DNA of 64,000 nt from Magnolia sinica (lineage: Eukaryota; Streptophyta; Magnoliopsida; Magnoliales; Magnoliaceae). Below, piece by piece: positions 1 to 64,000 of the stretch. The notes beneath the pieces were generated by a model. The model did no database searches. It worked only from the letters and a program-made list of their open reading frames with translations, and was not told where the DNA came from. The stretch lies in the NCBI RefSeq assembly GCF_029962835.1, contig NC_080583.1:310001-374000 (forward strand). The letters run 5' to 3'. Numbering within the stretch: position 1 is the stretch's first letter; the number at the start of each line of letters is the position of its first letter. The position numbers were made by a program, and so were the translations under genes.

Positions 1-52
1 ACCCCGTAACGCGTGATGGTTATGACCGTTTCGTAACGGCCGTTACGTAACC
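1..52. repeat. GC-rich CGTTACG repeat, probable transposon end
   Basis: A short tract of repeated CGTAACG/CGTTACG words abuts the window edge. The same words recur near 7.7-7.85 kb and 10.63-10.74 kb, so this is probably the right end of another copy of that element. The element itself lies outside the window. Confidence 0.4.
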
Positions 53-257
53 GATTTGGAATACCATGAATGTATTGTATTTGGGTACTGTTCATGTATA
101 CATTGGACGGTTTTCAGAATACATCCAAATCAATCAGATACTAATCAATGTTTGGATAGAAGGTATTGTTTGGCATAGTATACAATATGTTATACAGATC
201 AATGTTTGGATAGGACGTATTATGTCTGCGTATTGTACAATCTTAATTGGGTCGGGT

Positions 258-603
258 GGCCTGTTTGACGTATAGAACTTTCTGATTTCTAGCCTAGATG
301 ATTTTCACGTTGAAATGTACCAAATGAACAGTCCCGATCTTACACTGCATAGGTACCAGATATCTTGTAATCGTACAAATTTCAAACTTTCATCCGTTGC
401 CGAATACAGCGCAATGAATACGGAGTATTGACGGCAATAGAACCCACTGACAATACTCTACCGTCGGTTCGAAAATTTGGCTAGAGTTTGTATTCGCACG
501 CATGGGATTCAACTCCTATTCACTCCAATCCAAACACGGTAAACGTTAAATCATAACTTCTAATACGATACAATACATCCCAAAACGCGTATCCAAACAG
601 GCC
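258..603. repeat. Possible MITE with GGCCTGTTTG ends
   Basis: GGCCTGTTTG at 258-267 faces its exact reverse complement CAAACAGGCC at 594-603. The interior is AT-rich and unstructured. Many plant MITEs have ends of this type. No clean target-site duplication was found, so the family is not assigned. Confidence 0.35.
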
Positions 604-604
604 C

Positions 605-876
605 TAAGGGATGTAGAGAGTTGGTTAACCTTGGGCTTGAACCTTGATCGTCAGTCAGATTCTATTCTTTGTAATAGGAGGAGGGGAAGTGGGATTAAGA
701 TAGTTTGCCCAAGGAAGATTTCTTCATGTTGAAATCTTGAGACAGTCCTTGAAGTCGAGTAAGGGATGTAGAGAGTTGGTTAACCTTGGGCTTGAACCTT
801 GATCGTCAGTCAGGTTCTATTCTTTGTAATGAGAGGAGGGGAAGTGGGATTAAGATAGTTTGCCCAAGGAAGATTT
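605..876. repeat. 155-bp tandem duplication at the LINE 5' side
   Basis: The segment starting TAAGGGATGTAGAGAGTTGG at 605 recurs at 760 and runs to about 876 with few mismatches. It lies just upstream of the endonuclease region of the LINE, about where the ORF1-ORF2 linker would be. Confidence 0.85.
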
Positions 877-1592
877 TAAGCTGGAATGTTCACAGGCTCA
901 GGTCCCCCAAAAGCTTACTTAGTGAAGGAAATTTGTAGGTATTCCAAAGCCATCCTTATTGTTATTCAGGAGACAAGTGTTAGTCTCTTGATCAGGGTAT
1001 GATCAATCCATTTGGGGTCGTAGGTGTTGGTGGGAGGCCTTAGACTCGATAGGGGCGGCTGGTGGTGTTCTTGTCATATGGGATCCTAGGTCTTGGATTA
1101 GGGAGGATAGTTGGAAGGGTCGATTCTCTATCAATGTGATTTTCCGGGGGTTGTCCTCTGGTTTCAGGTGGGTTCTATTGGGAGTCTGAGGTCCTAACCA
1201 ACCGTCCCTTCACCCTTATTTTTGGGATGAATTATCTACTATTTTCAGTAGGCGGAACCTTCCTTGGTGCATGTGAGGGGATTTTATTGTAGTTCATTTT
1301 GTCCATGAGAAACTCCATGGTGTCTGGGTCTCTTGTAGCATGCACTGGTTCTCTGACTAGGTCTTGAAACATGAATTGGTGGACCTCTTGTTGTGAGGTG
1401 TCAAATTTACTTGGTCCAACGGTCAGCTGTCCCCAACTATGTTTAAGTTAAACAGATTCTTGGTTTCCCCTGGTTGGATTCAAAGGTTTCCGTTGGCTTG
1501 GCAAATAGGCCTCCCAAGCACCCAAAACTAGTTGTTTGGAGGATTCCCTTTCCTTGGAATTTGCTTCCTTGATTTTAGCAAGAAAAAAGAGA

Positions 1593-1725
1593 GGCTGAAA
1601 TGAGGAAAGAGAATCCATGGGGATAAAGAAAAAAAGGGCTGAAATGAGGAAAGAGAATCCACGGGGAGAAACGGAAAAAGGGCTAAAATGAGGGATGAGA
1701 ATCCACGGGAAACATGATCCACGGG
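1593..1725. repeat. 44-bp minisatellite, three units
   Basis: Three head-to-tail units begin GGCTGAAATGAGG at 1593 and 1637 and GGCTAAAATGAGG at 1681. Each contains GAGAATCCA(T/C)GGG. They sit between the endonuclease and reverse transcriptase parts of the LINE and have no recognisable coding meaning. Confidence 0.85.
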
Positions 1726-3707
1726 TTTCGGTGTTGCCAAACGTGATGGGGAGCCATTTCTTGGGAAAACATTTCCATAGTCGTTTTCATGCATCTTGAT
1801 AACCCCTTTAGAGTCTTGATAATCTAGACTTTAATAGGATCTCTAGTGCAGAGGCTGATTATCTTGATATTCAGTTTTATGAAGATGAAATTGAAGTAGC
1901 CGAGGAGGAACTACATTCCAAAAAGGCTCCCGGTCTCGATGGTTTTCCTATTGCGTTCTTTTAGAAATTCTGGGGGTTGGTAAAATGTGATTTGGTGGGC
2001 TTCATCAACGAATTTTTCAGTGGTAGTCAAATAGCATCTGAGTTAGGTGCACGCATTCATTGCCTTGATTCTGAAAAAAAGAAGGGGCTGAATGTTTGAA
2101 AGCTTTTAGGCTAATAAGCTTGCTGGGGGCCCTTATAAAATTGTAGCGAAAATGTTATTTTCCAAGTTTCGAAAGGTGTTAGCAGGGGTGATTTTAAGAA
2201 GCCAAGGAGCTTTTGTAGCGGCATGCAGATTATAGATAGTGCGATAGCGAATGAATGCATTAATGCTCATCATAGGGTTGGGAGGAAAAGGTTTAGTTTG
2301 CAAGCTTGACATAGAAAAGGCATATGGCATGTGGACTAGGACTTTTTAGATTACATGTTAGGTCACCCGGACTGTGGTAAAAAAAAAATGGAGGTATTGG
2401 GTGCAAAGGTGTGTGTGTAATAGGCTAAGTTCTCAATTTTAGTAAATAGTTCTCCAAAAGGTTACTTTTCTAGTTCCAGAGGTTTTGGTGAGAGGATCCT
2501 CTATCTTTTTATTTGTTTGTTGTGGTGGCAAAGGCGTGAGATGTTAGATGAGTGGAAGTGGGTCTTTTCGGCGGTTTTAGTGTAGATAAGTTGGCTTTTG
2601 TATCTCATTTGCAACATGAAAATGGCATTATTCTCTTTTGTGAGGTTAAAGTGGACAATTTAAGAAACATTACAATGTGTTTCAAGGTGGTAGCAAGACT
2701 AAAGGTAAATATAAAGAGTGAGCTTTTAGGTCTTAGACTCTCAAAGGAAGGATTTATTAGTCTCGCTAATATGTTTTATTGCCATGCTGATACATTTCCA
2801 TCCACATATCTTGGTCTCCCTCCTTGTATAGGGAAGCTGGCTAATTGGATGTGGGATAAAGTTATTGAGAGATTCTTAGGCAAGTTCTTGAGATGAAAAA
2901 GCAGGTACTTGTCCATGGGAGGTCTTGACGTTAATAAGAGCGGCTATGTCTAACTTCTGATTTATTATATGTCTCTTTTTGACTGTTCAAAATCAGTGTT
3001 GGCCATGTTGGAAAATTTTAGGTGGGAACTCCTATGGCAAGGATTAGAAGAATAACACAAGTTCCATTTACTCAAATGGGAAGAGGTATGCAAGCTGATC
3101 GAGGATGGAGTTGTTGGTCTTTAGAAGCTTGAGCAAATGAATTTAGCCCTTCTAGGGAAATGGATGTGGAGGTTTGGGGTAGAGCAAGGAAATTCATGGA
3201 GAGAGGTGATTGCAAAGAAGTGTGGGGTTCAAATAGGGGGGTGGTGGACGAGGGATTCATCTTTGTACATGGCATCATTGGTGTGGAAATCGATAGCGAG
3301 TTTAAGGTGAAAGTTTATAGAGATGTAGGCTTCAGTTTTGGGGATGGGAAGATTATTTGTTTGTGGGAGGATGTTTGGTTGGGTGGGAAGGCTTTGATTG
3401 AAGTTTTTTCGAGGCTAGCAAGAATATCAGTAGAGGCGAATATTCAGGTCTTATTGCTCCTCATTTAGAGTTGAAGGAGTGATTCAGGCTCCCCCATGCG
3501 GAAGAAATTTGTCGGATGTTGAAGAGGAAGATTTGGTTAAGCTCTTGTTGCCAGTAAGCAAAGTGAATCCGTTGTCAGAAGTGAGGAATGAGTTGGTGTG
3601 GATGAAAGGAAAATCAGGGGATTTCTTCGTGAAATCTTGGTATAAGGTTATAAGCAGGTCCTCCCAAAGTAGTCAATGTTATCTTATAGCTTTCGTTGGG
3701 CGTTATG

Positions 3708-4215
3708 TAGGGGTGTACACGAACCGAGTTAGCTCGGTCAGCTTGCTTGACTCGGCTTGAAAAAGCTCGATTTGACTCGGTTCGAAGCTAAGTTCGAGTT
3801 GAGTCGAGCTGATTTTTTAAGCTCGAAAAAATTTCGAATCGAGTTCGAGCTTGCCCGAGCTTGACTCGACTCGGATCGAACCCCAACTCGAATCGAACTC
3901 GGATCGAAATAGTTTGGTGACTCGGTTACTTTGATATTGATGTTGCTCACCAAGTGTTTGAAGAAATGACTCAAACGAAGTGTCGGCTAGTGGCAAGAAA
4001 GTTATGTATATGAAACAAATACATATACAAGGTGTTTGATGAAATATTTTGATGTTGTCTACAAGGTGTTCGATGAAATATTTGTAAACAGCTGTTGCTG
4101 TTTTACATACAGTGAGAATTTGAAAGTGCATAGCATGTGTTTGTGAAAATGCTGCAGAGGCTCGAACTCGGCTCAAACTGGCCCGAGCTGCTGACCGAAC
4201 CGAGTCGAGTAGGTA
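3708..4215. mobile_element. hAT-like MITE inserted in the LINE
   Basis: The element starts TAGGGGTGTACACGAACCGAG, the same type of terminus as the hAT element at 25280. Its arms are built of GAGTCGAG/CTCGACTC words. LINE reading (zf-RVT part) stops before it and resumes just after. The right terminus is decayed, so the end is approximate and no target duplication was read. Confidence 0.6.
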
Positions 4216-4420
4216 GATCATCTCTTTCTCCATTGCCCTTTTGCGAGAGGCATTTGGAATGGTTATCTGGGGGTGTAATGGGAGGTGCTGAGCTCAATTG
4301 AAGTTGTTTTTGTTTTTTCGTTTTTTTTCATGTGGCATGAAGGTGGAGAGGGCAAGTTAGGAAAGACTTTGTGGAGAATGGCATTGCTCGTTGATTTGTG
4401 GTTTATTTGGGGAGAATGAA

Positions 4421-5638
4421 TGATGCAGGACATGGAAAATTAAATATGATGTGCGAGATTTCAGGCTTAAAATCACGTTAGTTTAGAAACAATTACACAA
4501 ATTCCATATCCCACATGAAAGTCCAAACATTCAATTAAGGGGAATCTATGCAGGTCCAGGCCTACATAGGTTAGGGCTGGATCTGTTAAAATTATAAACC
4601 AAACGATGCTCAAAGATAAGCAGTAATCATCCACACATGCACAACAATCAGTCCCTCATCCAAGGGATTCACCAATTTCAATTCAAGGAACCCTAGGATG
4701 AGAAAATGGGTGAGAAAAAGGGCAAACAAATTAAAGATAATGCAATATAGGGTTTGTGTTTATGAAAAACTAGTATGAGAGGGTAAAATAAGAAGAAAAC
4801 TTGAACCGAAAGATAATTCCCCTGCGCGGACATCAACTATGGCCTAGACGCACGTGCGTGTGATCACGGCCGCACGTGTGTGGGGCCCACTATTCAGAAA
4901 AAGGCCACCTTGGCCCTGGTCCGCCAGGGATGGACTCCAAATCTCAGCTCGATCCGATGTACGGTTTATGCGTGGTGCTCCGCTGAAGTTTCAGCCCTCC
5001 TATAGGGCCAAGTTCATAAAATTATGCTGTGGGGAGGAGAATTGTTGCAATAGATGATTGATTCGAAGTGTAGATGATGGGATGAGATGAGAAGAAGGGA
5101 TGGTAGAAGATGGGTAGTAGAGATGTCGATGGATGGGGGCGAATCGGGATAGATGTGGCTTCGCACCACGGTAGTTAACCCTTCGATGAAGGGAGGGCTT
5201 CGTACCCAATTAGGCTTCACAACTCAGAGAGTAGGAAAACGCAGAATTTTTATTAATCTTCAATTGAATCAAAAGAATTACAAGGGGTGCCTATTTATAG
5301 GGAAAACCCTATACCCCAAAACTCGACCTATTAATTGGCGATGAAGTAAACTAAAATAAAAACCAATCAAAAAAATTTAAAGCGTTCACGATATTCTAAA
5401 TAACATAAATAAGCAAAACCTAAAATATGAAATCAATCCGACTAGTGGGCCGCGATCATGAGATCCCATGATGAGTTTTTCTTGGCTATCGGGCCCACTT
5501 TCTTGAACCAAAATTCCGTCTTCTAACAACGAGGCCCTTCCTGGATGTCGTCATCGATCCAAATCAACGGTGGGGCCCTCCTTCTTCTGGCGTACGTGCG
5601 TAGGGGGGACGGCGTGAGTGCGCGTGATGTCCCCATCA
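4421..5638. mobile_element. Solo LTR A (TGATGCAGGAC...CCCCATCA)
   Basis: A 1218-bp block begins TGATGCAGGAC and ends GTCCCCATCA, flanked by perfect 5-bp duplications ATGAA (4416-4420 and 5639-5643). It interrupts the LINE tail exactly: GGAGA before it joins AATAATCACTGC after it. It has no internal coding region and no second LTR, so it is best read as a solo LTR left by recombination. Superfamily unknown. It is younger than the LINE. Confidence 0.8.
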
Positions 5639-5945
5639 ATGAAATAATCACTGCTTTAGGAATCGAAGTGGGTGAATCTTGGAAGTGCTAGAAAGGGCAA
5701 AATCAAGTGTAATGGAATGGCCAATAGCTTCAAATGTAGTAGCTGATAACCTTTTATTTTCTCTTTGTTGGTCTAATCTGTAATCCTTTAGGCCTTGACC
5801 TATTTCTAAATTAGATTATTGCCTTTCAAAGAATGGGCCTTAGTCTGAAATTCAGTTGGCTCCTCCTCAAATGTGGTGATCATCCATCCTAAGTGATTCA
5901 TCATGGCCTGCACATGAGATATCCAAAATTGCCGAGGCCACTCTC

Positions 5946-7230
5946 TGATGCAAGACGCGTGATCTAGACTAAATATGATGCAAAGAAATTATAAATGGAT
6001 TAAAGAGCAATTCAAAGCATAAAATATACTAACCTACCGCAAATCTAAGAAATCAAATCAACAATAAAATTTAGATTTCAAGCTAAATCACAATCCCACA
6101 ATGAACTAATCCATATAAAACATGAATTTCAAAGGATCAATGGAAGGTAGAACTTCCACTTTAGCATAGGCTTAGGCCTAATTCATAGGGGCTGACTTGT
6201 TCTCTCTTGGGCTAAGGATATGATAATCTAGGGTTAGGGTTTGAGTATGTAAATTAGAGATTTGAAAGGAATTAAGGCTTTGGAAGGATTTGGGAATTCA
6301 GGATTTTGTAGATGATTAGGGTTTCATAGGGAATATGAATTAGGGTTTTAGGGTAAGGGTTAAGGGATAGGAAGAAGGATCGAAGAGAGGGAAGAAGAGA
6401 AATGGGAGTAGGTGGCTGGCTGTACAGTTGTATGGACTGACTTGTACGGACATGCAATCTGTATGTGTGGGCTTGAAGGAGATGGGATGGGTTGGGTTTT
6501 GGTGGAGAGAAGGATAAGAGAAGGTGGGTTTGGGTTTTGAAGAAAAGAATAAATGGGATTTAGGTTTGGAGAAGAAAAGTATAAGAAAAGAGGGATTTGA
6601 GAAGAAGATGAGAAAGACATGAGAGAAATGCCTTTTCAAAGAGAAATGAGAGAGGATCGATCGGGCTTCACACCTTGGCATAACACCATCAATCTCCATT
6701 CACAAGAATAGAAAACTTCAAAGGAAGCAAAGAGTTTTCATTCAAATAATCAAAAACATGCCCTAGGGCTGGCCTCTCTACCCTTATATAGTCTCAGAGA
6801 AGACTTTTTACAAAAAGGCGCTCTCCGATAAAAAGTCTCACACAATTGCCCCTATTTAGTGTAAAATGTGTAAAATACCCAAAATCCAACTAAATATCAA
6901 AATAAATCCAGCATGAATAAACTAGATAAAAGAAATAATCTAAAACATCCTAAAGTCTACAATCAATGCGATCTAAGATCACAATGATCCAACCGTCTGA
7001 TCGAAGTGTCCTCAAGATCCAACCATCCGATTGAAGTGTTCTCGCAATCCAATGATTCAAACTCCTCAATAAGCAACTCACGTGCATCTTCCTAGTGTAG
7101 GGTCTTCGAAGATGTACGATCATGCATGTGGGGTCTTCAATGTGGCCCACCTAGGCCTATTTAGTGGTCACCAAGCCAAAGCGAAACTGGAGCTGATATG
7201 CTCATCTAGTATACTCGGATGTCCTCATCA
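5946..7230. mobile_element. Solo LTR B, same family as A
   Basis: A 1285-bp block begins TGATGCAAGACGCG and ends GTCCTCATCA, with perfect 5-bp duplications CTCTC (5941-5945 and 7231-7235). Its ends and some internal stretches resemble solo LTR A, 300 bp upstream. Open frames inside it are not coding. Confidence 0.8.
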
Positions 7231-7322
7231 CTCTCTAAAGCCACTCAAGCAGTCCATCAATTTTAGTAAGTATCCAAAGTCCATCCAAGGTCAAAAGAGA
7301 TCTTAGCACAAGCGTAAACTTG

Positions 7323-7325
<3 letters not shown>

Positions 7326-7404
<79 letters not shown>
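7326..7404. repeat. (TA)n microsatellite
   Basis: About 79 bp of uninterrupted TA repeats. Confidence 0.98.
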
Positions 7405-7406
<2 letters not shown>

Positions 7407-8151
7407 AAAGTACAACTACCTATGTCTAAGTTGCATGTGGGGCACATGTATAAATTCTAGACCATTCATCCATTTGCCCATACCATGGATGGGTATACCC
7501 CAAAACCGAACCAATTGGGTGATCCTAGCCAATGGGTGGAGTAAATTTTATCCATTGGATGGCAACTGTTGGAGACTCTGTCCGATCATGCAATTGATGT
7601 TAATTTTGTGGTATGGTCCTTATGCTATAAGTCTCAGGAGATCAACAATCCGGCTCCCATATATGTTTGTTGCACATATGGAGACATGTTACTTGATAAA
7701 TGTTACGATATAGCCGTATCGGCCGTTACGTAATGGAAACGGCCCAGGCCGTTACGCGATACGGGGTCGAAACGGGCAAGCATGCGATTCTGTGACTGTA
7801 ACGGCCATTACGGGCCATAACGGCTGTTACGGAAATACGGTATTAAAAAAAAAAAAAAGAAAAAAAAAAGAAAAAGAAAAAAAGTACATACACTTTTCTT
7901 TTTTTTTTTTCTTTCTTTCCTTCTTCTTCTTCTTCTTCTTCTTCTCGGGTTGCGGCTGCGGCTGCAGCCCCCCCTCTCGTTTTCTCCTTCTTCTTCTTAG
8001 GCTGCGGCTGCAGCTCTTGTTTTCCCCTTCTCTCTCATTTTCTCCTTCTTTCCCTCTCGTTTTCTTCTTCTCTCTCCATTTCCCTTTCTTTCCCTCTCAT
8101 TTTTTTCTTTTTCCCTCTCATTTCACTCTCCCTCTCTCGGTCGGGAAAAGA

Positions 8152-9530
8152 ATGGAAGCGGATTGGCTGGTGTACCACACACCAGCTATATCGCTGCTGT
8201 AGGTACGTGTCGTGCGAAGACGAGCATTGACGCTGGAAGCAGATGGGCTGGTGTACCACACAACAGCTATATAGCTGCTCTTAGGGCTGAAAGTCGGGCA
8301 GGTTGGTGCTCAACCCTAGCCCAACCCAAGGTTCTGGTACCTCAACCCTAACCCAACCCAACCTAACCTCGGCTGGGAATTCTCGACCCAAGCCCAACCC
8401 AAACGGGCTCGGTCGGGTTGGTCGGGTTGATCGGGTGGATACATGATAATATTTTCATTATTACATTAGTTTATTGTATTTCAATACACATCTTAATTTT
8501 TGTATCTATAATTTTATTAATTATATAAGTAGTTATTTATAGGACAAGACTTCATTTTTTTCTAAACAAACAAGTTAAAATATAAGACAACTATTTCTTT
8601 AAAAGTCATGTTGTGTAGCACACAATCTATTTGGGAGAGAAAAATCTCGCATATCTTATTTGCTTAAGTTATTAGAAATGATGTGGACGAATGAGACCCA
8701 ACAACACTGGAATTTACTATGCCTTCTTCAACACAAACAATCCACACTATTATAATTTATTAGTAACTTATATATTGATCGGGTTCGGGTTGGTCCGGGC
8801 AACCCAAGACCTCAACCCGAGCCCGACCCAAGTTTTATCGGGTTGGTGTTTGTATAGCCCAAGCCTAAGATCGGACTCAATACATCCTGCCCGAGCCCAA
8901 CCCAATGTTGGGTCGGTCACGGGTCGGTCGGGTTGAACCCGCCCAACTTTCAGCGCTAGCTACTGTAGGTACGTGTCGTGTGAAGATCAGCACTGACGCT
9001 CCTCGAGCTCCGAGCTGTACGAACGGTTCAAAGGAGATCAAAGTTACATGGGCCCCATAGTGATGTATTTATTATATCTAAACCATTAATCTATTTTTAG
9101 AGATCATTTTAGATCATTATCCAAAAAATGAATCATATCCAAAGATCAGGTGGACTACACCACAAATTGCAGCGGAGATAATGATTTTCATCGTTAAACA
9201 ATTCGTAGGGCCCACCATAACGTTTATTTTCAATCCAATCTGTTCATAAGGTCACAAAGACCTGTATGAAGAGGATTTTTTTTTTTTTTCATATTGATCC
9301 AAAACTTCTGTGACCCCAAAAAGGGTTTCAATGGTAGACGTTCAATTCCCCACCAGTTTTTGCAGTGTGGTCCACTTGATAGTTAGATCTGTCTTATTTT
9401 TCATCTCAAGCCTTAAGACGAGCTCGCAAAATGGATGCACGGTTTGGATATAACACATACCTCATAATCAGACCCACAGAACTTGCTGACGTCAATACAA
9501 CAGCTATATAGGTGAGGTACACCAGCCAAT
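8152..9530. mobile_element. Mutator-like non-autonomous element, interrupted by a hAT
   Basis: The left end carries GCGGATTGGCTGGTGTACCAC near 8158 and the right end GGTACACCAGCCAATCC near 9516, an inverted pair. Related ends occur at 24025-24511, 30800 and 49913. The stretch TGTAGGTACGTGTCGTG occurs near 8200 and again just right of the hAT insertion near 8966, so a small internal duplication is also present. Confidence 0.5.
8282..8958. mobile_element. hAT non-autonomous element
   Basis: The 677-bp element has ends TAGGGCTGAAAGTCGGGC and GCCCAACTTTCAGCGCTA, an imperfect inverted pair. Flanks GCTGCTCT (8274-8281) and GCTACTGT (8959-8966) match at 6 of 8 bases, the duplication size of hAT elements. 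The arms are repeats of GGTCGGGTTGG and its complement. No transposase is present. Confidence 0.7.
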
Positions 9531-9559
9531 CCATGCTACCCATCAGTTTTCCTGATCAT

Positions 9560-9920
9560 TTCAAGGCATGGTCCCTAAAATAACGTAGATCCAGATCTCA
9601 AGTGGACCACACAGTAGGATTGAATGCCCACTGTTAAAAACTTATTATGGCCCATTGTAATGTTTATTTACCATCAAAACTACTGATAAGGTTGCATGGA
9701 AAACAAAAGTCGCAGCTTAAAAATAAAAAAATATAATAATAATAATAAAAAAAAGTTTTAATTGTGGGAATTCAATCCCTACTGTGTGGTCCACCTTAGA
9801 TATGGATCTACCTCATTTTTGGACCATGCCTTAAAATAATTTGATACAACGGATGGATGTCATTGATATACAATACATATTGTATATCCATCTTGTGGTG
9901 GGCCCTATGTACATGGCCGT
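9560..9920. repeat. MITE-like repeat of the GTGGACCACAC family
   Basis: Contains the recurrent words of this window: AAGTGGACCACACAGTAGG, TAATGTTTATTTACCATC, TGTGTGGTCCACCTTAGAT and a GGTGGGCCCTATG end. Related blocks occur at 17028, 24025, 25940-27500, 28600, 30490 and 49500. Termini were not resolved. Confidence 0.45.
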
Positions 9921-10776
9921 AAAAATAGTCCATGAGGCAGGCATTATCTCAAAATTAATAAATTAAATTATGGCACTATTGTTGCCATGTCACAATTCCA
10001 AAATTAAATTATTTAAATGATTTTCACCGTTAATTTGCAAACACTTGTTTTGCTGAAATAGGATCATTTGATATTTTTCATGTATCGCTGTTTAATAAAT
10101 ATCCACCAATCCATTAGTGAGATAAGTGCCAATGGATTGCATGAATTTAACATTGATTTGGGGCATCAAATGGTCGACCAAATCAGTTCTAAATCAACAA
10201 CACTATTTACTTTTCAACTTTTTTCTTAAGATTTATTGGGAAAAATTATATTAATTTGGTAGATATATGAATTATATAATTGGACATAAAAGTCTCTAGA
10301 TTGTATGTTGAAATAAAATGTACACTAGTCACAAGGTATGTAATACACCAAACCTACAAATATGAGATATTTTGGTATTAGATTCATTCTAATTAATTCA
10401 TATTGATATCATATAGTTAAATAATTAAATGTAAAATATCTATAGCCAATACCAGGTTGTCTGGTTCATAAATTCATCAGATAGTCCGATACAGCTTCTC
10501 ACCAAAGAGTGGACCGTTACACCACCATAAACATGTTCCAATTTATAAATGAATGCATATTTGGAATGCTTAGAATATTCCGAATTTAATCCATATTTTT
10601 TCATATTTTTTTGGCAAAAAAAAATAAAAATTTGCACCGTTACGGGCCGTTACGCCCCCGTATTGCCAATACACACCCGTATCTGTATCGGTATCGGTGG
10701 CCACCGTTACGCCAACCGATACCGATACGGGATACCTTGACACACACACATATATATGGAAGGAGATGCGAGAGGT

Positions 10777-10817
<41 letters not shown>
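10777..10817. repeat. (CT)n microsatellite
   Basis: About 40 bp of CT repeats, then T and G runs. Confidence 0.97.
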
Positions 10818-10820
<3 letters not shown>

Positions 10821-11613
10821 GGGGGTCTCTCCAAGGATGTTCTCTCCTCTAGGATAGGATCTTATTCATAAAGATCAACTTAGGGTTTTAGGGTGCACTA
10901 ATTATTGTACTCCACTACTCTATAGGTTCCTACAATCTCTACACACAAATGGGGACTTGTAACCACCTTATCCATGCATGTGCTTATGATCCAATCCTTC
11001 CACTGTCATGGCTATCCACCAAAGACCTATATTCATGTTGATCAAATAATGGACCATTAGATTTGGTCTATTAGATCATCATTAAGTGCGATTAATACAG
11101 TTTTAATAATTAAAACGAAACTTCAATGCTTGAAAACCTTCGTAAAGCACATTAAAAACTATTCAAAAGTTGAGCCTAGTGGAAAAACCACTGATTCTTT
11201 GATCTGATAGATCTCGCCGAAAACATCTCTATAAGCTAGTGGATCTTTTATTGGCCCATGTAAATATCAATGGACCCTGATGGATATAGCCAACCACACT
11301 CACTTTTAATGGCCACATCATAGCCTCGAAATAAGGGCCAAAGTCATTTAATTAGGATTGTGACCCTTACACGTCCTCGAGTCTTAAGGATTGATCAACC
11401 TCTCATATATTATCGAGTCTGATCAAAGTCTAGGATAATGGGCCCCTGGACTAGTGACTTGATCTCAATCCACTAATGTTCAACATAATTTTGTGAAAGA
11501 TGGATGTAAAATTTGTTGATATGCAGCCTCATCTTGTGAGTGTGGTTCATTTATTGCTATATATATATTTTTTTCATGCTAGTTCCTGGTATCCTAATTT
11601 TCTAATGAAACAG
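10818..11613. other. No gene seen; expected TYW1 intron
   Basis: This stretch immediately precedes the first visible TYW1 exon. I looked for the expected upstream coding words (the region before the RCMETTPS motif of the family and the flavodoxin domain) and saw none. It ends in a T-rich run and a CAG acceptor at 11611-11613. Confidence 0.5.
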
Positions 11614-14600
11614 GTGCATGGAAACAACCCCTAGTTTGGCATGTGCAAATAAATGCGTGTTTTGTTGGAGGCATCATACAAATCCTGTAGGAAAGAGTTG
11701 GCAGTGGAAGATGGATGATCCTTTGGAGATAGTCAATGCTGCCATTGACCAGCATACAAGAATGATAAAACAAATGAAAGGCGTCCCAGGTGGGTTCATT
11801 GAGTGCTTATATTGAGTTTGACCTTTTTTACATTCACTCGAGCATTTCATTGGTTTTAGCAATTTTATATTATATCTTCTATTATAAGGTTCTAATGGAC
11901 TCCAATAGAGAGGCCTGGCCCCAAATAACTGGGACAAAGCGTTGATGATGATGATAATGATTTCCATTTAATAATTTAGTCCCATTAACTGGTTGAATGG
12001 GGCTTCCTGTTGCCTGCAGGAGTAAAACAGGAGCGGCTATCAGAAGGTCTCTCTCCCAGGCATTGTGCCTTGTCACTTGTTGGTGAACCAATCATGTATC
12101 CGGAGATAAATTCACTTATTGATGAACTCCACAGGAGGCGGATCTCTACTTTTCTTGTTACTAATGCCCAATTCCCTGAAAAGATTAGAATGTTGAAACC
12201 TGTCACCCAGGTTAGGGAGTTTATTTCTTTTTGTATCATCTATAAATAAATCAATTTATTGAAGTGGACTTCAGAGGTTGCATTGTGTGGGTTTTAAATT
12301 ATGAAGTATTAATTCTTTGTATAATTGCAGCTATATGTGAGTGTAGATGCTGCAACAAAGGAGAGCTTGAAGGCAATTGATAGACCACTCTTTGGGGATT
12401 TTTGGGAGCGTTTCGTTGTATGTACTCTTTCTTTTATACAATTAGTTTTTGGTGGACCTCTTTTTTCAATAGATTGATTGTAACCTTAAATTTTGAGCAT
12501 GTTTATAACCCTCTTGTTCTTCTTATGCATGGAGTCATCCTTGTTTTTAGAAATATACACAGATTTCATGGTTTTTTTTTTTTTTTAAATGAATAAAGAG
12601 TTCCATTGCATTAAAAAAAAAAGAGAACAGTTACAGACAGACAAATACAAATGATGTGATAGTGAGTGTCTCTACCCCCACAACATCCTCCTGCGAACTA
12701 ATATATGACTTTGGATCCCCAAACACAGCCCAAAAACATACTAACTAAAGACAAACACCCATTAGGGAGACAGCAATATACATGAGCAGAACATAGGCAC
12801 ATCTGTCTCTCACAAGCACACATGCAGTCTAGTTTCTAAACCAGTCTTTGATTTATTTATTTTTATTTTTTTCGAATTATCTGTTGGCCAGAGAATGAAT
12901 TTCCAATTGGGCCAATAGCATTGTCAGGTCTCTTACGAAGGAATTTCAAGGACAGTGTATCACTGTGCTCAATCGAAGCTTTCTTTGCTGTGTGGCATGG
13001 AGGTGGGGTGGGTAACATCAGAAAGGCTCTGTGGAAAATGGCGTTGTTGGCTGGCTTGTGGTTTATATGGAGAGAGCGAAATAACTGCTGCTTTAGGAGT
13101 AGAAGCGGGCGAGTCCCGGAAGTGCTTAATAGGGCAAAATCAAGTGTAATGGAATGGGCACCAACTTCCAATGTAATAGCTGATAGCTGTTAGTTTTCTC
13201 TTTCATGGTCTGATTTGCAATTCTTTTTAGGCTTTTCCCTACTAATCAATAAACTAATTGCCTTTTAAAAAAGTCGGATTGCAACCAGTGTTCGAATTAT
13301 CTCCGATATTATCGAAATATCTCCGATATTATCTTTATCTCCAGCTCAGTGATACCGATGACAGCGCTGGTAGTATAAGAAAGTTCAGGTATTAGCAATG
13401 TATCGCTAAGTATCGCCAACGTATCAATATCACTAATGTAATCACCAATATTTTCAACTATGTAAATTCTAGGTGTCGCTTGTATTGCCAATGCATCAAT
13501 ATTGCCAATGTATCGCCAATATTTTCGACTATGTAAATTCTAGGTAATGCTTGTATCATAAGTGTATCGACGATATTTCAATAATATTGCCAACGTATTG
13601 ATATCATCAAAATTGTTTATTAGAAAACAATTTATTTCATTTTTTTTTTCATGGCCATATGGTTGTATGTAGTGTTCAATTTGTCATTGATAATATTGAT
13701 AATATCTTGATATTATCGATATCGCAACATGCGCGATATTGAGACCACAATCTTTCGTTTCCCTTCCAATTGTTAATGATTTCTTGGTGAAATATCATGT
13801 GTTGTTGATATTTTACGATATCGATGGATGTTTGGATGGAAGGTTGGATGGTTAAATAGGTCGGATGTGATGGTTGGACTGATTTCTTATAACAGCACAC
13901 TTTCAAGGCCCCATTAAATGGAAACTTGTTATATATGCATTCTTCTTCTTCTTCTTCTTCTTCTTCTTTTTTTTTTTTTTTTTTTTAAAAAAAATTTAAT
14001 TTTCTAAATATGCAAATATGTACATTTTAACATCTCCTGAAGTTTCGCTGAAAATTCCACCGTTTTTCCCATCTTTCGCCGCATTTCCAGTTATCGGCGA
14101 TATCGATATTGTTTCCGTATCCCTGGCCAGCAAAACTTGTAGTGATGCTGATACTTCGAACACTGATTGCAGCAAAATAAATAAAATGGATGAATATCAG
14201 TTATCTACTTCATCACTCATCAGTTATCAATGGAAACTCATGAAGAAAGAAAAGAAAGAAACAATGAGTCGACTTATTTGAAAATTCTTAATGGATATTT
14301 AATGGATATCTTTATAAAAAAAATTCTTAATGGATATAATACTCGTTGGTAATAGCATCTGCAGTTCGTAATGTCTCCAATATGTTGCTCCTTTTTGTCT
14401 ATCTCAAGTGCATGACTTGTTAACCTTCAAGCTGATTACTGACATGTATTGCAAAAATGTTAATAGGATTCACTGAAGGCTCTCCGTGAGAAAGAACAGC
14501 GGACTGTTTACCGTTTAACTTTGGTTAAAGGATGGAATGCTGAAGATATTGATTCATACTTGAACTTGCTTGGCATTGGAAAACCTGATTTAATTGAAAT

Positions 14601-15188
14601 CAAGGGTGTTACCTACTGTGGCTCGTAAGTTGTTGTTGTTATTATTATTATTATTATCATCATCTGACCTTGGTGCTTGCTTTCCTGAAATCTCCCCGTT
14701 CAGTTCATTACTCAAAATATGCTGTTTGTTTTTGCAGGTCTGCCACTTCGAAGCTGACGATGGAGAATGTCCCTTGGCACTCTGATGTAAAAGCCTTCTC
14801 CGAGGCTTTGGCTCTTAAGACCAATGGGGAGTATCAAGTTGCTTGTGAGCATGTACACTCCTGTTGCGTCCTTCTGGCAAAAGCTGACAAGTTCAAAATC
14901 AATGGCCAATGGTTCACATGGATAGACTACGAAAAGTTCCATGACCTGGTAATATCCCCTCTCCCCTTGGTCATTTGAATCTTCTCTGGACCAAGCTAAT
15001 GACTTCCATGACAAACTTACCTTACTATGGGAATGCAGGTGGCTTCTGGAAAGCCATTCAACAGTGTAGACTACATGGCTGCAACGCCTTCATGGGCCGT
15101 ATATGGTGCAGATGAAGGTGGGTTTGATCCGGATCAGTCTCGCTATCGGAAGGAGAGACGCCATGGAGCAGCCAGCCTTCAGAGCTAG
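11614..15188 (+). CDS. TYW1: TYW1, wybutosine synthesis radical SAM protein, C-terminal half
   Basis: TYW1 makes the tricyclic core (imG-14) of wybutosine from N1-methylguanosine at position 37 of tRNA-Phe, using pyruvate and an iron-sulfur cluster. Six exons join in frame: 11614-11789, 12020-12210, 12331-12417, 14467-14624, 14738-14948 and 15039-15188 (TAG). All have GT-AG borders and give 323 residues. The radical SAM motif CANKCVFC (Cx3Cx2C) lies at 11642-11665, followed by WRHHTNPVG, HCALSLVGEPIMYPEI, VTNAQFP, DAATKESLKAIDRPLFGDFW, RTVYRLTLVKGWN and IEIKGVTYCGSSATSKLTM, all strongly conserved in the family. The C-terminal part has VACEHVHSCC and GGFDPDQSRYRKERR. The N-terminal FMN/flavodoxin half is not in the window. 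The ATG at 11618 is internal, because an upstream TGC completes the family's C-M-E-T-T-P. Intron 3 (2049 bp) carries a LINE piece and a hAT. Coding exons show no damage. Confidence 0.93.
11895..11970 (+). mobile_element. RTE-type LINE 3' tail in TYW1 intron
   Basis: AGAGAGGCCTGGCCCCAAAT followed by AACTGGGACAAAGCG and a run of GATGATGAT matches the usual end of plant RTE LINEs, whose tail is a short GAT-type repeat rather than poly(A). It is a severely 5'-truncated copy inside the first visible intron. Confidence 0.6.
12905..13277 (+). mobile_element. 5'-truncated L1-type LINE in TYW1 intron 3
   Basis: It encodes the last part of a plant L1 ORF2 (FFAVWHGGGVGNIRKALWK, WFIWRERNNCCF, VPEVLNRAKSSVMEW) with a stop at about 13191, then a 3' tail and A-run. 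It aligns with the tail of the LINE at 604-5840, so both belong to one family. Just upstream, near 12575-12625, T- and A-runs may mark another LINE or SINE end. Confidence 0.85.
13286..14165. mobile_element. hAT-like element in TYW1 intron 3
   Basis: The 880-bp element has perfect 11-bp inverted ends CAGTGTTCGAA and TTCGAACACTG. Flanks ATTGCAAC (13278-13285) and ATTGCAGC (14166-14173) match at 7 of 8 bases. The interior is rich in CGATATT, TATCGCC and AATATCG words, and a TTC repeat lies near 13940. No transposase is present. Confidence 0.8.
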
Positions 15189-15362
15189 GAGAACAGAGAT
15201 ATATATTAAATTCACAATGTCTGGTGAGCCCAACCAAACTTTCTACTTGAGCCGAGAGATGTTGGTTAAAATTCGCCATCCCGGTTTTTCTTTTTAACCC
15301 TTCTTTATATTGAGTTCTCATCATATTGTAATGCTTTTTTTCTTTTTTTTGGTAGAATTTTG

Positions 15363-15413
<51 letters not shown>

Positions 15414-16340
15414 AAGGATGAGTTTTGTACTATATGTAAGGTTTTAATCCTTCAACTCGACCATGATGAGGTACAATGTTAATCTGCTCAAATTTTGGTT
15501 GAGCACAAGATCAAATTATACTTTTCTTTTTTGTTTCTTTTGTGTATGAACCGAGTCTTGGCAGACCTCCACTTGCTAAATTGGGGGAAACTCAGGCCCC
15601 AAACATACAGAGATACAGAAATCCACTTAAGCTAGAGAGGAGCTTCGCTAAGTGACAGCCACACTTGTGCCAGATCCAATCAAATCAGTCCACTTATCAT
15701 GTGGGCCACATTTACAAAACAAATTGCACAGATGAAGAAAGTTTTCTTACCCGGCCAACTCTTTCTAACATTGTGGCCCACCTGCTAAAGGGGCTAGAAT
15801 TATTTTTGGGTGAGAAGATGTACATGGGGAGGCCCACCTGGTGGACGACTTGGATATTGCACAAGTCGGCCAGGCTGGCACATGGGATGATGTCTAGATG
15901 GTATTCCTTGTGGATGCTTGTGGCTAGACAGGGCAGGGGAACCAAAAAAAGGAGCCTAAGGCTGCGTCCCAATGGACTTCTGCCTGCCTATAACGGTAGA
16001 TTTGAGTTAATGCATGCCAAATGTAAATTTCTGAGTGCCTGCTTACCAAGCGTGGTAGTTCGCTGTAGTATCAAATAATTCCCCATGTTGCAAAATAGAG
16101 GAAGACTGTTTTTGGGATAGAACTGCCAAATTCAAGCAGAGGGGGAGCTAAAGATGGTTAGCCAAAGATGGGCCAACCTTCCAAATGCACATACTATTTC
16201 AGCTACGAAGCAAACACAGAAGCAGTGTTTTTTTCCATGCTATGCATATGCATCATATAAGCTAACACAGTAGGGGGTCTCAGGTTCCTAAAAGGGGAGG
16301 AGACCTTTCCTTTTAAAACCAGGCTCAAGCTTATTATTAG

Positions 16341-16380
<40 letters not shown>

Positions 16381-16850
16381 GCACATGGTCTTTGGGTTAG
16401 AGAACAGTTGCTCTTTCTTTCTCTATGATGCGTATGGTCTTTGGCGTTAGAGAGCAGTTGATGGCATGGCTTTTTTAACCCTTCAAAGCTACAATCAATC
16501 TCTGTCCTTGAGCATTGTTATGGAAGTGGGCCGTCTTATTTCTCTCCTAATCAGAGTTTTTATCAATGTATTAAAAGTGATGGCCTGTGGGACCCCTTAT
16601 TTCAGCAGCCAATGGAATGATAATTTTTATTAGGATTAATATATCACTCATTTTAAAGTATTTGATGATGATTTTGCTTCTCATAATCAAGCAATTTTCT
16701 TTTTTAATGGTTGCTTCCCAGAAGACCATATGCTAATAGGTGTAAGGTTAAGATCTTTTCAGGCCCAAGGACCGGTTCCTTTTTCTCTTCTCTTTTCTTC
16801 CAGGCTGGCCTGATAATCAGGTCCGTGCAAAAACAGTAGGGCAGCGTTCA
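15189..16850. other. TYW1 3' flank: microsatellites and MITE-like DNA, no gene
   Basis: A (TA)n tract at 15368-15410 follows the TYW1 stop closely and may limit the 3' UTR. A (TC)n tract lies at 16345-16378. Between them, 15660-15880 has TGTGGGCCACAT and GTGGCCCACC words of the MITE families. The 137-residue open frame at 15665-16078 overlaps these repeats and is not considered a gene. Confidence 0.6.
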
Positions 16851-17027
16851 TCATCAAAATAGATAAAATTCAGCTCCAAGATTTGTTGCCATGGCCCATC
16901 ATCCATGGTAGAGCTACTAGGGTAGTATATATATATATCTTCTCCTAATAAACAGGAGCCATTCTGAGCATTGTTTAAAACTTCAGCGAGTTGACTCAGG
17001 AATTGGACCAACTCGACCTGGATTGCA

Positions 17028-17356
17028 CTGTGGGCCCCACCATGATGTGTGTTTTATCGACACCATCCATCATTTTGCCAGCTTATTTTTGGGCATGAAC
17101 CAAAAAATGAGGCAGATACAAATCTCAGGTGGACCAAACAACAGGAAACACTAGTGATTGACAGCCCACTATTGAAAACTTCTTGGGGGGCCATAAGTTT
17201 TTGATCAAGCGTATATTTTATGGTTTCCCTTCATCCGAGTCCGCGTGACCTAATTAATAGGTTGGATGGCAAATAAAGGCCCTATTTTTGGGTTCATCCC
17301 TAAAATTAACTGGAAAAATTGGATGGGAAGCACCTAAATCATGGTGGGGCCCACAG
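17028..17356. mobile_element. MITE with perfect 19-bp inverted ends
   Basis: CTGTGGGCCCCACCATGAT at 17028-17046 and its exact reverse complement at 17338-17356 bound a 329-bp unit. The interior has the words AATGAGGCAGATACAAATC and GGTGGACCAAACAACAGG. These are the end words of the most frequent repeat in the window. No clear target duplication was read. Confidence 0.7.
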
Positions 17357-17532
17357 CACGCAGGTGTTACTAAGAAGGTTGGTAAGCAGTCAGCGTCCCT
17401 GTAAGAAGACTCCGTACCACAAACATGCATTATCTTTATCATTCGTAGAAATTGCCTTCCTTCCATAAAATATCAATCCATTAGGTTGCTCCATCTTTTC
17501 TTATAAGGCCACCATGAAGATATGGGAAAAGC

Positions 17533-18160
17533 GGATTGCTTGTGACCCATCAGTGCCCAGGGCTGTGTGGGGTCCACATAAGATGTATGTGACAAATCCA
17601 CTCCGTCCATCTGTTTTGAAAGATAAGAACGGGACAGTGGGAAGGGAAACGTCCACCGTTGGAATCTTCCTGGAGCTGATGATGATGTTTACATGCCATT
17701 CAAAACACTCATGGGTTATTACCACTCAGATAAACTGTAGGCATAAATATCGTCATCATACAAAACTTCTGTAACCCCATACATTTTTTTTTTTTTTTTA
17801 CACACGCACACACACCCCCACACACTCACGCCACACGCACACACACCCCACACACGCACGCCGTGGGATTTCACCACCGTGGGTACTCGAACCCTTGACC
17901 CGGTGTTGAAACTCCAGGGAGTCTACCACCCGAGTAAGAGTAAGGACCCAATAACCCCCGTACATTCAATCCCCACTGTTTCGTGTGGTATAGTTGCACA
18001 TGAGTTTTGGATCTGCCTTAATATATATATATTAAAATCCTGTCCTATCTTGATCTTGCAAAACAGATGGACGGAGTGGAGTTGTCACTGACATCTCTGT
18101 GGGTCCCACATAGCCACATCGTTAGGAATATATATGTGCCCGGGGTCACAGCTCGTGTTG
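17533..18160. mobile_element. Mutator-like MITE with a SINE inside
   Basis: TTGTGACCCATCAGTGCCCA followed by TGTGTGGGGTCCACAT near 17534-17580 faces GTGGGTCCCACATAGCCACA and GCCCGGGGTCACAG near 18102-18150, an imperfect inverted pair. The inside has MITE words, and SINE copy 17786-17951 is inserted in it. Exact termini are uncertain. Confidence 0.45.
17786..17951 (-). mobile_element. SINE family 2, reverse copy
   Basis: Read on the minus strand: A-box region CTCGGGTGGTAGACTC, B-box GGTTCGAGTACCCAC, a GTGTGTGTG-rich tail and A-run. Imperfect flanks TAACCCCATACATT (17772-17785) and TAACCCCCGTACATT (17952-17966) look like the target duplication. Confidence 0.75.
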
Positions 18161-19529
18161 AGCTACTAGCGTTTTAGCCGTTAATAAGAGAAATAGATAA
18201 TTGCATAAAAGAAATTTTATTAAAAAAAGAAAAAAAAGAAAAAAAAAAAGAAAGAAGAAAAGAGCAATGACCATCATATATTTCATACTTTTAAGATGAT
18301 TAAACATGCATCATTTCACGGCCCAATGCTTGACATTTGTCCATATATACCTACCATTGCTAATCTACTTTCTCTTCTCCTCACAAATTTCAGGGGAATA
18401 TATAACCATTGAAAATAACATTTTTCCACGTCATATTCAACTCTAATAAAAATCAACCTTCAGTATCATTTTTGAAGATATATGATTTACAGTGGCAGTC
18501 AGAAGATGGACAGTTCCAATCACTGCAAGTGGGCCCCAATGGATGATTAATAGTAGTGCCATACATACGTTGCTCTCAAAAGTCCACATTTCTCCATTGA
18601 AATGAATGAGCACTGTTGCATAACATTAACATGCAGCCATTCGTTAACTGCACACGTGGCATTTATGTGACTCAATTAACCGTCCAGATAGTGGACCCCA
18701 ATTAAGATGGGTTTATAAAACAACCATTGTACTCAAGTGACAACTTCTATATAATATAACTTAAAAAATTACACTAATGTGACACATTCAGTCGTTGATT
18801 TGTTAAATGTCCAATGAAAAATAAATCAACATTTAGAATTAAATTTTAAAATAAAAACCAGATATTAAAATAATTAGATTAAATATTCTTTTACGTTTTA
18901 CAACCTATCTGCAATGGGTTCCATGATTTGGAAGGTTTAATTTGAGTTACATATACGTGCATGAGTATCAATCGTCACAATCTTTCAGAGTATTAACTAA
19001 CTCCACCTCCAATGGAAAAACGGAAGGAATGAAGAAATGGAGTTGGCTACATGGAAGTTGTATACACTTCACTCTTCCAAGGACACGTGGTCAGACAAGT
19101 ATCGTGATCGCTACTGTTGATCTTGTGGGCCAATCTGAGATTAGACAAGTCAAACCATCCCACTTGTAAGTTATGCTGGTTGATGTGGACCTCCTTAGTA
19201 TCCGTTCCTTTTGGAGGCCAGGAACCAGATGGTGAAGACAGTTCAATCCACTTGCATATCATGGCCCACCCCAAACAACAGTTCGAATCCCATATGACAA
19301 AGAACAAACTGGAGAAATATAAATAAAAATTAAAAAAATAAAGCAGTGAAGAAGGATTGCTTATTATGATAATTATTATTATACATAGCTTCTTTTTTTT
19401 TTTTAATATATATATATTTTTAATTTCTAAATTTTTTATTTTTAAAGAATTGCATCTCTCTCTACTAATCTTCTTGAGCAGCAGCAATAGAGAAAAGAAA
19501 TCAATATTCACTTAAATCAGTATTTGGGT

Positions 19530-19532
<3 letters not shown>
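18161..19532. other. Intergenic, no gene seen
   Basis: AT-rich DNA with A- and T-runs at 18215-18255 and 19391-19440. No family-like protein, RNA gene or clear transposon end was recognised. The 154-residue minus frame at 19047-19511 is low-complexity and judged spurious. Confidence 0.5.

Positions 19533-19580
<48 letters not shown>
19533..19580. repeat. (TA)n microsatellite
   Basis: About 48 bp of TA repeats about 175 bp downstream of the stop of the minus-strand AT-hook gene, so possibly near its 3' UTR end. Confidence 0.95.
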
Positions 19581-19584
<4 letters not shown>

Positions 19585-19754
19585 TTCTCTGCTGAATTTC
19601 AATAGGCTTGTTTCCTCTTTCTTGCATGGGTGGTTTTGTAATACAGATTTTATCATAAGAAAGTAGAGGAAATGGAAGAAGATGAATACATACATAAAAG
19701 GAGAGGAGCGAAATCTATCTAGGAAATCTTGTTTTATCTTCCCCAGAGAGAATT

Positions 19755-20087
19755 TTAGGTGCTCTTACGAGGTTGGCTTTTTCTCCTTGTACTGCTTTTC
19801 CGGAGTTCTTCCTTTGGCTTTTCTTCTCCTACTTCCTCTTTCTCCTTCACAGCAGCATCAGAAGCAGCAGCTGACGATTCTACTCCTTTTTGCTTCTCCT
19901 CCCTGCTGCTGCTGCTGCTGCTTTTCTTTTTCTTATTGGAATCCTCTTGTTCACTTTCTTCTTGGGTTTCAGTCTTCTCAACAACAATTTTCCGCGGTCG
20001 GCCTCGTTTCCTTGGGGGCTGTGATTGCTCACCGCTTGCTTCTGCCGATTCTTTCCATCTTCTCTTCTTCATCTTTTTCTTACCCAT
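19755..20087 (-). CDS. Small AT-hook, lysine-rich nuclear protein
   Basis: One exon encodes 110 residues. The first true ATG is at 20085-20087 (MGKKKMKKRRWKES). The longer open frame to 20108 starts with TTG and is not used here. The N-terminus is a basic cluster like a nuclear localisation signal. A canonical AT-hook, RKRGRPRKI, lies around residues 26-34 and would bind the minor groove of AT-rich DNA. A Glu/Gln-rich acidic stretch, a run of six serines from an AGC-type repeat, an Ala-rich segment and a basic C-terminus (RRKSQPRKST) follow. No other domain is visible. Its place between TYW1 and the At1g75180-like gene suggests it is the counterpart of Arabidopsis At1g75190, an unknown protein; that match is from memory of gene order only. 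Its opposite-strand frames are shadows. Confidence 0.75.
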   Translation of the reverse strand: MGKKKMKKRRWKESAEASGEQSQPPRKRGRPRKIVVEKTETQEESEQEDSNKKKKSSSSSSREEKQKGVESSAAASDAAVKEKEEVGEEKPKEELRKSSTRRKSQPRKST

Positions 20088-20173
20088 GCCTTGAAATCTT
20101 TTCTTCAATCAATCCTAAATTACAAGAAACCCTCAACCCAACCAATCATAAATACAATCCTTTTCATCAAAAC

Positions 20174-20224
<51 letters not shown>

Positions 20225-20305
20225 TACCAATCACACAGAAATTTGTTCCAAATCCTCTTCAACAAGCGACTTCACCAATACCCATCTCCAGAAAAAACCC
20301 AATAA

Positions 20306-20350
<45 letters not shown>

Positions 20351-20570
20351 GGAAGCTAATATTCAATCCTAAAACCAATCACATGAAGTCTGTTGGAACC
20401 AAATATTTCATGAATCCCCAAATCCTCGAAAACCCATCATAACCATCTCCACCATCTCTCTCTCTCTCTCTCTCAGCTATCTGACTGAAGAAAAAGGAAG
20501 GGAGAGCTAATCTCTCTCAGCTATCTGACTGAAGAAAAAGGAAGGAAGAGCTAACCATGGTTAATGGAAA
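20088..20570 (-). promoter_or_regulatory. Leader and promoter region of the AT-hook gene
   Basis: Upstream of the minus-strand start lie (CT)n tracts at 20170-20218, 20310-20346 and 20455-20475, read as GA repeats on the gene strand, a common feature of plant 5' leaders. A 43-bp direct duplication, containing CAGCTATCTGACTGAAG twice, occupies about 20470-20555. No TATA box or start site can be fixed. Confidence 0.45.
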
Positions 20571-23500
20571 ACCCTCACCACTTTTCTAAAACCTACTTGG
20601 GTTGCGTTGGGCCTTTACTCCTCATGCAAGTCTACTTGTACCGCCTACCAACCTCCACCCCTACTCTTTCCTTTTTTTCCTCCCCCGATTAATCGCCTCT
20701 CTCTTCTCCCCACCCCAACGTTTCTAATGTGAACGCCCATGTACCCATTTCCATTTCAACATCTTAAAAGTCTACATAATCAATCTCAGCCCTTCCTTTT
20801 AGCCCTACCCACTCTACCAAAATGATCATATGCAAAAGTTTTCTTAGGACCATCCATCCATGCTATCAATGCCTGGATTTTTATGCCAAACAAGCCCATA
20901 GCCAACTAGGTGCATGGGAAGCTTTCCATGTACTAGACCCAACTCCCAACTGCATGATTTCTCATCTATTTTAAAACCATGTTGGGGTTTTTACTTTCTA
21001 GAAATAGCCCAATTTTCAGACAGTCAATAGGACTATTGCTCTATGTTCTTTTCTAACCGTTTCTTGGTTGGAAGAGATGTCAGTAGTCCTATTTCAACAA
21101 AATGATAATATTGAAATATGCTCGGGCCCCTTCCACTGCTTATTCTGTTCCAGTTCATGCTTTAAAAGCTTTAGACTCAACTCAATGTATAGCCAAGATA
21201 AGTCCACTCAAAGTCTTGGATTGGTCTAATAATGATCAAGGGTTTATTTGAAATCATGATTTTTTTGGGATTAGAAAGAAGAAGAAGAAAAAAAAAAGAT
21301 TCCACCACCACATGAAACTAATGGTTTTCAAAAGCTAGGTTGTGTTTGATTTATAAGGAAAACTAGACAATTTTATTATGTTTAATTTATAAGGAAAAGT
21401 ATGTGAAATCATATATTCATGATAGATAAATTTTCTCTTATTTCTTATGTTAGAGACAACGACACGATGAAAAGCTCAACGATGACTATGCAATTCGCTT
21501 TTGTTTGTAAATTAAATAGCAGGAAAATCTCAAATTTCTTACAAAGTCCATGAATTCAAAGTGTCATTGCAAAGAAAAAGAAAGTATGATTATAACGTGT
21601 CCTTAGCTACGCACGTCCGATGCTTTATTGAGGTGGTAAGATTAAGGCCGGTTACCGACATATTTTTCTCTTCTTTTGTTTATTTATTTATTTATTGCAC
21701 TTCAAAGGCCTATCCCAACTGAGTGACTCAGTTAAATCTGTCTAAATCCAAGCCATATCAATTGAGTCCAAAGCTAGTCTTGGATGATCCAACTCCAGAG
21801 ATCAAATAAAGCTGAGTTGACTTAGCCAACCAGATAGAGTTGGAATAGAGTGACCAAGTTCCAGAGCTATGATTTTGCTTCCCAGGGGTCCACAGATGAG
21901 GCTCCATTTAGTAGACAAGTGGAGAGACAGCTGAGGTGACATTAGCGAAAAGCTATTTATTTTCTTTTAGTAGATAGAAACATTGTGGTGGTCTTTGACA
22001 AGTAATTGCATATCCACCACATATATTCCAAATAACAGGGCCCACCATACCAACATTCAAATAACAGGTCCCACAGCGCATCATGTGGTTTAAAGCTGCA
22101 CTCTGACTATTTTATTTGGTGGGCATCAAATGAATGGTTAAAAACAAAACTAGCCCACAGTTCCAATCCATAAATCAGTGAGTGATTTTGGGGCTTTGTC
22201 GGTTCAAAGAGGGGTAAGTGTTTTCTTGTGTACACACGAATTGAATTATACAATCAACCATACTATGAATTTATTTATCTTTTATACTTTTCTTTTGTTT
22301 TAAGAAATTTTGGTTTCTTCAAAAGTACTTATATAAATGATTTGATGATGGCCCACTTGGCTAAACCGTTATAAATCTGAATTAGCCATGTGTGCATGAA
22401 ATTACAGGAGAATTCTCTGAATTATCTTGGGTTATCATACAGAACTTATGCTTGCAAAACAGTGGGCTTGAAGTCTTTTGAAACAATGAATTAAATCCTC
22501 CACAACACCTGTTTTAGAACACCCATGCATTTTTTTTAATGATGTAGGACAAGTAAAGGACAATTTAATGGAGAGTTAGGATTGTAAAAATTTGGAATAG
22601 AGGAGCATGGGTTGGAATAAAAAGGAAGCCTAAATGTATAATATAACTCCTGATCACCATAAATTTGTGATTGATTATCTATTTCACGTGTATTAAATAT
22701 TATTAGAAAGTTCTTGACGAGTCCTATATCTTGGTTAGTCATTTAAGGTTCATTGGTTTCAAAACGACTTGCAAAATTCAATATTTTTAATAATCAAATT
22801 AAGATTTGAAATTGAAACTAATTATTTTTAGTAAGTTTTGTTTTTTTACTATTTTTTAGAATTTTAAGAGCTCAAATATAATCCAGGGTTATTGTTTCAT
22901 TCATCTAAGGATTGTTACGAGTTTTGGTGGAATTAAATTTCTTTATATTATTTTAGTAATTTTCATTATTTTGAAAAAGTCTCCTATTTCGACTCAAATT
23001 AAGAATCGACAATTCATTTTCTTTATATAAGCACATCAAATACATCATAATCAACACTTTGATTAATAATATCAATTTTAATTTTCCTTATTTAGAGAAT
23101 TTTATTTTGTTCTTGTTGATTTAAAAGCCATTCTTAAAAAGAAGATAGTGATCCTTTTTTTAAAAATAAAAAAAATAAAAATCCACGCAATCACTATGTT
23201 ATTTTGTTATCATTTTTTAATGGATTTTGTTATTTAAAACCACATATTGGCAATTCAAGCTGAGATGACTTCTGTCATCTCATTTCACTTCGTACTAAGT
23301 TCGACAACCCTCTTACCAAGAAGAAAAGATTGTATATGCTGGGCTGCAAACCGAGATTAGGCACCCTCCAATCCCCAACCATCCATCAATGGCCAATGGG
23401 AATCATAATGGATTTTAAAAAGTTCATACTTTGAAAGTGCTTATAAATTACTGCATGCCCAACTCTTAGTGCTCTTGAGGTGCACTGATGGAAGTCTTGC

Positions 23501-24015
23501 TCCTATGCAAAATGAGAAAACATTTATACTCATGAGGCAGTGTGATGGATGATGCACAGGTACTTAGAAAATGCTTTGAAAAATGTATACATGTAATTCA
23601 AATTATTGGTACCAGATCAAAATTTTGGCTGCATTATACTAAGCTTATTTGATTATATGACTGACATTTATTGGACAGTTGAAAAAACTGAATAAATATC
23701 CCATAACCTTATCTTAACAAGCAAGTGTCGTCCAATGGGAGCTTTGGATTGTACAACCCATCTAAGTTTTGGCCTTCAGGGACAATAATTTTCAACAATG
23801 AATGAGGTTATTTTAATTATTAGTTCATTCTACGATTTTTTATAGTGTATATCAAGCATCATTTGCAACCGGATCTGAGTGTTGACACACAAGGTTATCT
23901 TCACTTAGTTTACCACTTAAGCTATAGATGGGTGTGTATAAAACACCTTATTTTAATTAACAGTGTCCAATAATTAAAGGTTGAGATTGTTTGAACAATT
24001 TAATTTTCGAATTGT
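20571..24015. other. Long AT-rich intergenic stretch, no gene seen
   Basis: I saw no conserved protein words, RNA gene or clear transposon termini. Short AT-rich open frames look random. Some GGGCCCACCATA words near 22040 hint at worn MITEs. Confidence 0.5.
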
Positions 24016-24024
24016 AATTTGGAG

Positions 24025-24511
24025 GGGCACCGATTGGTTGGTAACCCTTATAGCAGAGGAGAGCCCTACCATGATATAAGTGGTTTATCCGCACCGTCCT
24101 CCATTTTGCCTGCTCATTTTAGAGCATGAGGTAGATTCAAAACTCAAGTGGTGTTCATTCATTTTGCAAGCTCATTTTAAAGTACAGGTCTAAAAATAAA
24201 GCATATCTAAAACTCAAGGTGGACACACCACATGAAACATTGGGGATTGAACAGTGTTGATAATTAGGGGGATATAGAATTTTGAATCAAGTTAATATTT
24301 ATGTTTTTCCTTCATCCAGTGTTATGTTAGTTTTAAGAAGAAGTTGGATAGCAAATAAACATATGGTGGTATGATTTACTTGAGATTTGGATCTACCTCA
24401 TTTGTTAGGTTATTGAGTTCAAACTCTAAAAAATGAGCTGGTCAGACCCAGCCATAGAGCTTTTCTATGGGTTACCTGGCTCGTGTAGGGTTCACCAGCC
24501 AATCCGCGTGC
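24025..24511. mobile_element. Mutator-like MITE with 9-bp target duplication
   Basis: The 487-bp unit has left end GGGCACCGATTGGTTGGTAA and right end TTCACCAGCCAATCCGCGTG, an imperfect inverted pair. It is flanked by perfect 9-bp duplications AATTTGGAG (24016-24024 and 24512-24520), the size made by MULEs. The interior carries the GTTTATCC...CCGTCC words shared across the window. Confidence 0.85.
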
Positions 24512-24579
24512 AATTTGGAGACTGTTTGTTCTAAAAATTAGCTGCGCATGGACGGCCCTCATAAGTAACCAGAGTATCA

Positions 24580-24729
24580 GCACCTGATCCATAGCTCAAG
24601 TGGTAGACTGAGTGAAAGATACCTCTTTTCAACACTGAAGTCTTGGTAACGATTTTCCAGTATGGGTGGCTAACAATGAGGTGTGAACCGACGATGGGTG
24701 CACTAACAAGCTAACCAAAAAAAAATACA
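24580..24729 (+). mobile_element. SINE family 1
   Basis: A tRNA-derived head has an A-box (TAGCTCAAGTGG) and a diverged B-box (GGTAACGATTTTCC), then a TAACAAGCTAACC end and A-run. Perfect 17-bp duplications AAGTAACCAGAGTATCA flank it (24563-24579 and 24730-24746). The right flank is itself repeated once more, imperfectly, near 24763. Confidence 0.9.
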
Positions 24730-25279
24730 AAGTAACCAGAGTATCAAGTAGCTCGACCATTGTGAGTAACGAGAGTATCAAGTAGCTCCCAGAGGAATTG
24801 CCGAGGAATTGTGGCCCCGCTGTGAAATCGCAAATTCCTCTCCGCTTTCCAGCCCCTGTTTTTTAACGCGCCGCCAGTTTTATCGTTGACCGTTGATTAG
24901 GTCACGGATCTTCTAAAATGCGGAAAAAAATGGTAACCGTCCGATCAACCACTTGGGGTCGATCCTGAATGTCTGTTGCAAATCATGGGAGAGGTCCGTT
25001 TTATAGACAAGGGCCCACTCCCAACAAAGCTTGGTCGGTGCAATGCCGTTAAAGTGAGCGGGGTGTTGAGTTGGACCACTGCACGTATGCCACGTGTAAA
25101 AAACTAATGGTACCTAACAGGTCCTTTACTGCATGAAAGGCGTATTTATGTCATATACGTGTAAGGCCTTGTAACTGTTCGATATAAATAGGGTGGACCC
25201 GTTCATAATGCTGGTCTTCTGACGTGAATCCCAGAGAGATCTTCATCTTCTGTACCAAAGAGGACAGTGGGGCTGTGGC

Positions 25280-25876
25280 CAGAGGTGTACACGAGTCGAG
25301 GTGAGCCGAGCTTTGCCCGGCTCGTGCTCGACTCCCGTCCATCTCATGCTTGGTTCAGCTCAGCATTCCGGGTCGGAACAGCAGCTCTTGTTTGGCTCGG
25401 CCAATAGTTCGGTTCAATCTGAGCTGAGTTTGAGCTAAGTTTTTAATTGTGTTTCGCTATTTGGATGGATGCTACTCGTTGAAAAGAATGAAAAGAGTAG
25501 AGGAGAGGACTTACTTTAGAAGATGAGATCGTTTGAACAGACACGGGAAGAAAGAATGTGGTGGTGGAGAATGGCGAGTGTATTGAACGAACGGACGGTC
25601 GATTTAAGCGAAAGGAAGGGAGAAATGAGTTAGGGTTGCTAGGTTGAGCGAGTAGGGTCAGGTGAATGAGAGTTTTTTTTTTCCTCTCTTTTTAAACCCT
25701 TATATATTCACTTAAAACTCGATTCGAGTTGAGCCGAGTCAAGCTAGGTCCAGCCCAGACTGCCTCGAAATATTTCGAGCTCCCAAAAAAAGGCTTGACT
25801 CAGTTCGAACAGAGTTTCAATCCGAGTCAAGTCGAGTCGAGTTTTTCCGAGCTAACTCTGCTCGTGTACAGCTCTA
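25280..25876. mobile_element. hAT non-autonomous element (GTGTACACGAG family)
   Basis: The 597-bp unit has ends CAGAGGTGTACACGAG and CTCGTGTACAGCTCTA (14 of 16 matching as inverted repeats). Flanks GCTGTGGC (25272-25279) and GCTGTGGG (25877-25884) match at 7 of 8. The arms are made of GAGTCGAG and GAGCCGAG words in mirror arrangement. No transposase is present. Confidence 0.85.
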
Positions 25877-25939
25877 GCTGTGGGGGACAGGGATTGGGTA
25901 ATACCCTGCGGGTAACTAGCTAGAGACTGAACTATCCTT

Positions 25940-27770
25940 TCACTAGCTATGTGGAGCCCATTGTGATGTATATTTTTTTAATCTACGCTGTTCATATATT
26001 TTAACATATCATTTTAGGGCATGTGCCAAAAAAGTAAGTAGATCTTATGTTTAAGTGGATCACACACAATAGGCACTAATGTAAATTTAACTCCTACCAT
26101 TCATTCAAAACTTCCTGTGGCGCACTGTAATGTTTATTTACCAACTTGTTCATAAGTTCACATGTTCCTAGTTAAAAGGAAAACATAAACATCAGCTTAA
26201 CTCATAACTTTTGTGGCTCTCAAGAAGTTTTCAACTTAAAGCTTTCAATCTCCATTGGTTCTTGTGGTGTGGTCCACTCGATCCTTCAATATGCCTAGTT
26301 CTTAGATTCATGCCCTAAAATAATCTATAAAAATGGGTGGACTAGATCATGATGGGCCCCATGGAGCCCCGACCGGACTGTCCGTCTCTAGCTAGGTCAT
26401 GATGGGTAGTACCCAATACACGTTTGTAATGTTCGATCTGTGGGGCCCAATGTGATACATGTACTTTATCCACTATCTTGTTTGAATGCTTATTTTATGT
26501 CATGAGATAAAATTAGAAGAAAATCAAAGGCTACTTTAAACCACAACAAAAAAAAATAGTGGGGAATGAAAACTTCTTAAAAGTGACATCAGTTTATGAT
26601 CAAGCGTGACAAATAAACATCACTATGGGCCCTAGGAAGGCATCAACGGTGGCCACCATTATCCCCAGTTATTTTTGTAGGGTGGTCCACTTGAACTTTA
26701 GGTATGCTTAATTTGGGCTCATGCCCTAAAATTAGACACCAAAACTAATGTATGGCATGGATAAAACACATACATCACATAGGCGTCCCATAAATCCTTA
26801 CACCATGTTGGCATGCGGTATTGGGTGACCACGCAGTCTGAGTTGGTCCCGTGCTAGGATGGGTACCATAAATGAAACCTATCCATATCTCAGGTAGTCC
26901 ACACTGCCGGAAAGACAATATTGTTTGAATACTTACTATTAAAAACTTGTTGGAGTCGGCAGAATATATATTTATTTGCTATTAATCTATTGATAAAGTC
27001 ACACAAGCATAGATATCAGCTTTAACGATATTCCAGCAATGTTTCCTGTCGCATGATCCACTTAAATTTGGATATGGTTTTATTATGGAATCATGCCCTA
27101 AAATGAGCTGTTATAACGGAGATGGGCATCCACCGAAGCTTCTTTTACCCGCACTGGATAGGACCCGTGCAACAAAAAGCTGTGTGGGGGCAACGGTGAT
27201 GTGCGTGTGACATCACTCTCTCTTTAAATTGCGTCAGACCATGATAGGAAGTTAGCCCAACGAAAAACTTAAGTGGGCCAAACCACAGCCAAAAGTGGAG
27301 ATAGGACGTGTGCTGCTAAGGCCCACCGAAGTTTCCGATCCCTTCATCTCGTTAGGGGGTTGGATGGGACATAGACATCATCTGTGGTCCCAGGAAGGTT
27401 TCATTGTCCCGCTCTTCCCCTATGTGTGGCCCACTTGAGTATTGGACGGAGTGGATGCCATACAAATGTATGTGATAGACGGAGTGGATGCCATACAAAT
27501 ATAACGGCGGGCCACACAGAGCTATTTGTTGCCCGGACTCTCAACGACGGAAAATGACTGAAAACGACGGAAAGAAATGTCACCCGAAAAGCATGAATTA
27601 GGATGCATGCAGCCCGTGTAACCCAAAGCTCTGTGGGGCTCACAGCGATGTTCGTGTGACATCTACTCTGTCCATCAGTTTCATCAATACATACAAAAAC
27701 TGAAGATCGAATGCAGACCATTGAAATCTTCTTATGACCCACACAAGTTTTGGATGAGGCTTATATTTCT
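25940..27770. repeat. Cluster of GGGCCCAC-type MITE fragments
   Basis: At least four adjoining blocks carry the same word order: GTGGGGCCCA(N)TGTGATG near the left end, GTTTATTTACCA or AATAAACATCA in the middle, TGTGGTGTGGTCCACTTGA and ATGCCCTAAAAT near the right. Approximate blocks are 25950-26390, 26440-26790, 26830-27170 and 27180-27720. A 40-bp direct duplication lies at about 27446-27503 (GACGGAGTGGATGCCATAC twice). Individual termini are not resolved. Confidence 0.55.
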
Positions 27771-28109
27771 GGTCGAAAACATTAGCAGACACGTAGACAC
27801 GTGTTTTGAATTCAGACATATGTGTTCAATAGTGCAGTAATCTAGACCATTCATCTGTTGAGTCCCCACTGTGGATGCAGAACACCCCAAAAATCTCAAT
27901 TAAAAAAAAAACAAAAACTTATTCTTCACTTTCACATACAACCCTTCTTTCCTGCCCAAGCGTCACATGTGTAGGCCATCAAGATTGATTGCGTAGCATG
28001 GAAATAGACCAATCAGCCCAATGCCTCATCTGACTACTGATTTTGACATTGTGCCCTTACCCATGACTGAATCAGCCTGGTTTCAGCACCAGCTGAACTT
28101 CAAGGTGGG

Positions 28110-28247
28110 TCCTTACTCTTGCTCGGGTGGTAGACTCTCAGGAGGTTCAACTCCCGGTCAAGGGTTCGAGTACCCATAGGTGGTGAAATTCCACTAGCGT
28201 GATTGTGTGGGGTGTGTGTGTGAAAAAAAAAAAAAAAAAAAAAAAGC
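28110..28247 (+). mobile_element. SINE family 2
   Basis: An A-box region GCTCGGGTGGTAGACTC and B-box GGGTTCGAGTACCC are followed by a GTGTGTGTG tail and A-run. Perfect 13-bp duplications ACTTCAAGGTGGG flank it (28097-28109 and 28248-28260). Confidence 0.9.
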
Positions 28248-28599
28248 ACTTCAAGGTGGGCCCACTTTTGGGGTTACTACCTACACGCAGGCACCCATAT
28301 ATGTACATGCATGATGTGATGGGATTTGATTATTTTCTACTATAGTATACCACAATTAAATTCTCTTTGAATGGAAAGAGGTTAGTGCTACTTATAAAGT
28401 ATACCCAATTAACATTTTATAATTATCTTGTAAAAATTATCAAAAGTAAATAACTTGTAGCACCCCAGTATAATGCGGCCCAAGTTCTCTAATAATGTAC
28501 GTGTTCTATCCAAGCTATTTTTATCTATGTTGCTGGCTTAGTTTAAGGTATGAGCTATGAAAAAAAGCCAATCCCAAGCTTAATTGGATGTTCGACATT

Positions 28600-28890
28600 G
28601 GGGATAATGCCGCTGGCTGTCAAAATCTTTATGGGGCTCACCATGATATTTATTTTCCACTTAACTAGTTGATAAGTTGACACACACCTGCATGAAAGGG
28701 AAAACACAAATCTTAGCTTAACTCAAACTTATGTGGTTCCTAAGAAGTTTTCAATGGTGGTTCTATTTCTTGTGGTGTGGTCTAACTGAACTTTGGATTT
28801 ACTTCATTTTTGGACTCATGCCTTAAAATAAGCTGAAAAAAATAGATGAATAAAACATATATATGTCATTGTGGGCCCCACAGAGTTTGG
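28600..28890. repeat. MITE fragment of the GTGGGCCCCACAG family
   Basis: Carries CTCACCATGATATTTATTTTCC, CTTGTGGTGTGGTC, CATGCCTTAAAATAAGCTG and the end GTCATTGTGGGCCCCACAGAG in the family order. The left terminus is uncertain. Confidence 0.5.
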
Positions 28891-29341
28891 AGATGAGTGC
28901 TGCAGGCAATCCACTTCTAAAAGTACCTGCCTATCAATGTTGTATTGGCCTTAGTAATTGCTTAGAAAGCACTCTTGCCTAAGCAGCGATGTTGGGCCCA
29001 TTGGCCTTGGTGTTGGTTACCTCGGTAGATTCACAAGCAAACAAGTACATGTTGGAAAGTATGCATTTTTTTATAAAAAAAATACATTTTAAATAAACAA
29101 AAAGCATGAGTGGGGAAGGAGGCCCTCCCTCCGTCAATTGAAAAGGGAGAAATCGATCTCCTGCCCTTCTACTTATACGAGAATTGCATAGATAGGAAGA
29201 TAAAACAAGCCAACCCAATTATCCTTATAGAAAGGATTGAAGCTTTCGTTGGCATTGGGAGTTAAGATGAGAGAGATAAAAAAATTAAAATTTTTTTACA
29301 GTGTGGCAGGGTGGTGACACACATGAGCTTGCAGGGCCAGT

Positions 29342-29480
29342 AAAATCTTTTTTTTTTTTTTTTGTTAACATACCACCGGGAGTATATTAAGAGAAACAGG
29401 GGATGTACAGCCATACAGGCAGACCCCAACAAAAAGATCTGGGCCTCACCTATCATATGCTAAACTCCTAAAGCAGTCAT
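29342..29480 (-). mobile_element. Possible LINE 3' end, reverse orientation
   Basis: A 20-base T-run is followed by GTTAACATACCACCGGGAGT and ATATTAAGAG. Read on the minus strand this is a short 3' tail ending in poly(A), as in plant L1 elements. No coding part was recognised beyond it. Confidence 0.3.
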
Positions 29481-29649
29481 GAGGTTCATTTCTACAAATT
29501 GAAAACCCACACCAACACATAGTAGGAACTTATACAATCGTCCACACCAGATTCAAAAGAAGGAAATTCCAACCCATTATATGAGAAAATCTTCAAATAT
29601 GGAAAACATGTAAAGTCAGAGATAATGTACAGTCGTAATTAAATTGCCA

Positions 29650-29800
29650 AAAATCTGGTAAAATCATCTTCTCGTGATTGTGTAAATTGATAGTTAACTC
29701 TATTTGTAATTCTCTCAGCAAAATGCAATTCAAAAATATTATCTTCAACATTATAGTTTTTCATGGTATCAGAGCTACTGATTTTGGGGCATCTGAATAT
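29650..29800 (+). mobile_element. Relic of a copia-type LTR edge with primer-binding site
   Basis: TGGTATCAGAGCTACTG near 29763 is the initiator-Met tRNA primer-binding sequence used by most plant copia elements. It follows an AT-rich stretch that could be the end of a left LTR. The rest of the element was not recognised, so this is a fragment of a fossil. Confidence 0.45.
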
Positions 29801-30218
29801 ACCAAGCATACTGTTATTTTACCTCATTCAAGGACTAACATTTACTTTTGTTTCTTTTGATTTACCTACCTTTATAAATTCCTAGTTCAAATTCTACTCA
29901 CAATAATTTGAACTTTCACTCGAATACATTATGCATTTCTTGATTAGACACTAACATTGCCTAGAATTATTAGTTCATGTTGTGTCCAACTTGCTTTTCT
30001 GAATGTAGCATTATGCTTGGATCATGGAATTTATTCTATGGATTGAAATACACATTTGAATCATATGCTTTTAATTTTAAAAATCTTAATACTATCTCTA
30101 CTTCATTCTCTTTAGGTATGTGGAAGAACCTCAAATGTTTCATGATATCACATTTTTGTACATTCAGACTTCTCCAACTCTCAAAGCAATGTCCTTTATT
30201 TTCCTACACAGTCAATTG

Positions 30219-31710
30219 TAGAGGTGGGCACCGAGTCGAGTTGGACTGGATTGGGTCCAACTCGATTCGGCCCAAAATTTTCATGCTCTAACCCAAACTT
30301 GGTTCGATCCGGGACCGAGTCCAGGTTCTCTGACTTGATCCGATCCGTTGCATTGCTGGCCTGACCCGAAGTGAGTCCGACTCGGTCAGGGAAACCGAGT
30401 TGTATCGGATTGGATACAGTTCGGATTGGATCTTATATTTTATTTTTAGTTTGTTTTGAAATTTCTTTTTAAAAAAAAAGATTTTCACCATTAAAAAGGG
30501 CCACCATAACATTTATTTTCCATCCAATCTGTTAATAAGGTTACAACTATATGGATGAAGAAGAAAAACAAATTTCATAGTGATCTGAAACTTCTATGAC
30601 CTCTAAAAGAGTTTCAATGGTAGACGTTTGACCCCCACTGCTTTTTGCAGTGTGGTCCACTTGATCTTTAGATTTGTCTTATTTTTCCGCTCAAGCCTTA
30701 AGACTAGCCTGCCAAATGGATGGATGGTTTAGATATAGCACATACCTCATGATGGGACCCACAGAACTTGCTGACGACAATACCTGGTGCGTGGTACACC
30801 TGCCAATCCGCTTCTTCTTTCTTCTCCTGCGTTAGAGACGGATGCGGATTTCCTTCGGAAGCCTTTCACAGGAAGTTCTGCGCAAGGATGCTGGGGGGGG
30901 GGGGGGGGGACATTTCATATGTGAGAAATCCATTTCATCCATCTTTTTTAAGAGATCATTTTACTAACACATAACAAAAATTAGGTGGATACAACACTAA
31001 AGTGGGTCACACTAGAGGAAAAATTGGGAAAAAACAATTCTACCGTTGAAACCTTCCTGAGCTCCACCTTAATGTTTATATGCCCTCTAAACCGTTTAAA
31101 AGGTCATTCCCAATGGGATGAAGTGAAAACACCAAAATTATGGCCAGATACAAAAATGTTATGGCCGTAAGAAAGCTTCAATGGTGCTCACTAAATGTCC
31201 ACTGTTTCCTTTTTTATGGCTCACGTGAGTGTTGGATACAACTCATTTTTGGTAGTACGTCCTAAACTGATCTCGTAAAACGGACGGACCAGGTGGATTT
31301 CACAAAAACATCCTAGTGGGCCCCACCTAGCATCATTGCGCAGGAACTTCTTGTGAAAGCCTTTCACAGGACATCCGTGTTAGTCAGAGACTTTGGTGCT
31401 CGAGGCGCCTCAAGCCACGAGCTGAGAGGAGATAGATGGGCTACTCCCCCTACCACCAGCCAATGGTTGGTCGTCAGTGCTATGTGGACCCCCACCATGA
31501 TTGAATAGACCTGATCGGATCGGATCGGATTAGTCCGAATTGGATCCAATTGGATCGGATCGGTCCGGATTGACCACTGATCCGAACTCGATCCGATGTA
31601 TGGTCGAATCTAAGTGGGCCAACTCGATCCAACCCAATCCTGGCCTTCGGTTCAGATTGGATCAGATCGGGTCGAATCCATTGGATTGGTCTGGATTCTG
31701 CCCAGCTCTA
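30219..31710. mobile_element. hAT element with nested insertions
   Basis: Ends TAGAGGTGGGCA and TGCCCAGCTCTA are inverted. Flanks GTCAATTG (30211-30218) and GTCAATCA (31711-31718) match at 6 of 8. Arms of GGATCGGATCGG/CCGATCC words occur at 30235-30430 and 31505-31690. The middle holds foreign DNA: a MITE stretch (30485-30810) and a MULE (30839-31377). Confidence 0.7.
30839..31377. mobile_element. Mutator-like MITE nested in the hAT
   Basis: Inverted ends of about 50 bp run from CGGATG at 30839 to GATGCT at 30892, and from AGCATC at 31329 to CATCCG at 31377. Both contain GCCTTTCACAGGA-like and GCGCA words. Flanks CGTTAGAGA and TGTTAGTCA match at 6 of 9. A 17-base G-run (30893-30909) sits just inside the left end. 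Confidence 0.65.
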
Positions 31711-32010
31711 GTCAATCACGACTATAGGTGCCACAGCTGCGGTAAGGTATACCACAGGTGGTTACTGGTACTTATATGCTGGTGTATTTACCTAAAGGGA
31801 CACTTTTACTTATATGCGAGACAAACTACATAAGACATGGTGGCGTGCATTGTGCATCATGTGAATATACTAAACACTGCATTGTGCATCATGTGAAGAT
31901 ACTATACACATCGGGTAGCCATGCGTGGAGGTGCAAGTCTATCATAGCTTGAAATTAACAAATTGGTACGATAAGATAATTTCAGCACCAGGTTTTATTT
32001 TTATAGTGAT

Positions 32011-32042
32011 ATGTGTGTGTGCGTGTGTGTGTGTGTGTGTGT
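32011..32042. repeat. (GT)n microsatellite
   Basis: About 30 bp of GT repeats with one GC interruption. Confidence 0.95.
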
Positions 32043-32700
32043 TAATGTTGTTTCGGGCAAGAGCAGTTAAGATTTTAAACAAGGGAAGGCAAGCTGAAAT
32101 ACTAGGTAAGTTGATTTAAAACATAGAAAATATCTATGTATTTTTGTTTCATTGCTCTACTCTTTTTCTCTTAATATTTAATAATAGTATTTGTCTCACA
32201 TTAAATAAGAAGAAAGCTAAAGAGACATTTATATTAAGATTTTTGTTTAATTTGTGTTGTAAATCAAAGTGGGATCTTTGTGCCTTACACATGCACGGTG
32301 TGGTGCAACATACTGTTATATGTGTCTCATCTCTCTCTCTCTCTCATAAATTTCTTGGGACTGCCATGCATGCCTATAAAGATGCTATGCGTTGGCCATC
32401 TTTTTTGTTACTTCTGTTTTAAAATTGGGGCTTTTATTTTTATTTTTTCATCAAATGTTTCTACTCTCTCTTCTTCTGCTCTTCCTTCCTTACTTTCAGT
32501 GTGGGTAAATCAATAAAGACAGACTCTAATTAGTTTATGGGCTTTGATTGAGTGTACACCTGATTTTAGCCATTCATCGCTGTGAAGAACTGTTGTTTCT
32601 TAGAGATAAAAGAGCTGCAACTCAATACGTCAAAGATAAATTCCTATATGGGAGTGGATCTGTCTTTAAGACAACGACTGTAATGTGTCTCATCTCTCCT

Positions 32701-32816
32701 TTTTTTTTTTTTTTTTTTTACACATACGCACACACACTCCCACACACTCACGCCATAGTGGAATTTCACCACCTATGGATACTCGAACCCTTGACCGGCT
32801 GTTGAGACTCCTAAGA
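32701..32816 (-). mobile_element. SINE family 2, reverse copy, short
   Basis: Minus-strand reading gives a B-box GGGTTCGAGTATCC, a GTGTGTGTGCG tail and A-run. The A-box end is missing or truncated. Perfect 14-bp duplications GTCTCATCTCTCCT flank it (32687-32700 and 32817-32830). Confidence 0.85.
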
Positions 32817-32830
32817 GTCTCATCTCTCCT

Positions 32831-33550
32831 CTCTTAGTTTCATTTCAAAAATCTGTCCCCCAAAATACAATTTTCTGTGCTAATGTTATACATCCGAGTC
32901 AACAAAAATCACTAGTGTTGTCCTACACATTACAAGATTGTATCACTGTATCAAGTCCCAACATTGGATATATGGGACTGTCTTGCTTATCAACAATATA
33001 TAAAAAAGGCAAAAAAAAGAAAGAAGAGAAGAAGCATAAAATGCTTTAAAATTATTTTTAAAATGCTGATCGTGAGTCCTACATATGGCATTCAATAGCT
33101 CAAACTGTCCAAATCGTGGACCTTGCATAGATGGGTCATAAGTCAAAAGCCACATAATCGAATTTTAAAATTTTTAATCGGTGGAAACGGTCAAGAGGCC
33201 TAATTCAAGAAACAAATGTCCATTAGTGGGAGTGTTGCATTCTTTAAACTACATAATTTTAAGGTGGTGTGTCTGCTGACTCATAAAGTTTTTCTCCATA
33301 TTTTTTGTTAGAATTTGATAGAATATGGGCCTGTACAACTAATGGCCTTGTTTTTCCCCGTTTAAGGCCTTGTTCCCACCTTTAGATAGAGACCGACCAT
33401 TCATAAGGAAAACCGTGGTTTCATTTGCTAATTGGGTAGATTAACCATGTTGGGCACGCAAGTATACAGTGTAGCATTTATTAAAATTTTTAAAATTTTT
33501 ATGAACCAAGTGATACAATTATGTGACTGATTTGGAGAGCCAAAACATAA
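32831..33550. other. Intergenic, no gene seen
   Basis: AT-rich DNA between the SINE and the copia element, with no conserved coding or transposon motif recognised. Its last five bases, CATAA, are the left target duplication of the copia element. Confidence 0.5.
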
Positions 33551-34220
33551 TGTTGGGTTTTTTCAAAATAGAAGAAAAGATATTTTATTTTTGGGAAAAG
33601 AATGGTTGTGGTTTTGGTAATTGTTGGTGCGAATGGTGATGCCTATTGGTGAATGGAGCATCTTTTGAATTTGAAATGGAAGGATGCCATTGTTGAAAAG
33701 ACACCACCATTAATGAAAAGACACCATGGAAGAAGATGTCTTTTCATGAAAAGGGCCTTAAGCAACTCTTATAATTTTATATAAACCCATCTTTGAGTCA
33801 ATCCGAATTCATAATTCCAACAATCTCCTCTCCATCTTCTTCTTCTTCTTCACTATTTTCGTTTTTGGAAGGTTTTTTTGAAAAGATACAGTTTTTAGGC
33901 GCTAAACTGTAAATAATTTTCAGGCAATAAATTACAAACAGTTTTTAGGGGGTAAATTATAACAGTATAGAAGTCAGGGTTGTACGCTGTAAAAGTGTGT
34001 TCGGGGTGTGGTTTTTCGGTTTTGAAGGCTGAAACCCACATTTCTCCGGTCTTGGAGAAGAGACTTATTATATCTTGGAGGCGGATTTGTTGTAACCCTT
34101 TTGCAAATTAGTTTAATCACCATTAAGGTGCGAATATCGCCTTAAAGATAGCAACATCGTAACGCGCCTTAAGCGTATCTTTAAGTGATTCATTTTCTAT
34201 TTTCTGTCTCAAATATAACA
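33551..34220 (+). repeat. Left LTR of the copia element
   Basis: 670 bp, beginning TGTTGGGTTTTTTC and ending CTCAAATATAACA. It contains a TATATAAACC promoter-like word near 33780. The usual initiator-Met primer site is not obvious just after it. Confidence 0.9.
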
Positions 34221-37200
34221 ATTTTAAGGTGATCTTATGGCTTCTTCTATGCGTCATCCTGACTTTGTTCGAATTACGCCATTCAACGGCTCAAATTTTC
34301 TTTTATGGCAATCGAGGATCCATTTCTTCATCACATCACTTAAGTTGGATCATGTGCTCACTCAAGATCCTCCTTCACCACCATCTGACAATGATACATT
34401 AGAACAAATTCAAAAGAGATAAAGTTGAGAGCGTAACGACTACCTATGTAAAGGTCATATCTTCAACGCTATTTCTGATTCGTTATATGCTGTTTACCGT
34501 CAAAAGAAAACTGCTAAGGATTTATAGCAGGCGTTGCTCACTAAATATACATCAGAGGACGAAGGCAACAAAAAATTCCTTATAAGTCAGTTTTTAGAAT
34601 TCAAAATGTTAGATGAAAAACTTGTCCTTGATCAAGTATATAAGTTACTGGTCATCATTCAACAAATTATTGCCGATGACACTAATCTCGACGAATCTTT
34701 CTAAGTATCCACCATTATTGATAAACTTTCACCTAAATGGAAGGAGACTAGAAAATTATTGAAACAGAAAAAAGAGAAAATGTCCTTTGAGGACCTCCTA
34801 ATGTTTCTTTGAATAGAAGAAGAATCTAGGGTCCGTGACAAAAATGAAGAACAATAGGAGGCCCTAAGTAATGCTAATATAGTTGAGAATAGTGTGAATC
34901 GGGAATTAGAGAAGCCACCTTTCAAGAAAGATGATAGGCTTAAATCTAATAACCAAGGGTTCAAAAAGAACACATACAAGAAGGGTCCATTATTCTTTTG
35001 TAAAATCCCTGGTCACTTTAAGAAAGACTGCCGAAAATACAAGAAAAGAAACGACAAGTCAATATGACGGAAGACATGAATCTGACAGATGTCGTCTCTG
35101 AAGTTCATATGGTGAATGATGATGTTAAATAGTGGGTAGATTCTGGCGCTACCAGATATGTTTGTAGAAATTACAACATGTTCAATTCCTACGAATTAGT
35201 GGGGGATAATCAAGAACTATTTATGGGGAATGCCTCCACATGCAAGGTTATAGGAAAATGGAAGGTACGTCTTAATCTAACTTCCGTAGAAGTCCTTACT
35301 CTGAACAATGTGCTGTATGTACCGGATATTAGGAAGAATCTTATATCAACTAGTCTACTGACTAAGTTTGGATTCAGACTCCTATTTGAATCCTATAAAT
35401 TGATTGTGTCTAAAAATGGAGTATATGTAGGGAAGGGCTATGTATCCAATAAAATGTTCAAATTGAACCTTATAAATGAAAATTCTTCTTCCGTTTATAT
35501 GCTTGATTCACATGATGTTTAACATACTAGATTAGAACATATTAGTTATCGTAAAATGGATAATATGTCTAATCTTAATCTAATTCATAAGTATACAAAA
35601 CCTAATAACAAATGTAGTATTTGTGTACAATCTAAAATAACTAGAAAACTATTTCCAAAGGTGGAAAGAGAATCACAACTCCTAAACGTAGTTCATAGTG
35701 ACATATGTAAAATGAGTGGTTTAATAACAAGAGGGGGAAAGAAGTACTTCATAACCTTTATAGATGATTTTTTTCGTTATACCTTAGTATACCTATTGAA
35801 GAATAAAGATGAGACACTACAAAAAATGAAGATATATAAGGCAGAGGTTGAGAACCAATTAGACCGAAATATTAAAATTCTAAGGTCGGACAGGGGAGAA
35901 GAATATTTATCTTTATAATTCTTGGAGTTTTGCAAAACTTATGGTATAATTCACCAAATTACAGCTCCCTATTCACCCTAACAAAATGGAATAACAGAAC
36001 GGAAAAACAGGTCTTTCATAGACATGGTAAACTCTATACTCAATAATGTAGGTTTAAGTTCAAGATTTTGGTGAGAAGCCCTATTGACTGCCTGTCATAT
36101 CTTTAATAGGATACCTCGCTCTAAGACTTGTAAGACTCCATATGAACTATGGAAGAATATGATTTCTAACATCTCATACTTTAAGGTATGGGGTTGTAGA
36201 GTCTTAGTTAGGCTTACTGATCCTAAAAGGCCCAAGATAGGGTTGAGATTTCTTGAGTGTATTTTCATAGGATATTCACAAAATATCAAGGCTTATAGGT
36301 TTCTAGTTGTAGAGTCTAATCATACAATCCCGATAAACACTATAATAGAATCTAGAGATACGGAGTTTTATGAAAAATCATTCTCTTCTATAACTAGAAA
36401 AGAGACAAGACCTCAAGATCCTAGTACAACCAATAGTTCTCAAATACCTGATCAAGATATCAGAAGTCTCGATAAATAGGACATAGAACCTAGAAGGACC
36501 AAGAGGTTCAGAAAAGGTACATCTTTCAGACCCGACTTCTACCTTCCGCTAATAGAAGTAGATAAAGATAACATAACAAAGGAAACTATGTTGGTTTGTA
36601 ACATAGAAAATGATCCAATAACAATAGATGATTCCCTTAAATATGAAGATGCTTCTTTTTGAAAGGAAGCTATAAACGATGAAATGGATTCTATATTGTA
36701 AAATGGAATATGAAAACTTGTGGATCTGCCTCCAAGATAAAAACCAATAAGCTGTAAATGGACTTTCAAAGGTAAATTAAGACCAGATGGAATTATAAAA
36801 AAGTTTAAGGCCATATTAGTGGTTAGATGATTTACACAAAAAAAATATTGATTTTTTCGATACTTATGCTCCAGTAGCAAGGATATCAATTATCAGAGTT
36901 TTAGTTGCTCTAACATTCATTCATAAGTTAGAAATCTATCAGATGAATGTGAATACAACTTTTTTAAGATGGTGACATCGATGAAGAGGTTTATATGGAA
37001 CAACCAGAAGGTTTTATAATTTCACGACATGAAAATAAAGTGTGTAAATTAATTAAGTCGTTATATGGACTTAAACAAGCACCTAAGCAATGACATAAAA
37101 AATTTGATAAAGTAGTCACCTCATATGACTTTAAGATTAATGAATCTTATAAATGTGTATATTCAAAATTATCTGATAATAAAGGAGTAATTATATGTCT

Positions 37201-38695
37201 GTATGTAGATGATATGTTAATCTTTAGTACATGTTTGGAAATAATAAATAACATTAAAAGATACTTATCATCTAATTTTGACATGAAAGATATAGGTGAA
37301 GCAAATGTGATTTTAGCTATCAAGCTATTAAGAAACAATGATGGTATAACTCTATCTCAATCACATTATATTAAAAAGATACTTAAAAAGTTTCATCACT
37401 ATGATAAGAACCCAGTTTCTACTCCTTTTTTTTTATTCTAATATCAAGTTAATTAAAAATGAATGTCGTAATGTATCTCAGTTAGAGTATTCCAAAGTGA
37501 TTGACAGTCTTATGTATGCCATGATTTTTACTCGACCTGATATTACTTTTGTAGTAGGTAAATTGAGTAAGTTTACAAGTAATCAAAGTTTAGATCATTG
37601 GAATATTGTTTCTAGAGTATTCAGATACTTGAGAAAAACTATTAACTATGGTTTACTTTTTTCTTGTTACCTTGGCGTACTTGAAGGGTATAGTGATGTA
37701 AGATGAATCACTGATTCTAATGAATTCAAGTCTACCAGTGGATGAATTTTTACACTTAAAGGAGTTGTCATTTCTTGGAGATCCAAGAAACAAACTTGCA
37801 ATCTCACTCTACCATGAAATCTGAATTCATAGCTTTGGCAGCTAGTAGTAAAGAGGCAAAATAGTTAAGAAACCTATTATTAGAAATACCATTATTGGTA
37901 AGGCCTTTACCACCAGTCTCTATCTACTGTGATAGTGAAGCGACACTATCAAAGACATATAACAAGACTTATAATGAAAAATTCAGACATATCAGTCTAA
38001 GGTACAGTTTTGTGTGACAACTACTTAGTGACAGTATTATAACAATACAATATGTACGATCTATCCAGAATCTAGCGGACCCATTCACCAAGGGACTGGT
38101 AAGGGATGTTGTTAGTAGAACATCAAGAGAAATGAGACTTAAGTCAATTTCAAAGACACTGGATGAGGAAAACTCAACCTAAGTTAATATGTTCAATGGG
38201 CAAAGTACCTCATAGGAAGTGGTTGAAGCAGCACTGTATATTTTCTATCTATCTCATTCTTAGATATATGTATAGTGTTGGGTACTTGTAATGATAAAAA
38301 GGAAGATAAGCTGTTGCTCTTAATAAGTTCTTTCAAGGGTGCTATAGTTACAGGGGTATTCATAAGAACTCACCTATATGAGTATTGGAAGTGGGGCTGC
38401 TTCCTGATGTTCGAGAGTTTTTGGCTACTCTCATGAACTCATGAATCCAGGACAGAGCATAAGGTTGTTAATGTACTATAATTTTAGAACACATAACAAT
38501 TGAAATATATGTGTGTGTAACATGTCTGATTGTGTCATATAGAATACTTAGTTCAAGATCATAGTCAATAAGGATTCTGATTCAACTTTGATTTATTTAC
38601 ACTAAGTGAAGGTTCAAGTCCATAAGACACCTTCTCCTATGCACATATTTTCCTTACATACCCTGACCTTTGTATTTTGAAAAATAGTGGGAGAT

Positions 38696-39360
38696 TGTTG
38701 GGTTTTTTCAAAATAGAAGAAAGATATTTTATTTTTTGGAAAAGAATGGTTGTAGTTTTGGTGATTGTTGGTGTGAATGGTGATGCCTTTTGGTAAAGGG
38801 AGCATCTTTTGAATTTGAAATGGAGGGATGCCATTGTTGGAAAGTCACCACCATTGATGAAAAGACACTATGGAAGAAGATGTCTTTTCATGAAAAGGGC
38901 CTTAAGCATCTCTTGTGATTCTATGTAAACCTATCTTTGGGTTAATCCGAATTCACAATTCCAACAATCTCCTCTCCATCTTCTTCTTCTTCTTCTTCTT
39001 CTTCACCATTTTCATTTTTGGAAAGATACAATTTTCAAACGCTAAACTGTAACTGATTTTCAAGCAGTAAATTACAAACAGTTTTCAGGGGATAAATTAT
39101 AATAGCATAGAAGTTAGGGTTGTATGCTGTAAAAGTGCGTTCGGGGTGCGGTTTTTCAGTTTTGAAGGCTGAAACCCACATTTCTCCGGTCTTGAAGAAG
39201 AGGCTTATTGTATCCTAGAGGCGAATTTGTTGTAACCCTCTTGCAAATTGGTTTAATCATTAGTAGGGTGCGAATATCACCTTAAAGATAGTGACATCAT
39301 AATGCACATTAACCCTATCTTTAAGTGATTCATTTTCTATTTTTCATCTCAAATATAACA
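38696..39360 (+). repeat. Right LTR of the copia element
   Basis: 665 bp with the same ends as the left LTR, preceded by the purine tract AATAGTGGGAGA. Confidence 0.9.
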
Positions 39361-39524
39361 CATAATACCCGGTGGCCTGCTCAAATCAACCATACATGAG
39401 AAGACAAGACAGTTCACATTCCTAATTCAATAGCATAAGTGGTACATAACATACATGTCTTATCTCATCCCCATATTCCCTCACCTTAGATATCAATATG
39501 ACAAAACAAGGTTAGTGCCGTCTT

Positions 39525-39814
39525 TGTTAGGAATCCGTAAAAGCGAATCTTAAATTTGAATTACATGAAATTAAACAAACGTAAGCAAAGTAATCATAAG
39601 CACACATGAATTTTATTTGGAAAAACTTTTGTAGAAAAAAAACCAAGGCACAAAGCGGCAACGAATCACCATGAAAGCAAAAGTATAAGAGATGAAACCA
39701 CTTACAATATCGGAAAACATTCGTTTTATCCTCCCCAAACTCTAGAAACGATTAGTCATTGATTAGCATATCCTAATCTCACAATTACACCCATATATAT
39801 ATATGTATGTATAT

Positions 39815-39891
<77 letters not shown>

Positions 39892-40290
39892 GTTATACCT
39901 GAAATAGAAAATAATTCACGTAATTATGCAAAACTACGCGTGCCATCGATTTAAGGATTAATCGATCAAGCACATCGAGCACACACTCGATCAATCAAGC
40001 TCCCATGTTATAGAGATCGAACATACTCAAAACTCTCTAGAGAGTTTACAAGTAATTTCTAAATATCGTCGATTGATTGAGCCAAGACTTCAATCGACTG
40101 AGACTGTGCAAAATTATCTAGAGACCAATCCGTATAATTTAGGGTTGACTCAATTGATCGACGTCGATCGATTGAACCCCTGTATCATTTACAAATTTAA
40201 GACATTTCATAATAGTCTTTCCCAAAACAAGGTAGACACAACTTTTCCCCAAAAAAAGATAGGCGTGGCTTTTCTTAAATTAATGGAAGA

Positions 40291-40338
<48 letters not shown>

Positions 40339-40408
40339 GGTTGTGCCAAGTAGCGGGCCCACTAGGGGTTGGTGCCGCACTACCCCTTTCTCTCCTCCAT
40401 TTCTAACA
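39525..40408. mobile_element. Possible solo LTR (TGTTAGGAA...TTTCTAACA)
   Basis: Inverted ends TGTTAGGAA and TTTCTAACA bound 884 bp that contain a (TA)n tract (about 39822-39889) and a (GA)n tract (40294-40335). The flanks GTCTT and ATTCT do not match as a target duplication, so the call is weak. Confidence 0.35.
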
Positions 40409-41339
40409 ATTCTTACATAAGAAACATAGGCAGTTAAATGATCTAAAATCAAGAAATATGAGTGGCTTACTTGATGAATAAACTACCTAACTTTAGTATA
40501 TGCTATCATAGGGTGCACTAACTAATGAATGACGTAAATCAATAACATGCTTGCCATTAAGGATGTGAATGAGGCTACAAGATAACTGTGATGTTGGTTC
40601 ACATTATATCATAACCCTCTTTAATTATGTTTCTAAATATATAGCTATTAGTTTTTGGTATAATCACTAGCAGATAACATTTTATTTGAGGAATGTACTC
40701 TTTGTATGTGAACTCTAGCGACATGCAATGTCTCCATACATGCCAACTTGTCTTGTATGAATGTGATAAGAGGCATGAGAGGAGGCCCCCACCGTGAAGA
40801 TTACCTGGAGCAAAATAAAGATGGTTTGCTCATGAAACAGAGAATTATTTAAATTATGTTATCTTTACGGTTGGCCCAACTTTCTTGTGGCTGATATATC
40901 ATACAAACACGAAAAGTTTGCATCTACACATGAATTGTACTTGTCAGTTTTTGGATTTACTTAAGTTGTTTGTTGTTTTTCAGAAACATTAATGGGCATA
41001 TGTTTACACTTTGAGATGTGAATTTGATTGCTTTGAACATGTTGTTGGTTCGGTACATAGAGAAATCACATAGAGTCTTAAATCAGAGATAGAAATAAAA
41101 CCTTGCTCTTACAAAAAAAAAAAACGAAAGAAGAGAACTAGGACACGTCACAATTATTGTCTTAAAGATAGATTTTCTTTCACAAGAACGTAAGTCTTGA
41201 TGTACTGAGTCATAACTCTTTTGTTCCTTGGATACCATATATATAGTTCTTCACATTGATGCATGGCTCAAACCATAAACTTGTTGTATTTTGTTTCAAA
41301 ATAAACATTAAAAATTTGATTTTTAAATTTTCGGTTTCC
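40409..41339. other. Intergenic, no gene seen
   Basis: AT-rich sequence without conserved coding words or recognisable transposon ends. Confidence 0.5.
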
Positions 41340-42170
41340 CTCCACATTTAAAATTAATTTTTGATGTTTTTGAGTTGTAGGTTTTCTCTCACATTGAATT
41401 CGACAAAGAAAAACATCTTGTATATAAAATGGGCTTTTTGCCTTAGGGCTTTAGCCCCATTCAGGGGGCATGTGAATTTGGTCCTGTCGGGGGCTATGGC
41501 AATAGCTCTAATCTATGTCATTGACCACACACGCGCGCGCGCTGAGCCGAGCCGTGCCGTGCCGTGCCGTGTCGAGCCCGTGTGCACGATGAGACGAGAT
41601 GGGCTGGGCGTGGGTGCGGGTGCGGGTGCGGTGCGATGCGAGTGTACTCGAGTGGGTATATGTGTGTATGAGTACTCGCAGGACTTTATTTGCCAGAGTG
41701 TACTTGCATTTGTGCCTTTTCGCTTTAAATCAGAGAGGTGTGTCCGTTCCGATTGGTTGCATCTGTTGAGTTTAAACCCAACGGACTTAACTCTTTCTAA
41801 AGGGTGCTTATGCACCACTTCGAAGTCTATATAAAGACTATTCACATTTCAAATATACGAAACCATCTGATATTCTGTTTTAAGAATTTTGATTGTTGAG
41901 TTCATCGCTGAGTCAACTCAGCACTTTCGGGTTAAACTGCAAGCGGTTCGAGCCCACGTACAGTGAGTGCACCGTTGGGACCGAGTCATAGTTATTGTAT
42001 CCTGAAAGTCGATTACTCTGAAAACTTGTTGCACTTGGGACACTGTCCAAGGGGAGCAAATTCGATTTCAAGTTGATTGACTTACGTCACACCTCGACTC
42101 AATTCAATAAGTCCTCTTTCTCAAAATTTATTTTCTTTTTTGGTTCTCGATTGTAATAATATATTTAATT
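41340..42170 (+). mobile_element. Probable LTR fragment with GC-rich repeat block
   Basis: A GC-rich block at 41524-41650 (CGCG, GCCGTGCCGTG and GCGGGTGCGGGT repeats) is followed by a promoter-like TCTATATAAAGAC near 41826 and an A+T-poorer stretch, as in U3-R-U5 of some plant copia LTRs. No second LTR, terminal TG/CA pair or duplication was established. Long open frames on both strands here follow from the GC repeats. Confidence 0.35.
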
Positions 42171-42374
42171 CAACCAAATATTCCAACAAAACTCAAATCC
42201 ACTTCTACTGATTTTCCTAGCAAGAAAAAGAGAAGAAGAAAGAGAAAAGAGGGTTTTGTACAAAACGAAATATATAAGAAAGAAAGGATATCGATTATTG
42301 AAAAGCCGGCTTACTAAGGAAGCCAGGCCTGACATGTGGGACTCACTGGTTGGCCACCAGTAAGGTGCACCAAC

Positions 42375-43409
42375 AACCAAGGAGCAATGGATCACTGTTT
42401 TGTTCCACCAAAGGAAAAAAAAACACAAGAAGAGAAAAAAAACTGACATTTCACAAAAAAGGCTGATGTGACACAGCACCATGGCTTGACCCAACATGCA
42501 CACCAAAAATCTATAATGAAAGATTTCAATATAAAGACTTTCCAGGCTCTCTCCGTATGTGACGTAGGGCAAGTATACAAATAAAAAAGAGGCAAAAATA
42601 CATAGGTCTTTCTTTCCTATGTTTTAAATCAACAAACCCAACACATGTTATCTAAGTATATTGAGAAAAATATACATTTAAAATATTTATTTTTATAACA
42701 CTATGATGTTTCATACCTAGCTAGATCGAGGTTTATATAGCAGTAGATTAGGATAAATTAGAGCAAAAGAAAGCAATTGCAGTTGAACTGGGAAATGCTA
42801 ATGTGGACCCAATTGTTTTTCTCCTTAAAAAAACGATAACATAGGCCCAACTGTCTTTAATCTCTTCAAACTACAGTATGAGAATATGACTCCTAAGAAT
42901 ATAATTGAAAAGTGCCCTTAGCTCACACTCATAAGCTAAGAATATCACTTGTTTGAGATTAGACTCACTAATCAGTTAATTAAACCCCACCCGGTAGATT
43001 TCATGGCTCAAAATTGACGCTGATGGGATCATTAGGTCGGCAACCCATTGTAAAGATCCAATTATATGCCACTCAAAAATATAAAAATTCATGTGTGGCC
43101 CACCTGATGATTTCATCAAAATTGATATTTTGTGCATCTAGAAGACATAATGAGGTGCACCCGTTGGAAGATGTGGTTGAGAGATGGGGCCATGATGTTG
43201 GACTCTAACCTTAGAGGTTGATCCACTCATTTTTTTTTTTAAAAAAAAAAGGAAGAAGAAGAAGAAGAAGGGCATTTTCATCAAGTGGACCAAAACTATA
43301 GTATTTATAGGCTGGTCCACTCATGAAAGTGGTCGCACATACATCAAATGCAGGCCAACCTACCTACACGGTGGACCACATGAAGCATTATTTGAATAAC
43401 TGTTATATA
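42375..43409. repeat. Segmental tandem duplication, unit A
   Basis: Unit A, about 1.03 kb, aligns with 43470-44324 plus 44973-45085. Shared landmarks in the same order include CAAGGAGCA(A/G)TG, AAAAAAGAGGCAAAAATA, CCAACACATGTTAT, GATGTTTCATACCTAG, GATGGGATCATTAGGTCGGC, GTGTGGCCCACCTGATGATT and CAAGCCAACCTACCTAC-like words. Nothing in it looks coding. Confidence 0.85.
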
Positions 43410-43469
43410 ATAGCAGTGGATCACTGTTGTGGGCCACATATACATCAAATACATTAAATGCAGGCCAAC

Positions 43470-43629
43470 CTAAACCAAGGAGCAGTGTATCACTTTGTGT
43501 CCCACCAAAAAAAGCACAAGAAGAGTTATAAAATTTATAAAAAAAATTCAAAAAATAAAAAAAACATTTTTCACAAAAAGAACCCATGTGATACACTGCA
43601 CTACAGCTTGGCCCAACATGTACACCACA

Positions 43630-43665
<36 letters not shown>

Positions 43666-45085
43666 AAAAAGAGGCAAAAATATATTTATTTCCTATATAT
43701 GTTTAATTTAAATCAATCAAGCCAACACATGTTATCCATCATACAAATATACATTTAAGATATTTTTATAACCCTACGATGTTTCATACCTAGGTAGACT
43801 GTGTTTTACATCATAGTAGATTGGAATAAATTAGAAAAAAAGAAAGTGATTGCCATTGCACTGGGGAATGCTAATGCGGACCCAACTGTCTTTCTTCTTT
43901 TCAAACCATAGAATGAGAATGACTCCCAGGAATATAATTTAAAAGTGCCCTAAGCGTACACTCATAAGCTAAGAATACTTGTTTAAGATTAGAATCACTC
44001 ATCGGTTAAACCCCACTTGGTAGATTACATAGCTCAAAATTGAGGCTGATGGGATCATTAGGTCGGCAATCCATTATAAAGATTCAATTATACGCCACCC
44101 AAAAAAATAAGAATTCGCGTGTGGCCCACCTGATGATTTGAACGAAATTGATATTTTGTACATCTAAAAGAATTGATGGGGCCGGGTGCACCTGTTGGAA
44201 GAGGTGGATGGGTGTTGGGGCCATGATGTTGGACTCTTAATTACCTTATAGGTTGGTCCACTCATCAAAAAGAAAAAGAAAAAGAAGAAGAAGAAGAAGA
44301 AAAGAGCACTTTCATCAAGTGGGCTGTCGTTAGTGTGTATACGGTGTCCGATCACTAGAACACCAACTTTGCGAAGCGAATTAGAAACATACGCCCAGAT
44401 CCATAGCTCAAGCTGGCAGACTGAGTGGAGATACCTCATTTCAACACTTGAGGTCTTGGTATCGATCCCTAGCGGGGGTGGCAAACATGGAGTGTGTGTA
44501 CTAACAAGCTAACCCAAAAAAATAATAATAATTCTATTTTTTTTTTTTAAAAAAGAAGAATTAGAAACATACAATGTATCACATCACATTACTTTTCACA
44601 GTAATGACCTGAACAAACTCTTAACATATGTTTTTTAAAAAAGAATGATGAAATAGTCCACGCCTCTAATAACTCTGCCCATGATGGATGCCCATGTAAC
44701 AAAGAACATAGATTAACCAACTCACATTAATAGTGGTACAAAGGTGGCCGAATCCTATGCAAGAGTAAAACCCTAAAAGAGAGATAACAAGATTGTTTTG
44801 GAATATACAACCCTGTGTATGCCATCTCGTTCTAATTAATATAGGCCTACCCATGAGATTTCTAGTCTTTTTAGTCATGAGATTTTGCCTTGATATTGGG
44901 CAAGGATCTTTTATGCTAGCTAGTCTCTTAGGTGCCTTATTTAAAGCCCAAATCGTGCAACCAACATGGGCTAAAACTATAGTATTCATAGGCTGTGATC
45001 CACTCATCAAAGGGGCCGCATATATATCAAATGCAAGCCAACCTACCTACATGGTGGACCACATGAAACATTATTTGAATATTGC
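43470..45085. repeat. Segmental tandem duplication, unit B, with an insertion
   Basis: Direct second copy of 42375-43409, offset about 1.1 kb. A roughly 650-bp insertion (44325-44972) splits it; landmarks resume at TAAAACTATAGTATTCATAGG. SINE copy 44393-44557 lies within that insertion. A (TA)n tract at 43633-43660 is unique to this unit. Confidence 0.85.
44393..44557 (+). mobile_element. SINE family 1
   Basis: A-box TAGCTCAAGCTGG, B-box GGTATCGATCCC, then CTAACAAGCTAACCC and an A/T-rich tail. Perfect 15-bp duplications GAATTAGAAACATAC flank it (44378-44392 and 44558-44572). Confidence 0.92.
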
Positions 45086-45213
45086 ATGTACATTTCATGT
45101 AGCCATGTGTAGAGGTACAAAGGTTTATTATAGCTCCATAATAACAAATTGGTATAGATAATAACATGTACATGCTGGAAGCTATGCATTTATTTATTTT
45201 AGCCATTAGTGAC

Positions 45214-45218
<5 letters not shown>

Positions 45219-45260
<42 letters not shown>
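45219..45260. repeat. (GA)n microsatellite
   Basis: About 42 bp of GA repeats. Confidence 0.97.
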
Positions 45261-45263
<3 letters not shown>

Positions 45264-46011
45264 CTTCCATAGTGTGATAGTGTGATTGTACATTAGCTTG
45301 TATAGCCACTAAACAAGTATAAAGTTAAGGCCATTCAACCTAACTATTTTTTTATTTTTTATTTTTTATCATGATATACCCCAATCATTTAGTCATTGTC
45401 GTTTATTTAAGGTTCGTGGACTGCCCATTTGCATGATCGCGGTTGAATTAGATTTGTCCAGCTACAAGTATATTGGGCCATGACCAATATTCCAAAGCTA
45501 GTATAAGAACTAGATAGTCTAGATCGATCACTGATCAGTCCTGCGTGATGGAAGATTCGAATTCAAATGTAGAGTTATTGGAGATGATGACGAACAACAT
45601 AAGGGTGTAGGCATTCATCTTGGGAGCGAGGCGTCCCATTCTGTGACCACATCTAGAGACATCCTTGATCATGACGAACGTCGCTTTTGAAGACACCATG
45701 GCAAAAAGATTTTGAAAAATATATATTAAAATGCTCTTCTAATGATCGAGCCTAATAAGAACTCGTGAGAATTTTTTGAGAACTCATCTCATGTAATGCG
45801 AGCACAAAATTCTAATGGTCCACAACATAGGTCATGTCATGAAACCCTTAAGGCCCAAAAGTTAGCTTGATACTAAAATTTGGTGGGCCATAGCAAAGTG
45901 AGAGGGAATTTCTACTCTTGATTTTCACCGGGGCCCACCTGATTTACAAAACAACTCGATCTTTTGCCCAACCCTTCACACGAGTTCTCATGAGAACCGG
46001 TTCCTAGGAGA

Positions 46012-46014
<3 letters not shown>

Positions 46015-46051
<37 letters not shown>
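46015..46051. repeat. (CT)n microsatellite
   Basis: About 37 bp of CT repeats followed by ACACACAC. Confidence 0.97.
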
Positions 46052-46060
<9 letters not shown>

Positions 46061-47019
46061 GACACTGCACATGCACTATGATAATGTCTTCATTCCTCCC
46101 CAAGATTGTGTTAAAAAACAGAACCTTTTCTACTTTCCTTTCTTACCTGCAGATATCTTATTGCTAGTGTTGCTCTTATGTCATCGATATTTTGTAACTA
46201 GCTAGAAGTGCATAGCACTTGGTATTTTCAGCATGAATGTATGTTAAAGAGGTATTATTTGTTACTTTGTTAGTTTGTTATTTATTAAAAGGCCTACTCA
46301 GAATATAATGACTTGTAGCACTAACAACTAAGCTTACCCTTATTGGAGTCTTTTTCTCCCATCTACATACACTACCTGTCTTCAATGACTGTAATATATC
46401 TTTAGAATCTGCATATTTCTTAGGAATTAAATTTCCCCAAAAAAAATCCAACTTGTCTCTGCATCTCATCTTCTTAAAATACATTTTCGAGAATGAGACA
46501 ACTGTTTCAAATTGCAACAACTCATGAGTTTCAAATTGCAACAGCTCATGAATGTGTAGAATTGGCATGATTATAGATGGCACAATGATGCCTTTTCTGT
46601 AACCATGTGTGCTTGGCAAGCAATTGCCTGCCACTAAACATTTACACCCATGAATGGTACAGTCTTCAAGGGTCCAGAAATCCAATTAGTTTTTCAAATG
46701 GTCAAATATGAATGTTCAGGTAGTGCCTTGTTTCCATTAACCTATTTGTACCTCCACCAATATACCACATTTTTAAGATATTGGATCCATTCCAGTGGGT
46801 AACCCCATCATGAATCTCACATAATTTGAAAATCAGGGGGATCCATTCATATAAGGTATGCCAAACATGTTTGTTGGGTTAGATTGCTGATCATTTGATG
46901 TCATGGCCCATCTCATACTTATGCCTGGTGACATTCATGATGAATCCGACCTTCTCCATGTAGATGATCTATATATGTGACTCGTTTGAGAAAAAAATAT
47001 ATAATATCATGGGCAAGTT
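46052..47019. other. Intergenic, no supported gene
   Basis: A 135-residue minus frame (46278-46685) starts with TTG rather than ATG and is not recognised. A 23-bp duplication (TTTCAAATTGCAACA) lies in it near 46503-46550. Confidence 0.5.
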
Positions 47020-47025
47020 CCGGGT

Positions 47026-47170
47026 AGTGATTACAGTCCGATTATCGGTCCTAGGAGCAATTATGGTCTAATTACTAGAAATGATTATGGTCAGATCATA
47101 GGTCTCAGAAATGATTACAGTCTAAGTACATGTCTTATGAACAATTACAGTCTGATTATAGATCCCGAGA
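47026..47170. repeat. About 30-bp minisatellite, five degenerate units
   Basis: Units of the pattern (A/G)NAATGATTA(C/T)(A/G)GTC(T/A)GATTAT(A/C)GGTC(T/C) repeat head to tail about five times with drift. There are no spacers, so it is not a CRISPR-like array. Confidence 0.75.
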
Positions 47171-47606
47171 GCTATTGATAATAATTGATCAATCTTCATG
47201 GCTAAAATAATACGCTATTTAAAGATATGATAAGGTCATGAAGAAAAATAAAGGACATTTACATAATTAAAGTGAAGTCATCCATTTGATGGCGGCTCTT
47301 CACTATTGTTAGAGACCTATAATAGTTTATGACCTTTTTCTTTTATCAAAAAAAAAAAAAAGCCGTTGTTCATCTCCTCCCATGTTACACTCATGTATGG
47401 TCCACGCCCCCAAAATTAAGGGGTGCATCGTGAATGGAGAGTGTGTCTGAAACACATTAATAAAGTAATCCTAACCATCCATTTTATGGTTATTGAATGG
47501 ATGGTTAAAATAAAACTAGTGAGTCGTGCAAAATCAGATGGTAACTTTCATGTTCTCAGAGTAATTTTAGGCTATGGTCTATTATACTTAAGGTTAGTTA
47601 TTTGAA

Positions 47607-47780
47607 CACCCAGATCCATAGCTCAACTGACAGACTGAGTGGAGATACCTCGTTTCAACACTTGAGGTCTTGGTATCGATCCCTAGCGGGGGTGGCTAAC
47701 ATGGAGTGTGTGTACTGACATGGGTGTGTACTAACAAGCTAACCCCCGCCCCCCCTTTAAAAAAAAAGAAAAAAAAAGAG
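47607..47780 (+). mobile_element. SINE family 1
   Basis: A-box TAGCTCAACTGACAG, B-box GGTATCGATCCC, a duplicated GTGTGTACTGACA/GTGTGTACTAACA end, then a C-run and A-run. Perfect 15-bp duplications GGTTAGTTATTTGAA flank it (47592-47606 and 47781-47795). Confidence 0.92.
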
Positions 47781-48439
47781 GGTTAGTTATTTGAATGGGT
47801 CTGAATTGCCCTACAGCTATGTCATGTATAAACTTGAAGAGTTGACACCATTTTAAAATAGTGGTAAACTACCATTAGTGGTCCTTTTCCTCACTGGAAA
47901 AGTTCCCATCTGGAAATGGAACCCATAAGTAGGGAGTGTGCAAAGTTCAGAAATAGTAATTCCCAACTTGAATCTTCATTTCTCAATTGATAGTAGCTTG
48001 CAAATCCCAACAACATGGATTTATCTGTAACACTGACTTTCATGATTGTAAATAGGAACTGCACAGTAGATTTCCTTCTAACTCTTTCTCAGTATACAAG
48101 CACGTTTCTGCACTTCACATAATTACAATCCCACTACTCAGACATGATAAACAAAATCTTTTTAAAAATGGAAAACAATATGGGTTAATGGTCAACATTT
48201 TATTGCAGAAAGGGAAGAAAGTGAGGAATTGGAATGTATAATATATGCAAGTTTTGAAACACAACCAATGACTGATAAGGCCCACTAAATGGACAACCTT
48301 GATTGACACTCCGCCATATCATCTCCCAGTATGGCAATCGGGCCCATCCATGTATTGGCCTTGGCATGGATGAGATAACTATAAAATTAATCATGCTTTA
48401 CGAGATAAAACATTAGGCAATTGAGGACAATATATTCAT

Positions 48440-48815
48440 AAGATTAGTGTAGCTAGAATGACAATGTCGAGATGAATGAGTGGTAGGATGAAGGAGCACA
48501 TAATTAAAAATAAATTCATTCAAGGGAGCTTAAGCATAGCATAAATAGATAATAAGACGAGGAAAAGTATACTTTTATGATTTAGTCATGTGCAACGGAA
48601 ACTAAGAACTATGTTGATTCAAAGTGAGTTTTTATAAATTAAAGACTATAAAAAGATTAGAAAAAAGGCTTAAAAGAACATGGATGAAGGTCACAACAAA
48701 AAGCTCCATAATCTATAATTTAATGAAAGGCGTGAGCTTAATAGAGTGAAATGACATAACATAATTTCCGTAGCTAGTCCTGATTAATTGAAATAAGGCT
48801 TAGATGATGGATGGC
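48440..48815 (+). mobile_element. RTE-type LINE, C-terminal fragment
   Basis: One frame gives MSGRMKEHIIKNKFIQG, IDNKTRKSILL, FSHVQRKLRTM and, after a frame change, KRTWMK. These match in order the C-terminal end of plant RTE-clade LINE proteins (consensus MSGxTRxDxIRN...RLRWFGHVQRR...KKTWxE). Several in-frame stops show decay. The 3' edge near 48780-48815 (TAATTGAAATAAGGCTTAGA) resembles the RTE 3' end. Confidence 0.75.
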
Positions 48816-49449
48816 TTAATGTAAGCTACTAGATGATCTTATAATCACTTTTCTTCTATTTACAGCATCCTGCCACATGTATTGTCTGGAGATAGGACTC
48901 ATCTTTGCATTCCACCTAATAGCCCGTATTATTCTGACATGAATGGCGTCGTGACCTAACACCACATAGCTCAGTAGATTTGATATGTGGGAGAATTTGA
49001 TTAGGCCATCTACTGCATCCAGTGCGGTACTCAATCCGACTCAAATTAGGTGGTGAGGAGCTCACGACCTCAGCTGTATTGTGGTGATGTGGTGAGATTT
49101 GATTGGTGAGGATATAAGTGATAAGAGATCACAAAAATAGTCTGTTTTTCTTTTTTCCTTTATTTAAAAATAATAATAATAATTCTTCAGGTCACAGTAT
49201 ACCACTGGCCAATCATATCTTGCCATGTCACCACACCACTGTGGATGGTGATAAGGGCCTGTCTACCTGATTTGCATCTACTGCACCTAACAACTTACAA
49301 ATTTGCTAGGCGTTCTCACATAGCGGCGCCGCACTTGGGTTCAAGTCCCAACACCACCAATCTATGTGGATTTTGGGTCGCCACGCAATCTGCATCATAT
49401 CAAGTGGTCGGTCCGGAAGTGGATTAAATGGTGACGCCACCACTACCTG

Positions 49450-49790
49450 CTAGGAGGGGGGAAAAGGCCTGTGCACCTTACCAAGATGCATGTATTTTAT
49501 CCATGCCGTCCATCCAATTTTTCAGTAGCTCTCGAAAATGAGGCATATTTAAAGATCAAGTTAATCCCAAGAAGTTTTAACGGTAGGATCTCAATCCTCA
49601 TTGTTTTTTATGGTGTGGTCCACTTGAGCTTTGGGTCTGTCTAATTTTATGGGCCATGATATAAAATGAGCTGGCAACATGAATGGACGGAGAGGATAAA
49701 ACACATACATCATGGTAGGGCCACAGGGCTTTTCTACCATCCAATCCGAGTCGAGAGAGAGAGAGAGGGAGAGAGAGAGAGAGAGAAAGC
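49450..49790. repeat. MITE fragment and (GA)n tract
   Basis: Carries TGTATTTTATCCATGCCGTCCATCC, TGGTGTGGTCCACTTGAGC, GAGGATAAAACACATACATC and CATGGTAGGGCC in the family order, then a (GA)n tract at 49753-49787. Confidence 0.55.
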
Positions 49791-49912
49791 GCCATGTTAC
49801 GTAATGTCGTGTCTTGGATTCGCGAGTTAGCTGCGGGTCTTCCGTAACGAAAGTCCGTTAATAACAGTCACCTCCTACAGACTCATTCACAAAATCTGTG
49901 AGGAAGCGGATT

Positions 49913-50500
49913 GGTTGGTACTGTACCACGCATCTCCCATCTCGCTAGTGTGGGTCCCTGTTGTGCGAAGACGAGCGCTGCCGCTCCTCCAGCTGCTCCG
50001 GGTTGTACCAACGGTTCAAAGGAGACCATAGTTAAATGATGTATTTATTATATCCACACCGTTCATACATTTTTCAAAATCATTTTAAATCATGAACCAA
50101 AAAATGATTCATATCCAAATCTTAAGTGGACCACACTACAAATATAAGTAGAACAATGATTCTCACATAGTTAAAACATTCATAAGGCCTGGATAAAGGG
50201 AAAACAATGAGGATAATGATACCGCACCGTTGAATCCTTCCTAGGGCCCACCGACCCCTTGATAAGGTCACACGGACCTGGACAAAGGGAAAACAAAAAT
50301 ATCGGATTAATCCAAAGCTTTTGTGGCCTCCGTACAGTATTTAATGGTTGCAGTTCAATCACCGCTGTTTACTGTGGTGTGATCCATTCGACCTTTAGAG
50401 CTCCTTCATCTTTTGGATCATGCTCTAGAATGAGATGAAAAAACAGATGGACGGCGTGGATGAAACACATACATCACGGTGGGCCACACAATTCTCAAAA
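49913..50500. mobile_element. Mutator-like MITE, relative of the 8152 element
   Basis: Begins GAAGCGGATTGGTTGGTACT, then GTTGTGCGAAGACGAGCGCT and ACGGTTCAAAGGAGA. These words also open the element at 8152. The right part has MITE words and ends near GGTGGGCCACACAATTC. The right terminus is not exact. Confidence 0.5.
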
Positions 50501-51479
50501 TTACCTAGCATATATTGTTTTGTACCAAAAATCCAAAGGCTGCAGCCAATCTTTGAGCCCAAAAAAGAAAAAAGTAGGTATTTTTAAGCAGAAATATTGT
50601 TTAATTAACGAGAAGCAATATCAGTGCTTATAATGTTCCTAGTTGAATGAATTCACTTGGGTGGCGTAATCAATCGATCTGAACCGTCCACTATGTCCAA
50701 AACACATTTAATGAGCTACCACTCAAAATTTTCATCGGTTAGATGATCCATTCCGTCCTTGATTTGTCATTATTTTCTATAGCCATCCTTTTTTCCAAAC
50801 CATGGATGGGATGGTTACAATTGCCTAACAAACATGATTCTTTAGAATAATAAGCAATCCATTATGGCCCTGACGAATAGATGGATGAAATTTTTGATTG
50901 GACCTATTTTGTATAAACGATTTTGACCGTCCATTTTAAAGAACACAGATCGAATCGTTAACAGTTCGTCAAATCAGTATGATTTTTCCTTGTAGTGCAA
51001 GAAATATGTGATGGACGTAATTAACGGTTTAGATGAATGTATTATACTGAAAAAGTATCCAAATCGAACTAGAAGTATACAACAGCGTAATTCTCATTGT
51101 TTTAGAATGCTGTGGTACATTCAAGAAAAGACAAGGGCAAATTAGTAATTTTAGCAACCATCTTCCGAAGGAAACGAAAAGGACGTTAACGCAGTAGCAT
51201 GGACATGGTTATCCTGCGCACTTTCAGATGCCGAAAATAACCCTTTTGAAGGCATGTTATTACGTGGTGAAGGTGAATTTCATTAGATAAGATAGGTTGA
51301 ATTGAACCCAATAGAAAGAAAAGGGGGGAGTGGACCCCACCTCTTCGATTGATTTCCATTAAGTATAGAAGAAAATTCGATTTGGGTGGTTCTTGTTTTT
51401 TTATTAATTTTGATTGGGCTACAATCAAAATTCTATGTTTGGTTGAGGTTTTTGAAAGAGACAAGAAGATCCATCAGCT

Positions 51480-51664
51480 TTTAGATTCCGATCATTTGAT
51501 TTGAATTTTCATTTGTTGAATTGAGAGAGGCGTGTGGAGGAGGATATTTGCAGTATGTATTTCTTCCTTCATTTAAATAAATTTAAAGAAAGAAATAAAG
51601 TATGTGGTTTTGTAGGAATCGATTGCGAATATAATCTAGTTTACAAGGAAAGGAGAGATAGATT

Positions 51665-51717
<53 letters not shown>

Positions 51718-52568
51718 CACGTTCGAACAAAGCTGCCGGCATATGAACCGTCACACCTACGTCAAATAAACAGCCAAACAGAGCTCTCTCCCTCTCTCTC
51801 TCTCTCTCTTTCTGATCACCCCACCTTGTAATTGAATAAGCAAGAAGCGAAAAGATTGAAGCTTTTGTTAGGATTTAAACTCTCTGGTTGGTTTCTTTTC
51901 TTTTTTGTTTTTGAATTGTCTTTTTTTTTTTTTTATCCTGTTTTCTATGTGGGTTTTTGTTCTCTTTTACTTAAAAAATAGTTGTGGGCAGCTTCAGCTC
52001 TGTATTATTGTGGGTTTCCTTGGATTGGCTTCCTCTTCTTCTTTCTTTCTTTCTTTTTTTCTTTTTTCTTTTTTTTTCCAACTTTTCTAGTGTGGAGTTT
52101 TGTTGTTTTGAACTGGGTTTCTCTCTCCATTAATTCAATTGGGTTTCTCTCTTCCTTCTTCTCTTTGGTCTTTTCAAAGTCGAATTTCAGTCCTCTGAAT
52201 TGGGTTTCTCTCTATTCAGTTGGTCTTATTCTCTTTTCCTTGTATTTTCTACTCCTTCTATATGGGTTTTTGCTCCTTTGTTCATTCTTTTGTGTGGATG
52301 GGCTTTTATCCCGTGTTAACAATGTCATGTCTTTGAGTAGGTGAATTTCTTAGTTTTACTCCTTTTATTTCATGTTTTTTTTTTTGCTAATGTTCTGAGA
52401 AACAGGATTCTTCTGATCACTTGTTTGATTCTGATAAGAATGATTTTCGTGTTATCTTTTAACTATTCTATTGATTTTGGTAGGTTGGTGATTTCACATC
52501 CTATGGTGTTTTTCAAGTCTTCATCTGTATTGATGTGAAAGGATTTCTGCAGCGATCTTACTCCAACT
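51480..52568 (+). promoter_or_regulatory. Promoter and leader of the At1g75180-like gene, with probable 5' UTR intron
   Basis: A (GA)n tract (51668-51716) and a (CT)n tract (51785-51812) precede the gene, as in many plant leaders. From about 51895 the DNA is strongly T-rich with poly-T runs, and it ends in GGATTTCTGCAG at 52541-52552, a good splice acceptor 16 bp before the ATG. This suggests a leader intron of roughly 0.5-0.65 kb; its donor is not fixed. Confidence 0.5.
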
Positions 52569-55500
52569 ATGGAATGCTGTTACGAGTCCGCGACTGCAGA
52601 TAGTGTTGCTGATCCGTCTAGAAAGATCATCAATCACTCTACTTATCAGCCCAAGTTGTCGTCTTGGTTTGATCTGAGGGTTTTCTATGTGAGAGTCAGC
52701 AATTTTGAGGTCGACCAATCGACCCCAGAGTATCTCACTCTCAAACATATCCCACTGAGCCCTGATACTCTCCTTGATGTGAACAGTGGGCGAAGTAGCA
52801 TTTACTCTGACAGTGTTTCCTCACTTCTACGAAGGGATAGGGTCGATAAGAAAGCTGAAGAAGTCACGTTTGTAAGCACAGATAGTATAAAGATGACTGG
52901 GAGTGTGAAATTTGAGGTATATGATAGAGATGATCTGTTGCTCTCTGGAGTTCTAGAGATGTGCAGTAACGGTTTCACCGGAGAATCGAAGAACCATAGC
53001 AAAAGGTGGAGCATGAATTTCCAGCCATTGAAGACTTCGGGGGCAGGCTTCTTGAAGGCAAAACAATACATGAGTCCTGAATTGCCTTTGCCAACAGTGG
53101 ATGTCTATGTCGCCGGTAGTTTCTCCGGTACTCCTATCATCTTGACGAAGACAATTCAGTTGAGTTTTCAGAAGAAACATGTGAGGAAGGGAATGTTGGA
53201 TTCAATCCCAGAGTATGAAACAACCGAAAGCAAGACCGACGTACCTTCTGACCTTGATTTGCAGGCAATTGATCCCAAACTTCTTATTGTTCTTCTTGTT
53301 TTATCATATCTGAAAGTTAATATATAATCTTCAACCTGAGAATTTGATTTGCATCATCTAGTCTTGATTTTGTATAAGCAGGGCGCATCATTCAGCAATC
53401 CAGACTGTTCATCTGATGGGTCCCACAGTGGATGGGCTGTGGCAAGAAGTTTCTACCATGGAATAACTATAGCCCCATGGATCAGTTACCTGCAAATAGA
53501 GAGGAAATATCGAAACGGGTCCCCGCTCAGCTGAAAAATAAAAGGCCAAAGATTTGGATTGCGATGATCTTCCAATTTGGGAGATTTTCATGGGATGGTC
53601 CATCCACAATGGTGCCCACCATATCAATGGCTGGATCACTGAACCAAATGATCATAAATTTCCTCTTTATCTGTGGTAATCATGCTGCATTCTGTTATAG
53701 GTATCTTTTATCTTGGTTTTGCATTTTGGAATGAATATCTCAAGTGTATTGCATTTGCTTTATGGTTTACAAGATGTTTCCTTGCATGTGGACATGTTTG
53801 TTTTATCATACAACCCATTTCTTGCTGTGGCACCCCATGATTAATGGGTAAGGGTATGGGCATGGCACATATTCCAAAGCTATGAATTGAATATTAATAT
53901 TATCTGTGAATTGGGTCCTATGTTATACCAGAACCTGACATATCCATCTGTCTTGGGGCTTTGCCTTTTTGGTTTTAACCTCCTCATACAGACAACCCAC
54001 CTTATCTAGATTTGAGTTGGGAAAAAGAAATCACACTACCCATCTTGAATCTTTAATTTACTGTGTTCCAGAACAAAGAAAGAAGGAAAAAATAGTAAAT
54101 CTGTTGATGGGTGTTTGAAAATTTTAATCTATCTTCTCAACGACTAATTCTACTTTCTCTAGATGTAACTCATGACAGGCTGTAGCATTTTTTTATTTTT
54201 ATTTTCCCTCCTCGATGTTCAGGCTTTTAGATTTACAGTATAAAGACAAGAACAGTTGGCCATATGATGCTCCTCTCCAAACTGCTAAAGTCAGGTGATA
54301 CTGTTATAGAGATGGGACTGAACCTGAAATGATAATAACTTTTGTATCCTTCCAAAAAGAAGAAAAAAAAAGATAATAAAGTTTGTACAATAACTTGCGC
54401 AGCCAAATAAATTAGTGACCATTTATCTATACATATATACATTTATTGTTATTCGATTTAAAAGCATGTAATGCACTATAAATTGATAAAACGTAAAATA
54501 GGAGATTGTGCTAAGAGTACTTCAGGGAACTCCATAATATCTAAGCCTGAGCTTTATAAAATGATACCTTAGAATGCAGCTATACCAATGTCTAACCTCC
54601 ATCATATTTTCATGTTCTGCAAAATTTATAAATCTTTTCATTAGGTTTGTTTTCTTATTTTCATTCCTTCTTTTGGTAAGCTGGGATGGAACACATTACT
54701 TCAATGTTGCAGCACTTGGGCCATGACAACTAGGCACAGGGCTCAGCTCTCGATTTGTCATCGATACTTTTCTTTATGTGCTCAGTTCTGTTTAGTCCCA
54801 TTTTTGCTTTCTCCTACATCGCATGTCTACCAGATTCATGTTGCAGCATCAGTAGTGTTTTTATATATTTTAGAAATTTGAGGATATTTGTACTTCTATT
54901 TTGGAAATTTGGTGGTATTTCAGCCATCTTCATATTCTCATTCCTTCTTTGGGTAAGCTGGGTTGGAACACATTACTTCAATGTTGCAGTAATTGGGCCA
55001 CAACAACTAGGCAAGAGGCTCAGCTCTTGATTTGGTGTCGATTCTTCTTTTGATATGCTCAGTTCTGTTTAGTCCCCAGCTTTTGCTTTCTCCCATGTCG
55101 CATGTCTGCCAGATGCATGTTGCGGCATCAATAATGTTTTGATATATTTTAGAAATTTGAGGATATTCATACTTATATTGTGGAAAATTGGCGGTATTTC
55201 AGTTGTTTCATGAGAAACAATTGCACTTTGGTTGTTAGCCCCATCTAATTCTTTTAATATGAATTCGATGTGAGTGTGGCTTGAAGTAGTGCTCATTGGC
55301 AGGAGGCAATGGACTGAAATTAGTCGTGAAAAGGTTTATTGATGCCTTCTTTTAGTAAGTCCAGAGATTTGAATTAAGTGAACAGTAGATGCACGCATCC
55401 TGCATCAAATCCAGCCTTGAAAATTTGAGCACATGATGCTGATGGATATACACACAAAAAGTCAATAAGTTCTCAACCATTTCTTCAACCCATTGGCAAT

Positions 55501-56037
55501 TGCTCCTCCTTTTCCACCACCTGTTTCCATATCATTTTTATTGTTTTCATCCTAATGTCAAAAGTTGAGATTGAACTGATTGACATGTATGCATATTCAA
55601 GAAAATGAGAATTTGAAAAACTGGTCCAAAGTATGCTCTTATCCATGTAATGGAATATTTTATTCTTTTTTTTTTCTTTTGAGAATAAGTCCTGCATTAT
55701 CCACCAAAAAGAAAACGGAATTAGTCATACATTTTTATATTCTCCTCTTTGATCCTTAACTTGCCTTGTAGGACTAAATAACTCGTCTGTTTCTTCCATT
55801 TATTTTCAGTTATTGGAATTCAGGGAACAAGAGAGTGATGACGATGATTACGACAGTCTCTACTCGAGGGCAAAATACATAGAGAGTGAGGATGGGGAAC
55901 TCTCATGGTTTAACGCGGGCGTGAGAGTAGGTGTTGGGATCAGTCTCGGAATCTGCGTGGGCATTGGAATAGGGGTCGGTTTGCTTGTCAGCACTTATCA
56001 AGCAACCACTAGAAACTTTAAAAGACGTCTCGTGTAA
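52569..56037 (+). CDS. At1g01500/At1g75180-family membrane-tailed protein
   Basis: Two exons, 52569-53264 and 55810-56037, give 307 residues. From memory, Arabidopsis relatives are labelled 'Erythronate-4-phosphate dehydrogenase family', but I see no NAD-binding dehydrogenase motif, so that name should not be used for function. Conserved words are SSWFDLRVFYVRVSNFEVD, PEYLTLKHIPLSPDTLLDVN, LLRRDRVDKKAEEVTFVSTD, VKFEVYDRDDLLLSG, GSFSGTPIILTKTIQLSF and DSIPEYETTE. Exon 2 has a Glu/Asp patch, then DGELSWFNAGVRVGVGISLG and a glycine-rich hydrophobic segment (about residues 273-295) like a single membrane span, ending in the basic tail TTRNFKRRLV. Function is unknown. Exon 1 has no canonical GT donor in the expected place; CAG|GCAATT at 53262-53270 joins in phase to TTA at 55810, so a GC-AG intron is inferred. 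The intron is 2545 bp. Confidence 0.88.
53380..53660. repeat. MITE-like inverted repeat in the intron
   Basis: CATCATTCAGCAATCCAGAC and CTGATGGGTCCCAC near 53386-53429 face GTGCCCACCATATC and GGCTGGATCACTGAACC near 53611-53645 as an imperfect inverted pair. No target duplication was seen. Confidence 0.4.
54664..55210. repeat. 277-bp tandem duplication in the intron
   Basis: The segment starting TTCCTTCTTTTGGTAAGCTGG at 54664 recurs from 54941. Shared words include GGAACACATTACTTCAATG, GCTCAGTTCTGTTTAGTCC, GCATGTCT(A/G)CCAGAT and TTTTAGAAATTTGAGGATAT. Divergence by eye is moderate, near 10%. Confidence 0.85.
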
Positions 56038-57721
56038 AAAAAATAGAAGAAGAAGAAGAAGAAGTGATACCACAAACTAATAACCATCTCCATTGAACCC
56101 TGTTTAATTCCCCCATAAGCTAACTTGGTAGCTTTTCTCAAGATGTACCCCTTTGCAAAAATGTTACTAGAACTTTCTTTAATATAGGTGACAGTCATCT
56201 GTCGCTCATGCTTTTGAAGTTTGTTACATAAAGGCAGTAAAATTTTGTGAATGGGAGTAGTAGACCTCTTGAATGGAACAACTTCTTGACTGTTACATCA
56301 GATGCCTACAATTGAGCAAATAAGCTTCCTTTTTTTAATTGCTTAATGCTGCATCTTGGTTCAACTTGCATTTTCCAAGGGGGTCCCTACTCATGGCTCG
56401 GTGGTAGACTCGCAAGAGTTTCAACACAGAGGTCATGGGTTCAAGTGCCCATTGTGGTGTGTCTGAGTGTGAGTGAGTGAGTGTGTAATAATAAAAAAAA
56501 TAAAAAATAAAATATTAAAAAAAACCTTGCATTTTCCAATAAGCAATATTCCACTTTGAGTGAGGTAATATGGGGCAAGGATTTTCTAAATTCATTGATT
56601 TCAAACCTTGGTGTTTGTTTTTGTTGAGTTCCCAAATTAGCACCCCTGTAAATCCATAGATTTGTAGCTTGATTTTCAAACTATGTGCTTTGGGATTTGT
56701 CCAATGGGATTTGCCAGTTCCAAATCCAATTCAACTCCTGAATGTGACAAGCAATTCATATTCTCACTTCTATTGTTCCAAACAGGGCCTTGGTAATCTT
56801 TCAAAAAAAAAGAGCCCTGGTAGAATTTCCAAAAGATCTAGAAGTAGAGCTCTTTTGTTTTCAATTGGAAAGATGGAGCTCTTTCTTACCCATGCAGGAC
56901 CATTGCATAATTTGTTTAAATTCTAGTAAAATTCCAAAAATGTTGTGAACTTTTTTCTCACAGTCTGAGCCAAATGCATTGTATGTATTTAAACATAAGC
57001 CATTTTGATTGCATTTGAATTTGACAAGATTACCTTTAAGGGCGTGTCTGTGACAGCTAATAATGAGATGAAACTAAATCTCGCATTCTACAATCTAATT
57101 CATAAAATGAGAAGCATATAAGGATCATGGCAAAGCATAAAATGAGAAGCATGTAAGGATATCATAGCAAAAGGGACCATCATCTGGGAGACAGGTGCCA
57201 GCTTGGCACTCATGGAAGATCTATGCCATTTATTTGGGTTGGCTCCACCCATCAAAATGCCCTTACCTAAAAATAAGCTGGTCTGCTCAACAGGTTGACA
57301 ACCCACGTATAGTAAAATGGTTTTTTAGCAAAAAAAATCCTACAATCAAGATTCAATGTGCATATGTAGCTCACCTAATGAGCGGACTGACCTGTTTCTG
57401 TGCAATCGCGAATATTGGAGGCAAGAAATCACTCAATCCAATGGGAAACAGAAGACAAACATAGAATATGGAACAAGAATGCCGTTCCCACATTAGAAAC
57501 TAAAATGTCTTTGCTTATGACAGTCATGGAAAATGGAACCTCAGTTCCAGCTTCAATTAGTAAAATGTATTGAGATACACCCACATCAAGTTCCAAAACT
57601 AATGAATACTTCCCAAGTTGTATATGGTAGCATACAAATAACAAATTTCTATAGCTACCATAGAACAGTAATGGAACATTATAATATTAGTTTTAATAAG
57701 AAAGTTTCTTGCTCAGCTAGA
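56038..57721. other. Region between two convergent genes
   Basis: It holds the 3' UTRs of the At1g75180-like gene (+) and the SEC14-like gene (-), a SINE (56379-56525) and a 36-bp direct duplication near 57102-57175 (CATAAAATGAGAAGCAT twice). No further gene was seen. Confidence 0.55.
56379..56525 (+). mobile_element. SINE family 2
   Basis: A-box ATGGCTCGGTGGTAGAC, B-box GGGTTCAAGTGCCC, a GTGAGTGAGTGTG tail and A-rich end. Perfect 14-bp duplications CTTGCATTTTCCAA flank it (about 56365-56378 and 56526-56539). Confidence 0.9.
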
Positions 57722-60700
57722 TCATGGGGCGACAAGCACTGGCTCTGGAGCCACCTCAGCTGAATGTCCATTGCTAGTGCAGCTTGATTTATTGTCTAAG
57801 CCCCACAAACTGGCAGTTTTTATGTCATCACTGGCCATCAATTTTGAGAATTCCTCGTGATCATACTGTGATTTGTCCTTCCCGCCTAACTCAGCTGGAA
57901 GGATCTCAATGGAAAAATTCTGTCTCATCAGCTCCATACTATCTTCATTCTTCGGGTAAACAAATTTCACCTTCTGAAATGTCTTGGAGTCCAGAAAGTA
58001 TTTGACAATCTGCAAGGGCACAAAGAAGAGCAAGTCATCTGATGATGATAGGAACAGTTGTGGAGAAGGAGAGAGCTTTTCTCTTTTTTCTGGTTTAAGG
58101 TGATAAAGAAGCTGTGGTTTTTGCCAAATTAAGGAGCACAAGAAAGAAATTGATTAAAACTGCCAAAATAAGCTCTTTCTCAGAAGTAACTTTCAGAACC
58201 TGGAGCTTGACTTCAAAATAGACCTTCAATTTCCAAATTTATCTCGGTTTAGGTGAGCAAAAAATAAATAAAATTGCAAGCTTAATACAAGGCTTAGCCA
58301 TCATTGATTTGGCTGTTTTCTTTTCTTTCACGAAACCGGAGTTTGGTCTTAGCAATTGACAAATCGGCATTTTAACCAAAGTCCAACTGAGTGTGCCAGG
58401 GAGTTTGTGAACATTACTTTCGAATTCAAAGTTTGAAGCAACTGAAGAAAAACACCGGATGCTAATCGATTACAGTAAACAAAGTCCTGTTGTTTCTGCA
58501 CAAGAACAAGTCTTTTTACTTTTATGTTTCTTTTGAGTTTCAAGATCTTATTTATAAGAGGGGGAAAAAAAACAGGCTAATAAAATACTAACACAATGTT
58601 AAAAGGGTGTATGGTCGTCTTGACAAAATATTAGGTATTTTTTGCTCAATCATTCCCTATAATGGACGTCAATTTCAATTTCACAACAAAACCCAGATAC
58701 ATGCAATAGCATACGAACCTTCCAAAAAGCTTCGAATATCCTTGGAGGATTGTAAAGGAATGCTAAGGCGAGCCTCTCGGGATAGTGATTTTGCAATATA
58801 TTTACAGTTTCTCGAGTAGTCCTGATGGGCACCGAGTTAGTCAATGACCAACCAGTGAAATCTATCAACCACACCATCTGCTCTTGACCCTCGGGTAGGT
58901 TAAGAAGTCCATTCTCTATGAGATACACCAGATGTCGGAGCTGATTGTCATGTGATGATGTGTTCTACACGAAAAAACAAGGGGGAAAAAAGCACTGAAA
59001 ACACCTTCCAAAGTACCACCACAACTCTACAAACACCTTACAAGAAATATGAGCACAAACCTGCTTTCCTGGCCTCAGTATAAGAACACTTCTCCCGTGT
59101 AGATCATGAAAGTTTGCTCTATACACTTTCCCAGTTTCACCTTCATTTGCTATTTGGTGCTGAGAGAGAAAGAGTGTTAGGCTACAAATGCACATTTTAC
59201 AACTTCATATGGAATATAATATCAAACAATTTATTATGTTGCATGTAAGTTAGACTGCTCTTTAGCTTTCTTGGTCAGCTTAGACTCTAAAATCTCAGTT
59301 GCAGACATGGATAGCACAGGAAACATGGCATGCCAACGCATCTTCTACAGATGCAGATTATACCCAGTGACAAACTACTAAAAAATTAGTCCATTGAAGT
59401 GCCAAATAGAGACATTTATATCAAGATCAATATAGGGACGCCCATAAACAAAGAAGGATGTTACATGTAGACGTATATAATTGGATATGAATTTCATTAC
59501 CAAATATAACTTAATGACTATTAAGGATCCAACCCATGGCTCAGTGACAGGCGGAGTGAGTTTCAACACTGAGGTCATGCGTTCGAGTGCCCGCGTGGGG
59601 TGACCCTTGCATTATGTCATCAGTACAATTATCCAACTATTAATAATCTAATTACAGTTAAACCCCCAGAATTTTATAATCTTTTTTATACACTTGGACA
59701 GAAGTCAAAAAACAATATTCATGTAAATGATCAAAATACCCTTCTAATAAAACTTTGTTTAACCCCACCCAAATTTCCTTCAAGTTGTTTCTTTTGCGTT
59801 CTCCATTGATCACAACAGGCCACACCTGACGAATGGGTTTGATGAAATAATTACCCCCCTAGATACTTATGGTTGGCGACCCATACCATTGTTCTTTGTG
59901 ATGTGACCAACCAAAGTTATTGATCAGGTTGGTTTTTGGCTACATTTTTTTTTTTTTGGTTAGCTTGTTAGTACACCCACTGTCAGATCACACTTCACTA
60001 TTAGCCACCTCCACTAGGGAATCGATGCCAAGACCTCGGTGTTGAAACGAGGTATCTTTCACTCGGTCTACCACTTGAGCTATGCATCTGGGTTTTGGTT
60101 TTTGGCTACATGGTCACGCTTTCAGGAGCACACCTTATGGATGGAGTGGATGTCCTATAGACAATATGTTGGGCCCACAGAGCATGGATGCTTCTTAAAG
60201 TACCACCATTGGTCTGACAATGCATGGACATACGGAGGGAGTGACTTTGTGCGAAATGACCACCACATGAGAGGAACATGCATCAAATCCACCTGGTCCA
60301 TCAGATACGCTGCCACATTTTCACTGTGGGTACTGAAAATCAATCCCATCTAGGACTCAGGTAGACCACACAATAAGTAACAATGTCAAATCATGTGTAA
60401 ACCTCTAAATTCATGTCGTGTAGCCCACATGAGTGTTAGACTGTCCTTATTTTCGGAGCGTCCCTTCATCTTGGCATCAGATGAATAGATAGGATGGTGC
60501 ATATATACCACAATGGGAGTACCATATCAACCATTCACCATGGTGTAGCCCACTTCAGTATTGAATCGGCCTGATAATTGGGCCTTGGTCAAAACACATG
60601 GTGGCACACCTGATGGATGGTGTGGATCTCTTCGACATGAAATACTTCCATCCATGTCAGTGAAAGGCACGCACTGATGACTCAACAAGTCATGCAAGAG

Positions 60701-63700
60701 TTTTCACTGTGTGAACCAGTTGTAGTCTAAACATCTTGTAAATGATTCCAATCCCCACATGAAATGCCCCGACTCTGCTGAGGTATGCTTTTTGGGGCCA
60801 CCATGTTGTGTATATGAAATCCTCTCCATCAACTAGGTGTGCTCCTCAAGGACTTGGACCTCAACACTTAGGCACTGGGGCAAAAGAAAAATCAATCAAA
60901 TCCACAATCCAGGTGGGCCATACCACAGGGAACAACGGGTATGGAAATGCCAACCATAGCATTGTGTGTGGGGCCAACATGGTGTCTTTATGTCATCAAA
61001 CCCACTCATCAAGCGTGACTCTTAAAGATGAACAAAATATACACAAATCAGCCTGGTCCAAAACTCAGGTGGGCCACAACTTGTTTACTTAGAGCTTTTA
61101 CATGCAAGTTTACATTGTTCACATTGTTGTCACTCTTCTTAGTCTTTTATCTGGCTGGTACTTTATTTATACAGTGAATATAATGGTTAGCACCTAACAC
61201 ACGGAGTGGATTTCACATAAACAAAATGTTGGCCCCAGAAAGCTTGGGTGTTCTACATGTAAAACATATGTTGTGTACAATTTCAATCGCCTATAGATAA
61301 AGCAATAAACTTGGTTTTATTAGATAGGCTATTTTGGTCATTTCAATGCATTTTCCTTTGTTGCCTCTTTGGCCAAGTGTATAAAAGAAAAGTGTTATAA
61401 AATTCTTAGGGCATAACTGTAATTAGATGACTAATACATGGATAAATATAATTAAATCATAAATGCATATGTTTGACTGTAGATTTCCCAATTAATTAAT
61501 ATAATATGTTTCTTACAATATCTACATATAGATAATACCTTTCAAAAAAAAATAAAAAATCTACATATAGATATTGTAAAACACACTAGGGGGTATGACA
61601 TGTGCAACCCACATGGAGAGAGGAGGGGGGAGAGAACCCGGAGGGAAAGGGTGTGTCTACATCCAACTGTAGATTATACGTTGAGATAGAAAGAGAATAG
61701 TGCCACAATAGTTTCATCGGTAGGCATCATATCCCCACTTTTCTGGTATTGTTGCCCACTCAAGTTTTAGATATGCCTTGTTTTTGGGTTGTAGTCCCAA
61801 CATGAGTCTGCATAAGAGATGTATGGAGTATACATCAAACAGTCATCATGGTGGGCCCCACAGAGCCCCTAATAATACACATCAGCATGGACTACACACA
61901 TGATTGCAGGGCCACACAAATAAATAAGTAAATAACAGTTATGTCTCTTCATATGACTAATTGTAGGGGGAAATTGGCCAAACACTACTCACGTGATATA
62001 TAAAAGAAACATCTTAGTTTATCACGATAAGTATCTGCCAATTATAATTGGTAATACGACACTTGGTTTCCTTTATATTCTTTCTTTCTAGTTTCTATTT
62101 TTTTTTAACAAGTCACTGAGCCTGAAATTTTTGCTTGTCAACTTTAGCTCACCAACATTCTGTTGAAATTCAGGAACCTCAATTTGTGTTCATACAACAC
62201 CAGCCCAATATATTTCAGAGCCATTACAAACAGAACTTGAAGGCCCTGTGCTATGTAAGTGCCTTGTAGAAATATTTTGAGCATGCAGTTTGGTACCTCT
62301 CACTTGTAATCCATACTTACCATGTGTCCTTAGTCCTTGAAAGCATTTCACAACCCGTAGATTACCTCAATGTATGCATCTTTAACAATTTCCAATCTTT
62401 AAACCACTAATATCATGGGCTTCCTTTTCTTATTTTCTCTCTTCTTAAAGATGTCTTGTTTATGTTTACAATTGAAAAAATATCCATTAATGAAAAATTT
62501 CATTGAGATCTCAAAATTTACAGGCATTTACTGATTATGTCTTTGAGTAAGTCATGCCAACTTCCTCCCATGCTGATTTTTTCTTATCCTTTTTTTTATG
62601 AGGGTATCTTATTTTTATGATTGACAAGGGATGCATTATTGAAAGACATTAAAATTTATAGGCATTTACCTGTTACATGTGTTTGAAAAAATCAAGCAAA
62701 TTCCATTTCATGGATCATCTCGTTGTAGTCCCTCAAACATTGTTTATTCACCTTTCACTAAATCTATACCTCTCCCCTCCAAATTTTTATTCTGAGAATC
62801 AATTGGTTTTAAATCGAAACTCTACCTTTCATAAGTGCTGTGCCTGAGTCAATTTGAAGCTCAATCAAGTAGATTTTTATCAGTAAGAAAGCTCATTGTG
62901 TCATCTGATTTTTGAATTTCAAGTCAACATTTAAGTTTCTCAATTATGCAGACATCCAAGTGTTAGAGTACTATTCAAGTCTTTCAAGTTTGAGTGTTTT
63001 AAAGTTTTAGAATAACCAAGGTACTTTTAACTGGATTGCAGTATTGATTGCGTTGTGTCAGGTCAACCAAACAAGTTATCCCAATACTCAAACTTTCTTA
63101 ATACAGGACAAGATAATGAACGAATGCATTGCTAGAGATGGTTGCCCATGAGACTCTATCATCCCTGTTGTACATGTATCAAACCTCTAGGGAAATTCAA
63201 ACATTGATCTGGTTGGCCACCACATGCATAGGACATAACCCAAAAGCCACAGAGTATCTTAACCTTTGTACCAGTGGCGCACAAATGGAAGCTTTAAAAA
63301 AGTTGAGAAAGAAAATGAGCAAAGGTCTACATCCAACAGTCAAAATTCCAAATGGATAACTAGGACAACCACCATGGTTTTGCGCTATGGTCCATCTACA
63401 TGGTAGTCTCAGGTCTATGGTGTCAATCATCCTAGACAATTGTCATCTGAACAATGGAGATGCCAGAGATGGGCGAGCAACCATCTTTTGCAAAGCTAGT
63501 GAGCCTTGCTAGAAAATCTCCAGTGCATAAGTTTCTTTTGACATTCAATTTAAGCATATTTACCCATCATATAGTTTCTCAAGAAAGCCATACAAAGAGG
63601 GCAATATAGCATATGCAAGAGAAAGATACATAATTAACTCAGTCACATAGATGCTTCATGAAAAAAGAGAGACAAGGATGCATTTAACAGTGTGAATCAA

Positions 63701-64000
63701 TCACATAGATGCTTCATGAGAAAAAAAGAACAGTGTTTACAAGGAAGAATTTAGCTGTGCAAAAGTCAATCACATAGATAATCATCATCATCTAAGCCTT
63801 ATTTATGCATAAGTCAATCACATAAATGTTTCATGAAAAAAGAGGTCCGTGCGTGCATGTGACTGTGTCTATGTTTAGGGGAGCTTACCCAACGGATTTC
63901 CTCAGGCTTAAATGTTGATCTCCATTCCAGTGTCTCTTCTAACATTTTCTTTGATTTATCAACATTCCAATTCCGAGCTTCCAAATATCTTCTCAAGCAA
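57722..64000 (-). CDS. SEC14-like (CRAL-TRIO) lipid-transfer protein, 5' partial
   Basis: CRAL-TRIO proteins bind and exchange lipids such as phosphatidylinositol between membranes; the ligand here is unknown. Minus-strand exons in order are 64000-63889 (cut by the window edge), 59159-59061, 58964-58719 and 58009-57722 (TGA). All have GT-AG borders and phase-0 joins, giving 247 residues. The first exon is the CRAL-TRIO N-terminal helix part ([20 protein letters not shown], then TLEWR and PEEIRW). The lipid-binding domain follows: [59 protein letters not shown] (with the hallmark HYPERL), [19 protein letters not shown] and LPAELGG. The C-terminal tail is short and unconserved. The long intron (4729 bp) holds SINE and MITE copies. 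The nearest Arabidopsis type, from memory, is At1g75170. The start codon lies beyond 64000. Confidence 0.92.
59528..59605 (+). mobile_element. SINE family 2, fragment in SEC14 intron
   Basis: CCATGGCTCAGTGACAGGC and GTCATGCGTTCGAGTGCCC match the A- and B-box parts of family 2. The tail is missing and only a weak ACTATTAA flank pair is seen. Confidence 0.6.
59945..60094 (-). mobile_element. SINE family 1, reverse copy in SEC14 intron
   Basis: On the minus strand it reads CCCAGATGCATAGCTCAAGT, A-box TAGCTCAAGTGG, B-box GGCATCGATTCCC, GGTGTACTAACAAGCTAACC and an A-run. Perfect 16-bp duplications TTGGTTTTTGGCTACA flank it (59929-59944 and 60095-60110). Confidence 0.92.
60111..61110. repeat. MITE-like fragments in the long SEC14 intron
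   Basis: Blocks with GGATGGAGTGGATGTCC, TTGGGCCCACAG, CAGGTAGACCACACAATAAG, GTGGGCCATACCACAGG and CAGGTGGGCCACAACTTG are related in wording to the other MITEs here but more diverged. Units are not resolved. Confidence 0.45.
61111..63600. other. Remaining SEC14 intron, no exon seen
   Basis: Mostly AT-rich DNA. A MITE-like end (CATGGTGGGCCCCACAGAGC) occurs near 61848. I saw no extra CRAL-TRIO exon, and the flanking exons join in frame without one. Confidence 0.55.
63640..63845. repeat. Four-copy interspersed direct repeat in SEC14 intron
   Basis: The core (A)TCA(A)TCACATAGATGCTTCATGA followed by A-run and AGA occurs near 63642, 63698, 63766 (truncated) and 63813, spaced about 50-70 bp. It ends about 45 bp from the intron's 5' donor. 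Confidence 0.7.

Follow-up and report, generated by a model that had tools for sequence, protein, structure and literature searches.

AGI codes advance in steps of ten along the Arabidopsis chromosome, so the consecutive numbers At1g75200, At1g75190, At1g75180 and At1g75170 denote neighbouring genes. In published annotations At1g75200 is TYW1 (Tyw1), At1g75180 belongs to the "erythronate-4-phosphate dehydrogenase family" and At1g75170 is Sec14p-like, and a published report describes At1g75190 as an unnamed, wholly disordered protein. The annotations and the consecutive numbering together largely bear out the statement in the initial annotation that Arabidopsis carries these types side by side. 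In the literature, among 10 papers with at least one of the four Arabidopsis locus names, no two of these names were found together in one paper's listing, and the TYW1-type name was found combined with neither the dehydrogenase nor the SEC14 names; one paper names two of four related loci, both of them SEC14. In soybean, Glyma14g08170 (dehydrogenase-named family) and Glyma14g08180 (Sec14p-like) have been published as a convergent antisense pair, and in a SuperSAGE study of rust infection each of the two yielded induced tags. Within the portions of gene lists considered here, soybean Glyma.12G043400 (dehydrogenase-named) has no SEC14 neighbour on either side, and rapeseed BnaA09G0695200ZS (also dehydrogenase-named), which stands in the first row of its list, has none on the one side covered. 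On a genome-wide scale, the part of a survey of angiosperm microsynteny clusters drawn on here (Zhao et al. 2021, PMC8190143) describes local gene content and order that have withstood both polyploidy and the activity of transposons; the present locus is one block, and the likeness lies in conserved local order across flowering plants.

The DNA analysed here (the window) is a stretch of 64,000 nucleotides of Magnolia sinica, contig positions C11:310001-374000. It carries, in order, TYW1 on the forward strand, a 110-aa open reading frame (ORF) on the reverse strand, a gene termed gene 3 on the forward strand and a SEC14-type gene on the reverse strand, and both end genes extend past the window edges (Table 1). 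The order proposed in the initial annotation (TYW1, a small basic protein, an At1g75180-type protein, a SEC14-type protein) holds for TYW1 and SEC14, the two genes of the block confirmed by Pfam profiles; the small ORF and gene 3 lie in the proposed places as candidates. The named types and their sequence of loci are those of Arabidopsis At1g75170-At1g75200, with gene 3 and the small ORF matched presumptively, by type and position. Scans of the window against Rfam (gathering threshold) and for tRNA genes gave no match.

Table 1. Coordinates of features in and beside the window (window positions unless prefixed C11)
Feature	Position	Strand	Remark
TYW1 (tRNA 4-demethylwyosine synthase), exons 3-8 of 8	11614..15188	+	profile matches
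TYW1 in-window exons	11614-11789, 12020-12210, 12331-12417, 14467-14624, 14738-14948, 15039-15188 (stop)	+	
TYW1 exons 1-2, left of window	C11:305363-306253 and about 307929-308044		contig DNA
110-aa ORF, candidate At1g75190 counterpart	19755..20087	-	one AT-hook core RKRGRPRK
Copia-type LTR retrotransposon, decayed	33551..39360	+	LTRs 33551-34220 and 38696-39360
Gene 3, exon 1	52569..53264	+	open frame from ATG at 52569
Gene 3, exon 2	55810..56037	+	acidic stretch, Gly/Val-rich membrane-type tail
Convergent interval, gene 3 / SEC14 3' ends	56038..57721		1.68 kb stop to stop
SEC14-type gene, in-window part	64000 to 57722	-	CRAL_TRIO, CRAL_TRIO_N
SEC14, last coding exon	57722..58009	-	
SEC14, exon of lipid-binding domain	58719..58964	-	
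SEC14, exon	59061..59159	-	
SEC14, exon continuing beyond right window end	63889..64000	-	continuation read in adjacent contig DNA

TYW1 acts on tRNA-Phe, where it forms a precursor of wybutosine. The part of the gene that lies in the window encodes the C-terminal half of the protein, with Pfam matches to Radical_SAM (PF04055, E 2.6e-18) and Wyosine_form (PF08608, E 1.1e-22), and the five introns between its exons are all GT-AG. Its first in-window exon carries CANKCVFC, the radical SAM CxxxCxxC motif. The NCBIfam model TIGR03972 matched this partial chain with E 1.5e-69, at 234 bits against a curated cut-off of 318. Neither a sequence probe nor a Pfam scan found the N-terminal half in the window; the scan covered 132 of 158 ORF pieces from 1-11.6 and 15.2-19.7 kb, with two others added, and outside the Radical_SAM exon its sole matches were to Nodulin_late (E 0.0061) and to DUF6536 (E 0.0094). 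The flavodoxin half is supplied by upstream contig DNA of the plant's own genome (1.84 Gb), and the whole model unites Flavodoxin_1, Radical_SAM and Wyosine_form. The gene thus has the cysteine motif, the Wyosine_form domain and the flavodoxin domain of eukaryotic TYW1. A truncated TYW1 was considered and is ruled out by the location of the N-terminal half in the upstream contig DNA.

The next gene recognised to the left of TYW1, again in contig DNA, encodes a 5'-nucleotidase (PF05761), which we take to be the type of At1g75210. With it, the run may comprise five genes and extends, from the 5'-nucleotidase exons to SEC14, across at least about 132 kb, a spread in which the block probably differs from that of Arabidopsis. 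To the right of SEC14 the genes recognised are of the GH17/X8 and SNF2 types, and among them there is no further match to the Arabidopsis block, the genes beside At1g75170 being presumably of other types.

At the right end of the block, the SEC14-type gene matches CRAL_TRIO (PF00650, E 9.9e-38) together with CRAL_TRIO_N (E 1.8e-5) in Pfam, the domain pair of SEC14-like proteins. These proteins are phospholipid movers, and the best solved-structure matches of the gene by sequence are PDR16 entries. Gene 3 and SEC14 stand tail to tail, as do the two adjacent soybean genes of the same named types; the soybean pair is classed as overlapping, whereas the stop codons here are 1.68 kb apart.

Gene 3 itself, whose intron (53265-55809) was modelled as GC-AG, matched no Pfam family at E 0.01 and no PDB sequence at E 1. 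With no Pfam family matched, its assignment to the At1g75180 type, which we take to be the plant "erythronate-4-phosphate dehydrogenase family", is presumptive. The 2-hydroxyacid dehydrogenase domains expected of PdxB were not found in gene 3 at these Pfam and PDB thresholds, and the name given to the plant family seems to be a misnomer. A wider pattern search for relatives turned up 9 stretches in contigs of viruses and 60 in contigs of prokaryotic genomes, none of which was confirmed.

The small ORF is the most delicate member of the block. It is a single exon, rich in K, E, S and R, basic, and by composition wholly disordered, as is reported for At1g75190; it also sits at the position expected for that gene, and is for this reason a candidate counterpart and a putative gene. 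It is possible, if on balance doubtful, that the stretch is purine-rich and open by chance, or that it is a gene other than the At1g75190 counterpart. Taken alone, the ORF is no better than chance: the window holds 10 ATG ORFs that reach 110 aa, compared with 0-6 in 20 first-order Markov sequences, and the length of this one is not significant. Its match to the Pfam AT_hook profile (16.1 bits) falls below the curated cut-off of 17.4. Among the 81 ATG ORFs that reach 60 aa it has the top codon score, which speaks for a gene but partly reflects K/E content, and on synonymous codons alone the rank drops to 12 of 81. Other frames of the same stretch score high too, and when each gene is left out in turn the other three genes score near zero, so the codon model is uninformative here. 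GA repeats lie immediately upstream of the ORF, and count towards the chance reading. Should the ORF be no gene, the block would consist of TYW1, gene 3, SEC14 and the 5'-nucleotidase gene, which is compatible with shared descent.

The small ORF and gene 3 are separated by a gap of 32.5 kb, of which about 5.8 kb is taken up by an inserted, decayed Copia element with the domains Pol_BBD, gag_pre-integrs, rve, SH3_retrovirus and RVT_2 (Pfam, in 4 of 5 scanned pieces). An alignment of its LTRs that takes in only part of the second one shows 88.2% identity in 652 columns (68 mismatches, 9 gaps); the full pair is 87.2% identical over 679. The former alignment gives a Jukes-Cantor distance of about 0.11, which would translate into anything from roughly 4 to 40 million years according to the substitution rate assumed, too wide a range for a date. 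The remainder of the gap was scanned against Pfam as ORF pieces that pass a complexity filter and reach 42 aa, a size below which exons escape. From 20.1-33.5 kb, 113 pieces gave a single marginal match (Propeptide_C1, E 0.005); from 39.35-52.5 kb, 109 pieces, to which one SEC14 positive control was added and recovered, matched DUF3915 (2 pieces, best E 1.4e-5) as well as Atrophin-1 (E 9.7e-4), both of which are read as low-complexity matches. The block is probably spread out by long introns and by inserted DNA such as the Copia element, and the stretching by transposons suggested in the initial annotation is demonstrated for that element.

The run is very probably an ancestral gene order retained by descent, a case of ordinary microsynteny. 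A common ancestor with Arabidopsis and soybean would have had TYW1, the small gene, the dehydrogenase-named gene and the SEC14 gene adjacent, flanked beyond TYW1 by a 5'-nucleotidase gene, and later rearrangements would not have separated them; a joint function of the genes would not be required, and the small ORF, if a gene, would encode a disordered AT-hook protein. The orthology, descent and timing of the block are inferred, and shared descent is favoured by several lines of evidence: the family matches of TYW1 and SEC14, a TYW1 that is complete with its flavodoxin domain, the published types of At1g75200/190/180/170, the soybean convergent pair and the 5'-nucleotidase gene on the left. Against shared descent stand the want of a Pfam family for gene 3, the rapeseed and soybean family loci with no SEC14 neighbour, and the right-hand GH17/X8 and SNF2 genes, which differ from the presumed neighbours of At1g75170. 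The likeness to Arabidopsis could also arise by coincidence, or from a paralogous block in which gene 3 and SEC14 are sister copies and the block is only partly orthologous, and the dehydrogenase-named and SEC14 families do each have several members; we hold this to be very unlikely. With about 27,400 genes, 35 counted SEC14 loci and an assumed 3-8 dehydrogenase-named members, the chance that both types fall within three genes of TYW1 is 5e-6 to 1.3e-5, so that pure coincidence stands at about 1e-5 on these simple assumptions, and the soybean pair and the 5'-nucleotidase (its Arabidopsis counterpart presumed) are extra matches.

Equally improbable in our view is that selection keeps the block because its members share regulation under stress, and that gene 3 and SEC14 regulate each other via overlapping antisense 3' ends. 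Such a role would fit the rust-induced tags of the soybean cis-antisense pair, the up-regulation of At1g75170 in GBF3 overexpressors together with its G-box motifs, the listing of At1g75190 (Q9FRL0) as up in all stress conditions, and a moss transcript matched to At1g75180 within a drought-responsive gene set. However, stress response is common in plant genes, and this support comes from four separate studies; an overlap across the 1.68 kb between the stops would need long 3' UTRs, and knock-outs of At1g75200 (TYW1) had no significant effect on growth. The fuller proposition, that all five genes from the 5'-nucleotidase to SEC14 are held by selection for joint stress regulation and that gene 3 and SEC14 form a conserved antisense pair, is marginally less credible still.

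Retention by descent would make the locus plain plant microsynteny and no new kind of system, apart from two points. Shared order, if true, would supply positional evidence for the counterpart of the disordered At1g75190, which a sequence search may miss. The convergent arrangement of gene 3 and SEC14, antisense in soybean, can be checked across many plants.

Four genes or candidate genes lie consecutively in the window (positions 310001-374000 of contig C11, from an assembly of 1.84 Gb in 127 contigs): TYW1 on the plus strand, a small ORF on the minus strand, gene 3 on the plus strand and a SEC14-type gene on the minus strand. We take the DNA to be plant nuclear, judged by its gene content and spliced genes. 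The initial annotation proposed that this run repeats the order of Arabidopsis At1g75200, At1g75190, At1g75180 and At1g75170, loci whose consecutive AGI numbers imply that they are adjacent. This proposal is supported at both ends of the run, where the identities of TYW1 and SEC14 are firm on sequence grounds; the small ORF and gene 3 are candidate counterparts by position and character. At1g75200 is given as Tyw1 in one source (PMC2956550); another describes a flavodoxin family protein that carries a SNP at position 28,222,144 of chromosome 1 (PMC7788084). At1g75170 is among the 35 Arabidopsis loci whose accessions are listed as SEC14 (PMC7674337) and is described as Sec14p-like (PMC5567290). 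Of 10 papers that mention any of the four Arabidopsis loci, none mentions two.

Exons 3-8 of TYW1 lie inside the window, preceded by an intron of about 13.57 kb. The N-terminal half was not found in 1-11613 with a sequence probe, nor was a flavodoxin among the ORF pieces of that stretch scanned with Pfam; the first two exons were read in the contig to the left (see table). The assembled 659-aa model carries Flavodoxin_1, Radical_SAM and Wyosine_form, and so has the full domain set of an ordinary TYW1. The same 13.6-kb intron holds decayed LINE look-alike pieces (about 990-3760, plus strand), endonuclease- and reverse-transcriptase-like by eye, and none of those scanned had a Pfam match at E 0.01.

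The small ORF encodes 110 aa (Lys/Arg 33, Asp/Glu 21; pI about 10.5), lies well within the disordered region of a charge-hydropathy plot and has a single AT-hook core whose Pfam score is under the cut-off. Neither length nor codon usage proves it coding, and it is a candidate gene. At1g75190 (UniProt Q9FRL0), labelled "hypothetical protein", is tabulated among Arabidopsis proteins that are wholly disordered, and is listed as upregulated in all stress conditions (PMC11817481); the two agree in character (disordered) and position, which makes the ORF a candidate counterpart.

Gene 3, presumably of the At1g75180 type, which its position fits, has two exons encoding 307 aa with a Gly/Val-rich, membrane-like C-terminal tail. 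Its intron (53265-55809) is best modelled as GC-AG, with a GC rather than a GT donor, and an alternative donor slightly upstream is possible; at 54652-55202 it also carries two tandem copies of about 274 bp that are 86% identical. Searches with gene 3 gave nothing in Pfam at E 0.01, nothing in PDB at E 1 and no confirmed relative among viral and prokaryotic contigs, which leaves the name of the family in plants, "erythronate-4-phosphate dehydrogenase", unsupported as a function here. In soybean, Glyma14g08170 of this family and the Sec14p-like Glyma14g08180 form a convergent antisense pair, one of 5 among 66 convergent pairs in which both genes had induced tags (PMC3710604). Their strand arrangement equals that of gene 3 and SEC14, and the pair independently supports the two types as neighbours. 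Against this, no SEC14 neighbour is listed for two other members of the dehydrogenase-named family, rapeseed BnaA09G0695200ZS (one side only; PMC13408256) and soybean Glyma.12G043400 (PMC11013609).

It had also been suggested that transposons stretched the block, which is shown in part. Within the 32.5 kb that separate the small ORF from gene 3 lies one decayed element of the Copia type, about 5.8 kb long, whose LTRs share 88.2% identity across 652 aligned columns. Other parts of the window match only 15% of this gap. Two short repeat families have box-like stretches which we take to resemble a tRNA-derived SINE; their mixed alignment is poor, with one copy in the other orientation.

Flanking DNA was read for 100 kb per side, and open pieces filtered by length and complexity were searched with Pfam at E 0.01: 138 pieces of at least 72 aa from C11:250-310 kb, 132 of at least 72 aa from 374-444 kb, and 105 of at least 76 aa from 210-250 and 444-474 kb together; exons below these thresholds would escape. 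The left scan matched retrotransposon domains, the TYW1 flavodoxin exon and an exon of a 5'-nucleotidase; four further families matched marginally (DesK_N, SPG4, CNNM and DUF2992; E 0.0014 to 0.007). We assume At1g75210 to be a HAD-type 5'-nucleotidase; from 5'-nucleotidase to SEC14 the recognised block spans about 132 kb or more. The right scan matched retrotransposon domains, GH17/X8, Stealth_CR3 (E 7.8e-4) and, in one piece, Helicase_C (E 8.5e-7), located by motif at L023:8781-9005 (L-numbers denote separately numbered segments of flanking C11). We take this piece and the SNF2 exon at about 458 kb as one putative SNF2 gene, because both are on the minus strand. This putative SNF2-type chromatin remodeller right of the block (with L025:3933-4355; C11 about 442.8-458.4 kb) is DDM1-like by eye. 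The outer scan, its sides not separated, also matched LRRNT_2, DBINO, RyR, Baculo_PEP_C and retrotransposon domains. One LRRNT_2 match, placed by eye at L009:5370-5891 (C11:235370-235891, minus strand), marks a leucine-rich-repeat receptor-type gene start, possibly a fragment.

Coordinates of repeats in the window and of genes flanking it (bare numbers are window positions)
Feature	Coordinates	Strand	Location or basis
Short repeat family 1 (4 copies)	24583-24716, 44391-44514, 47605-47744, 59958-60096		
Short repeat family 2 (3 copies)	17863-17950, 28101-28194, 56376-56459		
TYW1 flavodoxin exon	ATG C11:305363, exon end 306253		left of window; read in contig DNA
TYW1 second exon	about C11:307929-308044		left of window; read in contig DNA
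5'-nucleotidase exon	C11:256537-257067	-	Pfam
Further 5'-nucleotidase exons (2)	C11 near 254.6 kb; 241.6-241.9 kb		
GH17/X8 gene	C11 about 434.6-437.6 kb		Pfam

The simplest account of the block, and a very probable one, is an old gene order kept by descent; selection for joint regulation holding these genes together has weak support and is improbable. Conserved local order is already well known in flowering plants (PMC8190143).
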